Part shown: in pieces, positions 1-64,000 of the stretch
Layout: each line of letters starts with the position of its first letter
Position numbering within the stretch: the first letter of the stretch is position 1
From: Agarivorans litoreus
GTDB lineage: Bacteria > Pseudomonadota > Gammaproteobacteria > Enterobacterales > Celerinatantimonadaceae
Direction of reading: 5' to 3'
DNA length: 64,000 nucleotides
NCBI RefSeq assembly: GCF_019649015.1
Contig: NZ_BLPI01000001.1
Coordinates: 434,001-498,000 of the forward strand
Notes under the pieces: generated by a model
The model's database searches: none
What the model was told of the DNA's origin: nothing
Seen by the model: only the letters and a program-made list of their open reading frames with translations
Program-made: the position numbers and the translations under genes

Positions 1-5
1 ACAAA

Positions 6-39
6 AAGCATAGAGGCTGAACAATAAGTCTCTATGCTT
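6..39 (-). terminator. Rho-independent terminator of the TonB/YfiR/GGDEF-EAL operon
   Basis: Ten-base arms (6-15 and 30-39) pair perfectly around a 14-base loop, and on the minus strand the hairpin is followed by a short T run. The hairpin overlaps the stop codon of the GGDEF/EAL gene, so it probably ends that operon. Confidence 0.65.
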
Positions 40-2089
40 AAGAAGTAGAAGTAGAAGCATTACCTAATAAATAACGCTGATAAAACTCATCTTTGGGAAC
101 GGGCTTGGCAAATATGTAGCCCTGTAAGTAGTCGCACGCTACGTTCAACACATGCTGTCGTTGTTGCTCTGTTTCCACCCCTTCAGCAACCACTTTTAGC
201 CCTAAATGATGAGCCATCGTTACTATGGCTTTGACTAGCGCTACACTATCATCATCGAAGGTTAGGTGCTGAATAAACGAGCGGTCTATTTTTAGTAAAT
301 CGATATCTAGTTGCTGTAGATAGGACAAGGAAGAATAGCCTACACCAAAGTCATCAATTGCAACATCAAAGCCACGTTGCTGCAATCGAGCCAGCTGTTC
401 TTGGATCGTATCATCAGTCTCCATCAACACATTTTCGGTAATCTCAATCATAATGCTGTGAGCTGGAACCTCATGCAAAGCTATGGCGTGTATCCAATCA
501 TCTATCCACTTACCGCCATCATTAAATTGGGAAGGAGAGGTATTTACACTAATTTGAATATCATCAAGCCCTTGCTTATACCATTGAGAAACCGTAGCAA
601 CTGTTTGCTGCATTACCCATTGGCTAATCTCGCGAATCAGCCCGGCCTCTTCCGCCACATGAATAAATTCATCAGGTCCAACAACTCCCCGCTGTGGATG
701 ATTCCAACGTAATAAGGCTTCGGCTTTTTTAACCTTACAGTCATTATCAAGGTACTCTAAAGCAGTAATCGGTTGGTAATAAAGTTCGAACTGTTGCTCT
801 TTTAAAGCGGTGCGTAACTCTTCCAGTAAACGCCGCTTCTGTTGCGCTTCTACTTGCATATCTGACGAAAAGAATTGATAACAATTTCGACCACGACTTT
901 TTGATACATACATCGCCTGATCAGCGTGTTTTACCAACGCTTCTACACTATCACCATCCAGTGGAGAAAAAGCGATACCAATACTGCCACTAACATGAGC
1001 GGCTTCTGTTTTTATGGTGAAACGCTTGGCTAAGCCTTGTAATAAGGTCTCAGCAATATTAGCTACTCTTGCCTGCTCGCTTACCCCTTCAATCACAATA
1101 GTGAATTCGTCTCCTCCCAAACGAGCAACCGTATCTTGCTCGCGCACACAACGTAAGATCCGCTGTCCAGCTTGACTTAATAAAACGTCACCATAATCAT
1201 GACCCAAGGTATCGTTAATCTCTTTAAAGCCGTCTAAATCAATAAAGATCAGTGCAAATTCAATTTTCTCTTTAACTAAAGTTTGTAGTTTTTCATAGAA
1301 AAAATGACGGTTAGGCAAACCTGTGAGACCGTCGGTATAGGCATATTGCAATAGTTGCTGATTAGCTTCCTCTAGCTCTTGGGTTCGCAGCCTTACTTGC
1401 TGCTCTAACATACGCTCACGCAGTTCAATCGTCTCTAACATGCCATTAAAGCACTCGGTAAGGTTGGCTACCTCATCGTCGCTAGATTGCTGAGCGCGCA
1501 AACTATAATCATTGGATGCCGTTACGCGCTCGGCAACATCTGATAAATGCAATAAAGGGCGCAAAAAACCACGTTTTAAAAACAACGAAAAAGACAAACT
1601 TAAGCCAAACGTAATCACCAACAGCACGGCTAAAAACTGACCATAAAATCCAATTCGTTGGTCTATGTAACTGTCATTTGCCAGCACTGTAAGCGCACCA
1701 TAAACTTGCTCATCAAGGATAAGTAAACTGCTTACCTCTATCAGGTCATCGGCTTCTTTTGCTAACTCTTCTTGGTAGCTATCGCTTTCTACCACTGCCA
1801 AATTTTGCTGCTCGGTATCAGTAATAGCTGCTCTAATTACGCTTTCACGTAACAACAATGAAGAAATCATCTCCTGCATGGCTTCTTTGTCATCAAACAA
1901 CAAAGCGGCTGTAATGTTGGGCGACAAGGTATCGGCTATATTTTGCAAGCTTTGAGTCTGCTCTCGCTTGGCACTTACAAATTCGTAGGCACTTAACACC
2001 ACCGTTACCATGGCAGCAGAAAAAATCGCTATACTCATCAAAATGACTAGCAGTTTTTTACTCATGGTATTTATGCTGAGAAAAGACAT
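38..2089 (-). CDS. Membrane GGDEF/EAL protein (bifunctional c-di-GMP enzyme)
   Basis: A 683-residue inner-membrane protein that makes and/or degrades cyclic di-GMP. It has an N-terminal membrane segment, a short periplasmic region of the kind seen in YfiN-type cyclases, a second membrane segment near 150-170, HAMP (about 172-225), GGDEF (about 250-410) and EAL (about 425-670). The cyclase site reads GGDEF and has an RxxD inhibitory site (REQD) five residues before it. The EAL part keeps EALLRW, the Asn of NTSPSQF, DDFGVGYSS, KIDRSF and AEGVET, so both activities look intact. It is the last gene of an operon, two bases after the YfiR-like gene. That pairing resembles the YfiBNR system, in which periplasmic YfiR represses the cyclase YfiN. 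Which activity dominates cannot be read from sequence. Confidence 0.93.
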   Translation of the reverse strand: MSFLSINTMSKKLLVILMSIAIFSAAMVTVVLSAYEFVSAKREQTQSLQNIADTLSPNITAALLFDDKEAMQEMISSLLLRESVIRAAITDTEQQNLAVVESDSYQEELAKEADDLIEVSSLLILDEQVYGALTVLANDSYIDQRIGFYGQFLAVLLVITFGLSLSFSLFLKRGFLRPLLHLSDVAERVTASNDYSLRAQQSSDDEVANLTECFNGMLETIELRERMLEQQVRLRTQELEEANQQLLQYAYTDGLTGLPNRHFFYEKLQTLVKEKIEFALIFIDLDGFKEINDTLGHDYGDVLLSQAGQRILRCVREQDTVARLGGDEFTIVIEGVSEQARVANIAETLLQGLAKRFTIKTEAAHVSGSIGIAFSPLDGDSVEALVKHADQAMYVSKSRGRNCYQFFSSDMQVEAQQKRRLLEELRTALKEQQFELYYQPITALEYLDNDCKVKKAEALLRWNHPQRGVVGPDEFIHVAEEAGLIREISQWVMQQTVATVSQWYKQGLDDIQISVNTSPSQFNDGGKWIDDWIHAIALHEVPAHSIMIEITENVLMETDDTIQEQLARLQQRGFDVAIDDFGVGYSSLSYLQQLDIDLLKIDRSFIQHLTFDDDSVALVKAIVTMAHHLGLKVVAEGVETEQQRQHVLNVACDYLQGYIFAKPVPKDEFYQRYLLGNASTSTS

Positions 2090-2091
2090 CT

Positions 2092-2628
2092 CTACTGCTC
2101 CTCCTTAACAACGCGACTCAATCTCAATACCTTTGAGCTCATGGTTATATCGGCCTTTTTAAGTTCTTCGGGGGCAACTTCGAAACGGATTTTTCCAGCT
2201 AATAAGAAGAAGCGAATATGCCCTCCTTGATGAATAAAATCTGGGGCCTCCCCTACCAGCATGGTGTGAGATAATAAGGTTCTATCTACAGTGAGCCAGT
2301 TTTTTCTATAAGCGGTAGGGACAAACAGTAAGTTACATTGATTTATCGATAACGAATCCAACTCCACCAGGCTTACCCGTATTTCTAACTCATGAATGCG
2401 CTGCTTATGGAGTACCCAACTCGCAGTGTCAACAAACTCAATGTCTGGACTACACAACTTAAAATAACCCAATGGCTTGGCTAAACCCTGCCATTCACTA
2501 TAACGCGCAAAGTTGAACATAAAGCCGGCTTTTAGCGCCGCCTCTTTATCTGCAGCACCAGTCTCACCAGCAGCTACCGCCAAGGCTAGCATTATCAGCG
2601 ACGTCACAAAGCGCTTTATCGCTAGCAT
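2092..2628 (-). CDS. YfiR-family periplasmic protein (DUF4154)
   Basis: A 178-residue protein with a signal peptide (cleavage near residue 25) and the YfiR/DUF4154 pattern: an early KAGFMFNFARYSEW segment, a central LLFVPTAYR strand and a late IRFFLLAGKIRFEV segment. Family members sit in the periplasm and inhibit a partner membrane diguanylate cyclase. The gene lies between a TonB-dependent receptor (3 bases upstream) and a GGDEF/EAL protein (2 bases downstream), so the likely target is that downstream enzyme. The partnership is inferred from context. Confidence 0.88.
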   Translation of the reverse strand: MLAIKRFVTSLIMLALAVAAGETGAADKEAALKAGFMFNFARYSEWQGLAKPLGYFKLCSPDIEFVDTASWVLHKQRIHELEIRVSLVELDSLSINQCNLLFVPTAYRKNWLTVDRTLLSHTMLVGEAPDFIHQGGHIRFFLLAGKIRFEVAPEELKKADITMSSKVLRLSRVVKEEQ

Positions 2629-2631
2629 CGA

Positions 2632-4683
2632 CTAAAACTCCGCCATTAATCGCAGCACGACGCTTTGCTCAATATAGTTTGGAACCGTAAAGGTTTCAGA
2701 AGTGTTGTCATATTCTAAGTGGCTTCCTGCCAGCAAATTTTTGCCCGTCAATGACAGCGAACTATGGGGCATAAGCTGCCAAGCCCAACTTAAATCTAGC
2801 GCATCATAATCATCTACTGAATAAGCATCGCTGTTAATTGAGCGGAACAATGCAAAAAAGGAATGCTTTTTAAAAGGATGCCAGCCAGTCTTGGCAAAAA
2901 ACTGTTTGCTATCAGAGTCATAACCAATGGCTGGTTGAGTATTTTCTTTTAAACGGTAGCGATAAGACATTTGGCTGTATCCTAATTCAGCGCGAAAATT
3001 CACACTGGGCCGCCAAGCAACTAGCGCTTCACCACCTTTCACATTTAAATCAGCGTTTGAAGCAACGTCAAATTCAAGCACAGTATTTTGCAAAGCTTGT
3101 TGCGCCTCAACGATTTTCCCCTGCGCTAACAAAGCAGCAATTTGGTCGAGATTAGCGCTATCTGGGTTTGGCTGCACGGCAAATACATCTTTAGATTGTG
3201 TATGAAATAAGGCCAAATCAAATGACCAATCTTGTTTGCTAAAACGGTAACCCAGCTCGTAAGAAAGAGACTTTTCTGGCTCAACTTGTTGATTGCCATT
3301 CAACACAGTGTGCACGTGGTAGTTATCAATGGCGTCGATGCCGGTTTGAAAATACTCGCCAACACGTGTGCCATTAATGCCTGTGTCATAATCAAACTCT
3401 GCCAACGATGGGATCCGCACGCCTTGCGATATGGCACTCCAAAGTACATGCTCATTATTGGGCTGCCAAGTTATACGTGCAACCGGCTGATGCTCCCAAC
3501 CGGTAAAACTGTTGTGTTCAGACTTGTTACCAAAACTTACATTTAACTGCTCGGGAATAAGCGCAAATTGCAGCTGTAAAAAAGCGCCGTATTGCTCTAA
3601 ACGGTCGATATCTGCGTCACTACGAATAATGTAGTTTTCTTCAAAAGGTAAGTAGCTATTGCGATAGTTTAACCCCCAATCAAGTTGCGTAGCTCCCCAC
3701 AAGCTATTCATTTGATAATCAACATCCACTGATTGAAATCGTTCATCCAAATATAACTGCTTACCATCTTGAATAGCCCAAGAAGCTTGCAACATTTGGT
3801 TAGAAGAACCAGATAAGCGGTGCTCTGCCCTGGCCATAATCCGCCCATCATCACGCTCAAAACGATCGGCATATAAGGTATTTTGGTTAGTCGCTAGTGA
3901 TAGAGCTTTAAGGTTCTGCCCCATATCAGTATGGGTATAACTAAACTGAGTTAGAATGGATAAATCATCATTGGGTGCGAAATCAAAACGAGCGCCTATG
4001 CTTTGTTGTTTGGCGTCATCATTTGCAGGTAGCGACTTGCCCGTTTTGGCCGCGTCAGAATCACGCACACTGCCAAAGATGCGATAGCTACCGTTGGAGC
4101 CGATATTCCCACCATGGCGTAAACCAATATCGTAATTCAATTGGTCACCACTGCTTACTTTCAGCAAGGTTTCGCGCGTATCTAAACTATTTTTGGTGAT
4201 AATATTGATCACCCCATTGGTAGCATTGCTGCCCCACAACAAACCACCTTGACCTCGTATAACTTCAATCCGCTCAATGTCATAGAGAGGTACATCTAAG
4301 GTTTCCCAATATACACCAGCAAAAGATGGGTTATAAACACTTTGCCCATCCACCATTACTAATAGTTTACTAGTATAACGACCGGCTACACCTCGTGCGG
4401 TAATCGCCCACTGATTATTGTCAAGCTGCCTTACTTCTAAGCCAGGCACTAGCTTTAAAGCTTCGGCCACAGAGATTGCACCCGAAGCGTGAATATCTTC
4501 TTTACCCAACACATATAATGACGCCGCAGTGCTAAACGCTGATTGAGCACGTTTCATCGCAGATGTCGCTTGCACATCTGTAGCCATCAAAGATTCTAAA
4601 TCTAAATTGGGCATGGGCTCAGCCGATGCAACGCTAAAACTAGTCATGCATAGCAACCACGATACACCAGCTGAATACTTCAA
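2632..4683 (-). CDS. TonB-dependent outer-membrane receptor
   Basis: A 683-residue outer-membrane receptor with signal peptide, plug domain (about 55-165, with LKLVPGLEVRQ, RGVAGRYTSKLLVMVDGQ and IERIEVIRGQGGLLWGSNATNGVINIITK) and a beta-barrel ending in an aromatic-rich strand with terminal Phe. The start codon appears to be TTG, supported by AAGGAG about 8 bases upstream. It heads an operon with a YfiR-like protein and a GGDEF/EAL enzyme. The substrate is not evident. The arrangement suggests that a ligand at the outer membrane is linked to c-di-GMP signalling. Confidence 0.9.
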   Translation of the reverse strand: MKYSAGVSWLLCMTSFSVASAEPMPNLDLESLMATDVQATSAMKRAQSAFSTAASLYVLGKEDIHASGAISVAEALKLVPGLEVRQLDNNQWAITARGVAGRYTSKLLVMVDGQSVYNPSFAGVYWETLDVPLYDIERIEVIRGQGGLLWGSNATNGVINIITKNSLDTRETLLKVSSGDQLNYDIGLRHGGNIGSNGSYRIFGSVRDSDAAKTGKSLPANDDAKQQSIGARFDFAPNDDLSILTQFSYTHTDMGQNLKALSLATNQNTLYADRFERDDGRIMARAEHRLSGSSNQMLQASWAIQDGKQLYLDERFQSVDVDYQMNSLWGATQLDWGLNYRNSYLPFEENYIIRSDADIDRLEQYGAFLQLQFALIPEQLNVSFGNKSEHNSFTGWEHQPVARITWQPNNEHVLWSAISQGVRIPSLAEFDYDTGINGTRVGEYFQTGIDAIDNYHVHTVLNGNQQVEPEKSLSYELGYRFSKQDWSFDLALFHTQSKDVFAVQPNPDSANLDQIAALLAQGKIVEAQQALQNTVLEFDVASNADLNVKGGEALVAWRPSVNFRAELGYSQMSYRYRLKENTQPAIGYDSDSKQFFAKTGWHPFKKHSFFALFRSINSDAYSVDDYDALDLSWAWQLMPHSSLSLTGKNLLAGSHLEYDNTSETFTVPNYIEQSVVLRLMAEF

Positions 4684-4887
4684 CTACTCCACTCCTTGGG
4701 TTATAAATCTATCTTTGTTAACTAAAACAAAAAGCTCTACTCGGAACGGGGTCCGTAGACAGGATAAAAAACTGAGCTGTTCGTTAGAAAAAATTGATAA
4801 TATCAATCTCATAGAAAGCGGGCGAGGTAAACTACAAACTGATCTTAGGTATTGGTCTTAGGATTAACTAAACCTCTGATTTATAGC

Positions 4888-5817
4888 TTAAATACTGAAT
4901 TGTTCTAGAAATTTAACAGCCTGATTTCGGCCAGTTTTTTTAGCGTGATATAAAGCATCATCGGCGCGCTGCAGCACACTATCACAATTGCTATCTGAAA
5001 CCTCGATACTACTTACCCCTAAACTTACAGTAATGTCGACTTGATGGTGCATTGTAGTAAACGTGTTTTGCTCTACTGCTATTCTAATCCGTTCTGCGCT
5101 GCGCATAGCCTCTGCAGTATTGGTATTAGGCAACAAAATAGCAAACTCTTCTCCTCCCATTCTCGCACAAATATCGATTTCTCGTAGCTGAGTACAAATC
5201 TGCTGATAAACTTGTTTGAGCACTCTGTCGCCACAAGGATGACCATATTGATCGTTGATTCTCTTGAAGTTATCAATGTCTAACATGATTAAGCTGCAAT
5301 CAAGAAAGTGACGGTGAAAGGTTTGATAATGATTCGCCAAACTTTCAAAGAAACGACGGCGATTGAACGCACCAGTTAATTCATCGGTTTCACTAAGCCT
5401 ACGCAGTTGTTGCTCCAGCTTATGGCGTTCGTTGATATTGCGAGCCGCCCATACCACCGCGCGCTGGCCATCTATAAACGAATTTAGAGGTAAAATGCGG
5501 GCTTCGAACCACTGCTCTCTTTCCAGTTTAGCGCTTTCACAGTTGGGTAAACGAATATCGTCGGGTGAAATAGCGTACTCCGAAACACGTAACTGCTGTT
5601 CAAAAATGCTATTACGGATTTGTTGTAAGAACCATTTAGCTTTTTCTTCGTTAAATACATCAGATACGAAGCGACCAGTTAATAAACGGCTGCTTGAGAA
5701 CTCATGGGTTTCTTGATCACCCAAATGAGCAATACAGTAACCATCTTCGGTAAATACCAACGTAGAATCGGGAAAAGCTGCGACAATCTCCAACAGCTGT
5801 GGAGTCGATAAATGCAT
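4888..5817 (-). CDS. PAS-GGDEF diguanylate cyclase
   Basis: A 309-residue soluble protein with an N-terminal PAS-like sensor (about 10-130, ending in the typical AARNINERHKLEQQL linker) and a C-terminal GGDEF domain (about 140-305). The active site is GGEEF, with an RxxD inhibitory site (REID) five residues earlier, so it should make c-di-GMP and be feedback-inhibited. No membrane segments are seen. It appears to be a single-gene unit, separate from the receptor operon. The PAS ligand is unknown. Confidence 0.9.
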   Translation of the reverse strand: MHLSTPQLLEIVAAFPDSTLVFTEDGYCIAHLGDQETHEFSSSRLLTGRFVSDVFNEEKAKWFLQQIRNSIFEQQLRVSEYAISPDDIRLPNCESAKLEREQWFEARILPLNSFIDGQRAVVWAARNINERHKLEQQLRRLSETDELTGAFNRRRFFESLANHYQTFHRHFLDCSLIMLDIDNFKRINDQYGHPCGDRVLKQVYQQICTQLREIDICARMGGEEFAILLPNTNTAEAMRSAERIRIAVEQNTFTTMHHQVDITVSLGVSSIEVSDSNCDSVLQRADDALYHAKKTGRNQAVKFLEQFSI

Positions 5818-6303
5818 ATAATAAGCCTTAACTAACTGAAAAACAGAAACGACAAGGTTTAGTTACACAAACTACAAATCACTATTATTAAAATTATAAA
5901 GCTAAACGAAATTTGAGTTATAGCTGAAGCTTTAGACTACTCTGACCACTTGATGATGAAATTGATTCACATCAATTTGCGAAATAAATAGCAAGTAAAT
6001 CTAACTCTCGAAGATTCAAATAGATAATAGCCTAAATTGTTCAATACATTTGAATTCTTATGCTATTAGTTCTACTACAGAAACCGTAAAGCACTGCCAT
6101 ATTCCTCTTTTAACGTAACTGTTTAGAAAACGGCCAAACTAACTGGCTCCCCAAAAATATTCTAGCTCCCTTTGTCGCTTCACGCTCCCCACATAAGTGT
6201 TAGTCTAATCACATCCACGTCACAACATAATTGTATTACCATAATAATAAAAATACATTACGTAATAAACAAACTAAAATCGACTAAATGCTAAGGATGG
6301 CAC
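5818..6303 (+). other. Intergenic region before the chemoreceptor gene
   Basis: An AT-rich 486-base gap between divergent genes. I see no gene, RNA or repeat in it. An AAGGA ribosome-binding site lies just before the ATG of the chemoreceptor, and a TTACGTAA palindrome lies about 45 bases upstream of it. Confidence 0.5.
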
Positions 6304-8328
6304 ATGCAAATTTCAGTAGTGATAAGAACACTAAGCGGTTTTGCAATTCTATTTGTTTTACTCATTGCGGTAGCGCTGATTGGCCAAATAAACATACGCA
6401 GCCTAGAAGCACAACTTAATGAAACTGTTGACCGTCTCACCCCGACTGCAGAGCTAACTAATCGCCTATCGAGCCTGCTACTAAACACAGCATGGGTGAT
6501 TGGCTTACACAGTAATACTGAGTCCCAAGAACAACTAAGCCAATTAGAAAACCAAGCGTCTAGCTATATGAGCAGTTACCAAGATAACTACCAACAGCTA
6601 TTGTTAATTACTGAAAAATATCCCGTTTTACATAATTTACTTGGCCCAATAGAGGTGAATGCAGAAGCAACATTTAGCGCAACCAACAGGCAGTTTGTAA
6701 GCCATCAACAATGGCTAGTAGCTAATAAGTCGGTTGAAAATCTGCGCAGAGATTTTAAGCAACAATGGAGTGGATACAGTGACGATTTAGAACAGATAGC
6801 AGAATCGGTAGACGGCGATGCGCACTGGATTGCAGTTGATTTACAAGCTGATGGTGTAGTGTTAGAGCGCCAGCTTGATGAAGCGTTTTATGCAAAAACG
6901 CCTGAGCAAACCAGCCAACAAATGCAGCAATTAAAGAAACTCTATGCCAGTATGATTGAAAAACGTGATGAGTTAGAGTTCTATATTGAAGATGATATCG
7001 AAAACGTAGTTAATTATTTTGTATTACTTAATCAATCGTTAAACCCTCAAGGATTGTTCAGCGAAATAGATCGTCTCGTACGTTTAACCCAGCAGCAACA
7101 AGATAACTTCAAGCAAATTAATACCCAAACTGCGGAAGCTTTAAATCAGCTCTCTCTCGCCAGTAGCGCGGTATCGTTAATCATTGACGAAGCAAAAAAT
7201 CAAGCCAGTGAAAAATCGCAAATCGCCATTAGCACTATGATTGCCGTAGTGCTTGCCTCATTAAGCATATCGGTACTCGTTGCATGGAGTGTCACATCAA
7301 GTATTAAAGGGCCATTAAAGCGTACGTTACAACAAATGAAACAGTTAGTTGAAGGCGACTTTAGTCAGCAATTAACCATCGAGCGCCAAGATGAGTTTGG
7401 CCAAATAGCGCACCAATTAAACTCACTTACAGAGCAATTTAACCAAGTTATTGGTTCAATGGTAGACAGTGCAAAACAGCTAGAGAGCAGCGCCGAATCT
7501 GGCTTAAATGCAAGCCAACACTCTCGCTCCATTATCTCCGAACAACGCGCACAAACCGACATAGTAGCCAGTGCGGTAAAAGCCATGGAACAAGGGGTAC
7601 AAGATGTATCTCAACAAGCCAATACCTCACGCGATGATATTGGAGATGTGTCGGCACTAACAAAGCAAGGCCGACAGGCCGCCCACACCACCCGTAAAAC
7701 AACCACACAGCTAAAAACAACCATTCTTAATGCAGCAGAGAAAGTTGATACGCTTAAGCAAAGCTCTGATGATATAGGCTCAATACTCGATGTGATTCAA
7801 GGTATTGCAGAGCAAACTAACCTACTTGCGCTAAATGCCGCCATTGAAGCCGCAAGAGCCGGTGAACAAGGCCGAGGTTTTGCAGTTGTCGCTGATGAAG
7901 TGCGTAACCTTGCAAGCCGTACTCAAAATTCGACCACAGAGATCTTTAACGTTATCGAAGGTCTACAAAAAGGTGCAAACGAAGCCGTAGACTTAATGAA
8001 ACAAGGCGAAACCATGGTGCTAGAGTGCTTAAGCCAAGCAGAACAAAGTGACCAACAGCTGGAAAATATAGCCGTTATGCTGGAGCAAATTCGCGCCTAC
8101 AGCCAGCAAATTGCAACAACAGCTGAAGAGAAGATGGCTGTGGCTTCACAAGTGGCCAACAACGTACAAAAAATTGTAGAGTTAGGCCACTCGGCCCACA
8201 AAGATGCAGAGCACAATGAACAAGCCAGCGAATCATTAAAAGCCAAATCTGAGCAACAACTCGGGCAACTGGCTATTTTCAAGCTCAAAGAATACTTGCC
8301 TGCAAACAATCAAATTGCGGCCCAGTAG
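6304..8328 (+). CDS. Methyl-accepting chemotaxis protein
   Basis: A 674-residue chemoreceptor: N-terminal membrane segment (about 8-28), a long helical periplasmic region, a second membrane segment (about 305-327), HAMP (about 328-382) and a signalling domain with the conserved hairpin tip ([34 protein letters not shown]). It should form trimers of dimers with CheA and CheW. The ligand is not identifiable. A polysaccharide-lyase-like lipoprotein starts 9 bases after its stop, so the pair is probably co-transcribed, suggesting a link between tactic response and polysaccharide use. Confidence 0.93.
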
Positions 8329-8337
8329 CTTATTGTG

Positions 8338-9243
8338 ATGAAACCAATAATAAATACGCTAACAAAAACCGGGCTATCTGCGGCGATGCTGGTTGTCTTA
8401 ACTGCCTGTAGCTCCAGCAAACTTAACGATGATTTGCAGAGCCAAGCGCTACATCTAGAAAACAAACAAATTTTAGCAAGCGCTAACTTGGATGCAGATG
8501 GCCCAGACTACGGACAATCCGCTTACCAGCTAATTCGTCAGCAGTTTGGCAACAACGCCATAGAATCACCGGATCGCTTTAAAAACGACCACCAAGGTGA
8601 GCTCCATATACAAGAATACACAGACAAGCTATACGGCCCCTATTTTCGCTTTATTTTGCACCGAGATTTAGATGGCAATAAAGGAAAGTATATCGATAGA
8701 CAACGCAATGAAATTAAAGTCTATGGCGGCTCGGCAGACGCATTAAAAGGCTACCAAAACAGTCATTTCTCATACAGTTGGAAGTTTCGCGTCAGCAATG
8801 ACATGCAGGTTACCAACAAGTTCACCCATTTGTTTCAACTAAAAGCCGTAGGCGGTGAAGATTCAATGCCAATTATTACGCTAACTGGAAATACCCGTTA
8901 TGGTAAAGCAGGCATAGAAGTAAGGCATAGTCCATTGCGCCAAACCCATATTCTAGCAAGAGCCGATTGGGACTTGATTCAAGGAGAGTGGCTAGAGGCC
9001 AAGGTTCAAGCCAAATACAGCGAACAAGGTTGGTTCAGCTTAACACTCGTTCGCTTACGCGATGGAGCAGAAATATTTAACTTTCGCGAAGACAAGCTAG
9101 ATATGTGGCGAGGTGTGAGCGAACAACATTTTGTTCGCCCTAAATGGGGGATTTATCGCTCGCTTGTTGAAGCAAACAAACTTAAACCAAGTGTACATGT
9201 AGACTTTGCTAACTTTAGCATCAAGCAAATTGCTACAAACTAG
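8338..9243 (+). CDS. Polysaccharide-lyase-like lipoprotein
   Basis: A roughly 301-residue lipoprotein with signal peptide and lipobox LTAC. I chose the ATG directly after an in-frame GTG. The mature part resembles the heparin-lyase-I-like jelly-roll family of polysaccharide lyases: HLFQLK in mid-protein, then RADWDLIQGEWLEA, and PKWGIYRS near the C-terminus, all typical positions in that family. It probably acts on an acidic polysaccharide at the cell surface. The substrate is unknown and the family call is from memory of motifs, so moderate. It lies directly downstream of a chemoreceptor gene. Confidence 0.6.
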   Translation: MKPIINTLTKTGLSAAMLVVLTACSSSKLNDDLQSQALHLENKQILASANLDADGPDYGQSAYQLIRQQFGNNAIESPDRFKNDHQGELHIQEYTDKLYGPYFRFILHRDLDGNKGKYIDRQRNEIKVYGGSADALKGYQNSHFSYSWKFRVSNDMQVTNKFTHLFQLKAVGGEDSMPIITLTGNTRYGKAGIEVRHSPLRQTHILARADWDLIQGEWLEAKVQAKYSEQGWFSLTLVRLRDGAEIFNFREDKLDMWRGVSEQHFVRPKWGIYRSLVEANKLKPSVHVDFANFSIKQIATN

Positions 9244-9594
9244 CGGGCTTAACCACAGTCACTCAGCTTGTTATTTACCAAGGCATAAGTACAGAAGCTA
9301 GTTAATGCAACTTGCTCAACTTGCATAAAATGCCCCTGCTCAACTAGGCGAATAACTTTGGAGTATTGGGCTGGTAAGTATTGCTCGGCAAAATCAGCAT
9401 TTTTGGGATCAACCAAATGGTCTTTGCCACCTTGTACCAACCCCACGGGGATTTTAAGCGCAGCTAAACGCTCGGCCGAATCAGCTAAGCCATCCTGCAG
9501 GGCAAACATATCCAAATTAACTTGGTTTAGTTGTTTCCCCATATCAGACAAAGACAATAAAAAGTGCCCTACACCACTTCTAGCAAACTTATTA

Positions 9595-10691
9595 TACCCA
9601 ATCAACTTGAAGATGCAGGCTTGAGTACCTGAAAATTATCGTTCACTCGAGATGCCAAGGAGCCTGCGATCTCCTGAAGAGTCACAGAAAAAAATTGGTC
9701 TATCGCCGCCTTAAAGTCTCGTTTATTTTTGAAATAAACGTTGTTTCTCGACTTCTCGTTCATTACCTTCCATAACCGCTCTATTGGGTTGAGGTTTGGA
9801 CTGTAAGGTGGGAGGTAATGCAATTCAATATTAAGGACAAACGCGGCATCTTTGACTAAGTTACTACGGTGATATCCCGCACCATCTAAAATGATATGAA
9901 GCTTATGGCCTAACGGGTAACTCTCTCTGAGCTTACAGAAAAAACGAACAATATTTTCACTGTTAATGCTTTCGTAATCGCTAACAACCGTCGCTCCAAT
10001 ATCGGATAAATTCAGTGCGCCAATAAGGTTTAACCGACTACGGTTGCCCGTTGTTTCAATCACTTTTTCTTGGCCTGTACGTATCCAGCCATGGGTGATT
10101 TTGGTCGATAGCGTCGGGTGAACGGCATCGATAAACAATATCGATTCATCCTCGCCACAGCTTGTCTTTAGAGCTTCATAAGCTTCGATGAACGCCCGTT
10201 GTTTTGTCTCATCAAACTTGTGTGGAACGCCTTTCGGTTGCTTGTAGCTAAAACCATTGTGATGAAGCCACTTGTTCATACCAGAAACCGTATAATCAAG
10301 TCCAAATGTCTCTTTAACGTAGGCGACAACTTGATGAGTGTGAGAATAGGTTTTCTCGGTCAAATGCTCGATTAGGTGCATGGTTTGAGTAGCAGAAAGT
10401 TTACTTTGGCTTCCGCCATTTTCGGGCTTAAGTTTTTCAGAAAGAACATAGTCGCTGAGATGTCGAGCGACTGTCGACTCGTGGATGCGAAGGGCTTGAG
10501 AAATCATCACCTGACTCCAACCTTCAGAAGCAAGTAATACCGCTTTGATACGGTCTCGCACTCGACCATCGCGAGTGGAATCATGCATCTGCTCGAGTTG
10601 CTGTTTCTGTTGAGGAGTCAGTATAATTTTCATGGTGTGTAGCATGATCCTCATTGACGAAAAAATCAATCACCTTCAATGATCACGGGTA
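9595..10691 (-). mobile_element. IS630-family insertion sequence
   Basis: An element of about 1.1 kb whose ends match as imperfect inverted repeats: TACCCAATCAACTTGAAG at the left and, on the other strand, TACCCGTGATCATTGAAGG at the right. It is flanked by TA on both sides (9593-9594 and 10692-10693), as expected for TA-targeting IS630 elements. It carries one intact transposase gene and interrupts a hydrolase gene. Confidence 0.82.
9602..10633 (-). CDS. IS630-family transposase
   Basis: A 343-residue transposase with an N-terminal helix-turn-helix region (QMHDSTRDGRVRDRIKAVLL, then SQALRIHESTVARHL) and a C-terminal DDE domain. Candidate catalytic residues are the Asp in LFIDAVHP, the Asp in HIILDGAGYH and the Glu in NPIERLWKVMNE. 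I chose the ATG giving MKIILTPQQ; longer in-frame starts lie inside the terminal repeat. The frame is complete, so the element may be active. Confidence 0.88.
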   Translation of the reverse strand: MKIILTPQQKQQLEQMHDSTRDGRVRDRIKAVLLASEGWSQVMISQALRIHESTVARHLSDYVLSEKLKPENGGSQSKLSATQTMHLIEHLTEKTYSHTHQVVAYVKETFGLDYTVSGMNKWLHHNGFSYKQPKGVPHKFDETKQRAFIEAYEALKTSCGEDESILFIDAVHPTLSTKITHGWIRTGQEKVIETTGNRSRLNLIGALNLSDIGATVVSDYESINSENIVRFFCKLRESYPLGHKLHIILDGAGYHRSNLVKDAAFVLNIELHYLPPYSPNLNPIERLWKVMNEKSRNNVYFKNKRDFKAAIDQFFSVTLQEIAGSLASRVNDNFQVLKPASSS

Positions 10692-11265
10692 TATACCAAC
10701 GGCTTGAGAAAGCTGTTTACTCATTCCGCCTGCCAACAATAACAAACTATCAACCTGCTTGGGGTTTAGCTTGGTCTTGATATTGCGACAAGCCCTAGCC
10801 CGGTCTATCAAAACTAACCACGCGTATTTTGCTAGTTAATGAAGCCTCAGTAATTAAGTAAGCGCTGTCTTGCCAAGACCCTTGCGTACCGTGGATCCAC
10901 ACCATCACCGCTTGCTCTGCACGCCCATTAGCATGTACGTTCAAAGTAAAATTATCCGCAGTAAGTTGATAGTGTTCGATATCGGGATTAGTTAATAAAT
11001 CACTTTGAATAAACTGCTGTTGTTGCTTTATCGCACTAAACATTGGGCTACAGGCTAGCAATGTGCACAGTCCAGCCAATAGACACAGCCACAACATCAC
11101 TCTCTTCATTAAGAAGCTAAAATCCATAATCAGGCAACACCAAAGCAATAAGCAGTCACTAAAGCACTAAAAAGTGAAACCACCAAGTAAATTTCACATT
11201 CGATTACACTAGCTCAAACTTGACCCATTCCCAGCACATCGCCATAATCTGGGCTCTTCCTCCCC

Positions 11266-11703
11266 ATGGCATTAAAAATGACTAACCAAGAAGATTCACC
11301 AGAAGAAATTGAAGTAGAAGCCACCGAAGTATATGTGGATGAACAGCCCATCGAGCTTTACAAAGTATTAAAGATAGGCAATTTGGTGAATGGCGGCGGC
11401 GAAGCTAAAATGGCCATAGCAGAAGGTTATGTTGGGCTTAACGGTGAACTCGAACAGCGTAAACGCAAGAAAGTGTATGCGGATGACATCATCGAGTATA
11501 ACGGTCAATTTTTATATGTTGTTTGTGATCAGCCTATTACTGAGCCAGAGCCTAAGAGCTCAGCGAAGAAAGGTTCAAACAAGCAGAAAAGCAAGGGCAA
11601 TAAAGTAAGCAAGCCTAGTCAAAAATCAACAGCTGCTAAACAACCTTCCAAAAAGCAAGCTCAACGAAATGCCAAAACAGGTCGCCACTCAATCAAGTTC
11701 TAG
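11266..11703 (+). CDS. YbcJ-like S4-domain RNA-binding protein
   Basis: A 145-residue protein with a compact S4 RNA-binding domain (about 28-92: LYKVLKIGNLVNGGGEAKMAIAEG, then GELEQRKRKKV), as in E. coli YbcJ, followed by a Lys/Ser-rich tail of about 50 residues that could bind nucleic acid nonspecifically. A second ATG 12 bases downstream is an equally plausible start, because no clear ribosome-binding site precedes the first. A terminator follows. Function probably concerns rRNA or ribosome binding. Confidence 0.8.
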   Translation: MALKMTNQEDSPEEIEVEATEVYVDEQPIELYKVLKIGNLVNGGGEAKMAIAEGYVGLNGELEQRKRKKVYADDIIEYNGQFLYVVCDQPITEPEPKSSAKKGSNKQKSKGNKVSKPSQKSTAAKQPSKKQAQRNAKTGRHSIKF

Positions 11704-11729
11704 TAGCTAAAAGCCCCAAAAATAAGAAG

Positions 11730-11749
11730 GCAGCCAAAGGCTGCTTTTT
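11730..11749 (+). terminator. Terminator after the S4-domain gene
   Basis: GCAGCC and GGCTGC pair around an AAA loop and are followed by five T residues, 27 bases after the stop codon. Confidence 0.75.
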
Positions 11750-11764
11750 AATAAACACAAACAT

Positions 11765-11795
11765 AAAAAAAGCCGCTCAATGAGCGGCTTTTTTA
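11765..11795. terminator. Bidirectional terminator between the S4-domain gene and EF-G
   Basis: GCCGCTC and GAGCGGC pair around a three-base loop, with an A run on the left and a T run on the right, so it can terminate both convergent units. Confidence 0.85.
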
Positions 11796-11808
11796 CTAAG
11801 TAATAAGC

Positions 11809-13893
11809 TTACTTCTTAGCTTGACGTTCTTTTTCTTCTGCAATTACTGCTTCAGCCACGTTTTGTGGAGTAGCAGCGTAGTGCGAGAATTCCATAGAGA
11901 ACTGACCACGACCAGAAGTCATAGTACGCAGAGAACCAATGTAACCAAACATTTCTGCTAGTGGTACGTCAGCTTTAATACGTACGCCAGTTACGCCAGC
12001 TTCTTGGTCTTTAATCATGCCACGACGACGGTTCAAGTCACCAATAACATCACCAACGTGATCTTCTGGAGAGAATACGTCAACTTTCATGATTGGCTCA
12101 AGAAGTTGTGGACCCGCTTTTGGCACAGATTGACGGTAAGCGCCTTTAGCTGCAATTTCAAAAGCAATTGCTGATGAATCCACTGCGTGGAAAGCACCAT
12201 CGTACAATTCTACTTCCATATCTAGTAATGGGAAGCCAGCAAGTGGACCAGTTTCCATCATCACTTCGAAGCCTTTTTGAACTGCAGGCCAGAATTCTTT
12301 AGGTACGTTACCACCAACAACAGTTGAAGAGAACGTGAAACCAGAGTTTGGCTCACCTGGGCGAATTCGGTAATCAATTTTACCGAATTGACCAGAACCA
12401 CCAGACTGTTTCTTGTGCGTGTAGCTATCTTCAATTGCTTGAGTAATAGTCTCACGGTAAGCAACCTGAGGTTGACCAACAACTAGATCTACACCGTAAG
12501 TACGCTTCAAAATATCAACTTTAATATCTAGGTGAAGTTCGCCCATACCTTTAAGGATGGTTTCACCTGAATCTTCGTCAGTTTCAACTTGGAAAGAAGG
12601 ATCTTCTGCCACCATTTTACCGATAGCAATACCCATTTTCTCAGTTGAACCTTTATCTTTAGGTGCAACAGCAATCGAGATTACTGGCGTTGGGAATACC
12701 ATAGGCTCTAGGGTACAAGGGTGCTTAGGATCACATAAAGTGTGACCAGTTTGAACGTTCTTCATGCCTACAATAGCAATAATGTCACCGGCTTGAGCAG
12801 TAGTTAATTCATTACGCTCATCAGCTTGCATTTCTACCATACGGCCAACACGCTCTGTTTTACCAGTAAACGCATTAAGGATAGTGTCGCCTTTGTTCAA
12901 CACACCCGAGTAGATACGTACGAAGGTAAGTGCACCAAAGCGGTCATCCATAATTTTGAATGCTAACGCGCGTAGTGGTTCGTCAGCAGAAACAATCGCG
13001 TGGTTGCCAGTTTCTTCGCCTTCGTCATCCATAAGAGGTTGAGGATCAACTTCAGTTGGGTTTGGCAAGTAATCAACAACAGCATCAAGTACTAATTGAA
13101 TACCTTTGTTTTTAAACGCAGAACCACAGTAAGTTGGGAAGAAAGACATATCACGAGTACCTTTACGGATACACGCTTTAAGTTGCTCAATAGTAGGTTC
13201 TTCACCTTCCATGTAAGCCATCATTAAGTCTTCGTCTTGCTCAACTGCAGTTTCAACCAACATTTCGCGGTATTCAGCAGCTTTTTCTACCATATCTTCT
13301 GGGATATCGGTAATTTCGTAGTTCTCAGGAAGACCTGTGTCATCCCAGATGTAAGCTTTTTCAGTTAGCAGGTCAACAACACCAACGAAGTCTTCTTCGA
13401 TACCGATAGGCAGAACCATAACTAGTGGGTTAGCAGCTAGTACATCTTGAGTTTGCTTAACTACGCGGTAGAAGTCAGCACCCATACGGTCTAACTTGTT
13501 TACGAAGATAATACGAGCAACTTCTGATTCGTTAGCGTAACGCCAGTTAGTTTCTGACTGAGGCTCAACACCACCAGAACCACAGAATACACCGATACCG
13601 CCATCAAGTACTTTAAGTGAACGGTAAACTTCAACGGTGAAGTCAACGTGTCCAGGAGTATCAATAACGTTGAAGCGGTGGTCGTTCCAGAAACAGCTTA
13701 CTGCTGCAGACTGAATAGTAATACCACGCTCAGCTTCCTGTTCCATGAAGTCAGTAGTAGACTCACCGTCATGTACTTCACCAGTTTTGTGGATCTGACC
13801 AGTAAGTTTTAGGATACGCTCAGTTGTGGTAGTTTTACCTGCATCAACGTGAGCAAAAATACCAATATTTCTATATTTTGATAAATCAGCCAT
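11809..13893 (-). CDS. fusA: Elongation factor G (stand-alone copy)
   Basis: A complete 694-residue translational GTPase that drives ribosomal translocation. G motifs are present: [12 protein letters not shown] (P-loop, near residue 15), [16 protein letters not shown] and NKLDRMG, followed by domains II to V. It is not next to rpsL, rpsG or tuf as in the str operon, but is a single gene between terminators. Many marine gammaproteobacteria carry a second EF-G outside the str operon whose N-terminus begins much like this one ([20 protein letters not shown]). Whether this is the only copy cannot be decided from the window. Confidence 0.95.
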
Positions 13894-14205
13894 TGTTCAA
13901 CTCTAATTCAATTGTTTTTCAAATTCGCGGGGAGTATACCACTACTGTCGCACAAGGCGAGAGGGTGAACTGTATTTGAGCGATTTATTGCGAAATTTCT
14001 TTAAAAAAGTGTCTTTAATCAGTCTCAACAACTAGCCGCAAGCCTGTTAACCACGGGTTTTCACTTAAATTAGTATTTTCTGCTCACTCAAGAAAGAAAG
14101 TATAACTCCCCTACCCAATAACCAGCATAGTTGGCTTAATCATTAGCGCAACTGGATTATTGCCCTTATTACCGCCACCTTTGTTCGCGGTAACCTAAGC
14201 TAGCG
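13894..14205 (-). other. Intergenic region upstream of EF-G
   Basis: A 312-base gap holding the EF-G promoter region and the sequence after the yajD stop. I see no coding sequence, repeat or clear hairpin in it. Confidence 0.4.
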
Positions 14206-14547
14206 TTACTTCTTTTTATCCATCATAGCTTTAAGATCAGCAAACGGATTTGAGGTTGCCACTTCGTGCTTTAAATCACTGCCAGCTTCTACTGTTGAAC
14301 CGTATTGAGCTGCTTCGGTATATTTCGAATGCTCATGGTCATGGCAGTACAAACACAGTAGCTCCCAATTAGACCCATCGTTTGGGTTATTAGTATGGTC
14401 ATGGTCGATATGGTGCACCGTTAATTCGCGCAAATTTGAGTAAGGAAATTCACGCGCACATCGTCCACAAACCCACGGGAACAACTTCAACGCTTTCTCG
14501 CGGTAGCCTTGTTCAAGGCTAGCGTAATTATTTGGAATATTGGCCAT
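14206..14547 (-). CDS. yajD: YajD-family HNH nuclease
   Basis: A 113-residue protein closely resembling E. coli YajD along its whole length: YREKALKLFPWVCGRCAREF, LTVHHIDHDHTNNP and LLCLYCHDHEHSKY. The two CxxC pairs and the His/Asn residues form an HNH zinc-finger nuclease fold. The C-terminal FADLKAMMDKKK tail is also conserved. The biological role of YajD is not established. It is a single gene with GGAGATAAAAATG at its start. Confidence 0.93.
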   Translation of the reverse strand: MANIPNNYASLEQGYREKALKLFPWVCGRCAREFPYSNLRELTVHHIDHDHTNNPNDGSNWELLCLYCHDHEHSKYTEAAQYGSTVEAGSDLKHEVATSNPFADLKAMMDKKK

Positions 14548-14706
14548 TTTTATCTCCAGCTATTTTTTGCAAAACACTATAACACCAGCACAGCCCAAAC
14601 GCGTAACTTGCTAGGACTACTAAATCACTGACAGAAATATAATTAAGCGCTTTCCTATTTCCGAGAAATAAACCACACTAAGTTTAGTTGTGCTAAGGGA
14701 ATAGCC

Positions 14707-15312
14707 ATGGATAAATCCTTAACTCAGATACACTGTAATCGTTGTACATGCTCTACCACCACCGATAAAGTGAATGGCTGGCGGGTGTTTTTGTATAGCG
14801 GGCTAGAACTTCCGCTACGCAGAACCTTGGGTTGGTGCAAACAATGTGAAGCGCTAGTAACCGCCGAAGAATTTAGGGATTTAAACCTTATTATTAAGGA
14901 AATGGGCGAACTGGTTAGGCAGGTATCAGCCTTAGAGAAAACCTTAAAAACTAACTACTGGCAACGGCTACTTAATCGAAAACTTCGTCGAGTTCGCCGA
15001 CGCTCCGTAGAAAACTTACTTACCTTAGCTGCAGAACTTGATATTGCCAGACAACGGGCAAATAAAGCGAAATGCGTTTGTTGTGACTCTTTGGATGTTG
15101 AAGTTATTGATTCTTCATTGAACATTGTTGAGCAATTTTGGCAACACAATAAACATGATGAAGTTGCAACAGGGTTAACTCACCCTGGTTGCGGCGGCGA
15201 GTTTATAGCGCGCTCCAATTCAAAAGTGGCTGGTAAAAATACAACCACCGCTTCATCCGAGCCCCTCCCTGCAGCAAACTCTCATAAGCGAGACCGACAA
15301 AGTGTTGCCTAA
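14707..15312 (+). CDS. Cys-rich protein of unknown function
   Basis: A 201-residue soluble protein I do not recognise. It has CNRCTC near the N-terminus, WCKQC near residue 47 and CVCCD near residue 120, consistent with one or two zinc-binding ribbons. A basic helical stretch (KLRRVRRRSVENLL) lies between them, and HPGCGGEF comes later. The C-terminal 30 residues look disordered. Its stop codon is the loop of a strong terminator hairpin. Confidence 0.7.
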   Translation: MDKSLTQIHCNRCTCSTTTDKVNGWRVFLYSGLELPLRRTLGWCKQCEALVTAEEFRDLNLIIKEMGELVRQVSALEKTLKTNYWQRLLNRKLRRVRRRSVENLLTLAAELDIARQRANKAKCVCCDSLDVEVIDSSLNIVEQFWQHNKHDEVATGLTHPGCGGEFIARSNSKVAGKNTTTASSEPLPAANSHKRDRQSVA

Positions 15313-15324
15313 GGCAACACTTTG
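15298..15324. terminator. Bidirectional terminator between convergent genes
   Basis: Twelve-base arms pair perfectly around TAA, which is the stop codon of the Cys-rich protein gene. It lies five bases from the stop of the convergent glycosyltransferase gene. Confidence 0.7.
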
Positions 15325-15328
15325 TATT

Positions 15329-16507
15329 TTAACAAGACAGCAATTGATGCACCTGCTTAGCTCGCTCGCCCCAGCTTTCTGAACGCACACTCAATCGTTG
15401 AAAAGATGTTCTACGCTGTTGTAAAGCAGATGGCGTTTGCAAACTTTCCTGTAATGCTTGCACCATTTGATAGGCTTCCTCAACCTGTGTCACCATGCCA
15501 GCATAAGGTTTAAGCGCAGGAAAAGGCGTGCTTACAATAGGGCGCCCCGCGGCTAAATACTCACGTAACTTTAGGGGATCACAAGAAGCAATCTGCTTAC
15601 AGCTTTTAAAGGGTAACCAAGATACCTGCCAATGTTGCACATAACGTGGCAGCTCACTATGGGCCACTGCTGGGTACACTTCTATATTGTCTACCAGTTT
15701 AAAAGCAGAGATATCGGTTTGCACTTGACCAATAAATACAAAACGCCACTCAGGTAAGGCTTTAGCGACTTTAACGATTAACGGAATATCTAACCAAGCG
15801 GCTATGGAACCATAGAAACCAGCAACCGGCCCCCCCTTTAAAATAGACGGTGCTGGGCGCGAAGGGCGCACAAACAAACTGTAGTCTACTCCGTGCGGTA
15901 AAATACGGGTTTTCAAAGCTAAACGCGGCTGCTTAGAGAACTTACGTAACAACATATCGCTAGCCACTAGCACGTGGTCAGCCTTTTCAACTAACTGCTT
16001 TTCACACTCAGTAACATGTTGGTGGTCTACGCCAGCTAGGGCATTAAAATCATCACCACAGTAATAAATGACCTGCCGCTCGTTTAGGTGGCCTAACATA
16101 TCCACCGCTGTTGGTAAGGCAATCCAAAGATCAGGATTAGTTAACTTAAGACGCTTAACCTGTTTTTTTACCTGAGCTTTTAACAAGCAGCGGTTAAGCC
16201 AGCGAAAAAAACGACTACGTGGAGCGGGCAAGGCTATGGGCGACAATACATGAATATTGGCCGGCTTTTTAGCTGATGCTTTTTCTGTAGAATCTTGAGC
16301 AATTGCGTTGGCTTTTGTTGCTCCAAACATCGACTTCATTTTTTCTAGTACTCTTTTAGCATCTCGCAGGCTCAAGCGTGGCCTACGTAAACCAATAGAA
16401 TTAATCCAAAGAATACGGTGGTTTTTAGCCAGTTCGGTTATCACGTGTTGGCTGCTACTTGGGTGGCGTTGCCAATCTTCACCAAATACTATGAGATCGT
16501 GTTTCAT
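15329..16507 (-). CDS. Glycosyltransferase (SypN-like position)
   Basis: A 392-residue cytoplasmic glycosyltransferase of the GT-B fold. It starts at MKHDLIVFGEDW, has GFYGSIAAWLDIPL at the start of the nucleotide-binding half and LREYLAAGRPIVSTP near the C-terminus, where GT4-type enzymes hold the donor sugar nucleotide. Longer in-frame starts overlap the upstream acyltransferase and were rejected. The acyltransferase ends one base before this start, so the two form one unit under the sigma-54-type promoter at 17275. In V. fischeri a transferase (sypN) follows the acyltransferase gene sypM. Donor and acceptor are unknown. Confidence 0.82.
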   Translation of the reverse strand: MKHDLIVFGEDWQRHPSSSQHVITELAKNHRILWINSIGLRRPRLSLRDAKRVLEKMKSMFGATKANAIAQDSTEKASAKKPANIHVLSPIALPAPRSRFFRWLNRCLLKAQVKKQVKRLKLTNPDLWIALPTAVDMLGHLNERQVIYYCGDDFNALAGVDHQHVTECEKQLVEKADHVLVASDMLLRKFSKQPRLALKTRILPHGVDYSLFVRPSRPAPSILKGGPVAGFYGSIAAWLDIPLIVKVAKALPEWRFVFIGQVQTDISAFKLVDNIEVYPAVAHSELPRYVQHWQVSWLPFKSCKQIASCDPLKLREYLAAGRPIVSTPFPALKPYAGMVTQVEEAYQMVQALQESLQTPSALQQRRTSFQRLSVRSESWGERAKQVHQLLSC

Positions 16508-16508
16508 G

Positions 16509-17228
16509 TTATTTCCCCTCAATCGATTTAATGACTTTGGCGGGTACACCTGCGGCCAAAACACCTGCCGGCAAACTTTTAGTCACAACGCTACCAGCGG
16601 CAACCACGGTACCTTTACCAATAGTTACCCCAGCCATAACTGATACCCCGGTAGCTAACCAAACGTCGTCTTCAAGAATAACGTCGCCAACCTGCTCATC
16701 TAACTCGGGCAAGCCTGCAGCTCGTAGCTCTGCGTTTAAAGGATGACCAGGGTAGCCAGCAATAAAACAGCGCCCAGCTAAGCGTACGTTGTTTCCCAAG
16801 ATAACTTGCTTGCCAACGGCGATGGTGGTTTGCCAGCCTACATCCACGTTATCGCCAATCTTTAATAACGCGGGCTCAGCTGCACTGCTTCGTCCACTAA
16901 AGGTGGTCGCCCCAGAAATTCGGCAGCGATTGCCTAATTCAATATTTAGGCCTTCACTAATAAGTGGCATTCCACCGTATAGATACAAGGCCTGAGAAGG
17001 GCCGCTGGTTTTACTTCTAAACAAAGGCGTCCACCACAATATGCGCAGCACACTGCTTAAGGCACTAGATAAACTGGTATGAAGGCGGTAAAGCACCGAG
17101 AACAACAATGGCACTTTAGGTAGCTGACATAACCTTAGCGCTTTCAAAAACCTAAATAGATTTTTTGCTACGGCAGAATCACTACTTTTTAGCCAATGCT
17201 TCGTATGATGAAAAAACATGCTGCTCAT
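16509..17228 (-). CDS. Hexapeptide-repeat acyltransferase (SypM-like)
   Basis: A 239-residue acyltransferase of the left-handed beta-helix (CysE/LacA/NodL) superfamily. The N-terminal 80 residues are variable. From about 90 on it shows repeated hexapeptide turns, ending in DDVWLATGVSVMAGVTIGKGTVVAAGSVVTK and AGVPAKVIK, the usual signature of O-acetyltransferases. It probably acetylates a sugar of the exopolysaccharide. First gene of a two-gene unit preceded by a sigma-54-type promoter and an enhancer-like dyad, like sypM in V. fischeri. Confidence 0.88.
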   Translation of the reverse strand: MSSMFFHHTKHWLKSSDSAVAKNLFRFLKALRLCQLPKVPLLFSVLYRLHTSLSSALSSVLRILWWTPLFRSKTSGPSQALYLYGGMPLISEGLNIELGNRCRISGATTFSGRSSAAEPALLKIGDNVDVGWQTTIAVGKQVILGNNVRLAGRCFIAGYPGHPLNAELRAAGLPELDEQVGDVILEDDVWLATGVSVMAGVTIGKGTVVAAGSVVTKSLPAGVLAAGVPAKVIKSIEGK

Positions 17229-17274
17229 AAAATTCCCCTTTTACAGGTAGGTGTGTTGTCTTAAGTTGTAGATA

Positions 17275-17289
17275 GCAGCATTTATGCCA
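17275..17289 (-). promoter_or_regulatory. Predicted sigma-54 promoter of the acyltransferase-glycosyltransferase unit
   Basis: The minus strand reads TGGCATAAATGCTGC, with GG and GC separated by exactly 10 bases as in -24/-12 promoters. It lies 47 bases before the ATG and 52 bases downstream of the dyad at 17341-17353. Confidence 0.72.
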
Positions 17290-17340
17290 ACAAACTAAGG
17301 TTAATATATTCAATAACTTAAAAGGGAAACAAAGAGCAAA

Positions 17341-17353
17341 TTGCAGTTTGCAA
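17341..17353. promoter_or_regulatory. LuxO/SypG-type enhancer dyad TTGCA-N3-TGCAA
   Basis: An exact TTGCA-GTT-TGCAA dyad upstream of a sigma-54-type promoter. It sits inside a larger inverted repeat (17334-17360) that, read on the minus strand, is followed by TTTGTTT and could also terminate the upstream flippase gene. Both roles are possible. The presence of the same dyad before other syp-like units favours an operator. Confidence 0.6.
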
Positions 17354-17368
17354 TTCGCTCTCTGGCGC

Positions 17369-18790
17369 TCAAGCATAAGCCTTCTTAAAATGCATTTTGG
17401 GCTTTACCAATGGCATTGCCAATAGCAGCAACCAGCTTAAGCCAATGGCCGGTAATAGAGAGGTCCAGATAGAAGCCGCCATAAACGGAACGATTAAAAG
17501 CAAACCTAAAGGAGGGAGTAAAGCGCTTAACAGTAAAGCTACTTTATAAGGCAGAGCCTGTAAGCGTAAGCTCAGTAAGGTGAACAGTATAAAGCGCAAA
17601 GCAAATACACTGTTGGTGGCTACAATCAGCCCCCAAACACCCCACTTAGGTATAAGTAGGTAATACAAACCTATCGCCATCACCGCAGACAAAGCATTAA
17701 TCCGCGGCAGCCAAACAGGGCTATTTGGTAGGTAACAACCAATATCGGTTACTGATGTGGCTAGCTTAAAGCCTAGCGCCAATAGCATTAAAGGCAACCA
17801 TTCAATGCCACCTAAGTATTCTATTGGCAGCACCCACTTAAGCACTATGGGTGCAAACAAAGCGGCAGACAAAATCAATAACATCACCGCGAGCAGCAAA
17901 CGCTGATGAATCACACTCACTTCATTTACGCCATTGCTTTGTTGTAACACCGTAAACCGGCGTGGTAACCACCAGCTTTCCAATACACCAAATGCCATGG
18001 CCGTGGCCTCTACCACTTTAATCATAATGGCGTAATGGGCTAACGTTTCTGCGCCTAACCACTCTGCTAGTAGCAGCCGGTCTAAACCATGCATAATGAA
18101 TAGCGCGAGCGAAGCGCCAATTAAGCAACGTTGATAACTTAAGGTTAACTTGGCAAGGGCAAGATCTAACTTCAACTTCAACTGTTTGCGGCAAAACCAC
18201 AAACCAATACTTAAACCTAAAGCATTGGCACAAATGCTAGCAACAATCACCGCATCCATTCCCCAGCCCTGCTGCAAACCAAATAAAGTCATCACGACTT
18301 GGCAACTTGCTTGCGCCACAACTAAATAAAAATAACTGTCAGCGCGGCGCTCAATGCGCAGCCACATCATAATAGGCTGCAAAGAAATGGATAAAGCAAT
18401 AACCGCAGAAACGCCAGCTAACTGGATAAGACTTAACTGAGAGAATACCTCTAGCGGCACTAGGGCTAGTGCTGTTCCTGCCGATACGGCTAGCACCAGT
18501 CCGTAACTCAAACTTAATAAAACAGACGACGAAATAAGGTTCGCTTTAGCCACAGCATCTTTACACTCTGGGTAGAAACGTGGCAAAGCCCCTGCACTTA
18601 TTTCTAGCAGCGAACACAGAGAAAAAATCACTACCAGACTTTCTAACACGCCGTATTCTTGCAAACTCAAATAGCGCGTGGTGACTGGCAGCATCATTAA
18701 GCCAATGCCTTTTTGCAGAACCATGAGTAAGCCGTATATACCCATTTCCTGCAGCGACTGGCGAGCTTGCTTAAGCTTATTCCACAGCAT
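17369..18790 (-). CDS. Polysaccharide flippase (Wzx-like)
   Basis: A 473-residue integral membrane protein with about 12-14 hydrophobic segments and the N-terminal pattern of the polysaccharide biosynthesis/MATE-like family (GIYGLLMVLQKGIGLMMLPV, then TRYLSLQEYGVLE). It should flip lipid-linked repeat units across the inner membrane. Its start overlaps the stop of the upstream glycosyltransferase by 14 bases, so translation is coupled. Third gene of a three-gene unit whose promoter is predicted at 20817. Confidence 0.88.
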   Translation of the reverse strand: MLWNKLKQARQSLQEMGIYGLLMVLQKGIGLMMLPVTTRYLSLQEYGVLESLVVIFSLCSLLEISAGALPRFYPECKDAVAKANLISSSVLLSLSYGLVLAVSAGTALALVPLEVFSQLSLIQLAGVSAVIALSISLQPIMMWLRIERRADSYFYLVVAQASCQVVMTLFGLQQGWGMDAVIVASICANALGLSIGLWFCRKQLKLKLDLALAKLTLSYQRCLIGASLALFIMHGLDRLLLAEWLGAETLAHYAIMIKVVEATAMAFGVLESWWLPRRFTVLQQSNGVNEVSVIHQRLLLAVMLLILSAALFAPIVLKWVLPIEYLGGIEWLPLMLLALGFKLATSVTDIGCYLPNSPVWLPRINALSAVMAIGLYYLLIPKWGVWGLIVATNSVFALRFILFTLLSLRLQALPYKVALLLSALLPPLGLLLIVPFMAASIWTSLLPAIGLSWLLLLAMPLVKPKMHFKKAYA

Positions 18791-19742
18791 AATTGGCTCT
18801 CCCCGCTCGAATGCGAATTAACCAAAGTGCCCACTCTCGGCTTTGCCATTTACTAAAGCTGCTTACAAAATAATTATCTAGGGTTTGCGAGTCACTGTTG
18901 TTTAGCTGATATTTTTCGATGAGGTGCTGGGTAAAGCGCCAGTAACAGAGTAAATCGAACCAACTCACTTGAGTTCTTAACTGCAAATAAGCATGCCGAC
19001 AAAGCATTTCCAAACACAGCGGCGCAGCGTTAGGCAACAACTTACTTTGCTCCATGCGCTGCATAAAATCGCCAATAGATGACATACGCGCATACAAACG
19101 ATGTTTGTCGGCACCAGCGCGTCGACAAATGCCCTGCGGATTATGCCGATAAAAGTAGTAAGCTTGCTCAATATGCACCACGGTATCCGCGAACAATTCG
19201 GCCATGTAAGAGAAAATTTCATCTTCAAATAACTCTCCTTGTGGAAATACTATTTGATGCTCATAAATAAACTCTCGACGAAATAGCTTGTTACATACCG
19301 AGGTATTCTCGCTAATATTTTGATGGGCATAGCACTCTACCCCCTGGGCAGAAAACTTACTAAAACCACAACTCACCCAATCCGCTTGCTGCCCACTGGC
19401 CTCAATAAACAAATGTTGATACATGTTTTCATCTACGTAATCATCACTGTCTAGAAATCCTAGATACTGGCCCTTAGCGTGGCTCATTCCAATGTTTCGT
19501 GCTTGTGCTAAGCCCACGTTTTTATCTAGCTTAACAATGCGAATAGCCAAATGGGATTGCTGAGCAAAACGCGTCGCTAGTTGATAAGCCTTATCCGGTG
19601 AAGCATCAATCACCACAATAACTTCAAGTGAACTTAGTTGCTGGTTTTCTAGGCTAGTTAAACATTCCCACAAATATTGCTCGGTATTAAACACCGGAAC
19701 CACCACCGACACACTGACCTGAGAAGCAAATACACTTTCCAT
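18777..19742 (-). CDS. Family 2 glycosyltransferase
   Basis: A 321-residue GT-A enzyme. Seen: VSVVVPVFNTEQYLWECLTS at the N-terminus, VIVVIDASPD, and the metal-binding FLDSDDYVDENMY near residue 95, followed by ELFEDEIF. It is about 40 percent alike by eye to the next upstream gene, so the two probably arose by duplication and add successive sugars. Its start codon shares a base with the stop of that gene (TAATG). Confidence 0.9.
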   Translation of the reverse strand: MESVFASQVSVSVVVPVFNTEQYLWECLTSLENQQLSSLEVIVVIDASPDKAYQLATRFAQQSHLAIRIVKLDKNVGLAQARNIGMSHAKGQYLGFLDSDDYVDENMYQHLFIEASGQQADWVSCGFSKFSAQGVECYAHQNISENTSVCNKLFRREFIYEHQIVFPQGELFEDEIFSYMAELFADTVVHIEQAYYFYRHNPQGICRRAGADKHRLYARMSSIGDFMQRMEQSKLLPNAAPLCLEMLCRHAYLQLRTQVSWFDLLCYWRFTQHLIEKYQLNNSDSQTLDNYFVSSFSKWQSREWALWLIRIRAGRANYAVE

Positions 19743-20746
19743 TATTTAGCTCCTTCACTACTCAAGCTGGGTGGTAACAGTCCTGCAGAAAACTGTTGTT
19801 TGAACTGGCGCGCCTTTACCCAATAACTCAGCAATACAATTTGTGTGGCCGAGCCTCTGAATTTTAAATAACGGCTTACTTTGTAGTCTTGGGGAACAAC
19901 TGCGCAGCGCTCAAGCAAACGGTACTTGCCCACTAGATGGTCGATAAAACTAAAGAAGCCCAACAAATCAACAGCCGAAATATGATAATAAAGTGCGCTT
20001 AAAGCGTGATTAGCTAAACACTGCAGCAGCTCCACCGCATGATCTTCAATAGCGCCCCTGCGCTCCATATCGGCTAAAAACCTTGCCAGCATCAACTGCT
20101 TATCATAGAGGTTGAATCGACCGTGGTTATCTCCACGGCACAAGCCTTCTGGGCTCATTCGGTAGTTGTAAAGCACTTGATTAACCTCAGCTACATTCTC
20201 GGTGGCAAAGCGTGCGGTATACGCAAAAGGTTCATCTTCAAAAATCACATTGCTATAAAAATTTATTTGCTTGGAAAGTAGATAAACACGACGAAATAGC
20301 TTGTTAGTCACAAAGGTATCGTCGTAATACTCTTTAGTAGGAATGTTGTGGTATTCCACACTTGAGGCATGCGTTTCGAAAGAGCGCATTTGGCAACTCA
20401 CCACGTCGGCATTGGTTGTGAGCGCTTTGCAAAACATCAGTTCAAACATATTTGGCTCTGCATAATCATCACTGTCTACAAAACCAATGTATTCACCCTG
20501 CGCCGACTGCATGGCAATGTTGCGAGCCATCGACACACCCACATTTTTTTCCAACACAATTTTGCGAAAGCGCTCTGGATACTGAATACAAAACTCGCCA
20601 GCAATCGCTGCGCAGTTGTCTGGAGAGGCATCAATAACTACTATTACCTCAACATGTTCGAGCGTTTGCTTGGCCAGTGAGTTCAAACAACTTGCTAGGT
20701 ACTGCTCAGATTTATAGACAGGAACAATAATAGATACGTTAAACAT
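19742..20746 (-). CDS. Family 2 glycosyltransferase (SypI-like position)
   Basis: A 334-residue GT-A enzyme with VSIIVPVYKSEQYLASCL, VIVVIDASPDN, FVDSDDYAEPNMF (the DxD metal site) and VIFEDEPFAY. First gene of the unit with a second GT2 and the flippase. A predicted -24/-12 promoter lies 71 bases upstream of the start codon, with a dyad enhancer farther up inside the end of the polymerase gene. In V. fischeri sypI also heads a sigma-54-driven unit. Confidence 0.9.
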   Translation of the reverse strand: MFNVSIIVPVYKSEQYLASCLNSLAKQTLEHVEVIVVIDASPDNCAAIAGEFCIQYPERFRKIVLEKNVGVSMARNIAMQSAQGEYIGFVDSDDYAEPNMFELMFCKALTTNADVVSCQMRSFETHASSVEYHNIPTKEYYDDTFVTNKLFRRVYLLSKQINFYSNVIFEDEPFAYTARFATENVAEVNQVLYNYRMSPEGLCRGDNHGRFNLYDKQLMLARFLADMERRGAIEDHAVELLQCLANHALSALYYHISAVDLLGFFSFIDHLVGKYRLLERCAVVPQDYKVSRYLKFRGSATQIVLLSYWVKARQFKQQFSAGLLPPSLSSEGAK

Positions 20747-20816
20747 GGCGATGCCCTCTTTTGCTATTCTTCGACCCGTTATTTCGAGTTCGAATTCAGG
20801 TCATAGCACCACTAGA

Positions 20817-20831
20817 GCAAAAGCTAGGCCA
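20817..20831 (-). promoter_or_regulatory. Predicted sigma-54 promoter of the GT2-GT2-flippase unit
   Basis: The minus strand reads TGGCCTAGCTTTTGC: GG-N10-GC with TTGC at -12, close to the sigma-54 consensus. Confidence 0.75.
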
Positions 20832-20895
20832 TCCATTATTAGTTATTTAAATTCAATAAGATAAGAGCGATAAAGTTGTAACAAGGAAAGCTTGT

Positions 20896-22290
20896 TTAGC
20901 GGCTTTTGCATTCTGCAATGGGTTGACGAAGTAGTTGAGCAATCGCCACCACTAAGGCAGTAAAAATATAGATAGGCCAAGTGAAGCCTTGAGTAAGAAA
21001 GGTGCCCGAAACAATGGTGCCTAACATACCCGCAAACACCCCTTCAGCGCAGGAGAACAAGCCAGCATGTTTGCTCGTGGCATGTTGTGCAAGGGTCTTT
21101 AGATTTTGATAGGCGAGCCGACAAACTTTAAATAGCAGCACGCAAAATACAATAAACCCCACAAAACCTGTTTCTGCTAACACCCCAAACCAAGTGCTAT
21201 GAACGGCATGGTTTTTACCGTCCCAGTGAGATGAGAAGAAATAGTAGTTAGCATAAAAGTTATCAATACCAACCCCGGTAATGGGATTATATAAAGCCAT
21301 CTTAAAGGCAGCCTGCCACGCATAAATTCGGCCCATTGAAGACTCATCAATTCCCGACTCGGCCGCCCCACCCGAGCTACGCTCCGACACCCCAGCCAGA
21401 ATAAACAATATCGGCAAAGCCAAGGCGCCGGCGCTAATTAGCAGCGCCTTATTTTCTACTCTTCGCCATGCTAGCACTGCACAAATGGTGGCAATGCCTA
21501 ACAATCCACCTCGGCTTTGAGTGGCCAAAATGGCCAAGATAATCGCTCCAGCACATACAATGGCCAGCAAACGAGTAAACGAAAAACCTCGCTTTAAGCT
21601 AAAAGCTAAGGCAAAACCTAAGGGAAACTGCAAGGTTAAGGCGAGGTCGTTTGGGTCTCCAAGTACCGAACCCATCGAGCGGCCAATGGTTACTCGGGTA
21701 CCCTCTACCATCTCTATACCGGCGGCGGCATTTTGTAAGGCAACAGTCGCAATCATTAAGCCACAAACAAAAAAGGCAAGGGCTGCTCTCTCAAAATCTT
21801 CGGGGCGACGCATTAACCAAGCAATCGCCACAGTCATTAATGCAATCTTGCTAAATACCCCATTAAAATAAGCCATTGCTGTCGGTCTACTACTGGCAAA
21901 TATCACCCCCACCGCACACAAAGCCACAAACAACATTAAGCAGCTTAATTCTTTACTCCAGTAGATTTGCATTTTGCGAGAAATGAATAAATGCCAAGCC
22001 AAACAAGCTAAGGATGCAAGGGCCAATAATTGCGGAATGCGTAAAACATACAAGGCAGGAAAAGCTTCGTGTAAACGAAAAAATGAGAAACAAACAAAGC
22101 CAAGCACTACCCAGAACGGTTGTTTCATCACCATTACAACAAGCAAAGGAAGAACGCCTAAGGCTATTGGAATCAAGGGATTAGATAGCTTCAACCAAAT
22201 TAGAGCTACCAGCGCCACAACCAATAATGACCAAGCTAAAGGCTTAAGTCGCATTCCGCTATGGTCTTGATTTTTTAAGGCTGCTTTCAT
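20896..22290 (-). CDS. O-antigen ligase/polymerase-like protein (Wzy, SypL-like)
   Basis: A 464-residue integral membrane protein with about 10-12 hydrophobic segments and the O-antigen ligase (Wzy/WaaL) pattern: LATQSRGGLLGI, then a large periplasmic loop with GVGIDNFYANYYF and HAVHSTWFGVLAETGFVG, where the conserved His and Glu lie. It probably polymerises or transfers repeat units in the periplasm. It appears to be a single-gene unit with a sigma-54-type promoter in the inverted repeat at 22303-22350. An enhancer dyad for the next unit lies in its last codons. Confidence 0.88.
   Translation of the reverse strand: MKAALKNQDHSGMRLKPLAWSLLVVALVALIWLKLSNPLIPIALGVLPLLVVMVMKQPFWVVLGFVCFSFFRLHEAFPALYVLRIPQLLALASLACLAWHLFISRKMQIYWSKELSCLMLFVALCAVGVIFASSRPTAMAYFNGVFSKIALMTVAIAWLMRRPEDFERAALAFFVCGLMIATVALQNAAAGIEMVEGTRVTIGRSMGSVLGDPNDLALTLQFPLGFALAFSLKRGFSFTRLLAIVCAGAIILAILATQSRGGLLGIATICAVLAWRRVENKALLISAGALALPILFILAGVSERSSGGAAESGIDESSMGRIYAWQAAFKMALYNPITGVGIDNFYANYYFFSSHWDGKNHAVHSTWFGVLAETGFVGFIVFCVLLFKVCRLAYQNLKTLAQHATSKHAGLFSCAEGVFAGMLGTIVSGTFLTQGFTWPIYIFTALVVAIAQLLRQPIAECKSR
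20906..20918. promoter_or_regulatory. LuxO/SypG-type enhancer dyad inside the end of the polymerase gene
   Basis: An exact TTGCA-TTC-TGCAA dyad in the last codons of the polymerase gene, about 75 bases upstream of the -24 element at 20817-20831. Coding constraint could produce it by chance, but position and spacing match the other units. Confidence 0.55.
21967..21979. promoter_or_regulatory. Possible enhancer dyad with one mismatch
   Basis: TTGCA-TTT-TGCGA within the polymerase gene, about 325 bases upstream of the rightward promoter at 22304. One base differs from the dyad. It could be a distant enhancer for the divergent pair, or coincidence in coding sequence. Confidence 0.25.
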
Positions 22291-22303
22291 CTACATTACT
22301 CTC

Positions 22304-22318
22304 TGGCATTCAGCTTGC
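22304..22318 (+). promoter_or_regulatory. Predicted sigma-54 promoter of the divergent GT2 gene
   Basis: TGGCATTCAGCTTGC, with GG-N10-GC spacing, followed 52 bases later by the ATG of the rightward glycosyltransferase. It is identical to the element on the other strand. Confidence 0.72.
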
Positions 22319-22334
22319 TTATGTAGCTGTATAA

Positions 22335-22349
22335 GCAAGCTGAATGCCA
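22335..22349 (-). promoter_or_regulatory. Predicted sigma-54 promoter of the polymerase gene
   Basis: The minus strand reads TGGCATTCAGCTTGC, with GG-N10-GC spacing, 44 bases before the polymerase ATG. The expected start sites of this and the opposing promoter fall near or within each other's promoter. Confidence 0.72.
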
Positions 22350-22370
22350 GCTACTATCCAGGAGATTGAT

Positions 22371-23315
22371 ATGCCTAACGTAGTGAATAGCCAACCCGTA
22401 TGCAGTGTAGTGATCCCTACTTACAATTGTTTAAGCTACTTAAAACAAGCCTTAGCAAGCGTTGAACAACAAAACGTAGATAAGCTGGAAGTTATTATAG
22501 TAGACGACAACTCTAGCGATGGCACCTGGCAATGGCTGCAAAGCCAACAACAAAAAACACCGCATCTACGCAGCATTAAACTCAGCGGCAAAGGCCCGGC
22601 AGTGGCGCGCAATATTGCGATTCAGCAAGCTAAAGCACCGCTTATTGCTTTTTTAGATGCCGATGACATTTGGTTAGCAGGCAAACTACAACGCCAAATC
22701 GAATTTCATCAAGCAAAGCCTGAATTAAGCTTTAGTTTTACCGATTACCGTCATGTGGGAGAACATGGCGAAGACCTAGGCACTTGCTTCGAGTTTTGGC
22801 CAAACTACCAAGGCTTAAGCCAACAACAAAAGGGCTACCAACTTAAAGCCGATGCCGCAGCAAGTTTGTTTGCAGAAAATGTGGTTGGCACCTCTACGGT
22901 AATGGCATCTCGGACAGCCTTACTAAAATGCTTCGCTTTTGATGAGCAACTGCCCTCGGCAGAAGATTGGGACTTGTGGCTAAAGTTGGCATTACTAGGC
23001 CCTGTTGGCATTAGCAACCATGTTGATTGCGAATACCTAATGCGCGATGGCTCGGAAAGCAGCAAAAGTCAGCTACGCATTAAAGCCATGCACATTATCT
23101 ATCAGCGCTATGCGCAAGCGGTAAAACAGCAATCACCAAAAGCTTTAGCCCAAGCCAAAGCTCGCATCGCCACCGCAGAAGCGGAGCTATACAATGAACA
23201 AAGCCTGCGACTATCAGCAATATTCTCAAGAGTTCAGGCTCTTTACTATTCCCCAAATCGCCGACGCGTTATAGAAACCTTAGCGGACACCCGTAATTTG
23301 TTATTGCTGAGATAG
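22371..23315 (+). CDS. Family 2 glycosyltransferase, divergent
   Basis: A 314-residue GT-A enzyme: VCSVVIPTYNCLSYLKQAL, VIIVDDNSSDGTW, FLDADDIWLAGKLQ (DxD metal site) and SAEDWDLWLKLAL. I chose the ATG seven bases after AGGAG; an earlier in-frame ATG lies in the inverted repeat and has no ribosome-binding site. It is the only syp-like gene on the plus strand and has its own sigma-54-type promoter. Confidence 0.88.
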   Translation: MPNVVNSQPVCSVVIPTYNCLSYLKQALASVEQQNVDKLEVIIVDDNSSDGTWQWLQSQQQKTPHLRSIKLSGKGPAVARNIAIQQAKAPLIAFLDADDIWLAGKLQRQIEFHQAKPELSFSFTDYRHVGEHGEDLGTCFEFWPNYQGLSQQQKGYQLKADAAASLFAENVVGTSTVMASRTALLKCFAFDEQLPSAEDWDLWLKLALLGPVGISNHVDCEYLMRDGSESSKSQLRIKAMHIIYQRYAQAVKQQSPKALAQAKARIATAEAELYNEQSLRLSAIFSRVQALYYSPNRRRVIETLADTRNLLLLR

Positions 23316-23839
23316 CAGCAAGATTAATGGAGTCTGACAACACGTAGCTCAAACCTAAGCTAACAAAACACCCCCAATTGGGGTAACTGCTGGGTCTGAG
23401 CTACCACACCAGAATAACTGTGAGAGAAGCCCTCAAACTTTGACCCTTTTACTCTTATTGCCCCCTTTTATTACAAAAAGCAGCCCTCAAAATACTTACC
23501 CGCGTATCAAATAACCATGAGCAAAACACCAATAAGCGATGCGTTTGGCATTGAACAATGCCGTGATTTTAGGTATGCGATAAAGGTGCTAAAGCGAGAA
23601 AATGTTTAAAGTGACTCTGACACCTATTATCTATTTGTCACGTTTTTAAGCACATTGTCATCACTTTGACATTATCGTGTCTACAATTATTGTAAATTTA
23701 AGGTTAACAGCCATATCGGTAATTCGCCTTAGTCTAAATGAATCGTACATTTTCGTTTTAATTTATCCATGAGTTAACCACTAGCGGTTTTGATTGAAAG
23801 CAGTGTTGAAAAATCAAGAAAAATGAAAGGAAAGTAGCA
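23316..23839 (+). other. Intergenic region before the amidohydrolase
   Basis: A 524-base stretch without a convincing gene. A 30-codon frame at 23517-23609 (starting MSKTPISDAF) reads like protein but has no homologue I recognise; it may be the remnant of a lost gene. A CCCCCAATTGGGG palindrome lies near 23370. The last 15 bases hold a good ribosome-binding site for the amidohydrolase. Confidence 0.4.
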
Positions 23840-25501
23840 ATGAAGTCATTAATAAAGCTATGCAGTATGCTCTTGTTAAGTGTCGGGCTAGGCGCTAATG
23901 CTGTGGCAGCAGAGGAAGCAACTAGCGAGTTTGACATCGTCATCAATCATGGCCGCGTCATGGATCCTGAAACCCAGTTTGATCAGATTGCGAATGTGGG
24001 AGTTAAGGATGGCAAGATAGTCGCGATCACTCAAGATATAATTAGCGGTAAAGAAACAATCGATGCAAAAGGGCTGGTTGTTGCACCAGGCTTTATCGAT
24101 ACTCATACTCACGTCATACATCCGAGCATAGCGAGACTCTATCTCCGTGATGGGCGAACTTCGGTCATGGATCTAGAAATAGGCGTTTACGGGCCAAAAA
24201 TTGATGCATTTTATAAACAGCATGAAGGGAAATCGCCATTGAACTATGGTGCGTCGGTATCCCATGAATTCTCTCGTTCAGCTGTGCTTGACGGCTTCAA
24301 CGATTGGCAATTGTATCATACCCCTGACGCAATTCGCAGTCGTGCTTTCGGCTCGGCTTGGTCAAAAGTGAAGCCAGATCAAGCTCAGACAAATCAAATT
24401 CTTTCGACAACAGACGAAGGTTTGCGCCAAGGTGGGATAGGTATTGGTTCCACATTAGGTTATATGCGTGACGGTGTCAGTGCTCGTGAAGTATTCGAAA
24501 TGCAAAAGTTGGCCGGTCTATATGGTCGACCAATCGCAATGCATTTTAGAGGAACACCGGGAAATGAGGTGACAGAAGTTAACGGTATCCAAGAAATGTT
24601 GGCAAATGCTGCGGCCTTGGGTGCGCCTGCAATTGCTTGCCATTTCAATAACCATGGTTATAACTTGGTACATGAAATCATGGTTAAAATGCGTGAGCAA
24701 GGCCACAATGTGTGGGGAGAATTATATCCCTATGAAGCAGGGAGTACGACCTTGAATGCGGTATTCCTTGAGCCTGAAGTTTGGGTTGACGAATTAGGCT
24801 ACAAGTATGAAGAAACGGTAATGGATATTAAAACAGGTGAGTTTTATACCGAACAAAGTCGAGCAGAAATGCTAAAAAAAGAGCCTACCCGTTTGGTCGT
24901 TATTTTTAAAATGCCAAGCAGTGCAATTATAGACTGGTTAAGAATGCCCGGCGTTGCGCTTGCCTCTGATGGCGGCTCAATACCTAAACCAGGTGCTGGC
25001 ATTGATCTTCCTTTTGAGGAATTGAACAATATGCATCCACGAGGTGCTGGAACATATGCCCGAGCTTTACGCATAGCGCGAGAAAACAACATTCCGCTAA
25101 TGCAAGTCGTCGCAATGTCTAGCTACAATACGGCGCTTCCTATGAGCAAAATGGGCTTTGAATTCATGCAACTTCGCGGCAGAATGCAAGAAGGTATGAT
25201 TGCAGATATCACCATGTTTGATCCTGAGACGGTGCAAGATAACGCAACTTATGAGACAGGCACTATTCCGTCGTCGGGCATTCCTCATGTAATTATTAAC
25301 GGCGTAATCGTTATGCGAGATTCAGAGTATGTCAGCGGTGCTTATCCTGGCCAGCCAATACGTTTTAAGGTTGAAGAGGAAGGTCGTTTTCAGCCATTAT
25401 CCGAAGAGAGTTGGAAGGAAGAGTTTCAAGTTGATGTGGTGGATTTCAGCGGTGCAGCACTGACTGTAGACTTGCACGATAAAGAAGTGCATCTGCACTA
25501 A
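23840..25501 (+). CDS. Secreted amidohydrolase, D-aminoacylase-like
   Basis: A 553-residue amidohydrolase with a signal peptide (cleavage after AVAAE), so probably periplasmic. Seen: FDIVINHGRVMDPET, GLVVAPGFIDTHTHV (metal-binding HxH, near residue 92), AMHFRG, ACHFNNHG, ASDGG and a late GMIADITMFDPE typical of the N-acyl-D-amino-acid deacylase/dihydroorotase-like group. Likely reaction: hydrolysis of an N-acyl amino acid or related amide. It separates two blocks of polysaccharide genes and is followed by a terminator and an ISAs1 remnant, which suggests a later insertion. Confidence 0.82.
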   Translation: MKSLIKLCSMLLLSVGLGANAVAAEEATSEFDIVINHGRVMDPETQFDQIANVGVKDGKIVAITQDIISGKETIDAKGLVVAPGFIDTHTHVIHPSIARLYLRDGRTSVMDLEIGVYGPKIDAFYKQHEGKSPLNYGASVSHEFSRSAVLDGFNDWQLYHTPDAIRSRAFGSAWSKVKPDQAQTNQILSTTDEGLRQGGIGIGSTLGYMRDGVSAREVFEMQKLAGLYGRPIAMHFRGTPGNEVTEVNGIQEMLANAAALGAPAIACHFNNHGYNLVHEIMVKMREQGHNVWGELYPYEAGSTTLNAVFLEPEVWVDELGYKYEETVMDIKTGEFYTEQSRAEMLKKEPTRLVVIFKMPSSAIIDWLRMPGVALASDGGSIPKPGAGIDLPFEELNNMHPRGAGTYARALRIARENNIPLMQVVAMSSYNTALPMSKMGFEFMQLRGRMQEGMIADITMFDPETVQDNATYETGTIPSSGIPHVIINGVIVMRDSEYVSGAYPGQPIRFKVEEEGRFQPLSEESWKEEFQVDVVDFSGAALTVDLHDKEVHLH

Positions 25502-25525
25502 TACACAAATGGTTATTAATGTAAG

Positions 25526-25558
25526 TGCCGGTTCTTGAAGACAAGAATCGGCATTTTT
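25526..25558 (+). terminator. Terminator after the amidohydrolase
   Basis: Twelve-base arms (25526-25537 and 25542-25553) pair with one G-T, followed by TTTTT. Confidence 0.8.
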
Positions 25559-25638
25559 GTTAAGTCAGTGAATACACATGAATAACTATTTTTCCGGTTA
25601 GCCCCCTGCCGATAGCACTTGTTTAAAGTAAGCAGTAT

Positions 25639-25833
25639 TTAATGCCGCGATATTTTGCTTAGGTCTGATACTGTCCTTTTACTCGTTTCTTGCCTCAGCA
25701 GGTTTAGCGCTATATGGCGGATAATCGCCAAAAGCTCTGCGGCGTTCTCTCGGTAGATTTGACAATTGTCTTCGCAAAACGCTCTATCAAGCACCCAGTG
25801 AAGGCTGTTTTCGATACCCCGATAACGTGAACG
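25639..25833 (-). pseudogene. C-terminal remnant of an ISAs1-family transposase
   Basis: The minus strand encodes [17 protein letters not shown], then [18 protein letters not shown] and a stop, which is the typical C-terminal end of ISAs1/H-repeat transposases (the catalytic Glu lies in GIENSLHW). About 65 codons remain. An in-frame stop lies two codons upstream and no other transposase sequence is present, so this is a dead fragment. Confidence 0.75.
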
Positions 25834-25930
25834 GACAATTTATTTAGACAGTACAATTTGTTATCACCACTCCCCGCCATTTAATAAAAAACGCATACGA
25901 GACCGACCTTTAAAAAATACTTTTTACTCA

Positions 25931-26989
25931 TTAAACCAACTGATTATACACTTTTTCAAACTGCGGGATAATCGCTTCTGGCGAGTAACGCTCGATAATA
26001 GTTTGCCTAGCCTGCTTAGCAAGCTGATGCTGAAAATTAGCATTTTGTTGCCAGCATTTAATGACTTCACACCACTGCTCAACTTCAAAGCCTTCTAGTA
26101 TAAAACCATTTTGTTGGTGTTTGATGAGTTCACTAAGCGCCCCAACATTACTGGCGATAACCGGGATCCCTCTGCTCATGGCCTCTAAAGCCGCCAGCGG
26201 CAAGCCCTCATTTCGTGAAGGCATACACAGTAAATCTAGCTCCTTCCAGCAAGTATCCATGCTGTTTTGTTTGCCGCGTAAGTTTAGGTTTCTTAAGTTT
26301 CTGTGTTCATCATTTGGCAATAAAGCCCCCTCACCAAACACCACAAAGTTGAGCTCAGGCATGGCCTTAGCCAATTGGTAAAAACGATCAGGCCCCTTTA
26401 CTTCTGTTAGCCGACCAACAAAACCAATGGTTAGACGGCGCTTATATCGCCGCGACTTTAAGGTCGATACAAACGGGGGGACTTGCACGAAGTTGTTCAC
26501 TATCTTGCTAGATGCTGCAACACGCTTGGCTATATCTCTACTAACAGCAATTCTGGCCTGCGATAAACATGCGGTATACCGGTCTAGCCAGTCGTAGCAG
26601 GCTAAACGCCCTTGGCTAATTTCACCTGCATGATAGCTAGAAACCAACTTGATAGGCTTAATACAGCGTAACACGCGCCCTACTAAACTTGCTTTGTAAC
26701 CATGGCTGTGTACCAGTCTTGGAGAGAAGCCATTCACCGCATGCAACAAACTAGCTATCGCGCCGTCGAGTATTAACCAAGGCACTTGAGCTTGCTCTAA
26801 CTGACTAAGCATAGGATGAGGCTTGATATAAGCCTTCCAAAACACAACACATACAGCATGGCCTCGTTGCTGAAGCGCTAAGGCCAAATTGAACACGTGG
26901 CTCTCTATACCGCCCACTGTTTGGCTGTCGATAAACAACCAAACAGAATACGCTTGAGGAACCATCTCACCATGATGATATGCCTGCAT
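25931..26989 (-). CDS. Family 4 glycosyltransferase
   Basis: A 352-residue GT-B glycosyltransferase: DSQTVGGIESHVFNLALAL at the N-terminus, GFVGRLTEVKGPDRF at the start of the donor domain and PSRNEGLPLAALEAMSRGIPV with the E-x7-E pair. Third gene of the unit with the LruC protein and a lipoprotein, 12 bases after the latter. It could contribute to polysaccharide synthesis or glycosylate the co-encoded surface protein. Confidence 0.9.
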   Translation of the reverse strand: MQAYHHGEMVPQAYSVWLFIDSQTVGGIESHVFNLALALQQRGHAVCVVFWKAYIKPHPMLSQLEQAQVPWLILDGAIASLLHAVNGFSPRLVHSHGYKASLVGRVLRCIKPIKLVSSYHAGEISQGRLACYDWLDRYTACLSQARIAVSRDIAKRVAASSKIVNNFVQVPPFVSTLKSRRYKRRLTIGFVGRLTEVKGPDRFYQLAKAMPELNFVVFGEGALLPNDEHRNLRNLNLRGKQNSMDTCWKELDLLCMPSRNEGLPLAALEAMSRGIPVIASNVGALSELIKHQQNGFILEGFEVEQWCEVIKCWQQNANFQHQLAKQARQTIIERYSPEAIIPQFEKVYNQLV

Positions 26990-27001
26990 CGCATTGACCT
27001 C

Positions 27002-27547
27002 TTAAAACGAAAAGCTCGGTGAGGTAACACCTAACTCTGCCAAACTTAACTCTTGATGAACTCGAGTCACGTTGCCAGACGATAGCTGCCAAACCTCAGC
27101 CACTAAAGTGCTGGCATGAGCTGGTAAGGTTATATCTAGCGCCATTTGTGATTGGCTAATTTGACCACGCCATACACAAGAACTGTACGCTATGCTTTGC
27201 TGCTCCATGTCTTTCCATTGGGTACAAATATTTAAGTGAGCTCGTTCGTCTCCCTGCATTGGATAAGACACCTGCAACTCTATATCTTGCTGATTACTAA
27301 AAATAAAACTCTCTGCAACCTGTACGTCTTCTAAGCTGGTTGCAACAGGGGTTGGCTCAGGAGCGGGCTCAGGTAGGGTTTCTACCGGCGTAGTAGGTTG
27401 CGGGCTAGGCTCTTCGCTTTCTACTGCATCCACAATTTCTACAGCACCACTACCGCCGCCTCCCCCCCCACAGGCCACTAACAAGCTGCTGCTTAACACC
27501 AATAGCCCACTACTTAAAATACGGTTTACATTGATTAACTTGTTCAT
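27002..27547 (-). CDS. Lipoprotein of unknown function, co-encoded with LruC protein
   Basis: A 181-residue lipoprotein: signal peptide with lipobox LVAC followed by a poly-Gly/Ser linker, a Pro/Glu-rich spacer (about 50-75), then a globular domain with two Cys that could form a disulfide. I chose the ATG giving MNKLINVNRILSS, four bases after the stop of the LruC gene; longer in-frame frames overlap that gene. Function unknown. The context suggests an envelope partner of the LruC protein. Confidence 0.82.
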   Translation of the reverse strand: MNKLINVNRILSSGLLVLSSSLLVACGGGGGGSGAVEIVDAVESEEPSPQPTTPVETLPEPAPEPTPVATSLEDVQVAESFIFSNQQDIELQVSYPMQGDERAHLNICTQWKDMEQQSIAYSSCVWRGQISQSQMALDITLPAHASTLVAEVWQLSSGNVTRVHQELSLAELGVTSPSFSF

Positions 27548-27551
27548 GGTC

Positions 27552-29672
27552 TTACTCCTGATCTTGATAAATAAGTTCGCTGCGGGCATTTTCCAGCAAG
27601 TACCAGTCACTGGCTTGTTGACCTTCACTTTGGGCGTATTCAATAAAGTTGGGGTAGGCATCGCTTACTTTGATTCGCTCAAATGGATACTGCCAGTTGT
27701 AAGGCACAATGATTGCCCAAGGCAGGCCGTTGCCAGTTTGGTAGTAGGAATTAGCCGCTGGGTTGGACACATCATCCATGCTTCCCCACAAGGTATCGTC
27801 AGCTTGCGAGCTTGGGCTTTGATTTTTAGCGTGGATCTCTAAGCCACGGCCTGGTGAGTTTGCAAAATAAGGGTTACGCGCTTGATCGGTTGCGTAGATA
27901 AATGGGTCAAACGGTGCGCTAGGTAAACTACTGGCCGCGACACCTTCAAGCATTGGTAACAATACTTTAAAGTGAAGTTGACCTTCGCCACGACAATCGC
28001 TTTGCGTTTTGTAAAAGTCACACTGGTTTTGATTATTAATATAATCGCGCACGTTACTGGCAATGATCGCGGTAATATCGCTAGTGTTTGCATCCAGAAC
28101 CGGACTATCCAATAGCTGTCCATTTATTTCATATCGAATGGCTGCAACATCCACCAACGATTTATCAAGCCCTGGAATACGGATCGCAAAGCCATTATGA
28201 AAACTTGCGCCAACCGCTCTTACTTCACCTTGCAGCTCTACCCTTGCAACGTCGCCATCAGCAAAACTTAATACCTTAGTTTGCAGGTTTACCACTAGGT
28301 CGTTAAGGTCGTAGTCGCCTTCTGCTGGCCAATTATCTTCAAAGGCAACCGTGGCGTAGCCATCAGCACTTGGGTAATAACTAACCTGAGTGGCCGAGTC
28401 GCCCACGTAGATTTGCATGTCTTCCACTTCACCATCTGGTGCGCCACCCGTGGCGGCATTACCACCCGCCGAGCTAATCCGAAAACGTGCCCAGCGGTCA
28501 CCACTTTCGTAGCCCTCAGGCACACTCACTAAAAGAGATTGCACACCACTTACAACAGCTTTATCAGTTAACACTTGCTCTTCTGGGTCAAAGTATCCGC
28601 TGCCATTCAAATCGATCCAGGCGCTTAAATAGCCGTCTGCAGAGCTGTCTACCTGCACTACAAAATCTAGGCCTACTTGCACATTGGTTACAAATGCAAT
28701 GCCGTCTTCATCGTCCAATAAACGAGAGCTGTCATCACTCTTTGGATACACATAAGCATCGGCTTCGCCGTCTACATAGGTGCCTAAGTGAATTCCGCCA
28801 TCCACTAGCTGGTGGCGCGCGCCATTATTGGCTAAAGAAGTACCAAAGCTATCTGGAGCGTCACCAAAGTCGATATTGGCTTCGTCTTCGGCAACAATCG
28901 GGGCGATTGCGCATCGGGCGCCATCGTTATTACCCGATGCCGGTCCTTGTGCGTAAAACTGAGCTTGTGGGTTACTTTCTGAAACATCAATTTTGAATAC
29001 TGAGCCATCGCTGTTGCGGCTAATATATAGGTTGCCATCAACATCAAAGTAAACCGCGCCAAAGGTGCCAGTTTGACCAACATTTGCGAGGTTTTGGCTA
29101 TTTCCGTTGCTAGCGTCAATGCTCCATAAGTTTCCGTTGTTATCAACGCTGTAAAGCATGTTGTTATCGGGATGGAAGGCCATATCAAAAATGCGCAAGT
29201 TTAAGGCACTACCATCAATTACTCGCTGCATTTGTAGGTAGTCACTATCAGTTTCATCTAGCGACACACGGTATAAACCGCGCGATGAACCGCTGCGATA
29301 GAGGTAATGAGCATTGTGGCTAACGGCTACATCGCCCACGTAAAAACTCACATTACTGTCAATGCCATTCCAATCTAGATTAAGTGGCTCAATTTGGTAG
29401 TCATCACCAATTCTTGCCAGGGTGCCATGCTGGTAACTCCAAGCATAAAGGTAATCGTCATGGAGGTTAAAACCCAAAGCGTTGAGTTTACCGGTAGTGC
29501 CCATATCATCGGCCAAGGTTTGGTAAAAGCCTGTGGCCAAGTTAACACCGAACAGTTGCGCCACATTTTGCTGAACCAAAAAAGCTTGTGTAGGGCAACT
29601 TGAGAACGCAGCACCATAAGTGCTCAATGGCGAGCAAAGCATGGCAAAAGCGAGAGGTTTCCAAAGTTTCAT
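27552..29672 (-). CDS. LruC/GEVED-domain secreted surface protein
   Basis: A 706-residue secreted protein. After the signal peptide, residues about 25-255 form a beta-propeller-like region. Next comes FGDAPDSFGTSL..ARHQLV leading to a GEVED-type domain that ends in DGEVEDMQIYVGD. The C-terminal third carries the LruC pattern (AFEDNWPAEGDYDLNDLVVNLQ), whose acidic residues suggest calcium binding. I chose the ATG six bases after AGGA over an upstream TTG. It heads a unit preceded by a strong -24/-12 element and an exact enhancer dyad like those of the polysaccharide units, so I infer a biofilm matrix or surface protein. Confidence 0.85.
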   Translation of the reverse strand: MKLWKPLAFAMLCSPLSTYGAAFSSCPTQAFLVQQNVAQLFGVNLATGFYQTLADDMGTTGKLNALGFNLHDDYLYAWSYQHGTLARIGDDYQIEPLNLDWNGIDSNVSFYVGDVAVSHNAHYLYRSGSSRGLYRVSLDETDSDYLQMQRVIDGSALNLRIFDMAFHPDNNMLYSVDNNGNLWSIDASNGNSQNLANVGQTGTFGAVYFDVDGNLYISRNSDGSVFKIDVSESNPQAQFYAQGPASGNNDGARCAIAPIVAEDEANIDFGDAPDSFGTSLANNGARHQLVDGGIHLGTYVDGEADAYVYPKSDDSSRLLDDEDGIAFVTNVQVGLDFVVQVDSSADGYLSAWIDLNGSGYFDPEEQVLTDKAVVSGVQSLLVSVPEGYESGDRWARFRISSAGGNAATGGAPDGEVEDMQIYVGDSATQVSYYPSADGYATVAFEDNWPAEGDYDLNDLVVNLQTKVLSFADGDVARVELQGEVRAVGASFHNGFAIRIPGLDKSLVDVAAIRYEINGQLLDSPVLDANTSDITAIIASNVRDYINNQNQCDFYKTQSDCRGEGQLHFKVLLPMLEGVAASSLPSAPFDPFIYATDQARNPYFANSPGRGLEIHAKNQSPSSQADDTLWGSMDDVSNPAANSYYQTGNGLPWAIIVPYNWQYPFERIKVSDAYPNFIEYAQSEGQQASDWYLLENARSELIYQDQE

Positions 29673-29717
29673 ATTCAATCCTATCGTTTACTTTGTGAGG
29701 CTAGTAATTGCTTATTA

Positions 29718-29732
29718 GCAAGAGCTAAGCCA
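29718..29732 (-). promoter_or_regulatory. Predicted sigma-54 promoter of the LruC unit
   Basis: The minus strand reads TGGCTTAGCTCTTGC: GG-N10-GC with TTGC at -12. It lies 46 bases before the LruC start. Confidence 0.78.
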
Positions 29733-29796
29733 GATCTGTAACGACATGATTTATATGAATTTAATTGCGAATATCCCATTGAATAGAATGACACTT

Positions 29797-29809
29797 TTGC
29801 ATCTTGCAA
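29797..29809. promoter_or_regulatory. LuxO/SypG-type enhancer dyad upstream of the LruC unit
   Basis: An exact TTGCA-TCT-TGCAA dyad in non-coding sequence, about 65 bases upstream of the -24 element. The arrangement equals that of the polysaccharide units. Confidence 0.72.
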
Positions 29810-29841
29810 ATCAGTTAGAATAGCTGAAGAACTAAAGCTAT

Positions 29842-30478
29842 CTAACTCCCTAGCAACCAAACCGCGTTTTCAACATCTATTCCCTTGGCAAACCCTCCTG
29901 TTTCCTGTCTGCTAGCGAGTTTCTTTAAAGCATAAACGGATGCATATAAACACTCTATTTCAGACTCTGGTAATGCAAAAGGAGGACCGGAATATTGGCT
30001 TTGTTCGTAGTTGTAGGTAACCACTAGTTGCGGTGCATTGTTGGTGATAGTTGGTAGCATTTGAGCGTAGCGCGTGCGAATGTTTTCGGGTAAAGCCACT
30101 AAAGCACCACGATCATAAATTGCGTCCACTTCGCCTAATAACTCACTGTTTAGACTAAAGATATTAGCGACAAAAATATCTATATTTGCGCTCGTGTAAT
30201 GTAGGCCGTCAGCTAAGCTCTCTACATTTGGGCTCTAGGTTTAACTCTGCAAAAAGCTGCTTTATGGCATGCTCACTAAGCTCTACGCCAACTACTTTCA
30301 TCCCCTTGTCTAACAACCAGGCGATATCTCGCGTTTTCCCACACAAAGGGACAAACACTCGCGCACCTGCTGCTAGTTTAAGAACATTAAAGTAATCATA
30401 TAAAAAGCGGTTCACCTCTCCTTCATGAAAACCGATTTCGTCTTTTTCCCATTTTTGATGCCAAAATTGTTCGTGCAC
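29842..30478 (-). pseudogene. tpm: Thiopurine S-methyltransferase gene with a one-base frameshift
   Basis: The N-terminal frame gives HEQFWHQKWEKDEIGFHE, VFVPLCGKTRDIAWLLDKG and VGVELSEHAI, the SAM-binding part of bacterial thiopurine methyltransferases. The rest continues in another frame with ANIDIF, GEVDAIYDRGALVALP and VTYNYEQSQYSGPPF. A single extra base near 30227-30234, in an AAA/CCC run, accounts for the shift. Otherwise all segments are present and in order, so the lesion is recent or a sequencing error. Divergent from a MerR-type gene. Confidence 0.85.
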
Positions 30479-30581
30479 GTTTACCCCCTAAAATCTTTCT
30501 AATCTGCAAAAAGCGTTGTGCTAAGCAAGCTTATCCACTAGTTTACAAGTTAAAGTCGACTTTAAGTCAAGAGTAAAAAAG

Positions 30582-30995
30582 ATGGATATAGCAGAAGTAG
30601 TAAAAGCCTCGGGGCTTAGCGCTTCAACACTGCGCTACTATGAACAACAAGGCTTGATTAAATCTAGTTCAAGAAAAGGATTGCGACGTCAGTTTAGTAA
30701 GAAGGTAGTGGAACAGCTGGCCTTTATTAGCTTAGCCAGCCAAGCTGGATTTTCGTTACTTGAAATAAAGCCCATGCTCACATCAAATGGAGCGCAAGTA
30801 GAACGAGCTAAGCTAAATGCCAAAGCCGATGAATTAGACAAAACGATCAAAGCTCTCACTACTATGCGTGATGGCTTAAGACACAGTGCAAAATGCAAAG
30901 CAGCCAATCATTTCGAATGCCCTACCTTTCGCCGTTTACTTAACATCGCCAGTAAAAAATCGAGCAAATCTAATAACAAACTCAAACAAGCCTAA
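30582..30995 (+). CDS. MerR-family transcriptional regulator
   Basis: A 137-residue regulator with the MerR winged helix at the N-terminus (VVKASGLSASTLRYYEQQGLI, then GLRRQFSKKVVEQLAFI), a dimerisation helix, and two Cys near the C-terminus (KCKAANHFECPTFRRLL) that could bind a metal or sense redox. The effector is unknown. It is divergent from the tpm gene, and its own terminator hairpin was split by an IS4-family element. Confidence 0.88.
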   Translation: MDIAEVVKASGLSASTLRYYEQQGLIKSSSRKGLRRQFSKKVVEQLAFISLASQAGFSLLEIKPMLTSNGAQVERAKLNAKADELDKTIKALTTMRDGLRHSAKCKAANHFECPTFRRLLNIASKKSSKSNNKLKQA

Positions 30996-31006
30996 AGTAA
31001 AAAGCC

Positions 31007-31018
31007 CTGCTAAGCAGG
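31007..31018. repeat. Left target-site duplication of the IS4-family element
   Basis: CTGCTAAGCAGG, repeated exactly at 32428-32439. The repeated bases are part of the stem of a former terminator, GCCCTGC-TAA-GCAGGGC, between the MerR and response-regulator genes. Confidence 0.88.
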
Positions 31019-32427
31019 CAATGCCGTTCACTTAAGGTGAACGGCATTTTTGTTTCTAGCGTATCGCTGCGGCCTGGGCTTAACGCACCTTGGAAAGGTT
31101 CGTTCTCGCCTTGGCGGAAGAATGAGGCTTTCTGCCATCCCATAAAAATGCTTGAGCTGCCGAGGAATTGCCCCTGGGCTGGAATAAGGCAGTCCTACCA
31201 ATAACCTCATGACATGCGCTAACGCGCCATTGAAACTCAGCTGGTAAGGCAAGTAGCTCCCTTTCAACACAAAGCACATTTCAACCATTTGATACCGTAT
31301 CAAATTATAGCTCAGCAAAATGCCCCATAGCTCTTGGCGCACCAGCTCCGGTTTACGGCTTCTGAGTGTCAAACGCCTTCCCAACATAAACTGTTTTTGC
31401 TCTCGGTATCCCAGTTCGATTTCCCAACGGTGTCCATACAATGAACCAATATCTGCTGCGGGAAAGCGCATCGGGTCAATCATGGAGGTGAGTACCTCAA
31501 ATGTCTTGCCATTGATTTTGCGGGTCACGAGACGAGCTGTCATCGTTTCGGATAGTTCTGGCCATAACTTACGCGCTCTAGGATTACTAGTAAGGGTGAC
31601 AAGTTTATCGTTACGCCCAAGGCTTCTCAGCACGGTATATTGAGTGTTTTTCTTTAATGGCAGAAGCCAGTGGCGCTCTGTTCCTGCACTCTACCAAGCA
31701 TGCAGTAGCCCCATCGAATAAAAGCCACGGTCGAACATCGTTAGGCTATGGTCTGGCGTATCTTTAATCAGCTTTTCGGCTAACACCATTTCGTTGACGT
31801 TGTAGTCGTCGAAAGCACTGGCGGTGATGAGATGTGTGCTTAACTCCATCTGACACACCATGCGCACTTGTGGGTATTGTGTGCCTTTAGGTCGAGAAAA
31901 TGCATCGCTGTTCTCTTTAGAATCATCAGTACGCCAAGTGACACCATCAACACCGAGTAATGTTAAACCATTCCAGTGAGCGAAGTTGGCTTGTTGGCAC
32001 CAGCGCTTTGACATGAGTTGAAAGACATCGTGTATCGCTTGTTCGCCTAGCTGTTTACGCCGTTGCGTGAGTGCACTTGGCGCAACGAAAGGCTTACCTT
32101 CACGGTCAACAATATCGAGCTGATTCACGATATTGGCTATCGATTTGTCATTATAAAGCGCCATTCCAACAAGCAACCAGACCAGTGACTCAAGCGACAG
32201 TTTGCGCTTTCTCAGCGTAACCGTATCGGACAAAGCATAGGCTTCATTAATGAGCTCAAGGGGTAACAAATCAGCCAGTGTTTCAATTTGATTGGGCTTC
32301 CAGTCATTGATGATGTTGAGTGCTTGTGAGACGTCCATAAACGAAAAAATCCGATGCCATTAATAACATCGGATTTTGCTATACCTAGAAAGATCGTCAA
32401 TGGTTCTGTCTTAACTGATCGGCATTA
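31019..32427 (-). mobile_element. IS4-family insertion sequence
   Basis: A 1.4-kb element with matching ends, CAATGCCGTTCACTTAAG at the left and TAATGCCGATCAGTTAAG on the other strand at the right. The right end equals the IS4 terminal repeat as I remember it. It is flanked by an exact 12-bp target duplication, within the range known for IS4. Its transposase is interrupted by an amber codon, so this copy is probably not autonomous. Confidence 0.88.
31028..32338 (-). pseudogene. IS4-family transposase with a premature amber codon
   Basis: One frame of 437 codons interrupted by TAG at 31691-31693. The sequence around it (GLLHAW, stop, SAGTERHW) shows that one sense codon, probably CAG, has become TAG. 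Catalytic residues: Asp in [10 protein letters not shown], Asp in [10 protein letters not shown], and the Y-x2-R-x3-E-x6-K signature in YGHRWEIELGYREQK. All lie in the same frame, so a single substitution would restore the protein. Confidence 0.88.
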
Positions 32428-32439
32428 CTGCTAAGCAGG
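32428..32439. repeat. Right target-site duplication of the IS4-family element
   Basis: Exact copy of the 12 bases at 31007-31018. It is followed by GGCCTTTTTG, the remaining half of the split terminator, which may no longer fold on this side. Confidence 0.88.
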
Positions 32440-32467
32440 GCCTTTTTGTATCTTGATGAATGCAGAC

Positions 32468-33901
32468 CTAGCTAGCTTCGGCTTCTTCCCATGATTGCTT
32501 TTTGCGATAAATAGTAGAAGGACTTACATCCAGCAATTCAGCAGCTTTAGGAATATTACCATCGCAATGGTCTATCGCATGTTCGATGGCTTCTTTCTCA
32601 GTAATCCACAGCGGTTGAATTTGATATTGGCTAGCGCCGTTTAAGCCAGTATCACTTTGTTCCTCAGTAACGACTTCTTCTGAGTGTCGACCATCTTTAC
32701 CAATCGCACCTTCTGGAACCAATTGGTTTATCGGAGGTGGTAACTGGCTAGCGAGCACTTCCTTGCCATCGTGTAATACACAAATATTGCGAATAACATT
32801 TTGCAACTGACGCACATTCCCCGGCCAATCATAATTACTCATTACCGTGGCGGTTAAACTTGAGAAGCGGCGAAATTGCTTACCCTCTTCCTTGGCGTAA
32901 CGACGCAGAAACTTTTGCGCAATACCGGGAACATCTAATCCCCTTTCACGCAATGGCGGCAAATGAATTGGCACTACATACAAGCGATAATAAAGATCTT
33001 CTCTAAATCGGCCAGCTTGCACCTCTTCCCAGGGGTCGCGGTTGGTGGCACACAAAAACCTAACATCCACTTGTTCTTCTTGGCTGCCACCCACTTTTTG
33101 AAAACGGCCTGTTTGCACAAAGCGCAGTAGCTTAGTTTGTAGCTCCATGTCCATTTCACCTATCTCATCAAGAAACAAGGTTCCACCATGAGCTTGTGAA
33201 GCCGCACCAGCACGCATCGACGAGGCGCCGGTAAATGCGCCTTTAACATGACCAAAAATCTCGCTCTCCATAAGATCTTTAGGAATAGCACCACAGTTAA
33301 TTGCCACAAATGGTTTGTCGGCACGGGTACCTTGCTTATGAATGGCTTCGGCACATACTTCCTTGCCGGTACCACTTTCACCGGTGATAAACACTGTGGC
33401 TTTACTTGGTGCCACCGCTTCAATCATGCGATATACATTTTGCATGGCTAGGCTGCTGCCAATAAAGCCATGGAAGCTATCGCGTCCTGCATCCGCTTGG
33501 TAGTTTTCGACTAAAGATTTTAGCTTGTGAAGGTTAAGTGCATTGTTTACCGTGACTTTTAAACGGCTGGCATCAAAAGGTTTTTCAATAAAATCCACCA
33601 CCCCCAAACGCATCGAGTCAACAGCAATATCTACCGAGCCATAAGCAGTAATAATAATCACCGAGGTGGGTAAACTACGTTCTACCATCCACTCCAATAC
33701 TTGCATCCCGCCCATATCTGGCAGGTTTAAATCCAATAACATCACTTGCGGAGATTGTTTAGACAAGAACTCAATCGCGGCACCACCGGTGGCAACGCGC
33801 GCTAATTTTAAATTTTCTTTGCTTAAATAAGCCTGATAGGTGGCGGCAAGCGTTTCGCTGTCTTCGACCAATAATACGGAGGCTGTTAACTCACTTCCCA
33901 T
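32468..33901 (-). CDS. Sigma-54-dependent response regulator (SypG/LuxO-like)
   Basis: A 477-residue NtrC-type activator: receiver (about 8-122, phospho-Asp in VMLLDLNLPDMGG), AAA+ domain (about 145-375, with GESGTGKE Walker A, GAFTGA loop for sigma-54 contact, and GTLFLDEIGEM Walker B), and a Fis-type HTH at the C-terminus (DGNIPKAAELLDVSPSTIYRK). The HTH resembles that of LuxO and SypG. Last gene of the seven-gene syp-like operon, nine bases after the hybrid kinase. It probably binds the TTGCA-N3-TGCAA dyads before the polysaccharide units, including its own operon, giving positive feedback. A separate LuxO elsewhere in the genome could also act there. Confidence 0.93.
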   Translation of the reverse strand: MGSELTASVLLVEDSETLAATYQAYLSKENLKLARVATGGAAIEFLSKQSPQVMLLDLNLPDMGGMQVLEWMVERSLPTSVIIITAYGSVDIAVDSMRLGVVDFIEKPFDASRLKVTVNNALNLHKLKSLVENYQADAGRDSFHGFIGSSLAMQNVYRMIEAVAPSKATVFITGESGTGKEVCAEAIHKQGTRADKPFVAINCGAIPKDLMESEIFGHVKGAFTGASSMRAGAASQAHGGTLFLDEIGEMDMELQTKLLRFVQTGRFQKVGGSQEEQVDVRFLCATNRDPWEEVQAGRFREDLYYRLYVVPIHLPPLRERGLDVPGIAQKFLRRYAKEEGKQFRRFSSLTATVMSNYDWPGNVRQLQNVIRNICVLHDGKEVLASQLPPPINQLVPEGAIGKDGRHSEEVVTEEQSDTGLNGASQYQIQPLWITEKEAIEHAIDHCDGNIPKAAELLDVSPSTIYRKKQSWEEAEAS

Positions 33902-33910
33902 AGCTTCTCC

Positions 33911-36900
33911 TTAAGCGCACACTGTTTTTTCAAACTGTTTAATGGCGTTAATTGTTTGCTCTACAACATGATCTAACTGCGGCACAGTATTAGCCAATGC
34001 TTCTGCATCCGATGCTTTACCAGCTATTTCTATCGCAAGTGCGAGTTGCCTCAAACGCTCTCCACCAAACGTGGCTACATTACCTTTTAAGGTATGCGCA
34101 GCTAATGCTACGTCGTCAAACAGCTGTTCTTCAAAGGCTTGTTTAATGGTTACCCTCTGCTGCTCAGTTTCTTGATACAACAAAGAAAGCATCAACGGCA
34201 GTGCCTCTGTTCCGGCATCTTTTACCAACTGCTCGAGCACTTTTTTATCAACCAACACACTTAAGTCTTGTTCTAGCACCGCTGCTGTTTTTGTCTCTGA
34301 AACAACATGCAAGTTCGCCTTAGGTTTGTCAGCATGAGCACTAACTGTTGTTTGCTCTGGTATCGTTGATATAAGTGGCTCACTGAGCTGCGAGCGAATT
34401 GGTGCTTCGCTACACCACTGAACCAGTTTAGCCCTTAACAAGGGGATGTCGATAGGCTTAGTGATAAAATCGTTCATACCTGCAGAAAAACAGGCTTGTT
34501 TATCTTCGGCAAAGGCATTGGCTGTCATCGCCAAAATCGGGGTTTGTTGGTTGGGCCCACTGGCTGCTCGAATCGCTCGGGTTGCAGCTAAGCCATCCAT
34601 TACGGGCATTGCCATATCCATAAGAATCACGTCGTATTCATTGTGCTCGCAAAGCTCAACAGCTATTTGACCATTTTCAGCGCAACTTAACTCTTTAACA
34701 AAATCTTTAAGCACTTGGGTCACCACCGCACGATTCATTGCGCTGTCTTCCACCAACAAAACTCGGGCATCGCTTGCTGCAGATTGTTCAGGCTCTTTTG
34801 GCTCTGGATTTTCGTCTAACTGGATAACAGGAGCATGACGCCCCCTAAAAGGCAGGTTCACAGTAAATGTGGTGCCGCGCCCTACTTCACTTTCTACGCT
34901 CACCTCTCCGCCCATCTTCTCAACTAATTGGCGGGTGATTGCTAAGCCTAATCCAGTACCGGAGTAACGCTTAGTAGCGCCGCTATCTACTTGGTAAAAC
35001 TCTTCAAACAAACGCTCTTTGTCTTCTTTACTAATGCCAATACCAGTATCACTAACTGTAAGCTCTATACCATAAGGTTGGATGACTTTTAAGCCTAGGG
35101 TTACACCGCCTTTAGAGGTAAATTTAACCGCGTTTCCCATTAGGTTAAATACAATTTGCCTAAAGCGCAGTGGCTCACCAAAGTACTCAGGCATGATCTC
35201 TGGGTCTACAATTAATTCAAACTTTAAGGCTTTTTGCTGTGCGGAGGTACTAAACAACTTAACGATACTTTCTAAGGTATCGGTGGCCGAGAACCACTCG
35301 TTATTAAATTCCAGCTGTCCAGCCTCAATTTTAGAAAAATCTAATACGTTGTTTACCAAGGCCATTAACGTATGACCGGCCTCATTACCGGTATCTACAA
35401 AGCTTTGTTGTTCTAAACTCAAATCGGTTTCTTTGAGTATTTGATACATATTAATAATAGCATTTAGCGGGGTGCGGATCTCGTGACTCATACTGGCTAA
35501 AAAACGGCTTTTAGCTAAGCTTGCGGCTTCGGCATCATGCTTGGCTCGCTCTAGCGATTGCTCTGTCGCTTTTTGTTCGCTCAAATCAGTGAAGTGGGCC
35601 ACATAGTGGCTGATCTCATTTTCTGAGTTTTTTACCGACGAAATACTTAACCACTCGGGTAAGCGCTCGCCATTTTTGCGGTGATTAACAATCTCGCCCG
35701 ACCACACACCATCTTGTTTTAAGTGTTGCCACATATTGTCGAAAAACGCTTTATCGTGCTCTCCTGAGCTTAATATTGAAGGCGTTTGGCCTATTGCTTC
35801 CTCAGCGCTATAACCAGTAATACGAGTAAACGCCTGATTAACCCTTACAATCTCTGCGTGTTGGTTAGTAATAAAAATAGCTTCGTTAGCATCAAAGGCT
35901 TCGGCGGCTAATTGTAGCTCTTGCTCGGTACGTTTCTTATCAGAAATATCACGCATAAACGCGGTAAATACAGTGTCATCCCCCACTTCTACCGAGGTAA
36001 TGGTCAGCTCCGATAAAAACTCATGACCTTGTTTATGCAAGGCAGGTAATTCTAAACGCTGGCCTAGTACTGGCGCTTCTCCAGTTTTCCGAAAATGCTT
36101 TAAACCTTGACGATGCGCCTCACGAAATGCTTCGGGAACCACAAAACTCGCCAAATCTTTTCCAACAATTTCTTCACGCGTATAGCCAAACATTTTTTCA
36201 GCGCTTTGGCTGAACTCTAGTACATGACCATGCCGGTCAGTAGTTATAACGGCATCCATTGCAGAAGCGATAGTGGCCTTTAAAATGGATTGGTTTTGTT
36301 TAAGTTCTAAGGCTAACCTTTCTTGTTTTTCTATACTTTGCTTAAACTCTTTGTGAGATTTCTCTAGGGCAGCAGACATAGTGTTAAACGCGTTAGACAC
36401 CTCAGATATTTCGTCTTTGCCTTTAACTTGAAGCTGAATGCCCGGCCCTACTTGGGTTATGGTTTTGGCCGCATCTCTTAAATCCCCCAATTGCCGCGTG
36501 AGGTATGAACCAAGCAAAAACGAAAATAAGGCCACTAAGCTTATTTCTAATAAGGCGATGCTTACCCCAAAAGAGCTCGCTTCAGAAATAAGCCCATGTA
36601 AGCCATGGTCATAAATACCAATTTCTATGTTTCCGTATATTCGCCCACCGATCTCAACGACATTTTCGGTAACAAATACGCTGTGTTCATGGTCTCCTAA
36701 GTCGGGGTTATCTCTAGGGTTAGATAAGGGGTCTACACCTGCCTTTGATAACAAACGATCGTTTTGGTCTTTGATGATGACGTAGGCAATGTCTTTTTGT
36801 GCGGAGAATTCGCTGGTAAGGCTATCGAGGGTGGCTAAATCGGTGGTGATAATGGCGTTTTTAGTGGTAGAGGCAAACAGAGAGGACATCATTCTGCTGT

Positions 36901-37027
36901 GCTGCTCTACTTGCAATTCGTTAGAGTCATACAACCAGCCAATGCTGCTATACACCAACACGCCTAACAGTACGGCCTCAATTAAAGCGACGCCCAGAAC
37001 TGTTTTTGCCTTAAAGCTAAATGTCAT
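33911..37027 (-). CDS. Hybrid histidine kinase with Hpt domain (SypF-like)
   Basis: A 1038-residue inner-membrane sensor kinase. In order: membrane segment (about 10-30), periplasmic region (30-150), membrane segment (150-175), HAMP (175-225), two PAS domains (about 250-370 and 375-490), HisKA with phospho-His in SMSHEIRTPLN (near 516), HATPase (about 610-735), receiver with phospho-Asp in DVILMDMAMPVMDG (near 806) and Hpt with His in AAHTLKGNVATFG at the C-terminus. The phosphorelay probably ends on the sigma-54 regulator encoded next. SypF of V. fischeri has the same kinase-receiver-Hpt order. An upstream PhnD-like protein may provide the signal. Confidence 0.93.
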   Translation of the reverse strand: MTFSFKAKTVLGVALIEAVLLGVLVYSSIGWLYDSNELQVEQHSRMMSSLFASTTKNAIITTDLATLDSLTSEFSAQKDIAYVIIKDQNDRLLSKAGVDPLSNPRDNPDLGDHEHSVFVTENVVEIGGRIYGNIEIGIYDHGLHGLISEASSFGVSIALLEISLVALFSFLLGSYLTRQLGDLRDAAKTITQVGPGIQLQVKGKDEISEVSNAFNTMSAALEKSHKEFKQSIEKQERLALELKQNQSILKATIASAMDAVITTDRHGHVLEFSQSAEKMFGYTREEIVGKDLASFVVPEAFREAHRQGLKHFRKTGEAPVLGQRLELPALHKQGHEFLSELTITSVEVGDDTVFTAFMRDISDKKRTEQELQLAAEAFDANEAIFITNQHAEIVRVNQAFTRITGYSAEEAIGQTPSILSSGEHDKAFFDNMWQHLKQDGVWSGEIVNHRKNGERLPEWLSISSVKNSENEISHYVAHFTDLSEQKATEQSLERAKHDAEAASLAKSRFLASMSHEIRTPLNAIINMYQILKETDLSLEQQSFVDTGNEAGHTLMALVNNVLDFSKIEAGQLEFNNEWFSATDTLESIVKLFSTSAQQKALKFELIVDPEIMPEYFGEPLRFRQIVFNLMGNAVKFTSKGGVTLGLKVIQPYGIELTVSDTGIGISKEDKERLFEEFYQVDSGATKRYSGTGLGLAITRQLVEKMGGEVSVESEVGRGTTFTVNLPFRGRHAPVIQLDENPEPKEPEQSAASDARVLLVEDSAMNRAVVTQVLKDFVKELSCAENGQIAVELCEHNEYDVILMDMAMPVMDGLAATRAIRAASGPNQQTPILAMTANAFAEDKQACFSAGMNDFITKPIDIPLLRAKLVQWCSEAPIRSQLSEPLISTIPEQTTVSAHADKPKANLHVVSETKTAAVLEQDLSVLVDKKVLEQLVKDAGTEALPLMLSLLYQETEQQRVTIKQAFEEQLFDDVALAAHTLKGNVATFGGERLRQLALAIEIAGKASDAEALANTVPQLDHVVEQTINAIKQFEKTVCA

Positions 37028-37058
37028 CGCGTCGTTTCATCCTTGTTGCTAAGGTCTA

Positions 37059-37988
37059 TTAGTAGTGAGTATCGCCTATCCCAAGCTCTCTCACATCATC
37101 CCACTCGGCATCATTTGCGGCAACAAAACCTTTCATATTTAAGGCTTTAAGTAAGCTTTGTTGCGCTTCATCTTGCCCCATACTAAGAAACGCTTGCTGC
37201 ACAGCGGCTAACACTGGCGCTTCCACATTAGGGTGTGCCGCGATGGCATGAGGGGTAAAGCCTGGCGACTCCCACAGTATGCGTAATTGGTCCTTAACCG
37301 TGCTGCTTTGAAAAGTGCGCGGAATACCACCACCAGCAGGGTATAAACCCGCAGCCACAGCCCGATAAACCGAGTCATGCGACCCAACATAAAACGGATT
37401 AAAATCAATTTCTTGTTGAGTTAAGTAACCTCTAAGAACCACACTAGCGGCAAACGCATTGGGTGCAGGAAAAGCCATTGATTGAGCATCCAAGTCTCGC
37501 ACATTATTGATAGTAGTATCAGATTCTTTACTTACCACAATAATACCACTAAGTTTTTTATCTTTTGATTTTGCGAAAGCTTGGTAACCAGGTTGCTCTG
37601 AATACACCTGATAATGGTAAGGGTTCATATAGGCAAAATCGTATTGCCCTTGGGCTAAACGCTTTTCAAATTCGGCAATACTGGGTGCAGTTTTAAACTC
37701 TAAGAGATAACCACTATGTTGGCTAACGGCCTCCAAAAGCGGACTCCATTGCAGAGCCAAACGGGTAGCAGATTGCTGCGGCACAATGCCAAAGGTATAA
37801 GTTTTTGCCTCAGCCTTTGACATAAGAGCGGCAAAAATCACCAGCAATAAACACACTAACAACACCGTAACTTTAATTTGCATACGGCGTTTGGCTTTAT
37901 ATTGCTTGTTTTTTAGCTCAAACAATTCTTGTTGCTGTTTACTCAATGGAACGCGACTTCCTTTCGCCGTTTGTATTATGAAAAACAT
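37059..37988 (-). CDS. PhnD-like substrate-binding protein, probably membrane-anchored
   Basis: A 309-residue protein. Residues 1-35 are polar and basic, 36-60 form one hydrophobic segment ending in AEA, and the rest matches the PhnD-type periplasmic binding fold (FGIVPQQSATRLALQWSPLL, YDFAYMNPYHYQVY, AFPAPNAFAASV and VGSHDSVYRAVAAG). The start with AAGGA six bases upstream fits the long N-terminus, so the protein may be anchored instead of released. No ABC transporter genes are near; it lies between a SypD-like ATPase and a hybrid kinase. I infer that it senses a ligand for the kinase. It occupies the place of sypE. Confidence 0.85.
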   Translation of the reverse strand: MFFIIQTAKGSRVPLSKQQQELFELKNKQYKAKRRMQIKVTVLLVCLLLVIFAALMSKAEAKTYTFGIVPQQSATRLALQWSPLLEAVSQHSGYLLEFKTAPSIAEFEKRLAQGQYDFAYMNPYHYQVYSEQPGYQAFAKSKDKKLSGIIVVSKESDTTINNVRDLDAQSMAFPAPNAFAASVVLRGYLTQQEIDFNPFYVGSHDSVYRAVAAGLYPAGGGIPRTFQSSTVKDQLRILWESPGFTPHAIAAHPNVEAPVLAAVQQAFLSMGQDEAQQSLLKALNMKGFVAANDAEWDDVRELGIGDTHY

Positions 37989-37989
37989 A

Positions 37990-38688
37990 TCATATCCTTA
38001 TTGAAAGTAGTTGAGAGTTAACGAGAATTCTGTGCAGATACCCCTTGAAACGAGGAAACATGTCGGTAATTCGTGAAGTTTCTCTCAATAACTCATTTTT
38101 TAAACTTGGATTAAAGCGATCGTTCATCACAACCCCAAGTAGGCGAATATCTTCATGGCTAAGATCGTTAATGGCCGTTTCAAAAGCAGGCCGAGAAGTA
38201 ACACCAGCCATCATGGTGATAATACTGGCGTCACACGCCGATAAAGCACGAGCGGCATGAAGGTTGCCGCTATTAGTTTGGTTAATCGCCGAGGTGTCGA
38301 ACAACACCAGCTGATAGCTTTGCTTCCATTGCTCTACCCATTGCTCAATAGCACCTGGTTCTCTTAGCTGCACCAAGCTCACTTTGTCCATTGGCACTGG
38401 CAAGTAATCAACGCCAGACTGTTGGTCTTTAATCACCCCAAGCACTTTGCCGCGATCCCAGCCTAAATCGAACACTGGCACATCAAAATGGCGGGGGTGA
38501 TGCAGGTTAAAATCCACCACTAGTACGCTTCGACCAGCCCCAGCGGCGCGGCGTGCAATGGCATCAACCAAGGTAGACACGCCCTCTTCTGGCTGGCTGG
38601 CACTTACACCAATGCAAGAATGCTGTTTCACCGGTAAGCGTTGATACACTCGCTCTAGTTCTTGATAAGTTGACGGTAAGCTAATCAT
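37990..38688 (-). CDS. BY-kinase/CpsD-like ATPase with degenerate Walker A (SypD-like)
   Basis: A 232-residue P-loop protein of the polysaccharide co-polymerase kinase family. Seen: VSASQPEEGVSTLVDA where family members have PxxGKST, so the Walker A Lys is Val here; SVLVVDFNLHHP as Walker A-prime; LVLFDTSAI as Walker B. There is no C-terminal Tyr cluster and no membrane segment. It may bind but not hydrolyse ATP, acting as a structural partner of Wzz. Its stop and the next gene's start are within five bases. Confidence 0.83.
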   Translation of the reverse strand: MISLPSTYQELERVYQRLPVKQHSCIGVSASQPEEGVSTLVDAIARRAAGAGRSVLVVDFNLHHPRHFDVPVFDLGWDRGKVLGVIKDQQSGVDYLPVPMDKVSLVQLREPGAIEQWVEQWKQSYQLVLFDTSAINQTNSGNLHAARALSACDASIITMMAGVTSRPAFETAINDLSHEDIRLLGVVMNDRFNPSLKNELLRETSRITDMFPRFKGYLHRILVNSQLLSIRI

Positions 38689-38728
38689 ATAAAACTCCAG
38701 TAATCGGCTAATTCAGTGATGCAAAGGC

Positions 38729-40867
38729 TTATAGAAAACCTAACAGCGCGCTAATAGTGACAATGCGGAACACATCTTCCATGCCTTGACGAGCCTTATG
38801 CCAGCCGCTTTCTTCACGTGATGGAATGTACACGGTGTCGCCAGCACGAATCACAGGCAACATGCCAAAATCACCGGTTTTAGAGAACTCAAGTAAGTTG
38901 AAGGTACGCGCTTGGTCTTTACAGCAAGACAGGTTTACCACGGTGATTTTCTCGGGGAAGCCATCGCTATCAACCCCACCGGCTTCGGCTAACAAGTCTA
39001 ATAGCGTCATGTCATCGTTAAAGCGGTAACGACCAGGTTTGTTCACCGAGCCAAGTACACGCACGGTGCGCTCTTTTTTCTCCGACAACCAGTTACGGTC
39101 TTTTTCAGGAATGTAGATAGAATCACCAGGTACCACGTTTGGCAGTAAGGACTCATCACCGGTTTCAAAGTACATCGCTAAATCTAATTTAGACACGCGA
39201 GAGTGTTTGCCATTGCGATGACTAATTCGCACATTGCTAATGTCGGCTTGCTCCGCTGGGCCATCGGCCGCAGCCAAAATGTCTAGGAAGTGCATGCTAG
39301 GGTCAAAACGGTAGCGACCAGGTGCAACGACTTGACCAAATACGTAGATAGAATCTTCAGAGCGCTGACGCACCCACTGCGATTTGTTGTCGCTTGGGTC
39401 ATCTGGCAATTGCGGCACCATAATAGTAGTTCCCGCTACTATGCGTGGCATGCTGTTATTGCTAATTTCACCGTTTAGGTAGGCGTTAAGGTCAAAGTTA
39501 ACCGAACGAGTATTGCCATTTGAATCGCTAAACAATACGGTAATTTTAGCCATATCGGCATTCGGTTTCGGGCCACCTGCATGTGCCAACAAATCCATAA
39601 GGTTCATCTCGTTGGCCCATTCAAAACGACCAGGACGATTAACTTCACCCATCACCTTCACTGCGCGATTAGGCGATACTTTAGTCCACGACTTTTCATT
39701 TAAATCGGTTTTCTCTGGGATAAAAATCGCATCGCCAGCGGCTATTTCGGGTAACTGAGAAATTCGTCCTTCGGTAAACGATTGCAAGTCAAAACGCTCT
39801 ACCGAACCATTACTACGAATCACACGAATTTGGCGAGTTTCAGCAAAACGGGTTGGGCCACCAGAGTTAGCTAGCACATCTAAAAAGCCAGCAGATTTAT
39901 TACCTTCGTAAGCACCGGGCTTAAATACTTCACCCATTACATACACGGTGTTTGCGCCCGCTTTAATCTCTTCTTCTTGCTTAGGTACAAAAATAGTGGT
40001 GCCAGCGCTTAAACGGGGCATCATCTGGCTATCGCCGGTATCTAAATAGCGTTTTAAATTAAATAGTTGCGGGTCACCGTTGATGATAACGCGGATCTGT
40101 TCAACACTGGCGTAGCGAGTCACACCACCTGCTCGCATTAGCATATCAACTAACGAGGCTGACTCTTTAAAGGAAAAGCTACCTGGGTTATATACTTCAC
40201 CAAATACTTTTACTGCAGTGCGATCTTCAGCGGCGTCGCCTTTATCGTTTAAGGCTTTTGGGTCAAAATCTACTGCTACATTGCCAATTTTAGGTGAGGC
40301 AGGAACAAACAGTACATCTAAAGATTCTAGCTCTGGCAGTACACTTAAATTGCCAGAATCTAAGTAGTGTTTATAGTTAAATACTTGTGTTTCATCTAAG
40401 CTTTCGCGGCGCAGTTGCATGCGGTCTAATTGCGCACCAGAACGTAAGCCACCTGCGGCTTGAATCGCCATCTGCACACCAGCACCTTGTGCCAACACTA
40501 CTTCACCAGGTTGGCCAACAAAGCCCAGCACACTAATGCGAATACGGCGCTCTTCTAACAATACTTTTAGGCCAGCAAGATCACGGTAAGCTTTCGACAA
40601 TTCGCGCTTAATCTTTTCTTGCATTTGCGCTTCGGTAAAGCCCGACACCATAATTGGGCCAACTTCTGGCAAAATTAAACGGCCATTGCGCCCTACTTCA
40701 AAATTCTTATCAAGCGAGGCTTCGCCGGGGAGAATTATTCTTACTACATCTCCCGCTTGCACTTGCGGCTTAGTGGTTTGCGCTTGGGCACTAAACACAA
40801 AACTCATAACCAAACCAAACAACATCCATGCTGCCACTATGTACTTACACAATTTAAAGAATTTCAT
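38729..40867 (-). CDS. Polysaccharide export protein with six SLBB domains (SypC/Wza-like)
   Basis: A 712-residue periplasmic/outer-membrane export protein with signal peptide (cleavage after SAQAQ), the PES domain (VQAGDVVRIILPGEASLDKNF), and six SLBB repeats, each marked by a V-x-G-x-V-x-x-PG turn (for example VFGEVYNPGSF, VMGEVFKPGAY, VMGEVNRPGRF, VFGQVVAPGRY and VLGSVNKPGRY). I chose the ATG with AAGGAGCTTGTC upstream; earlier in-frame starts lie in the OmpA gene. E. coli Wza has far fewer such repeats and is about half this size. The protein should form the outer-membrane secretion channel. Confidence 0.9.
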   Translation of the reverse strand: MKFFKLCKYIVAAWMLFGLVMSFVFSAQAQTTKPQVQAGDVVRIILPGEASLDKNFEVGRNGRLILPEVGPIMVSGFTEAQMQEKIKRELSKAYRDLAGLKVLLEERRIRISVLGFVGQPGEVVLAQGAGVQMAIQAAGGLRSGAQLDRMQLRRESLDETQVFNYKHYLDSGNLSVLPELESLDVLFVPASPKIGNVAVDFDPKALNDKGDAAEDRTAVKVFGEVYNPGSFSFKESASLVDMLMRAGGVTRYASVEQIRVIINGDPQLFNLKRYLDTGDSQMMPRLSAGTTIFVPKQEEEIKAGANTVYVMGEVFKPGAYEGNKSAGFLDVLANSGGPTRFAETRQIRVIRSNGSVERFDLQSFTEGRISQLPEIAAGDAIFIPEKTDLNEKSWTKVSPNRAVKVMGEVNRPGRFEWANEMNLMDLLAHAGGPKPNADMAKITVLFSDSNGNTRSVNFDLNAYLNGEISNNSMPRIVAGTTIMVPQLPDDPSDNKSQWVRQRSEDSIYVFGQVVAPGRYRFDPSMHFLDILAAADGPAEQADISNVRISHRNGKHSRVSKLDLAMYFETGDESLLPNVVPGDSIYIPEKDRNWLSEKKERTVRVLGSVNKPGRYRFNDDMTLLDLLAEAGGVDSDGFPEKITVVNLSCCKDQARTFNLLEFSKTGDFGMLPVIRAGDTVYIPSREESGWHKARQGMEDVFRIVTISALLGFL

Positions 40868-40877
40868 GACAAGCTCC

Positions 40878-41702
40878 TTATTTAACACGCAAAGCGTGCT
40901 GAGCGAGGATGTTGCTGTCAGCATCAATAACACTGATAGTAACGCGGCGGTTAGAATGGCGAACAGCATCGCTGTTACCTTCTAAATAGGGTTGTGAGTC
41001 TGCTACGGCAGCCACTTCGATTAGCTGCTGGTTCATGCCTAGTTCGGTCATAAACTCGGCTACGGCCTGTGCGCGGGCTAAAGATAAACGCTGCTTGTAA
41101 TTGTCATCGCCCTTGCTATCACTATGCCCAGTGATAATTAGCGACACCTTACTGGCTGCGATAATTGGCGTTAGATTACGAAGCTGGTCTTGGTAAGCAG
41201 GCGTAAGCTCGCTAGAGTCAAAAGCAAATTGATTATTGCTGTTTAATGCATCGCTAATGCTTACCATTAATTGGGAAGACTGAATATGTCCTAAACGGTC
41301 GGTTTGGCAAGCGCCACTCTCGGTTACGCGGTCCAAACGTTTTTCCAACATATTTAAAAAGTGCTGTTGAATTTCAAGGTCATTAGCGGCATCGAAAGTT
41401 AGCCCGCCTTCTAGTTCGCGCAAAATGCGCTGCTGCTGCATACGTGCTTGTGTAACCGATGCAGGGAAACATAGCTCTGCCCCTTCAAGCACCAATAAAT
41501 CTAACTGGTGTTTTACTAATACCGCCTCAAATTGCAGGCCATGTTCTGGGCCGAGCTCGCGAAGATCGGTGGTACCAGTGTCACCGTCCATCCAAGCCAA
41601 TATAGCGTGTTGATGCTCGGCAAAACCACCGCGTCCTTGTTCTGGCCAGGCGGTACAAGCTGTGGTCATGGTTAACAATACGGGGATGATAATGCTACGC
41701 AT
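40878..41702 (-). CDS. OmpA-family lipoprotein (SypB-like)
   Basis: A 274-residue lipoprotein: lipobox TTAC early, a helical region, and a C-terminal OmpA peptidoglycan-binding domain (about 155-265, with VSLIITGHSDSKGDDNYKQ, SLARAQAVAEFM and RHSNRRVTISV). It probably anchors the export machinery to the cell wall. Located between the STAS gene and the export protein gene, as sypB is in V. fischeri, with spacings of 21 and 10 bases. Confidence 0.88.
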   Translation of the reverse strand: MRSIIIPVLLTMTTACTAWPEQGRGGFAEHQHAILAWMDGDTGTTDLRELGPEHGLQFEAVLVKHQLDLLVLEGAELCFPASVTQARMQQQRILRELEGGLTFDAANDLEIQQHFLNMLEKRLDRVTESGACQTDRLGHIQSSQLMVSISDALNSNNQFAFDSSELTPAYQDQLRNLTPIIAASKVSLIITGHSDSKGDDNYKQRLSLARAQAVAEFMTELGMNQQLIEVAAVADSQPYLEGNSDAVRHSNRRVTISVIDADSNILAQHALRVK

Positions 41703-41723
41703 AATAGGCTCCTGGGGCTCAGC

Positions 41724-42086
41724 TTAAGCGGCGATTGAAGGTAAAGTTTCAGCGCTATCCGCTTGGCTAGCTAAGGTGTCAATCATGGTAATGATGTGAT
41801 CTACACGAAGCATAACCAGCAAATCTCGAGGCTGTTGTTGAGCACCAAGTAACACCAGTTGACCGCCTGCCGCATTAATGCGTTTAAACATAAATACCAA
41901 GGCGCCAATGCCAGAGGCATCTAAAAATTCTACTTGGCTCATATTCACAATTACCAATTTGCTAGCTGCGTCGGCGCAAATACCTTCGAAGGCTGCTTTA
42001 TGCTCGGCGCAAGACTCGGCATCAAATGCGCCAACAATAGAAGCGGTAAGGTTTCCTTGGTTTGAAGTAGTTAGTTGCATTTTCAT
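41724..42086 (-). CDS. STAS-domain protein (SypA-like)
   Basis: A 120-residue single-domain STAS protein of the anti-sigma-factor-antagonist family. The phosphorylatable Ser is kept in VEFLDASGIGALV. I chose the ATG six bases after GGAGCG; earlier starts have no ribosome-binding site. In V. fischeri SypA must be unphosphorylated to promote biofilm formation, and SypE controls that state. No SypE-like kinase or phosphatase is in the window. First gene of the regulatory/export operon. Confidence 0.88.
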   Translation of the reverse strand: MKMQLTTSNQGNLTASIVGAFDAESCAEHKAAFEGICADAASKLVIVNMSQVEFLDASGIGALVFMFKRINAAGGQLVLLGAQQQPRDLLVMLRVDHIITMIDTLASQADSAETLPSIAA

Positions 42087-42123
42087 AATTCGCTCCACAA
42101 TTCTTAATTTCAAGACTGATAAA

Positions 42124-42138
42124 GCGAGTTTTATGCCA
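42124..42138 (-). promoter_or_regulatory. Predicted sigma-54 promoter of the syp-like regulatory operon
   Basis: The minus strand reads TGGCATAAAACTCGC, with GG-N10-GC spacing. It lies 38 bases before the STAS start and about 92 bases downstream of the dyad at 42230-42242. Confidence 0.72.
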
Positions 42139-42224
42139 AACTAAAAATACTCAATAAATACAAAAAGATAGATATAAAAATGAGTGGTAGGGCGGGTTTT
42201 AAAATTAACAAATATTCTGATTTC

Positions 42225-42242
42225 GCAAATTGCAATTTGCAG
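42225..42242. promoter_or_regulatory. Enhancer dyad within a 16-bp palindrome
   Basis: GCAAATTGCAATTTGC (42225-42240) is a perfect palindrome. It contains TTGCA-ATT-TGCAG at 42230-42242, one base off the dyad, and reads the same way on the other strand. Non-coding. Confidence 0.65.
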
Positions 42243-42262
42243 GTAACTGCCAGCCTAATAGT

Positions 42263-42293
42263 TAAACGCCCAAGCACTTGGCTTGGGCGTTTA
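42263..42293. terminator. Terminator after the second chemoreceptor
   Basis: Twelve-base arms (AAACGCCCAAGC and its complement) pair around five bases, with a weak T-rich tail on either strand, just after the chemoreceptor stop. Confidence 0.65.
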
Positions 42294-42307
42294 ATGGCAT
42301 AAACAAG

Positions 42308-44227
42308 CTAGAGTTTAAATTGGCTAATCATAGTGCCTAACTCATGGTTAATTGCTGCAATGTTCTGAGTTTCACTACGCTGGCTTTGCCCTTCACTATT
42401 TAGCTTTTCAACCATGTCGTGAATTTGATGCATGCTCCGGTTTATTTCTTGAATCACAATGTTCTGCTCGCTGGCAGAGGTAGAAACCTGGCTATTTAGC
42501 TCATTAATTTGATGAATAAAATCACCCAATTTTTGCAAGCTGGTTGAGGTTTTATCCGCCTCTTCTACGGTATCTGAACAAGTATGTTCGGTGCTGCCTA
42601 TCGACGATACCACCAAGCTGGCTTCTTGCTTAAGTTTGGCTAAGGCCTGCTCTATTTCGCTGGTGCTACTTTGAGTACGGCTTGCTAAGGCTCTCACCTC
42701 ATCGGCCACTACCGCAAAGCCGCGACCTTGATCACCTGCCCTTGCCGCTTCAATAGAAGCATTTAGTGCAAGCAAGTTGGTTTGCTCAGCAATGCTACCA
42801 ATCACCTCGACAATGTTTTGAATACTCGAAGTTTCGTTATTCATGTTCTCTACATTGCTAGAGGTTTCATGAATTTCACTGGCTAAGGCTTCAATTTTTT
42901 GTTGGGTAGATTTAATAGTTTTTACCGAGTCTTCGCCACTTTGGTTTGCCTCGGTGGTGTATTTAGCCGCGGCTGAGGTATTGCCAGCCACTAACTCTGC
43001 GGTATTCGACAACTCTTCAATGGCAGCAACAATTTGCGTAGTCTCGTTGGTATGCTGTTGCAAAATGTCACTGCTACTTTTGCTGTGCAGATCTAAGGTA
43101 TCTATGCCAGAAGATAGCTTAGAACGGGCAGCGTTTATTTCTAACAACATGGTTTGCAGTTGAGCAATAAAGCCGTTGATACCCTTGGCAATAATGCCAA
43201 TGTCATCATCAGTTTTAACTTCTAAACGCTGAGTTAAATCGCCACTACCTTGGCCGAGCTCGGTTACTAAGTTGCGCAACTTAATAATCGGTTGATAGAG
43301 CTGGTTTAACACAAACAGTAAAATTATCACCGACACCAGTGTTGCGGCTGCAATAATGCTGGCCATTTTGTAGCTTGTGGCTTTAAGTGGCGCAAAAGCC
43401 GTTGCCTCGTCGACTGTAATCATTACGTACCATTCATCATCACCCAGCAGCTTCACTTGCTGGCTAACAAACAAGGTAGTTTGTCCATTAACGTCAGCGG
43501 TTTGTATTGCTTGCTCTTTGCCTATAAGACTTTGGTAAACGCCGGCAAACACTTCAACATCGGCAATGTTGTCTTTCTGCTTTACTTGCTCGTTAGTTGA
43601 GGCCAACACTAAGCCACTTTTATCTAACACTAAACCCGTTGCCCCAGCTATTTCGCCTAACGAGCTCAACTGTTCTTGTAAGTGATCAAAACGTAAATCG
43701 GCCATAATGATGCCATCTTTAATCGGATGCATTACCCCCATCATTGGCACACCATCACTACGAGTAAAAAACACATCGCTTAACGACAAGCCACTATTAC
43801 GTTTAGCGGCTTGATACCAAGGGCGTTTACGTGGGTCGTATTTGTCTAAGCGACCAACACCATTAGGAAACGACTCAGAAGCCCTAGAAACAAACGACGA
43901 TCCATCATCAAAACCAATAATCACTTTATACACCCCACCTAAACGGGCGGTGTATTCGGTCATGGCTACATGGTTATCGCCAATGTCCTTTTCTTGGTAG
44001 AGCTTTGCCAACTGAGTTACTGCGTCGCTTGTACGCTGAAAAGAGGTTTCAATATCTTGAGTCTTTTGATCAATCGTATGATGAATATTACGAAGTAAAC
44101 TATCGGTTATTTGATCTTTGATTAGCGTATAAGAGAGGTAACTTGTTACAAGTAGAGATAAAACAAGCATAGATGCCATTGCCGACAACAAGCTTGATTT
44201 AAAGCCAAAGCGATTCATCCTTTTCAC
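42308..44227 (-). CDS. Methyl-accepting chemotaxis protein with dCache sensor
   Basis: A 639-residue chemoreceptor: membrane segment (about 15-37), a double-Cache periplasmic sensor (about 40-285; [14 protein letters not shown] and MMGVMHPI are typical), membrane segment (about 288-310), HAMP (311-365) and signalling domain with the conserved tip ([34 protein letters not shown]). dCache receptors often bind amino acids or organic acids; the ligand is unknown. It ends with its own terminator upstream of the STAS gene, so it is a separate unit. Confidence 0.93.
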
Positions 44228-44526
44228 CTTTTGTAATATTTTATAACTTAATGTATTACAAATAAGTAAAGATTAATGTTAGGTACTTCAACAAAATTAA
44301 ACTTTGTTTAGCGACTAACAAACGGCTTCAAAAACACACGCGCATGCCACTCAATTGCACTAAGTTAACTGAATAATATAAGCGCAAAACACTGCTTAAG
44401 TAGCACTAACTAGTTGAGGGCCAAAAGGCACACAAACACGAAAAATTAGGAAAGGAACGCCCAGCCGATAAAGTAAGCGTAAAAATTGTTCCAATAGCCT
44501 ACAGCGCCTTTATCTAAGCGCACTAT
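44228..44526 (-). other. Intergenic region upstream of the chemoreceptor
   Basis: About 300 bases of AT-rich sequence with the chemoreceptor promoter region. I see no gene or repeat before the MITE-like element begins. Confidence 0.4.
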
Positions 44527-44792
44527 TAAGGTCTGTTGCTCTTTGGTGTTGAAATTTTGTTCGAGATAAGCGGGCTTTAATCGCCGCGAGCACTTAGAAG
44601 CCTAGTGGGCTAAGTAAGAAGCGCTTAACAAAGAGTAAAGTTCGCTTATCCGACCCCTTCGGGCAACATTTCTTAGCCATTTATTCAGCGTTAGCGAGTG
44701 ATTATTAAGCCCACTTAACTGCTCACTCACTGCCTTGCCTAAATGGCTAATAAATTGCTGCAAAAACCATCAGCAAAGATCAACAGACCCTA
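44527..44792. repeat. MITE-like element with terminal inverted repeats
   Basis: A 266-base non-coding element. Its left end reads TAAGGTCTGTTGCTCTTTGG and the reverse complement of its right end TAGGGTCTGTTGATCTTTGC, matching at 17 of 20 positions. The segment 44623-44792 recurs in inverted orientation at 61599-61769. Internal imperfect dyads (TTAGCCATTTA at both ends of a stem) allow a long hairpin. No transposase frame is present. Confidence 0.78.
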
Positions 44793-44799
44793 GCTATAG

Positions 44800-45138
44800 C
44801 TATGAAGATTTTTTCACAAACTGAGCGGTTACCATCATGTCGCCAGCGCCATCTACTTTGCAATCTAACTGGTGATCATTACCATTGGCTATGCGTTTAA
44901 TCACCGCTTTAGTGCCAATTTTTAGCACCAAAGAACTGCCTTTTACTTTAAGATCTTTAGCCAAAGTAACTTTATCCCCTTCGGCCAACAAAGTGCCATT
45001 GGCATCTTTAACAACCACCTTCTCTGCTTCTGCAACCTCATCGGGGTTCCATTCAAAGGCACATTCAGGGCAAACCAGCTGAGTTTGATCTTGATAAACA
45101 TAATCAGATTGGCAATTGGGGCACGGAGGAAATAACAT
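44800..45138 (-). CDS. yjdM: PhnA/YjdM-family zinc-ribbon protein
   Basis: A 112-residue protein: N-terminal zinc ribbon (CPNCQSDYVYQDQTQLVCPEC) and a C-terminal SH3-like domain (VVKDANGTLLAEGDKVTL, then KVKGSSLVLKIGTK). This is the E. coli YjdM family, formerly called PhnA; the old name does not mean phosphonate breakdown, and its function is unsettled. Ends eight bases from a MITE-like element. Single gene. Confidence 0.9.
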   Translation of the reverse strand: MLFPPCPNCQSDYVYQDQTQLVCPECAFEWNPDEVAEAEKVVVKDANGTLLAEGDKVTLAKDLKVKGSSLVLKIGTKAVIKRIANGNDHQLDCKVDGAGDMMVTAQFVKKSS

Positions 45139-45373
45139 CTCTTACAACTTTTTATATTTAACTTACTGGGCATAATACTTATGGCGCGCGCCAAGATCGA
45201 GCAAGTGCTAGCAACTTTTCTGGCACTTTATTGTTCAGCAACACCAAAATACTGATGACTTTGCTAAATACATTGCCATTTAGGCAAACTGCTATACCCT
45301 AGAGAAAACATCTCGTTTTGTCATTTATCACCGATACCTGGCTTAGCGCTCATTTATTTGTTGAGACAGCCTA

Positions 45374-46030
45374 ATGACAAAATTACGCCTATCCTACCAA
45401 ACGGTTGAGTTTGGAAAAACCGATATACACCTGTGCACCTTACGCAACAATCAAGAATTTCATGACCCCGCAGGCATAGCCGAGAAACTCGGCATAAGCT
45501 CAGCCTCTTGGCCAATATTTGGTGTAGTTTGGCCATCCAGCTTTGTGCTCGCCCACTACATGGCCGACTATGACACAGGCACCAAGAGAATATTAGAAGT
45601 AGGCTGCGGTATCGGGCTCAGCAGTTTATTGTTAAACAAACAACTTGCTGATATAACCGCTACCGATTACCACCCCGAAGTTGAAACCTTTCTCAATAGA
45701 AACACCAAGCTGAATGGCGACAAAAGCATTAACTATGAAAGAGTTAGTTGGGCAGATGAAAACGACACCCTTGGGCTGTTCGATGTGATAATTGGTAGCG
45801 ACCTACTCTACGAAAACGAACACATAGAGCTACTTGCCAACTTCATCAACGACCACTCAAAACCTTCTAGCGAAGTGATAATCGTAGATCCGGGGCGTGG
45901 TAGAAAAAGCAAACTAAGTACAAAAATGGTCGAATTTGGATTCACGTCAAGCCATGCCAAACCCGTTCATACCGACTACATTGATGAAGTGTTTAAAGGG
46001 TATATTTTAACTTTTAAACGAGCGCAATAA
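45374..46030 (+). CDS. SAM-dependent methyltransferase (Methyltransf_16-like)
   Basis: A 218-residue class I methyltransferase: RILEVGCGIGLSSLLL is motif I for SAM, followed by ITATDYHPEVETFL and FDVIIGSDLLYENEH. WPIFGVVWPSS before motif I is typical of the group that methylates protein lysines or small amines. The substrate is unknown. It appears as a single gene, with an ATG start and no strong ribosome-binding site. Confidence 0.85.
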   Translation: MTKLRLSYQTVEFGKTDIHLCTLRNNQEFHDPAGIAEKLGISSASWPIFGVVWPSSFVLAHYMADYDTGTKRILEVGCGIGLSSLLLNKQLADITATDYHPEVETFLNRNTKLNGDKSINYERVSWADENDTLGLFDVIIGSDLLYENEHIELLANFINDHSKPSSEVIIVDPGRGRKSKLSTKMVEFGFTSSHAKPVHTDYIDEVFKGYILTFKRAQ

Positions 46031-46092
46031 ACAAACACGTGGTGTTGTTTACGAGCGACTGCAGTGTGATTTGCTGACAGTTGTTCGCTCCC

Positions 46093-46413
46093 TCAACGAA
46101 GGGTTGTCGTCACCCTATTTTGGGTATCTTTGCTAAACTGAGCAAATTGCTCATCACTTAAAATATCATTCCGTCTGAGTTCTATAATTTTAAACATTAC
46201 ATTACTTCGTTTTGGATCATTAAACATTTTGGCAATTAGTAAATCTTCATCTTGTATCAAACTGAACAGTTTCAAATACGCGTGATGCTGTGAACCTGCT
46301 CTTGATTTTGACAATGCATCAACTTTTAAAAATACGGCCTCACAGACCTTATCCACAAGCTCTGGTTGTAGTTTTCTAAAAAGTTTCCAATCACTTTCTG
46401 GTACTGAATTCAT
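46093..46413 (-). CDS. Conserved hypothetical protein, 106 residues
   Basis: A helical, soluble protein that I do not recognise by name: WKLFRKLQPELVDKVCEAVF, then HAYLKLFSLIQDEDLLIAKMF, IIELRRNDILSDEQFAQF. Similar short helical proteins occur in many gammaproteobacteria without a known role. GAGAGTTTCG precedes the ATG. Single gene. Confidence 0.7.
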   Translation of the reverse strand: MNSVPESDWKLFRKLQPELVDKVCEAVFLKVDALSKSRAGSQHHAYLKLFSLIQDEDLLIAKMFNDPKRSNVMFKIIELRRNDILSDEQFAQFSKDTQNRVTTTLR

Positions 46414-46604
46414 CGAAACTCTCCATTAATGTGAACACCACGTTAAGTGGTTAACCCCAGATTAGACCACCAAAAACACTAAAGCCTAGTATAACCTTAG
46501 CTCGGGATAATAAATAATTACTCACTGTTCACTTGCCTTATAACCACAATGGTTAATGACAATAAACCAGATAAAAGATCGGCATGATTAATACAACTTA
46601 CTTT

Positions 46605-48416
46605 TTATTGCCCTTTTCCCGCTAATACTACCCACACCGTTTTAAGCAGTACGCTTGTGTCTTGGTAGAGCCAAGAACTGCATTGACTAAGGCTTAATGC
46701 GTAGCAATGATCATAAACGAGCTTTTGTTTTACATCTTCGATTGAACAATCGTAGGCCAAGCTTACCTGCGCTAAACCGGTAATGCCGGGTTTTACGCCC
46801 ACTGTGCGTTCACTATAAAAAGGGATGGAGTTTTCTAGCGTTTGATAGAAAACTGGGCGCTCTGGTCGTGGCCCAACCAAAGACATTTCGCCTTTAAGTA
46901 CATTGATGAGTTGGGGTAATTCATCAATTCGGGTTTTACGTAAAAACCGCCCCACTCGAGTAATGCGTTTGTCTTGCTTTGCCGCCCAAACAGCACCAAT
47001 GCCAGATTCGGCATCGACCCGCATACTTCTAAACTTAAAAATGTCGAACAGCTGCACTACATTGTCAGACATTAAGCCTACTCGAGTTTGCTGGTAGAAA
47101 ACCGGCCCTTTACTATCCAGCTTTATGGCTAGTGCCACCAAAGGAAATAAGGGACTAAATACCAGCAGCAATATCGTTGCCCCCAGCACATCAAATAGTC
47201 TTTTACCCACGGCAACTAAGGGGCTTACAAAGCCACTTAAGTAGCGACGCTGTAGCTTTTTAAGAAGGTAATCTACACAGCCCATCATGCTAGAAAAGTG
47301 CCCTTCTACTAAATAATTTAGGCTGCCTATTGCGTTTGGTAGTTTTGCATTAGGCATAAAGCGCGGCAACATCGCTAAGCTGTAAGCCAAAACCTGCAAA
47401 GCAAATAACACCGCAAATATTGTAGATTGCGCAGCTAACACCATGGCCCCAAAAAAGCTGGTGAGCATAAATACAGGGATGGTTACTCGTAGGGCTTTGC
47501 CAGAGAAGAAAGTAAAGGCCACACCCTTGAAACGCGGTAGCAACATATGACGAAGACGAATGAGTTGCTGTAAGTTGCCCGCGCCAATGCGCTTTCTGCG
47601 GCTACGGTCTTGGCTGTCGGCGGCGTGTTCGAGCTCTAATGCGCGAATGTTGGGTTCGTAAACAGCCTTGTAGCCTTGGGCGACTATGTCCATGGGGATA
47701 ACAAAGTCATCGTTAATGGTGTCGTCTGGCATTACTCTAAATAGAGACTTTTTAATCAAATAAAATGCGCCATGTGCGCCCAATGGTGCACCCATGTTTG
47801 CCTCACAACGTTTTACTTCGCGTTGGTAATTCCAATAAGCCTGCTCTCCCACCGAACCAGGGCTTAGTAGATGATAGTAACCACACACTACGCCAACTTG
47901 TGGTTGGCCAAAATGCTGAGCTGCAATTAACATTGCGTCTACCGAAATAAGCGCTGATACGTCAGACAACGCCACAATATCGGCCTTGCTTTGCGAGATG
48001 TGTTGGTTAAGCACTGCCACTTTGCCTTGGTTTTGCAGCTGTTCGCATATCTCTATGGAAAAGCTGCAAAACGTTAAGTCTTCTAAACACGCTCTTGCCA
48101 CGCTGGCGGTATCGTCGCTGCAGCCATCGCATATCACTTTAATACTTAAGCGGTCTTCAGGGTAATCTAAAGTAGCGAGGTTAATCAGCTTTGCCGCAAT
48201 GTAATCTTGCTCGTTATAAGCAGGTATAAGTAACTCTATGCTGGGCAATTGCTGGTCTTGCTCGCGTTGGTGATATTTGCGCGCAACGCTTTGAATTTCA
48301 TCCTCGGCATTTTGCGGTTTGTCTTTGCTCAAAAGCTTTAACAACAAAGGATATAAAGCGTGATGATAAACCACCAAGAACATTGCGATTAAGGTTACAT
48401 AAATTAATGCGTTCAT
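46605..48416 (-). CDS. Glycosyltransferase 2 fused to phosphoglycosyl transferase (SypQ-SypR-like)
   Basis: A 603-residue protein joining two enzymes. Residues about 40-290 are a family 2 glycosyltransferase with membrane helices at both ends (IPAYNEQDYIAAKL, VICDGCSDDT, VALSDVSALI, HGAFYLIKKSL and NDDFVIPMDIV). Residues about 400-600 are a bacterial sugar transferase (KRLFDVLGATILL, GPVFYQQTRVGL, FKFRSMRVDAE, LRKTRIDELPQL, GEMSLVGPRPE and KPGITGLAQV), which starts a repeat unit on undecaprenyl phosphate. I chose the ATG giving MNALIYVTL; upstream frames overlap the preceding gene. In V. fischeri the two activities are separate proteins, SypQ and SypR. Confidence 0.88.
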   Translation of the reverse strand: MNALIYVTLIAMFLVVYHHALYPLLLKLLSKDKPQNAEDEIQSVARKYHQREQDQQLPSIELLIPAYNEQDYIAAKLINLATLDYPEDRLSIKVICDGCSDDTASVARACLEDLTFCSFSIEICEQLQNQGKVAVLNQHISQSKADIVALSDVSALISVDAMLIAAQHFGQPQVGVVCGYYHLLSPGSVGEQAYWNYQREVKRCEANMGAPLGAHGAFYLIKKSLFRVMPDDTINDDFVIPMDIVAQGYKAVYEPNIRALELEHAADSQDRSRRKRIGAGNLQQLIRLRHMLLPRFKGVAFTFFSGKALRVTIPVFMLTSFFGAMVLAAQSTIFAVLFALQVLAYSLAMLPRFMPNAKLPNAIGSLNYLVEGHFSSMMGCVDYLLKKLQRRYLSGFVSPLVAVGKRLFDVLGATILLLVFSPLFPLVALAIKLDSKGPVFYQQTRVGLMSDNVVQLFDIFKFRSMRVDAESGIGAVWAAKQDKRITRVGRFLRKTRIDELPQLINVLKGEMSLVGPRPERPVFYQTLENSIPFYSERTVGVKPGITGLAQVSLAYDCSIEDVKQKLVYDHCYALSLSQCSSWLYQDTSVLLKTVWVVLAGKGQ

Positions 48417-48426
48417 GATTATCCCC

Positions 48427-49509
48427 TTATAAGAAACGGTGGCGTAAGGCCGCGTAATTACGTGCGGTAGTGCGCAAATCGCCCGACTGCTTAACAAATT
48501 GGCGTGGATTTCCGCTACTTGGTTTTTCGAGCCTTTTCTCTAGAGCTTGCGCCATTGCAAACGCAGAACCAGGCTCTACCACAGTGCCAGTGCGTGGGCA
48601 CAAGGCTTCGGTAGAGGCACCTACATTAGTCACTACTGCTGGTACTTCACAGGCTTGCGCTTCTAAAATAACCAGCGACAAACCTTCAAAGTAAGACGGT
48701 AAACAAAACAAATCTAAACTTTGGTAAAAGCGTGGCATGCAATCTAGTGCGCCTAAAAAATGTACCCGATGGCTAAGGTGCAAACTCTCTACTAATTGCT
48801 CTAAACCTTGGCGTTGGCTGCCGTCTCCGGCAAAGGCCAAATGCACATCGGCAGGTAAAAATGGCAGCGCCTCAATTAATACGGCTTGGCCTTTCTCTAC
48901 TTCTAAACGCCCTGCACATCCAATTATTTGGCAGTTATTAGGTAAACCTAAGGCCTCGCGAGCGATGAGTTTATTGCCGGGGGTAAAACTGTGGGTGTCG
49001 ATACCGTTTTTAATCACTTGTACGTTTTCATCAGTTACACCTAAGGCAGTTTTTAGTTCACCAGCTACCAAATTGGCATCGGCCACTAGCATAGGTTTAA
49101 CCCATTTAAGAATTGCACCTTGCAAAATGCGACGGCGCTGCTGGCGCAAATGCCAGGCGTCGTGCTCGGTATGAATAACCACCTTAACTCTGGCTAAACG
49201 GGCAGCAATGCCGCCATAGATGAGCGGCCCAATGTGATGAGTATGCACCACTGGCACCGCCCAACGGCGAAACAAGTTGGTAAGTTTCCACAGGGTTTTC
49301 CAACTAAAACCGGCAGGCTTATTCAAAAACATGAGGCGGTCGGCAAAAGGAATCAAACGAGGCCATGCGGCTAAGGCTTCTTCTTTAGTACCTTCTAAAG
49401 AAATGATAATGCCTTGCTCATGCGCTTCTTCCATACGTTGCAGGTCAAGCGCCATAGTTTCGATGCCGCCAGGTTGTAAGTGTTGTACTACTTGGATCCA
49501 AATACTCAT
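48427..49509 (-). CDS. Family 4 glycosyltransferase (SypP-like position)
   Basis: A 360-residue GT-B enzyme: VVQHLQPGGIETMALDL, GCAGRLEVEKGQAVLIEAL and PSYFEGLSLVILEAQACEVPAVV with the E-x7-E pair. It lies between the Wzz-like gene (13 bases upstream) and the fused transferase (10 bases downstream), so all three share one unit. Donor and acceptor unknown. Confidence 0.9.
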   Translation of the reverse strand: MSIWIQVVQHLQPGGIETMALDLQRMEEAHEQGIIISLEGTKEEALAAWPRLIPFADRLMFLNKPAGFSWKTLWKLTNLFRRWAVPVVHTHHIGPLIYGGIAARLARVKVVIHTEHDAWHLRQQRRRILQGAILKWVKPMLVADANLVAGELKTALGVTDENVQVIKNGIDTHSFTPGNKLIAREALGLPNNCQIIGCAGRLEVEKGQAVLIEALPFLPADVHLAFAGDGSQRQGLEQLVESLHLSHRVHFLGALDCMPRFYQSLDLFCLPSYFEGLSLVILEAQACEVPAVVTNVGASTEALCPRTGTVVEPGSAFAMAQALEKRLEKPSSGNPRQFVKQSGDLRTTARNYAALRHRFL

Positions 49510-49522
49510 TGGGTCATCCTCT

Positions 49523-50953
49523 TTAATGCGATTCTTTAAGCGGCGGAATGCGGCTTAATACCGATACGCCTGCGATATCTTCAATTTCTTTAATGGTGCG
49601 TAAGCTTGAGTCTGTAAGCTCGGCAATCACCGCTAAGCTAATTCCTAGGGCTATGCCTCCCACCAAACCAGCAACAACAAACATCCATAAAGGCAAGGTT
49701 GAAGGGCCACTGGGTGTGTAAGGGCGGTCGATTATTTTGATCCGATCAGACTGTTCAAATACGCCAAGCGCACCGGTTACTTGCGCCATCTCATAGCGAG
49801 TGAGTAAATTTTCATAAAGGCTACGCTTAACCCGCAGGTTACGATTTAGAATGCGTAACTGCTTCTCTTGCTCACCCACCGATCCCACTTGGCGCTGTAA
49901 AGAAGACGCCAAACTGCGTAATTGCGAGACTTCTTCGGCCAGTGCATCGACTCGTTGGCGGGCAATCATTAAGGCTTCAACCTGCACAATCAGCATTTCG
50001 CCATTAGATTCGGTAATAGAAATTTGCTGCTGCAATAAAGCCGAACTGTCGTGGTTACTTACTGCCGATTCGGGCTGCGCTAATACTTGAGCTCGTTCTT
50101 CTTCTAAATGGCGCAATACCCGTTTAACCGCGAGAACTTTTGAGTGACCTTCGGTGTAGCGTGACATCAAGGTGGCCAACTCGGCGCGGTTAAGCACTAT
50201 TTGTTCTTCTAAACGGGTTAATACTGGGTTGGTGCGCGACAGTTGTTGGTCGATGCTACCTAAACTTTGCTTAGCTCCCGCTAGCTCCGCTTCTCGTTCA
50301 ATAAGGCGTTGGCGAACTTGAGATAAACGCTCAATGTTTGCCGAATGCTGCTCTGGTAATGCATCGGCATGTTGGGTGCGGTAAATTGCCAGTGCTTCTT
50401 CGGCTTCTTCTAACTCCATACTGCTTAGGCTTAAGTGCTCTCGCAAAAAGCGCTCAGACTCTTTAATTGATGAACGCTCCGGCGCTAGCAATTGCTCTAC
50501 AAAGTGCTTAGAAACGGTTTCTAATAACTGGCTCATGCCCTGAGGATTAGGCGATTTATAGTCGATGCGAATGAGATCTTTACCAACCTGACGAACACTT
50601 AACGAAGCCGATAATCGATTAATTACTTGTTCTTTTTTACTGGCGCTGTCGGTTTCAAACATCAAACCTTGTTCAATTGCCACTTCGCTTAAAACGTGGC
50701 GGCTGTGCAGTAGCGTGGTTAGAGCTTCCATGCGCCCTTCCACGTTGGCCGATACGGCTAAGTCTTCTAGAAATGGGTTTAAGCTGGCGGTTTCTTGCAC
50801 CAACATACTGGTATGCGAGGCATACTGTTTGTCGGTAAACATTGATACGAGTGCTCCCGCCACTGGCATCAGAAGTATTGGCAAGACAATTAAATAACGT
50901 CTGCGCCATAGCGCATCAACGATTAAATAAACTCTTGGTAATAATTCGCCCAT
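49523..50953 (-). CDS. Polysaccharide co-polymerase / chain-length protein (Wzz/GumC-like, SypO-like)
   Basis: A 476-residue protein with a membrane segment near each end (about 15-37 and 415-440) and long coiled-coil helices between (LEEAEEALAIYRTQHADALP, SQVRQRLIEREAELAGAKQSL, SEEDs not seen), then IDRPYTPSGPSTLP before the second segment, typical of this family. It sets chain length together with the SypD-like ATPase and the export channel. I chose the ATG seven bases after GGAG; an ATG 42 bases upstream lies inside the predicted sigma-54 promoter and lacks a ribosome-binding site. Confidence 0.87.
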   Translation of the reverse strand: MGELLPRVYLIVDALWRRRYLIVLPILLMPVAGALVSMFTDKQYASHTSMLVQETASLNPFLEDLAVSANVEGRMEALTTLLHSRHVLSEVAIEQGLMFETDSASKKEQVINRLSASLSVRQVGKDLIRIDYKSPNPQGMSQLLETVSKHFVEQLLAPERSSIKESERFLREHLSLSSMELEEAEEALAIYRTQHADALPEQHSANIERLSQVRQRLIEREAELAGAKQSLGSIDQQLSRTNPVLTRLEEQIVLNRAELATLMSRYTEGHSKVLAVKRVLRHLEEERAQVLAQPESAVSNHDSSALLQQQISITESNGEMLIVQVEALMIARQRVDALAEEVSQLRSLASSLQRQVGSVGEQEKQLRILNRNLRVKRSLYENLLTRYEMAQVTGALGVFEQSDRIKIIDRPYTPSGPSTLPLWMFVVAGLVGGIALGISLAVIAELTDSSLRTIKEIEDIAGVSVLSRIPPLKESH

Positions 50954-50984
50954 TACATTCTCCACTTGATTCAAGTGTTGAATA

Positions 50985-50999
50985 GCGAATTTCATACCA
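50985..50999 (-). promoter_or_regulatory. Predicted sigma-54 promoter of the Wzz-GT4-fusion unit
   Basis: The minus strand reads TGGTATGAAATTCGC, with GG-N10-GC spacing, similar to the regulatory-operon promoter at 42124. It overlaps the earliest possible ATG of the Wzz gene, which supports the later start. Confidence 0.7.
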
Positions 51000-51061
51000 A
51001 GATTATTTTAGATTATAAATCAGATATTTAGTGGCATTAAAAAGCAAATACTTAGGCCCAA

Positions 51062-51074
51062 TTGCATTTTGCAA
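51062..51074. promoter_or_regulatory. LuxO/SypG-type enhancer dyad upstream of the Wzz unit
   Basis: An exact TTGCA-TTT-TGCAA dyad, matching the LuxO consensus with A/T in the centre. It lies in non-coding sequence about 63 bases upstream of the -24 element. Confidence 0.75.
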
Positions 51075-51173
51075 GGCTAGTAATCATAACAATCGCCATT
51101 GAAAGATTGAGGGTTTACATAAGGTTCAAGCACAATTGTTCAAACACGGCTTTAAAAATACTGGCGACATGGA

Positions 51174-51923
51174 TTATTGAAGGTATTTATCAAAAATCCT
51201 ATCGTAGGTGCCGTCGCTTTTCATTTCTGAAAGAGCTTTGTCATATTCACTTATAACTATGGAGAAGTCACGTTTATTTGTGAACGCCAAGTAACTAGGA
51301 ATAGCTTCTATCGGAGGTGATAACTGCTTTATTTGATGTGCGGCCCCTAATGTTTTTGCAGTACTAAAGACTACATGCCGATAGGAAGGTATCAAATCCA
51401 CGCGGCCAGCCAGTAGTTTTCTAACATTACTTTTAGAGTTTTGAGCTTCATCAACTGCCTAGAATAAGCCCTGTTCTAGAGCTGCATCAACCTTTGGGCC
51501 ATAACTGGTAACATTAATAATACCAATTGATTTATCTGCCAATTGTTGAAAGTCACCATCAAAGACAATGGCCGAATCAATGGGAACAAAAAAAGCTTGT
51601 ACTTGAGTAATAAGAGCCTCACTGGTGTAACTCAAAAATGTTTGCCGTTCAGCTGTCATATATACTGAAAATATTCCATCTACAGTTCCTTCTTCAACCG
51701 ACCTTAAGCACCTTGCCCATGGCATTAGCTTGATTTCAACGGTGTAGCCTGCTCTGATAAATACTTGGTTTATAACATCAACTAAAATACCGGTTTGCTC
51801 ACCATTTTCTATATATGAGGTAGGGATACTGCCAGCAGCAGCTGCAAGAACAATTTTTTCAGCATAAACCTTGCCAGATTGTATGAGTAAAATTGAAAAT
51901 ACTAAGAGTAGAACTTTAAGCAT
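51174..51923 (-). pseudogene. Amino-acid-type solute-binding protein gene with an internal amber codon
   Basis: A 249-codon frame interrupted by TAG at 51459-51461. Before it: signal peptide, then LVDVINQVFIRAGYTVEIKLMPWARCLRSVEEGTVDGIF, the start of the SBP_bac_3 fold. After it, in the same frame: LLAGRVDLIPSYRHVV and SEMKSDGTYDRIFDKYL, its usual end. One base change would restore the protein. No transporter genes are adjacent; many such single proteins in marine gammaproteobacteria are not linked to a transporter. Confidence 0.87.
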
Positions 51924-52018
51924 TTAATGCGCCTTTAGCCATCAACAAATGTCGTTCTGATATAAAGAACTTAAGACATATCGGTTATTTTACCAGCGTA
52001 TCGCCATTATGGTGTGAA

Positions 52019-53188
52019 CTAACGTGCGTTAACTGCCCAAGTGGTTTCTAGATGTTGATCGGGATGTCGTGGCACCAAAAACGAAAAGGCCAATGAAGCC
52101 ACTGCAATGCCCGCCCCGATCCAAAATACTAAGGATGAAGAATACAGCCAAACGAATCCCAACAGCGCGGGCAATACCACCGCGGCAATATGGTTAATGG
52201 TAAAGCTAACCCCCGCCGAGCTGGCGATGTCGGCAGGATCGGCAATTTTTTGGAAGTAACTTTTTATCGCTATCGCCATCGCAAAAAACAGATGATCGAT
52301 AATATATAAACCTGCAGCCCACTCTGCGGTGTCCACCATGGCATATCCAGCAAATACAAAAATTAGCCCTGAGTACTCAATAATTAACGCTCTACGTTCA
52401 CCGATACGCCCAATCAACTGGCCAATTTTCCCGGCAAACAGAATGTTTAGCACTTGGTTAGCAAGATAAAGTAAGGCGATGTCTGACACTGAATAGTCGA
52501 ACTTCTCTACCATTAAAAAACCGGCAAACACCACGAAGATTTGCCTACGCGCACCACTTAAAAATACCAAGGTGTAAAATAGCCAATAACGCTGGCGCAG
52601 TATTAGCCGTTTGTGTTGTTCGTGTTCTGCGGTGTAATGTGGAAACCTTAAGGCAATAAACAACACCGCTATTATGGTTGCTCCACCAAACATGGCGTAA
52701 AGCGATACATATTCAAACTCGGTGTACTCAAGTAGCGCCCATAAAGAGCTATAGGCTAACACCGCTGCAGCGCCTTTCACCGCTAGGGCTTTACCCATAA
52801 AGGCTGGCGTTTCATCTTTTGGGATCCACTGTAAGGTGAGTGACTGGTTAACTGTTTCAAAGTAATGAAAACCCACCGACATAAGTACCGTAGTAAAGTA
52901 CAACCCGTAAATACTGGGAAAAAATCCGGTAAGAGTAATACCAATGGCTAATACCAATAAACTTAACAAGGCAAAGGTTTGCTCTTTGAGCGCTAACAGT
53001 ACAAAAATTGCAGTAAAGGCTAAAAAGCCAGGGATCTCGCGCAAGCTTTGCAATATACCAATTTCGCGACCGGTAAATTGCGCGACTTCAATGGCAAAAT
53101 TGTTGAGTAAAACCATCCATATAGAAAAACTAAAGGGCATTAAAAATGCCATCATTAACAGAAGTTGTTTCTTAGAACGCTGCATCAT
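52019..53188 (-). CDS. Major facilitator superfamily transporter
   Basis: A 389-residue inner-membrane protein with about 11-12 hydrophobic segments and MFS-like signatures: TGREIGILQSLREIPGFLAF early, IGQLIGRIGERRALIIEYSG between the two halves. AAGGA lies before the ATG. The substrate is unknown. The LysE-type exporter gene lies 25 bases upstream, so the two may be co-transcribed. Confidence 0.85.
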   Translation of the reverse strand: MMQRSKKQLLLMMAFLMPFSFSIWMVLLNNFAIEVAQFTGREIGILQSLREIPGFLAFTAIFVLLALKEQTFALLSLLVLAIGITLTGFFPSIYGLYFTTVLMSVGFHYFETVNQSLTLQWIPKDETPAFMGKALAVKGAAAVLAYSSLWALLEYTEFEYVSLYAMFGGATIIAVLFIALRFPHYTAEHEQHKRLILRQRYWLFYTLVFLSGARRQIFVVFAGFLMVEKFDYSVSDIALLYLANQVLNILFAGKIGQLIGRIGERRALIIEYSGLIFVFAGYAMVDTAEWAAGLYIIDHLFFAMAIAIKSYFQKIADPADIASSAGVSFTINHIAAVVLPALLGFVWLYSSSLVFWIGAGIAVASLAFSFLVPRHPDQHLETTWAVNAR

Positions 53189-53213
53189 AATCCTTGATGA
53201 AAGTAACCGAGCT

Positions 53214-53858
53214 TTAGCTCAGTTCAGAAAAAGCTAGGCGAATACCAAAGGCAGCAAATAAGCCGCCTAAACCACGATTTAACCAACACTTAATTTTGTC
53301 ACTTGCCTGTACGCGATGAGAAATAGAAGCACTTAACCAAGCTAAAATATGGCCCCAAATCATAGCGTTAAGATTAAACACCAAACCTAACACCACAAAT
53401 GCCAAAGCTTTGTTTGGCTCGGCTGCGTCGATAAACTGGGGAACAAATGCTAAGAAAAACAACGCCACTTTAGGGTTTAAGCTATTAGTAAGAAAGCCCT
53501 GGCTAAATATTTTGGAATAGCGGGCTCCAGCGCCCTTATTGTTGCTTAAGTGCAAGCTAGCATCGGGGGTAGTTTTTGTAAGGGCCATCGAAAAGCCCAT
53601 ATACAACAAATAAATACAGCCAATAACTTTTATCACGGTAAAAGCCGCAGCCGAACTTGCCAAAATAGCAGAAAGACCAAACGCCGCCGCAGCTATATGT
53701 ACAAAGGTACCCGCTCCAATGCCTAACGCGGCCACCGAGCCAGCTTTAAAACCTTGGCTAGCACTGCGCGCCATTACATATAAAGAGTCTGGTCCTGGGA
53801 TCAAATTGAGCAAAATACCCGAAATCACAAATAGCCAAAACTCATTAATGCCCAACAT
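53214..53858 (-). CDS. LysE-family exporter
   Basis: A 214-residue inner-membrane protein with about six hydrophobic segments and the LysE/RhtB signature NLIPGPDSLYVMARSASQGFKAG near the N-terminus, then FLTNSLNPKVALFFLAFVPQF. It probably exports an amino acid or related compound. I chose the ATG eight bases after GGAG; a GTG 27 bases earlier is possible. Confidence 0.88.
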   Translation of the reverse strand: MLGINEFWLFVISGILLNLIPGPDSLYVMARSASQGFKAGSVAALGIGAGTFVHIAAAAFGLSAILASSAAAFTVIKVIGCIYLLYMGFSMALTKTTPDASLHLSNNKGAGARYSKIFSQGFLTNSLNPKVALFFLAFVPQFIDAAEPNKALAFVVLGLVFNLNAMIWGHILAWLSASISHRVQASDKIKCWLNRGLGGLFAAFGIRLAFSELS

Positions 53859-54449
53859 TGCACCTACTCCATTAGTGTTTTTCACCGCTCAAGATAGACC
53901 CTCAAGACTAGCATGGGCTTAACCTTTTAACCTAAGAGGAAATGGCTATTTTGCACTTAAATAAGTAAACAATAGCTGTTTTCCTAGCTCACCTCACTGT
54001 GATTTTTAAGCCCTAAAGATATTTTAACGCCAGCGTTTTAAAACACTCTTTGCGCTGGCATAAAGCACTTTTACTAAAGCTTTAGAAGCAATAAGGCGAC
54101 GATTTTACAACCTTTGAGCTAGTGCTTGCGTTCATTACAACATGCAAAGATAGCGGTGGATTGTGCTTCTGCTTGTTCTAACTATTCGAGACAAGGCCAT
54201 TGTTTTGCGTTAATTCTCCACCTAAACCGATGTTGATATCAGCGTAAGTCTCTGGGTTTTCGACAAATCCTATCTTGAACTGCTGGCTTGTTAGCCTCAA
54301 GGTAGATTCTAACGCCACTTTGGTTTGTAGCAGGTTAAGCTTTAAGATTAAACGACTAACACACAGATCCCTAAAGGAAAAACAGCCACAACAAAAACGA
54401 CTAGCGCAATGGTTTGACGATGAGAAAAACTGTGAGCATTAAACTCCTA
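53859..54449 (-). other. Gap of about 590 bases with a possible gene remnant
   Basis: No intact gene. On the minus strand, 54178 to about 54370 reads as a protein C-terminus (KLNLLQTKVALEST, then FKIGFVENPETYADINIGLG, stop) with no start codon or ribosome-binding site upstream. I cannot name its family. It may be the tail of a lost gene. The rest is AT-rich sequence without features I can identify. Confidence 0.45.
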
Positions 54450-55526
54450 CTAAGCCGTATACAACTGAACGCAGTTTCGCCCCTGTTCCTTAGCCATATA
54501 CAAGGCTTTGTCTGCTTGTTGCAGCAAGGTCTTTAATGACTTCACATCGCTGCTACTTGCCACTCCAAAGCTAGCGGTGCAAGTGAAATTGGATTCACCC
54601 ACGATAGGAATAATGTGTTTAGACACCCGCTCGCGCATTCGCTCAGCTACTTGTTGCGCTTGCTCTAAGTTGGTTTTAGGCATGGCGATAACAAACTCCT
54701 CGCCACCAATACGGGCAAACAAATCTTGCTCGCGACAAATCGCATTAATTTCTTTGCTTATTTCAACTAAACACAAATCACCAACCACATGACCATAACG
54801 ATCGTTAATGCTTTTAAAGTAATCAAAATCGAGCAAGACCAAGCTCATTGTTTGGTACAACTTGTTCGCATGCTTGAGCATTTCCTTACCTTCAGCGAAA
54901 AAGCAATGGCGATTGGCCAAACCGGTTAGCGAATCCGTCGACGCTTGTAAGGTAAGTTGTTTTTCATTGGCTTCAATTTGTCGCGCAAAAATGGTCAGCA
55001 CAAAAACCACTTCAATCATATTCACCAACACCACCGACTGATAAAGCAAGTGATTGGTGGCAGCATCTAGCTCTATGAGCGGATTTAAATTAAGGGTGTT
55101 TTCGCAATAAAGGAACAAACCTACTGAGGCAGCGCTTAATGCCAGCATCTCTCGTCGCTGATGAAGCTCAAACAGCAAAAATGCGCCAGTAGGCACCAAA
55201 AAATAGTACAAGTGAAAACCACTTTGATTGGTCACATACACATTGGTACAAACCAATAAATGCACCATTAACACCGAGAAAAACCAGGTTTTAGCTCCAG
55301 ATACATGGCCCCGGTGCATAAATGCTAAGGTGGCAAAGTAAGCCACCGTAAAGCCAAGATTAATTGAAGCAACACCGCTATTATCAAGCAATAGCCAATA
55401 GTTAAGTGAGTATAAACCAGATATAACGGTGGTTATTAAGGCGATGATATTGGTTAGCTTTATGCGGCTAACGGCAGCAAAAGAGCGCCCTTCGGCGCCT
55501 AAGTTTATAAGTTTTTTAATGTGCAT
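54450..55526 (-). CDS. Membrane diguanylate cyclase
   Basis: A 358-residue protein with about six N-terminal hydrophobic segments (about 20-190) as a membrane sensor of MASE type, and a C-terminal GGDEF domain (about 195-355). The active site is GGEEF with an RxxD inhibitory site (REQD) five residues before it, so it should make c-di-GMP under product control. I chose the ATG giving MHIKKLINLG; the earlier in-frame ATG has no better ribosome-binding site. Single gene. Confidence 0.9.
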   Translation of the reverse strand: MHIKKLINLGAEGRSFAAVSRIKLTNIIALITTVISGLYSLNYWLLLDNSGVASINLGFTVAYFATLAFMHRGHVSGAKTWFFSVLMVHLLVCTNVYVTNQSGFHLYYFLVPTGAFLLFELHQRREMLALSAASVGLFLYCENTLNLNPLIELDAATNHLLYQSVVLVNMIEVVFVLTIFARQIEANEKQLTLQASTDSLTGLANRHCFFAEGKEMLKHANKLYQTMSLVLLDFDYFKSINDRYGHVVGDLCLVEISKEINAICREQDLFARIGGEEFVIAMPKTNLEQAQQVAERMRERVSKHIIPIVGESNFTCTASFGVASSSDVKSLKTLLQQADKALYMAKEQGRNCVQLYTA

Positions 55527-55866
55527 ATTGTTATCTGAGACTTCCCTTTCAAAGTACAGACTAACATACAAACTTGTAACATTTTATTTCAAATTCGCAC
55601 TTTCTAACATTAAGCTTTAGTTGCAAACGTCGGCAATAATAGAGATAAAAGTCAGTAAAATTCATTATTTTTTAATTAACAGCAAGTTAAAGCAAAAGCG
55701 AATGCATTTGCAGCATTAAGTAACAAAAATGCTAACGGCTAGGGCTGCTTCTAAGCACTTAAAACCTAACTATGCCAATAATCCAACTATTGGGCTTTAA
55801 CGACTCATTCCATTAAAGCCCTAATACACGAACTAAAGCAGCGAATTTAAGCGTCGCTTAAAACGA

Positions 55867-56292
55867 TTACTTAGGCATTTCCACCAACAAATGCCCTTGT
55901 TGTGCTTGGCTTAAATCAACTTCAAAACGCTGTGGTGACCATCCATGCACTTTATCGCGCGCTTCGATATAAACAATGGAACCAACAGCTGGATGTGGCA
56001 CCTTGCTTAAGCTGCGAGTAAAGGGTTGCTCGTTAACATGGGGGTGTAACAATTCGCGCTCTCCCAAAACCGTGCCATTTACATCCACCACACGCCACAT
56101 ATTGGCATAGTGATCCCAACCTGTATCACTATGCATAAGTGATACATCAACCTTCCAGGTTCGTTGGCCATCTTGAGTAAACTCAGCAGCCACTATTGTG
56201 ACATCGTTGGCTAAGGCTGAAATGGAGAAAAAGCTAAGCGCTAAGCAACTGGCTAGAAAATTTCGCGAAATGTTAGGTGAGGAAAATGGCAT
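55867..56292 (-). CDS. Secreted protein of unknown function
   Basis: A 141-residue protein with a signal peptide (cleavage after ALA, near residue 28). The mature part is mostly beta: VTIVAAEFTQDGQRTWKVDVSLMHSDTGWDHYANMWRVVD, then LGERELLHPHVNEQPFTRSL and VYIEARDKVHGWS. The His residues could bind a metal, but that is speculation. I do not recognise a named family. Confidence 0.75.
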   Translation of the reverse strand: MPFSSPNISRNFLASCLALSFFSISALANDVTIVAAEFTQDGQRTWKVDVSLMHSDTGWDHYANMWRVVDVNGTVLGERELLHPHVNEQPFTRSLSKVPHPAVGSIVYIEARDKVHGWSPQRFEVDLSQAQQGHLLVEMPK

Positions 56293-56378
56293 AACATTAC
56301 CCTATTGGCTGCTAGGAATGTATTTACACCCTAGCAGCAAAGCCAACTATTGCGTAGCTTAGTTTTGAAAGAGTTCTA

Positions 56379-56736
56379 TTAACTGTTGAGCCACTGCTCG
56401 GCTTGGTCAGCCTGATCCATATCAAATGCTTAAGCCTAGAATAAGCTTGCCTTCAAGCTCGCTAATGGTTTGCACCCATTGCTTGTCGCACAACACTGCG
56501 GCGCGTTTAAACTGGCGGATTACTTTAAACATCTCGGGAATACGCGCAAATTCTAAGGCTAAGGCACTTAATGTGGGTAATGCAAAGTCTTCGATTCGGT
56601 AAAGCATTAGCCCCTGCTCTATACCTTGTGCTTTGCTGCTAAGTCCATCTAAGGCTAGTTTCATTTCGTCTGCATCCAGCTTCCCGCCAAATTCAATATC
56701 TAAACGGTTGTCAGGCACTTTTGTTAGGTTAAACAT
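56379..56736 (-). pseudogene. SpoIIAA-like (STAS-type) protein gene with frameshifted C-terminus
   Basis: The main frame (56422-56736) encodes 104 residues of the SpoIIAA-like family (GGKLDADEMKLALDGL, IEDFALPTLSALALE, KRAAVLCDKQWV and ISELEGKLILGL), then stops. The expected family end, AFDMDQADQAEQWLNS, is present in another frame directly after, ending at 56379. A small deletion near 56428 therefore truncates the protein by about 18 residues. The core may still fold. Confidence 0.72.
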
Positions 56737-56852
56737 GTTGGTGCTCCCGAAGGCAACTTAAGATGATTAACGCCACTGTACGCCAAACCCAATAAACTGA
56801 TATTGCGCTATATCGTGTTTATAAACGCCTTAATGGCGCATAGGCTCGTTGT

Positions 56853-57167
56853 TTATTTGTAAAAAATCACCAACCAAATAGTCGCCACATTTTCCGCTGT
56901 TTCTGCCACTCGATGCTTTTGATGTGCGGGAATATTTAAGTAATCGCCCTTGCCTAAAACAACACGCTGGCCATTATCAAACTCTATAACTGCCGAACCT
57001 TCTATAACACTTACCCATTCATTTTCTTCTTGGTCATACCAACCCTGTTCAGGTGAGGCTTGTCCATAAGAAACAACTCGCTCAACCCTCAATCCATCGG
57101 CTTGTAGTAATTCACTAAAATGCTCTTGGCTCTTATCCCTAGGCAGCTTAGCAAATAGATTGTCCAT
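56853..57167 (-). CDS. Small cupin-domain protein
   Basis: A 104-residue single-domain cupin: EENEWVSVIEGSAVIEFDNG, VLGKGDYLNIPAHQKHRV. Metal-binding His and Glu residues are at the usual places. I chose the ATG after GAGGAAGAAGTT. Likely a small metal-dependent enzyme or binding protein of unknown substrate. Confidence 0.88.
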   Translation of the reverse strand: MDNLFAKLPRDKSQEHFSELLQADGLRVERVVSYGQASPEQGWYDQEENEWVSVIEGSAVIEFDNGQRVVLGKGDYLNIPAHQKHRVAETAENVATIWLVIFYK

Positions 57168-57281
57168 AACTTCTTCCTCCAGCAATCAACACATCTCATT
57201 TCCCCCTTACCTACCTAACGCTAGCCAGCTAAAAACGGCTAAGCTAAAGGTATCAATCGCTAAATACCTAGAGGCCTGCTA

Positions 57282-58052
57282 TTGAAGCTTATTAAGATAC
57301 TTGCCATTTTATTGGGGCTTATTGCTTATCCGACATTAGCAAACCAACAAGCAACAAACATTCAAATAGTAATGCAACCAGCGGTAAGCCAAGCTGATAA
57401 AGAAAGCCGTGCGCTTATAAAACGCAGTAATGTAAACCAGCACTTTAGCCAGTTAGTCGCGCAGCTGTTCAACTTTAGACGGGCAGTTACCTTAGAATAT
57501 GGCATTAACGATGGCCCACTGTACGATCCAGACGCTCATGGTATTTACATTCCTTATGCCTTTGTTGCAGAGACCTTAGCGTTTTTCGCCAATAACAATT
57601 ACCAAAAACGTTATGGCATAAGCGCAGAAGATGCCGCCATAGACACCCTATTGCACACTCTGTTACATGAATTAGGCCACGCTTACATTACCGACCAGCA
57701 AATACCTATACTTGGTAAAGAGGAGGATGCAGCAGACAATTTAGCCACCATTGTATTACTCAACTACGTTGAACTGGGCGACGAAGTAGCAATTAGTGCC
57801 GCCGACATGTTTGCGTTTGAATCTGAAGATAAACCCAATTTTTACGAGTTAAGTGAGTATATAAATGAACACAGTTTTGATTTACAACGCTATTTTTCTA
57901 CCCTGTGTTTAGTGTATGGCTCTAACCCTAAACGCTACCCAAAATTGCTAAACGAGATTGACACCAGCTACTTGGCAGAGCGCCAAGAGTTTTGCATTCA
58001 CCAGTACCAGCAAACTAACCAAAGCTGGCACACTTACTTAAAACAACCTTAA
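57282..58052 (+). CDS. Secreted DUF4344-type putative metallopeptidase
   Basis: A 256-residue protein starting at TTG with GAGG nearby and a signal peptide (cleavage after TLA, near residue 20). It carries the zinc-protease motif HELGHAY, followed by LGKEEDAADNLAT, which supplies the third ligand in the DUF4344 family. Two Cys near the C-terminus could form a disulfide. The substrate is unknown. Single gene, opposite to the GST gene. Confidence 0.85.
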   Translation: MKLIKILAILLGLIAYPTLANQQATNIQIVMQPAVSQADKESRALIKRSNVNQHFSQLVAQLFNFRRAVTLEYGINDGPLYDPDAHGIYIPYAFVAETLAFFANNNYQKRYGISAEDAAIDTLLHTLLHELGHAYITDQQIPILGKEEDAADNLATIVLLNYVELGDEVAISAADMFAFESEDKPNFYELSEYINEHSFDLQRYFSTLCLVYGSNPKRYPKLLNEIDTSYLAERQEFCIHQYQQTNQSWHTYLKQP

Positions 58053-58126
58053 GTCTGGTTAATCAGCTTAGTACTAAGCACCGCTTCTAATTGGCTAAAA
58101 TCAAAGCTATCGCCAAAAAGTGGCAG

Positions 58127-58819
58127 CTAATAGTTTTCTCCAAATACAATGTCTTGCTGAGTGTCCAACCATAGAGGATGTTTAAACATCGCTTTAGAAA
58201 AAAGGCGACTTTGCAAATGCAGATTTAGCCAAGCTTGTAAGTGGGTATACGGGCCATTTAAGTAAAGCTGTCGGTTAACCTTGGAAAACTGTCGAATAAA
58301 CGGCAGTAAAGCGTAATCGAGCAGGCTGGGGTTATCGCCCATTAGAAACCCATGTTTAGTTAGACGTTGCTCCAAGTCTTGCACAAAAGGCTCACACTTT
58401 AGCCTGCATGCTTCTAGGTCTTGATGATGGTAGCGTTTTGCGTCTTTATAGCGCTCTAAATCCGGCTTAAATTGCTGATCGTTACGCTCAATAATTTGCA
58501 GCATTTCATCTAGCGCATCGCCTTGCGCTGAATACAATAAATCATTAGGGTCGTTACGCCTTAGCGCCCACAGCATAATATCTAGGCTCTCATCAATAAC
58601 CTGATATTGAGTTGCTTCAGCGTTGGGGGTATCAGCTAAAACCAATACCGGTACCGTTCCTTTTGGCGACAAGGCTAGCATTTGTTCAGGCTTGTTTTTC
58701 ATCACAATTGGCCGCAAATGCACAGTTTGCCCAGCGAGCAAAAGAGCCAATCGAGCCCTCATCGCATAAGGACAGTTTTGCAGGGAGTACAAGATTGGTA
58801 ATCCTGTCATCATGGTCAT
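58127..58819 (-). CDS. Glutathione S-transferase-like protein
   Basis: A 230-residue protein with an N-terminal thioredoxin fold (ILYSLQNCPYAMRARLALLLAG, CPYA at the active site, then SPKGTVPVLVL) and a helical C-terminal domain (GFLMGDNPSLLDYALLPFIRQF). It probably uses glutathione for reduction or conjugation. GGAGTG precedes the first of three closely spaced ATG codons. Confidence 0.87.
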   Translation of the reverse strand: MTMMTGLPILYSLQNCPYAMRARLALLLAGQTVHLRPIVMKNKPEQMLALSPKGTVPVLVLADTPNAEATQYQVIDESLDIMLWALRRNDPNDLLYSAQGDALDEMLQIIERNDQQFKPDLERYKDAKRYHHQDLEACRLKCEPFVQDLEQRLTKHGFLMGDNPSLLDYALLPFIRQFSKVNRQLYLNGPYTHLQAWLNLHLQSRLFSKAMFKHPLWLDTQQDIVFGENY

Positions 58820-58844
58820 TCACTCCTTTGGCCACGTTTTGGTG

Positions 58845-58877
58845 TTAACACTGCTAACAAGGCGCTAACAGTGTTAA
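58845..58877. repeat. Inverted repeat between the U32-family and GST genes
   Basis: TTAACACTG and CAGTGTTAA (58845-58853 and 58869-58877) can pair, with further complementarity inside. No T run follows on the minus strand, so it is not a clear terminator. Confidence 0.45.
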
Positions 58878-58885
58878 GTGTGAGC

Positions 58886-61135
58886 TTACAAACCTTGGCT
58901 GTATTGGGCGTTAGTGGCCACAGTCACCATACTGCTAAGCTGTTGTTGCGCTTGTTCATCCCCTTGCAGAAATGCCTCAAACTGAGTGACCAATACCGTT
59001 TTGTCTAACTCAGCTTTCGAGCCCGCCCCTATGTTGGTTAGGTCGATAAAAAACTCGTCAAACTGGCCTGCTAAATCATTCACAATATCGAAGTTCAAGA
59101 ATTGTTCGTGGTTGTAAATGCTTGGGTAGCCGCCCTTTTGTTTGTCGACCGCAAACGACACACCTTTCACATTAGTAATAGTGGTGGCCTTAGTACACTT
59201 AAGCATGCAGCCATCTTCAATCGCAGGCTTATTACAGCCTACGGTTTGTTGGAAGAAACACTGGCGGCTAGTCATCATCAAAATAGGGTGATAAATGCTG
59301 TAGAGCAATTTGAAGTTATCAGGCTTGGTAATATTTCGAATTTGCATGCGATTAATTTCGTTAGAAATAAACGCACCAGCACAATTAAGCTCTTCTTTTA
59401 AAGTAACTAAAGCGTGTGAATTGGTGGTATTTAAGAATGGCCCGGCTATCCACTCAATGCCCATTTGGTAAGCCTTAAAAGCCACACCGGTATTGTTACT
59501 TACAATACGAGCTGGGCGAACTTCTTCCAGTAAACGCACCGCTTCTAGGTAATCTTTACCAATTAACACCGCAGGGAACCACGGGATTAATCGCGGATTA
59601 CGCAAGAAAATATCAATGTACTTATTATTGCCAGTTTTAAAGCTTTCTGGCAGCTTAAAGTAAACATCTGATTCGGTTAAATCACATAGGTGTAAGTCTT
59701 TTTCATCTGCAATAAGCAGCGACATGCTCGGTTTACCTTCTGTACGAGGGTGCTTAGGCAAGGCTGGCACCTCTACCGCTGGCACATGAGGCACAGAATT
59801 GTTTAAGGCCAATATGGCTTGGTTTTTCAGCTCACTAATTTGCTTTAGCGGCAAACTTAAGTTGGCTGCTAAATCTGAGCAATCAAACTCAGCGTAATCG
59901 TAATCTCGGTTAGCGAAGTTTTTAAAACGCTTCTCAAGCAGGGCTTGGTCTAAAGATTGTTTACCGGCTTGGCTAAGCAACTCTTCAGTCGCCAATTGAT
60001 ACACTTTATCGTTATCACCAACAGTGAGAATTAAACGCAAGGGTTGATTTAACTCACCAGAAAACTGAACCTTTAAAGGCTGCTTGGCAATGCTCAAGTA
60101 CTTAACTTTTTCGGCTAGCTCATCACCAATTTCGTTGCGCTCTGCGTGCAAGCCTTTTCTGGCTTCTTTAATTTCTACCACCGATATAGCGTTATATTTT
60201 TGCACCGCATGCTGCACGCTGTTATCACGCGGGTTATCGATAAACATATCCTTGGTAAGGTTGCCCTTCAAAAAGGAGTTGGTGAAATCTCGGTTAAATA
60301 CTCGGTATAGGTTTGAATCGTCGGCTAGAATTTTTCCGGTCTCAACAAACTTATCGATATGTTTACGCCAGCTATCCACCACGGTGTAAACATAGTGAGC
60401 ACCTTTAATGCGGCCCTCAATTTTAAGTGAGTCTACTTGTGCATCCACCAGCTCTGGCAAATCAAAATAAGCAGAATTGTCCTTAAGGTTAAGTGGGAAG
60501 CGATTACCAGCATTGGTGATTTCGTATTCGTCTCTGCACGCTTGGCTACAACGCCCGCGGTTACCTGAGTTACCCACACTTACCGAGCTAGAGTAACACT
60601 GACCAGAAAAGGCGATACACAACGAGCCATGTACAAACACTTCGGTTAATACATCATGTTTATGCGCTAGAGCCGTTAGTGTTTTGATCTCAGCTAAATT
60701 TAACTCGCGTGACAGGTTAACCCTAGAAGCACCAAGTTTTGCCAAAAACTCTACCTGCCCTTCATTGTGGGTAGTTAGCTGGGTAGAAGCATGAATATCT
60801 AAGCTTGGGAAATGCTTTTTAACCAAGTTAAACATGCCCAAGTCTTGCACAATAATCCCATTAAGGCTGGTATTTACCAGTTTGTTAAGCAACTTAACCA
60901 TGGCAGGAATTTCTTGTTCAAGAATGACCACGTTTAGGGTTAAAAACACTTCACAATCATACTTATGCGCCAAGCGTAAAATGCCATTCAAATCATCAAA
61001 AGAAAGGTTTGAGGCACGGTTACGGGCATTAAAGGTATCTAAACCACAATACACCGCATTGGCACCAGCGATTACCGCCGCCTTTATGGCTTCTACATCA
61101 CCACCGGGGGCAAGTAATTCAATCTTTCTACTCAT
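58886..61135 (-). CDS. Peptidase U32-family protein (RlhA/TrhP-type RNA hydroxylation)
   Basis: A 749-residue protein: IELLAPGGDVEAIKAAVIAGANAVYCG at the N-terminus and the cysteine cluster GQCYSS..GNRGRCSQACRDEY near residue 180 that in RlhA and TrhP is needed for RNA hydroxylation. A second half (from about 480) is an extra module with CFFQQTVGC and GCMLKC. At 749 residues it is longer than E. coli RlhA (about 650). The enzymes of this family hydroxylate 23S rRNA or tRNA rather than cut peptides. Which one this is cannot be settled by eye. Confidence 0.85.
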   Translation of the reverse strand: MSRKIELLAPGGDVEAIKAAVIAGANAVYCGLDTFNARNRASNLSFDDLNGILRLAHKYDCEVFLTLNVVILEQEIPAMVKLLNKLVNTSLNGIIVQDLGMFNLVKKHFPSLDIHASTQLTTHNEGQVEFLAKLGASRVNLSRELNLAEIKTLTALAHKHDVLTEVFVHGSLCIAFSGQCYSSSVSVGNSGNRGRCSQACRDEYEITNAGNRFPLNLKDNSAYFDLPELVDAQVDSLKIEGRIKGAHYVYTVVDSWRKHIDKFVETGKILADDSNLYRVFNRDFTNSFLKGNLTKDMFIDNPRDNSVQHAVQKYNAISVVEIKEARKGLHAERNEIGDELAEKVKYLSIAKQPLKVQFSGELNQPLRLILTVGDNDKVYQLATEELLSQAGKQSLDQALLEKRFKNFANRDYDYAEFDCSDLAANLSLPLKQISELKNQAILALNNSVPHVPAVEVPALPKHPRTEGKPSMSLLIADEKDLHLCDLTESDVYFKLPESFKTGNNKYIDIFLRNPRLIPWFPAVLIGKDYLEAVRLLEEVRPARIVSNNTGVAFKAYQMGIEWIAGPFLNTTNSHALVTLKEELNCAGAFISNEINRMQIRNITKPDNFKLLYSIYHPILMMTSRQCFFQQTVGCNKPAIEDGCMLKCTKATTITNVKGVSFAVDKQKGGYPSIYNHEQFLNFDIVNDLAGQFDEFFIDLTNIGAGSKAELDKTVLVTQFEAFLQGDEQAQQQLSSMVTVATNAQYSQGL

Positions 61136-61359
61136 GTTTCAAACTCACTTTACTTGGGCTAATAGCCTCATCTTGAATTGCACGGGATTTTAACGGCAAC
61201 AGAACACTATTGCTACAGTTAACCAACTTCATCTAAACGGCGCTTATTAAACTAAAGCTACTTTGTAGGTAACAATTCAAGAAACAGCTACTAAAAATTT
61301 TGGATTAAACAACATGGGCACTAGGCTGTAATTCACCGGTAAGCGCAAAGTGAACTTTT

Positions 61360-61563
61360 TTGTTTATTTTGAAAATCATACTGGCATCACTAGGCCTTAG
61401 CATTGTTAGTGATGTAATGATGAACTTAACTAAAATATCCGGCATACACGGCCATCTAATAACAATCGCCGACGTACTCATTGCCGAAGGTCTTTTGGGA
61501 GGTGGCAGCGCAGGATTTAACTTTGCGTCTACTCGATTTGCTGAACTGATGAAGAAGAATTAA
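61360..61563 (+). CDS. Possible small membrane protein
   Basis: A 67-residue frame with one N-terminal hydrophobic segment and a Gly-rich stretch (LIAEGLLGGGSAGFNF). It begins with a TTG codon and no clear ribosome-binding site. It may be real because the sequence looks protein-like, but support is weak. Confidence 0.35.
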   Translation: MFILKIILASLGLSIVSDVMMNLTKISGIHGHLITIADVLIAEGLLGGGSAGFNFASTRFAELMKKN

Positions 61564-61598
61564 TCAACGGCAGTTAATTAGTGCTTGCAGCCAATTTT

Positions 61599-61769
61599 TA
61601 GGGTCTGTTGATCTTTGCTGATGGTTTTTGCAGCAATTTATTAGCCATTTAGGCAAGGCAGTGAGTGGTGCAGTTAAGTGTGCTTAATCATCACTCGCTA
61701 ACGCTGAATAAATGGCTAAGAAATGCTGCCTGAAGGGTTCGGGTAAGCGAACTTTACTCTTTGTTAAGC
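61599..61769. repeat. Partial second copy of the MITE-like element
   Basis: 171 bases matching 44623-44792 in inverted orientation with scattered differences, starting at the terminal repeat TAGGGTCTGTTGATCTTTGC. The other end is missing; similarity stops after TTTGTTAAGC. A shortened or decayed copy. Confidence 0.75.
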
Positions 61770-61832
61770 ACTATCTTTTGGTTTAAAAGCAAAGCACCCG
61801 TTTAGTTATAACGAGTACTGTGGGTCTATTAG

Positions 61833-62621
61833 CTATAGTTCTACAGTGCCAATTTGTGGTTTGTCCTCTGCCTCTTCATCAACTTGATTGTCGATTAAAA
61901 ACTTATAGCTAAGTGACAATACACCCACTTGGATAGTAGCGACTAGCAAAGATATCGCTGTTGAAAATATCGCAAATAGCCAGCTATCCTCAACGGCAAT
62001 TAAGCTAAGAAGGATGTTACTGCCTGTAGGAAGAAGCCCCATTAGCAGCGCTAAACGCCAACCATTTCCATCACTTAAGCTCCAGGCCCAAGATAGCCCC
62101 TTCCCCCTAATGCCAATAGCACTTGCAGGAAGAACCAAAGACCACCGCCCAACAAAATAATACACTGGGAAAGTAATCGCTAATGACACTATTTGAGCGA
62201 CTAATTGCGGTGAGTTTTCTCCCAAAACCATGCTGCCAACAAGTACGCCACTTATACCAACCACTGGCAAAGATACCAAAGCAACACAAACTATTAGCAG
62301 CAAGCTCCAACCTGCAAAGCGGATTTCATTGCCTGTCCAGTTAAGCACCCGCTCTTCGCTAGGCAGGCGCTTGTTAAGAAACAAACGATGAGCCCCAACC
62401 AAGGCCTGCAGCGCCGCAGTTATATAAGCAATGCTCAAAAAAGCTATACCAATATTACTAAAGTAGCTGTCGCCAACTTCTAACGAAAGTAACGCAAACA
62501 ACACTGCAATAAACATAACAAAAAGCAGCGGAGCGCCAATATTGAGAAGATCTCGAAAATAACGAAAAGGCAAAGTTACAGCATCGTATAAAATGGCAGT
62601 AACAGGTAACTGTTGGTTCAA
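61833..62621 (-). CDS. Integral membrane protein of unknown function
   Basis: A 262-residue protein with about six hydrophobic segments and no motif I recognise. The N-terminus reads ILYDAVTLPFRYFRDLLNIG and a short acidic tail ends the protein. Single gene after a MITE-like repeat. Function unknown. Confidence 0.7.
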   Translation of the reverse strand: MNQQLPVTAILYDAVTLPFRYFRDLLNIGAPLLFVMFIAVLFALLSLEVGDSYFSNIGIAFLSIAYITAALQALVGAHRLFLNKRLPSEERVLNWTGNEIRFAGWSLLLIVCVALVSLPVVGISGVLVGSMVLGENSPQLVAQIVSLAITFPVYYFVGRWSLVLPASAIGIRGKGLSWAWSLSDGNGWRLALLMGLLPTGSNILLSLIAVEDSWLFAIFSTAISLLVATIQVGVLSLSYKFLIDNQVDEEAEDKPQIGTVEL

Positions 62622-62823
62622 AATAAATTCCTTGTTATTGATTCTGCTTCTTCCAACCCTATAGGTTGTACGAGCCAGCCATTAAAAGTGAAAAGCATCA
62701 CAAATGCCATACTCCAAATTGGTGAATTTTTTTTGCTTTCGTAATATTTAGTGAGCTAAGCACTGTTAATAACCATCGCTTTACCGTATGTTGAAACAAA
62801 TATGCTACGCAGCGAGATGATTA

Positions 62824-63087
62824 GTGAAAAAGTATAAACATGAAGCACAGTTGCTTAAAAAAGCCTTACAAATTGGTGAGGTATACGCACTGCAACGTGG
62901 TTTTGCCAAGTTTCCACCTGGCATATCAGAGAAAGACAAAGTAGAAGCCTTATACATGTTGCTAGCCGAAGATAAACGGCTAACCCCACTGCCAAAAGAT
63001 AAAATCACCGGCCCAGAAATGCGCCATAAACTGGTGCTGTGGTTAGCTAACCAACTGCCTAAGGACCACGAACTTTTAGACGGTTAG
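62824..63087 (+). CDS. DUF5062-family protein
   Basis: An 87-residue soluble helical protein: EAQLLKKALQIGEVYALQRGFAKF, then EKDKVEALYMLLAEDKRLTPLP. This matches DUF5062, found in vibrios and relatives, without known function. The start codon is GTG. A terminator follows. Confidence 0.82.
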   Translation: MKKYKHEAQLLKKALQIGEVYALQRGFAKFPPGISEKDKVEALYMLLAEDKRLTPLPKDKITGPEMRHKLVLWLANQLPKDHELLDG

Positions 63088-63105
63088 CGATAAAGATATA
63101 CATCA

Positions 63106-63130
63106 AGCAGCACCTAGTGCTGCTTTTTTA
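63106..63130 (+). terminator. Terminator after the DUF5062 gene
   Basis: AGCAGCAC and GTGCTGCT pair around CTA, followed by six T residues. Confidence 0.88.
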
Positions 63131-63215
63131 TTGCCCACTTTACTCAGATATAAGATTTGAACTAATCGCGAATAAATTCCGTAAGACTGTTAAGTTTTAA
63201 TAAACGAGTCATAAA

Positions 63216-63467
63216 ATGGAATTGTCAGCAGAACACAAATCAAGAATTATCGAAATGGCCTGGGAAGATAGAACGCCCTTTGAAGCAATACAACTACAAT
63301 TTGGCTTAAGCGAACCTCAGCTCATTCGCCTTATGCGGCACTCGTTAAAGCGCAGCAGCTTTAAGCTCTGGCGGGCCAGAGTCTCAGGGCGTGCAACCAA
63401 ACACCTAAAACTACGAAGTATTAAAGTTTCGCGCGGTTACTGCCCCACTCAGTACAAACATCGCTAG
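63216..63467 (+). CDS. TIGR03643-family protein
   Basis: An 83-residue basic protein: HKSRIIEMAWEDRTPFEAIQLQFGLSEPQLIRLMR, a helix-turn-helix-like region, then FKLWRARVSGRATKH. It is typical of the TIGR03643/DUF2805 family, which has no known function. It ends five bases from the convergent puuE gene. Confidence 0.85.
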   Translation: MELSAEHKSRIIEMAWEDRTPFEAIQLQFGLSEPQLIRLMRHSLKRSSFKLWRARVSGRATKHLKLRSIKVSRGYCPTQYKHR

Positions 63468-63472
63468 CGTAT

Positions 63473-64000
63473 TTATCGATTAAGCCAATGCTCTGCAATC
63501 TGCTCTCTGGTGGCGTACCAAACACCTTCAAACTGTTGGGTATATTGAATAAACCGTTGTAACGCAGCAAACCTTGCTGGGCGGCCTATTATGCGGCAGT
63601 GCAAGCCAATGCTAAGCATTTTAGGCGTAGTTTCACCTTCAAAATACAACACATCAAAGCCATCTTTTAAATATTGGTAAAATTGCTCGCCGCTGTTAAA
63701 GCCCTGTGGGGTAGCAAAGCGCATGTCGTTGGTGTCTAAGGTATAGGGCACCATTAACAAGGGTTTGCTGTAGTTGTTGTCCCAATAAGGTAAGTCGTCG
63801 GCGTAGCTATCGGCGCAATAGAGAATATCGTCACGCTCGGCAATTAACTTTAAGGTATGCGGGCTGGTGCGGCCGGTATACCAGCCTTTAGGTTTGCTGC
63901 CAGTGGTTTGTTGATGAATAGCTATGGCTTGCTCTATATGTTCACGCTCTTGCTGCTCGCTAAAATCTTGATAGTGAATCCATCTTAAACCATGGCTGGC
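63473..64000 (-). CDS. puuE: Allantoinase PuuE, partial (C-terminal part)
   Basis: The frame runs off the window edge. Visible: HYQDFSEQQEREHI, KGWYTGRTSPHTLKLI, YCADSYADDLPYWD and LMVPYTLDTNDMRF, the conserved C-terminal half of PuuE, a polysaccharide-deacetylase-type enzyme that hydrolyses allantoin in purine breakdown. The N-terminal catalytic Asp lies outside the window. Confidence 0.88.
   Translation of the reverse strand, partial: ASHGLRWIHYQDFSEQQEREHIEQAIAIHQQTTGSKPKGWYTGRTSPHTLKLIAERDDILYCADSYADDLPYWDNNYSKPLLMVPYTLDTNDMRFATPQGFNSGEQFYQYLKDGFDVLYFEGETTPKMLSIGLHCRIIGRPARFAALQRFIQYTQQFEGVWYATREQIAEHWLNR

Follow-up and report, generated by a model that had tools for sequence, protein, structure and literature searches.

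The window analysed here, a 64,000-nucleotide stretch of the Agarivorans litoreus genome, contains a syp/scv-type polysaccharide locus. Based on Pfam searches, STAS, OmpA and SLBB export proteins, a hybrid kinase and a sigma-54 regulator are found together with glycosyltransferases (GTs), a flippase, Wzy, Wzz and a sugar transferase; sypC has its relatives in the syp loci of Vibrio and Aliivibrio. An earlier note on this DNA had called the genes scattered, which holds in the sense of interrupted blocks within ~36 kb but not of dispersal round the genome.

Units, candidate enhancer dyads and sigma-54-type promoters of the locus

Five minus-strand units (P1 to P5) are each headed by a candidate enhancer dyad and a sigma-54-type promoter (promoter scores are matches to 10 consensus bases; gene types are from Pfam):

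51062..51074, minus: P1 enhancer dyad (candidate), minus strand TTGCAAAATGCAA; arms identical in 4/4 aligned Agarivorans regions
50985..50999, minus: P1 sigma-54-type promoter, TGGTATGAAATTCGC, 7/10; 32/32 scored bases identical in 4 aligned regions
46605..50995, minus: P1 unit, Wzz-type chain-length protein (sypO-like), GT4 (sypP-like), fused GT2 and sugar transferase (sypQ+R-like)
42223..42235, minus: P2 enhancer dyad (candidate), minus strand TTGCAATTTGCGA; conserved register, overlapping the 42230 reading
42124..42138, minus: P2 sigma-54-type promoter, TGGCATAAAACTCGC, 8/10
32468..42113, minus: P2 unit, STAS (sypA), OmpA (sypB), SLBB/Poly_export (sypC), gene 37990, then phosphonate-binding-like protein, hybrid kinase with Hpt (sypF-like) and SypG
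32468..33901, minus: SypG-clade sigma-54 response regulator, helix-2 triplet Ile450-Pro451-Lys452 (Pfam, tree, HTH comparison)
29797..29809, minus: P3 enhancer dyad (candidate), minus strand TTGCAAGATGCAA
29718..29732, minus: P3 sigma-54-type promoter, TGGCTTAGCTCTTGC, 8/10
25931..29678, minus: P3 unit, DUF4842/GEVED-domain protein (candidate matrix protein), gene 27002, GT4 (25931)
20906..20918, minus: P4 enhancer dyad (candidate), minus strand TTGCAGAATGCAA; in the 3' end of 20896-22290
20817..20831, minus: P4 sigma-54-type promoter, TGGCCTAGCTTTTGC, 8/10
17369..20746, minus: P4 unit, GT2, GT2, flippase (sypK-like)
17341..17353, minus: P5 enhancer dyad (candidate), minus strand TTGCAAACTGCAA
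17275..17289, minus: P5 sigma-54-type promoter, TGGCATAAATGCTGC, 8/10
15329..17228, minus: P5 unit, hexapeptide transferase (sypM-like), glycosyltransferase

The listed start of the P1 unit (50995) lies inside the promoter, so the real start should be further downstream. Gene 37990, in the position of sypD, had no Pfam match. The gene types said to head syp units in V. fischeri recur at the unit heads here for sypA and the sypM-like gene; the other units begin with sypO instead of sypP, a GT2 gene and the DUF4842-domain gene. The domain of the last, which we take to be the one named LruC, is also encoded in Alginatibacterium, where the gene is preceded by the same dyad and a 7/10 promoter.

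A pattern search of the window returned the exact TTGCA-N3-TGCAA dyads reported at 17341, 20906, 29797 and 51062, and a fifth, at 49113, that had been overlooked. The latter is located inside a glycosyltransferase gene (48427-49509), where our scan found no -24/-12 element, and is gone in 2 of the 3 Agarivorans regions aligning there. The dyad upstream of sypA is present, but its reported register (42230) gives way to the overlapping one at 42223 (minus strand ATTGCA-ATT-TGCGAA), which is conserved and reads as exact TTGCAATTTGCAA in Agarivorans sp. Toyoura001. LuxO-type arms are thus exact in four of the five unit-head dyads, with TGCGA in that of P2; the minus-strand centres are AAA (P1), ATT (P2), AGA (P3), GAA (P4) and AAC (P5), two of five being A/T only. 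All five lie upstream of their units as claimed; the P4 dyad (20906) falls within the preceding gene, 20896-22290, at its 3' end and is not strictly intergenic, while the P4 promoter is.

The chance expectation given earlier, 0.06 exact dyads, was wrong: dinucleotide-preserving shuffles of the window yielded a mean of 0.41 (100 shuffles, sd 0.65, largest 3), and none of the 100 attained five. Dyads with at most one mismatch were not unusual (11 versus a shuffle mean of 7.1; 13/100 shuffles attained 11). Genome-wide there are 12 exact dyads (reversed-pattern control, 1), and the presence of five of them within 36 kb has a binomial P of 2.9e-8.

The -24/-12 elements at 17275, 20817, 29718, 42124 and 50985 were confirmed, all with GG-N10-GC spacing. 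Each agrees with TGGCAC-N5-TTGC at 7-8 of 10 consensus positions and lies 51-84 bases downstream of its dyad. In a relaxed genome search, TGCA-N3-TGCA paired with TGG-N10-GC at 15 places. Five are P1-P5, with all promoters intergenic and a gene start next; one is 42230 read on the opposite strand, where no gene follows; nine lie inside ORFs of at least 100 aa, and a gene start follows none of these. In this search, a gene start follows the pair only at the five syp places. Among the exact dyads elsewhere, L006, L008, L009, L011 and L012 were rejected as regulon members for want of a 7/10 -24/-12 element within 150 bases (L009 has one at 152 bases, inside its ORF), and L010 for lying only 10 bases ahead of an ATG. 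Dyad L007, outside the window, is the remaining candidate for a further member.

Between aligned Agarivorans regions, 167/170 dyad bases and 135/136 bases of the -24/-12 elements were identical, versus 813/1164 in the spacers; a narrower alignment query, with two regions fewer, gave 149/150, 120/120 and 742/1016, respectively.

The regulator at 32468

The protein encoded at 32468 has receiver, sigma-54 AAA+ and Fis-type HTH domains (Pfam). In a tree built without the HTH columns, it fell in a 43-row SypG clade (support 100/97), within which SypG of Vibrio and Enterovibrio/Grimontia is nested (95/91); Vibrionaceae LuxO formed a separate clade of 12 rows (100/100). Excluded from this tree were L135, L084, L087, L213, L214, two outgroup rows, part of the Agarivorans rows and all rows >530 aa; Vibrio SypG and LuxO were thinned. 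A quick full-length tree supported the SypG placement at 88. One regulator labelled LuxO from its neighbours (L077) was placed away from the LuxO clade, its position unresolved in the tree, and of 12 syp-locus regulators added from the Alteromonas family and other groups, 9 branched outside the 43-row clade, in a fork with LuxO that the tree did not resolve. The five sites in Agarivorans are all of the TTGCA-N3-TGC type, not the TTCTCA-N3-TG type of V. fischeri SypG enhancers; the protein is filed as SypG because of its clade and context rather than its enhancers. It lies outside the Vibrionaceae LuxO clade, and a Qrr search with equally blank controls showed no divergent qrr alongside.

The proposal that this SypG/LuxO-like regulator controls all five units is supported by comparative evidence. 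A single SypG-class regulator acting on LuxO-type dyads and sigma-54 promoters is indicated because the protein belongs to the SypG clade and no other match in the Agarivorans genome exceeds 42% identity to it among the matches listed, because Agarivorans genomes keep the dyad and promoter bases, and because sypA promoters that go with I-type SypG elsewhere share the half-site.

Half-sites and SypG helix 2 across lineages

Upstream of sypA in other genomes, we scanned leaving positions 3 and 4 of the half-site unconstrained and took the top-scoring candidate as the site, after dropping 15 duplicate loci (L064, L068-L071, L219, L220, L222, L225, L226, L228, L247, L268, L270, L274). A perfect TTCTCA-N3-TGAGAA came second to the top-scoring site at L138 and L148. 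The SypG helix-2 triplet (IP[KQE], VLK, VLN) varies in parallel with the half-sites. With I-type SypG, outside Vibrionaceae (34 loci: GG 25, TG 1, no site 8), G occupies both half-sites (TTYGCA) at 25 of the 26 loci with a site, the exception being the mixed site of L238. With V[LI][NST] SypG (56 loci: TT 44, mixed G/T 5, C/T 2, none 5), T occupies both, typically as TTCTCA, at 44 of the 51 Vibrio/Aliivibrio loci with a site. VLK SypG (8 loci) goes with TT at 3, TG at 3 and no site at 2. Enterovibrio/Grimontia have an intermediate SypG helix and partly mixed sites. At the promoter of LuxO itself in 20 Vibrionaceae genomes, the top site was GG in 15, other in 2 and absent in 3; where a GG LuxO site coexisted with a syp site (13 genomes), the syp site was TT (9) or mixed (4), never GG.

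Thirty-three loci whose fetched stretch contained no SypG were kept out of this comparison (GG 11, none 9, GC 6 [L231-L236], TG 3, TT 2, AT 1, CC 1). The only Vibrionaceae among the GG ones, Photobacterium galatheae (L102), is an exception in its family with its G-type sypA site; it had no SypG/LuxO-class match at E<=1e-100 (best 2.2e-89). Six loci with VAK, VVQ, VPR or VPK, whose regulator is 38-55% identical, were tallied apart (no site 5, GC 1). Alteromonas sediminis (L150/L217), with VVQ as its triplet and a single TTCTCATTATGAAAA site, is a candidate for an independent second switch; the scan found no sypA site there. A hybrid site in an Immundisolibacteraceae MAG (L151) was set aside: its whole contig has no SypG match, and the genome's SypG is elsewhere. 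The third helix-2 residue (K versus N/Q) is not the sole determinant, as Ferrimonas and Agaribacterium (IPQ) and L260 (IPE) retain G-type sites.

Vibrio-specific SypG substitutions are denser in the HTH domain (7/53 positions) than elsewhere (16/424; Fisher P 0.008, with domain bounds and thresholds chosen by us), and positions 450-455 change together. Rows >540 aa, outgroups, L135, L084-L087, L188, L213, L214, L217 and a stray ORF were left out of this test, and 7 'other' rows were kept outside the comparison. An AU test, for groups named after the tree had been inspected, did not reject a single clade of G-type SypGs (P 0.17); the direction of change therefore rests on G in LuxO and other outgroups. 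The code changed in a single lineage event, which may have had two steps, and the many loci therefore do not count as independent.

Proposed mechanism and comparison with known systems

We consider it highly probable that the P1-P5 dyads are enhancers of the SypG-clade regulator at 32468, and that a G code ancestral to SypG was shifted in Vibrionaceae together with SypG helix 2. A phosphorelay, probably via the adjacent hybrid kinase, would activate the regulator, which would bind G-type dyads (TTYGCA-N3-TGCRAA) upstream of the five sigma-54 promoters and turn on the biofilm-polysaccharide genes along with the DUF4842/GEVED-domain protein. For SypG, the G-type code is probably ancestral, and the dyad may have been the ancestral enhancer code of the whole SypG/LuxO class. 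In Vibrionaceae, with SypG and LuxO in one cell, syp enhancers would have moved to TTCTCA-type half-sites and SypG helix 2 from IP[KQE] to VL[KN].

That the dyads belong to another enhancer-binding, Fis-like or other HTH protein, with the SypG-like protein acting elsewhere, seems improbable. When 26 of the 58 enhancer-binding-type candidates in the Agarivorans genome were scored, all 26 matched, but sypG itself belongs to the P2 unit, half-site type follows SypG helix-2 type across lineages, no other match in this genome exceeds 42% identity among those listed, and the paralogue LuxO is reported on this very dyad (PMC10162802). It is very improbable that a LuxO-type quorum-sensing circuit runs the locus with the regulator functionally a LuxO: the dyads and the helix-2 and recognition-helix residues are LuxO-like, against which stand the placement of the protein in the SypG clade, its gene within the syp operon and, weakly, a Qrr RNA search of the genome that found none, as it did in 14 control genomes (the model does match at two LuxO loci).

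Drift or lineage base composition, unrelated to LuxO, is a more serious possibility for the code difference between Vibrionaceae and the others, though we lean against it. The event is a single one, G to T at the switch position lowers GC, and the AU result agrees with drift. So does a V. fischeri mutation, G-131T, of the same half-site base in one qrr1 site, which lowered SypG-dependent expression and hardly affected LuxO-dependent expression (PMC10162802); a simple one-base insulation model would not lead one to expect this outcome, and the qrr1 promoter has a second site. However, most LuxO sites of the same genomes hold G (15/20), positions 450-455 change jointly with HTH change exceeding that of the rest of SypG, and Enterovibrio/Grimontia combine an intermediate helix with partly mixed sites.

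Enhancers of one SypG-clade regulator remain our reading of the dyads. Evenly balanced, in our judgement, is a fuller account in which SypG and LuxO inherited one code, kept in lineages with a single regulator (Agarivorans and others), while in Vibrionaceae, with both, syp moved to a LuxO-blind TTCTCA and helix 2 from IPK through VLK to VLN, SypG still reading LuxO sites. If true, it would account for LuxO being unable to turn on syp and SypG being able to turn on qrr1, and Enterovibrio/Grimontia would be a surviving intermediate. V. fischeri SypG still uses the G-type qrr1 sites, so its specificity would have broadened rather than switched. The comparison of half-sites and helix 2 suggests that Vibrio later changed the syp enhancer code, which could explain how biofilm genes escaped quorum-sensing control. 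On this view, the enhancer of V. fischeri syp looks derived and LuxO-blind, and insulation of syp promoters from LuxO, named in PMC10162802 as still to be settled, becomes a testable question.

Syp-like loci (scv/rbd) are described in V. parahaemolyticus and V. vulnificus and, in PMC8941931, for 28 genera in all, including Agarivorans loci with the last two genes fused (scvN-scvO); the words 'motif' and 'enhancer' are absent from the main text of that paper. In the open-licence literature, we found no earlier report comparing SypG and LuxO enhancer codes, nothing on SypG and LuxO with duplication, and no paper on DUF4842/LruC. Separation of paralogous enhancer-binding proteins in one cell is rarely traceable base by base. 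The Agarivorans regulon, likely the unsplit state, singles out one base of the half-site and a short stretch of helix 2, and would offer a compact SypG regulon outside Vibrio, footprinted by conservation, with a candidate matrix protein.

The locus and V. fischeri syp share their gene content, a SypG-clade regulator, sigma-54 promoters ahead of several units and the half-site spacing (CA-N3-TG). The Agarivorans locus differs in having interrupted blocks, a sypQ+R fusion and a further unit, with a dyad and promoter to itself, for the DUF4842-domain gene, and in SypG helix 2 (IPK versus VLN). The V. fischeri SypG enhancer, which PMC10162802 credits to Ray et al. 2013, is TTCTCANNNTGMDWN; its half-site is TTCTCA whereas that of Agarivorans is TTYGCA, and the earlier note was right that the dyads, unlike those of V. 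fischeri, are of LuxO type. The LuxO upstream activating site at qrr promoters (TTGCAWWWTGCAA; PMC10162802) shares the dyad arms and a similar distance to -24/-12, whereas the Agarivorans dyads serve polysaccharide genes and a SypG-clade protein, and in three of the five (P3, P4 and P5) the three bases at the centre include G or C.

Dyads and sigma-54-type promoters of the syp units

Parts of a syp-type polysaccharide locus were recognized with Pfam, and five of its minus-strand units are headed by a LuxO-type dyad followed by a -24/-12 element (P1-P5, coordinates as dyad/element):

15.3-51 kb, nearly all minus strand: syp-type polysaccharide locus parts
51062/50985, minus strand: P1, sypO-like gene
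42223/42124, minus strand: P2, sypA
29797/29718, minus strand: P3, DUF4842/GEVED-domain gene
20906/20817, minus strand: P4, GT2 gene
17341/17275, minus strand: P5, sypM-like gene
22303-22350: inverted repeat with perfect 20-base arms, formed by two overlapping opposed sigma-54-like elements (TGGCATTCAGCTTGC, 9/10 each)

The earlier note had placed -24/-12 elements with exact GG-N10-GC spacing after four exact dyads and an imperfect one, and all five were confirmed, at gaps of 62, 84, 64, 74 and 51 bases (P1-P5). Its one-mismatch dyad at 42230 was right as to region but not as to register: in alignment with other Agarivorans, the conserved register is the overlapping 42223. Exact TTGCA-N3-TGCAA occurs 5 times in the window versus 0.41 expected, and these are 5 of the 12 exact sites in the whole genome (P 2.9e-8). 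The fifth exact dyad (49113) has no promoter, lies within a glycosyltransferase gene and was lost from 2 of 3 aligned relatives; at 49113-49132 in this gene it overlaps a one-mismatch dyad (49120). Another G-type dyad (TTYGCA half-sites, G at position 4) is found at 21967 inside the sypL-like gene (20896-22290).

We searched the whole genome for pairings in which TGCA-N3-TGCA, a relaxed form of the dyad, has TGG-N10-GC 40-101 bases after it. Fifteen pairings were obtained: P1-P5, each with an intergenic promoter and a close next gene start; one at 42230 that is read on the opposite strand and that no gene follows; and nine within ORFs of at least 100 aa, without a gene start after them. The reversed-pattern control gave 1 match in total. 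BLAST aligned each promoter with two to four further Agarivorans regions, in which identical cells numbered 167/170 in the dyads, 135/136 in the -24/-12 elements and 813/1164 in the spacers; with a narrower query, which aligned two fewer regions, the counts were 149/150, 120/120 and 742/1016. These counts cover fetched regions that aligned; the sypA site of G003 (one of five other Agarivorans genomes, G001-G005) did not align but is present by scan as GTTGCA-TTT-TGCGAA.

Agarivorans syp-like loci have already been described in print, and so has the fusion joining their last two genes (PMC8941931). Here the locus is interrupted by an amidohydrolase, a MerR regulator, a split IS4-type transposase, a chemotaxis receptor, a PhnA gene and a methyltransferase. 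The transposase occupies two ORFs (31028-32338), with sypG on one side and the DUF4842 gene on the other; these two genes are ~2.8 kb apart in the window versus ~1.4 kb in G001 and G002. The receptor gene (42308-44227), directly upstream of sypA, is kept in 4 of the 5 other Agarivorans regions (G001, G002, G004 and G005) and was not seen in G003. The first start codons of the sypO-like (50995) and sypA-like (42113) ORFs lie inside the promoter element or shortly ahead of where transcription should begin; starts annotated there would therefore be too early. Three other Agarivorans keep the inverted repeat at 22303-22350, which lies between the divergent sypL-like gene and a GT2 gene (22344+); one of the three is changed on both arms and one on a single arm.

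Proposed regulation and possible further members

The sypG product (32468-33901) contains receiver, sigma-54 AAA+ and Fis-type HTH domains; the other matches listed for this genome are 37-42% identical to it. Most likely, phosphorylated SypG would bind the G-type dyads at P1-P5 and, by looping, would open sigma-54 closed complexes there, such that export, assembly, synthesis and the DUF4842/GEVED-domain protein would be made together. In Aliivibrio loci a homologue of the latter adjoins sypA-B-C; in Alginatibacterium one lies next to sypG with a dyad and promoter; a matrix-protein role fits this placement beside syp genes. In six Aliivibrio loci (L111, L112, L113, L117, L119 and L127) the DUF4842-type homologue (40-44% identity) is upstream of and divergent from sypA-B-C.

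A possible sixth regulon member lies outside the window:

G000:C1:1124493-1125203, 0.66 Mb away: L293, weak match of the product to PEP-CTERM (19.7 bits; cut-off 20.7)
G000:C1:1124325-1124339: perfect 15-base dyad upstream of L293 (TTTGCAATTTGCAAA)

The upstream element, TGGCAY-RAAA-N3-GATA, is readable in all 6 Agarivorans genomes with the gene (7 searched), as is a dyad-like site, damaged in one of them (L295). Since its -12 is GA, not GC, L293 is only a candidate.

Site type and SypG type across species

In a careful tree of regulators with the HTH left out, the window protein belonged to a SypG clade of 43 rows (100/97), and the 12 rows of Vibrionaceae LuxO formed a separate clade (100/100). 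The SypGs of Vibrio and Enterovibrio/Grimontia were nested (95/91) among lineages of G type. Of 12 additional regulators from syp loci, mostly Alteromonas-family ones, nine lay outside the SypG clade at an unresolved fork, as did L077, labelled LuxO from its neighbours. Constraining Vibrionaceae SypG with LuxO was rejected (AU test, P 0.017); constraining G-type SypGs to one clade was not (P 0.17). Of 20 syp-bearing Vibrionaceae genomes, 18 had two SypG/LuxO-class proteins at E<=1e-100 (Candidatus Enterovibrio escacola had one, Photobacterium galatheae none); of 20 non-Vibrionaceae genomes, 18 had one and 2 had none.

Syp loci were collected via sypC (80 from named records, more from class, order and Alteromonas-family searches), and sypA promoters were scanned for TT..CA-N3-TG..AA-like arms, positions 3 and 4 free, ahead of a -24/-12 element. 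The position-4 base divides lineages. With I-type SypG helix 2 (Ile450-Pro451-Lys452 in the window), 34 loci gave GG 25, mixed 1 and no site 8; with V[LI][NST], 56 loci gave TT 44, mixed G/T 5, C/T 2 and no site 5; with VLK (Enterovibrio/Grimontia), 8 loci gave TT 3, mixed 3 and no site 2. The top sypA site of Aliivibrio fischeri is a hybrid, TTCTCA-TTC-TGCAAA. The P. galatheae locus (L102) has a G-type sypA site; sypG is absent between sypF and the next gene, and the genome has no SypG/LuxO-class match at E<=1e-100. A third site type, TTGCA-N3-TGGYAA, occurs at sypA promoters of L231-L236 (one family, f25), with no SypG within the fetched stretch.

LuxO and the possible origin of the syp enhancer

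At LuxO's own divergent promoter in 20 Vibrionaceae genomes, the top site was GG in 15, other in 2 and none in 3. Where the LuxO site was GG and a syp site was also present (13 genomes), the syp site was TT in 9, mixed in 4 and GG in 0. The Rfam Qrr model matched beside LuxO in both Vibrionaceae LuxO loci scanned (L076 and L078) and gave no match at L077. V. fischeri SypG shares LuxO sites at qrr1, whereas syp promoters are not activated by LuxO; how LuxO is kept off them is named as yet to be worked out (PMC10162802). The sequence comparison suggests that the LuxO-type dyad is the original syp enhancer and the V. fischeri-type enhancer a derived, LuxO-blind version. In its simple form, this reading is opposed by G-131T, which alters the same base of the half-site and impaired SypG more than LuxO (PMC10162802). 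The association of site type with SypG type goes back to about one evolutionary event.

Positions were called Vibrio-specific when the Vibrio/Aliivibrio SypG residue was rare (<=5%) in G-type SypG and LuxO. They make up 7/53 of the HTH versus 16/424 elsewhere (Fisher P 0.008). Four cluster at 450, 451, 452 and 455, by analogy with LuxO and Fis probably the start of helix 2, and Enterovibrio/Grimontia SypG has 3 of these 4 changes in common with Vibrio/Aliivibrio. The recognition-helix motif SPSTxYRKxQ is nearly identical across all groups. When V. cholerae LuxO was scanned with alanine (PMC11407668), Ile411, Val420 and Ile425 (by motif, 450, 459 and 464 here) proved to be required for binding, whereas the two residues following Ile411 do not belong to the eleven required; these would therefore be plausible positions for the tuning of specificity. 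The syp enhancer of V. fischeri is of TTCTCA type, whereas the Agarivorans syp dyads are of LuxO type.
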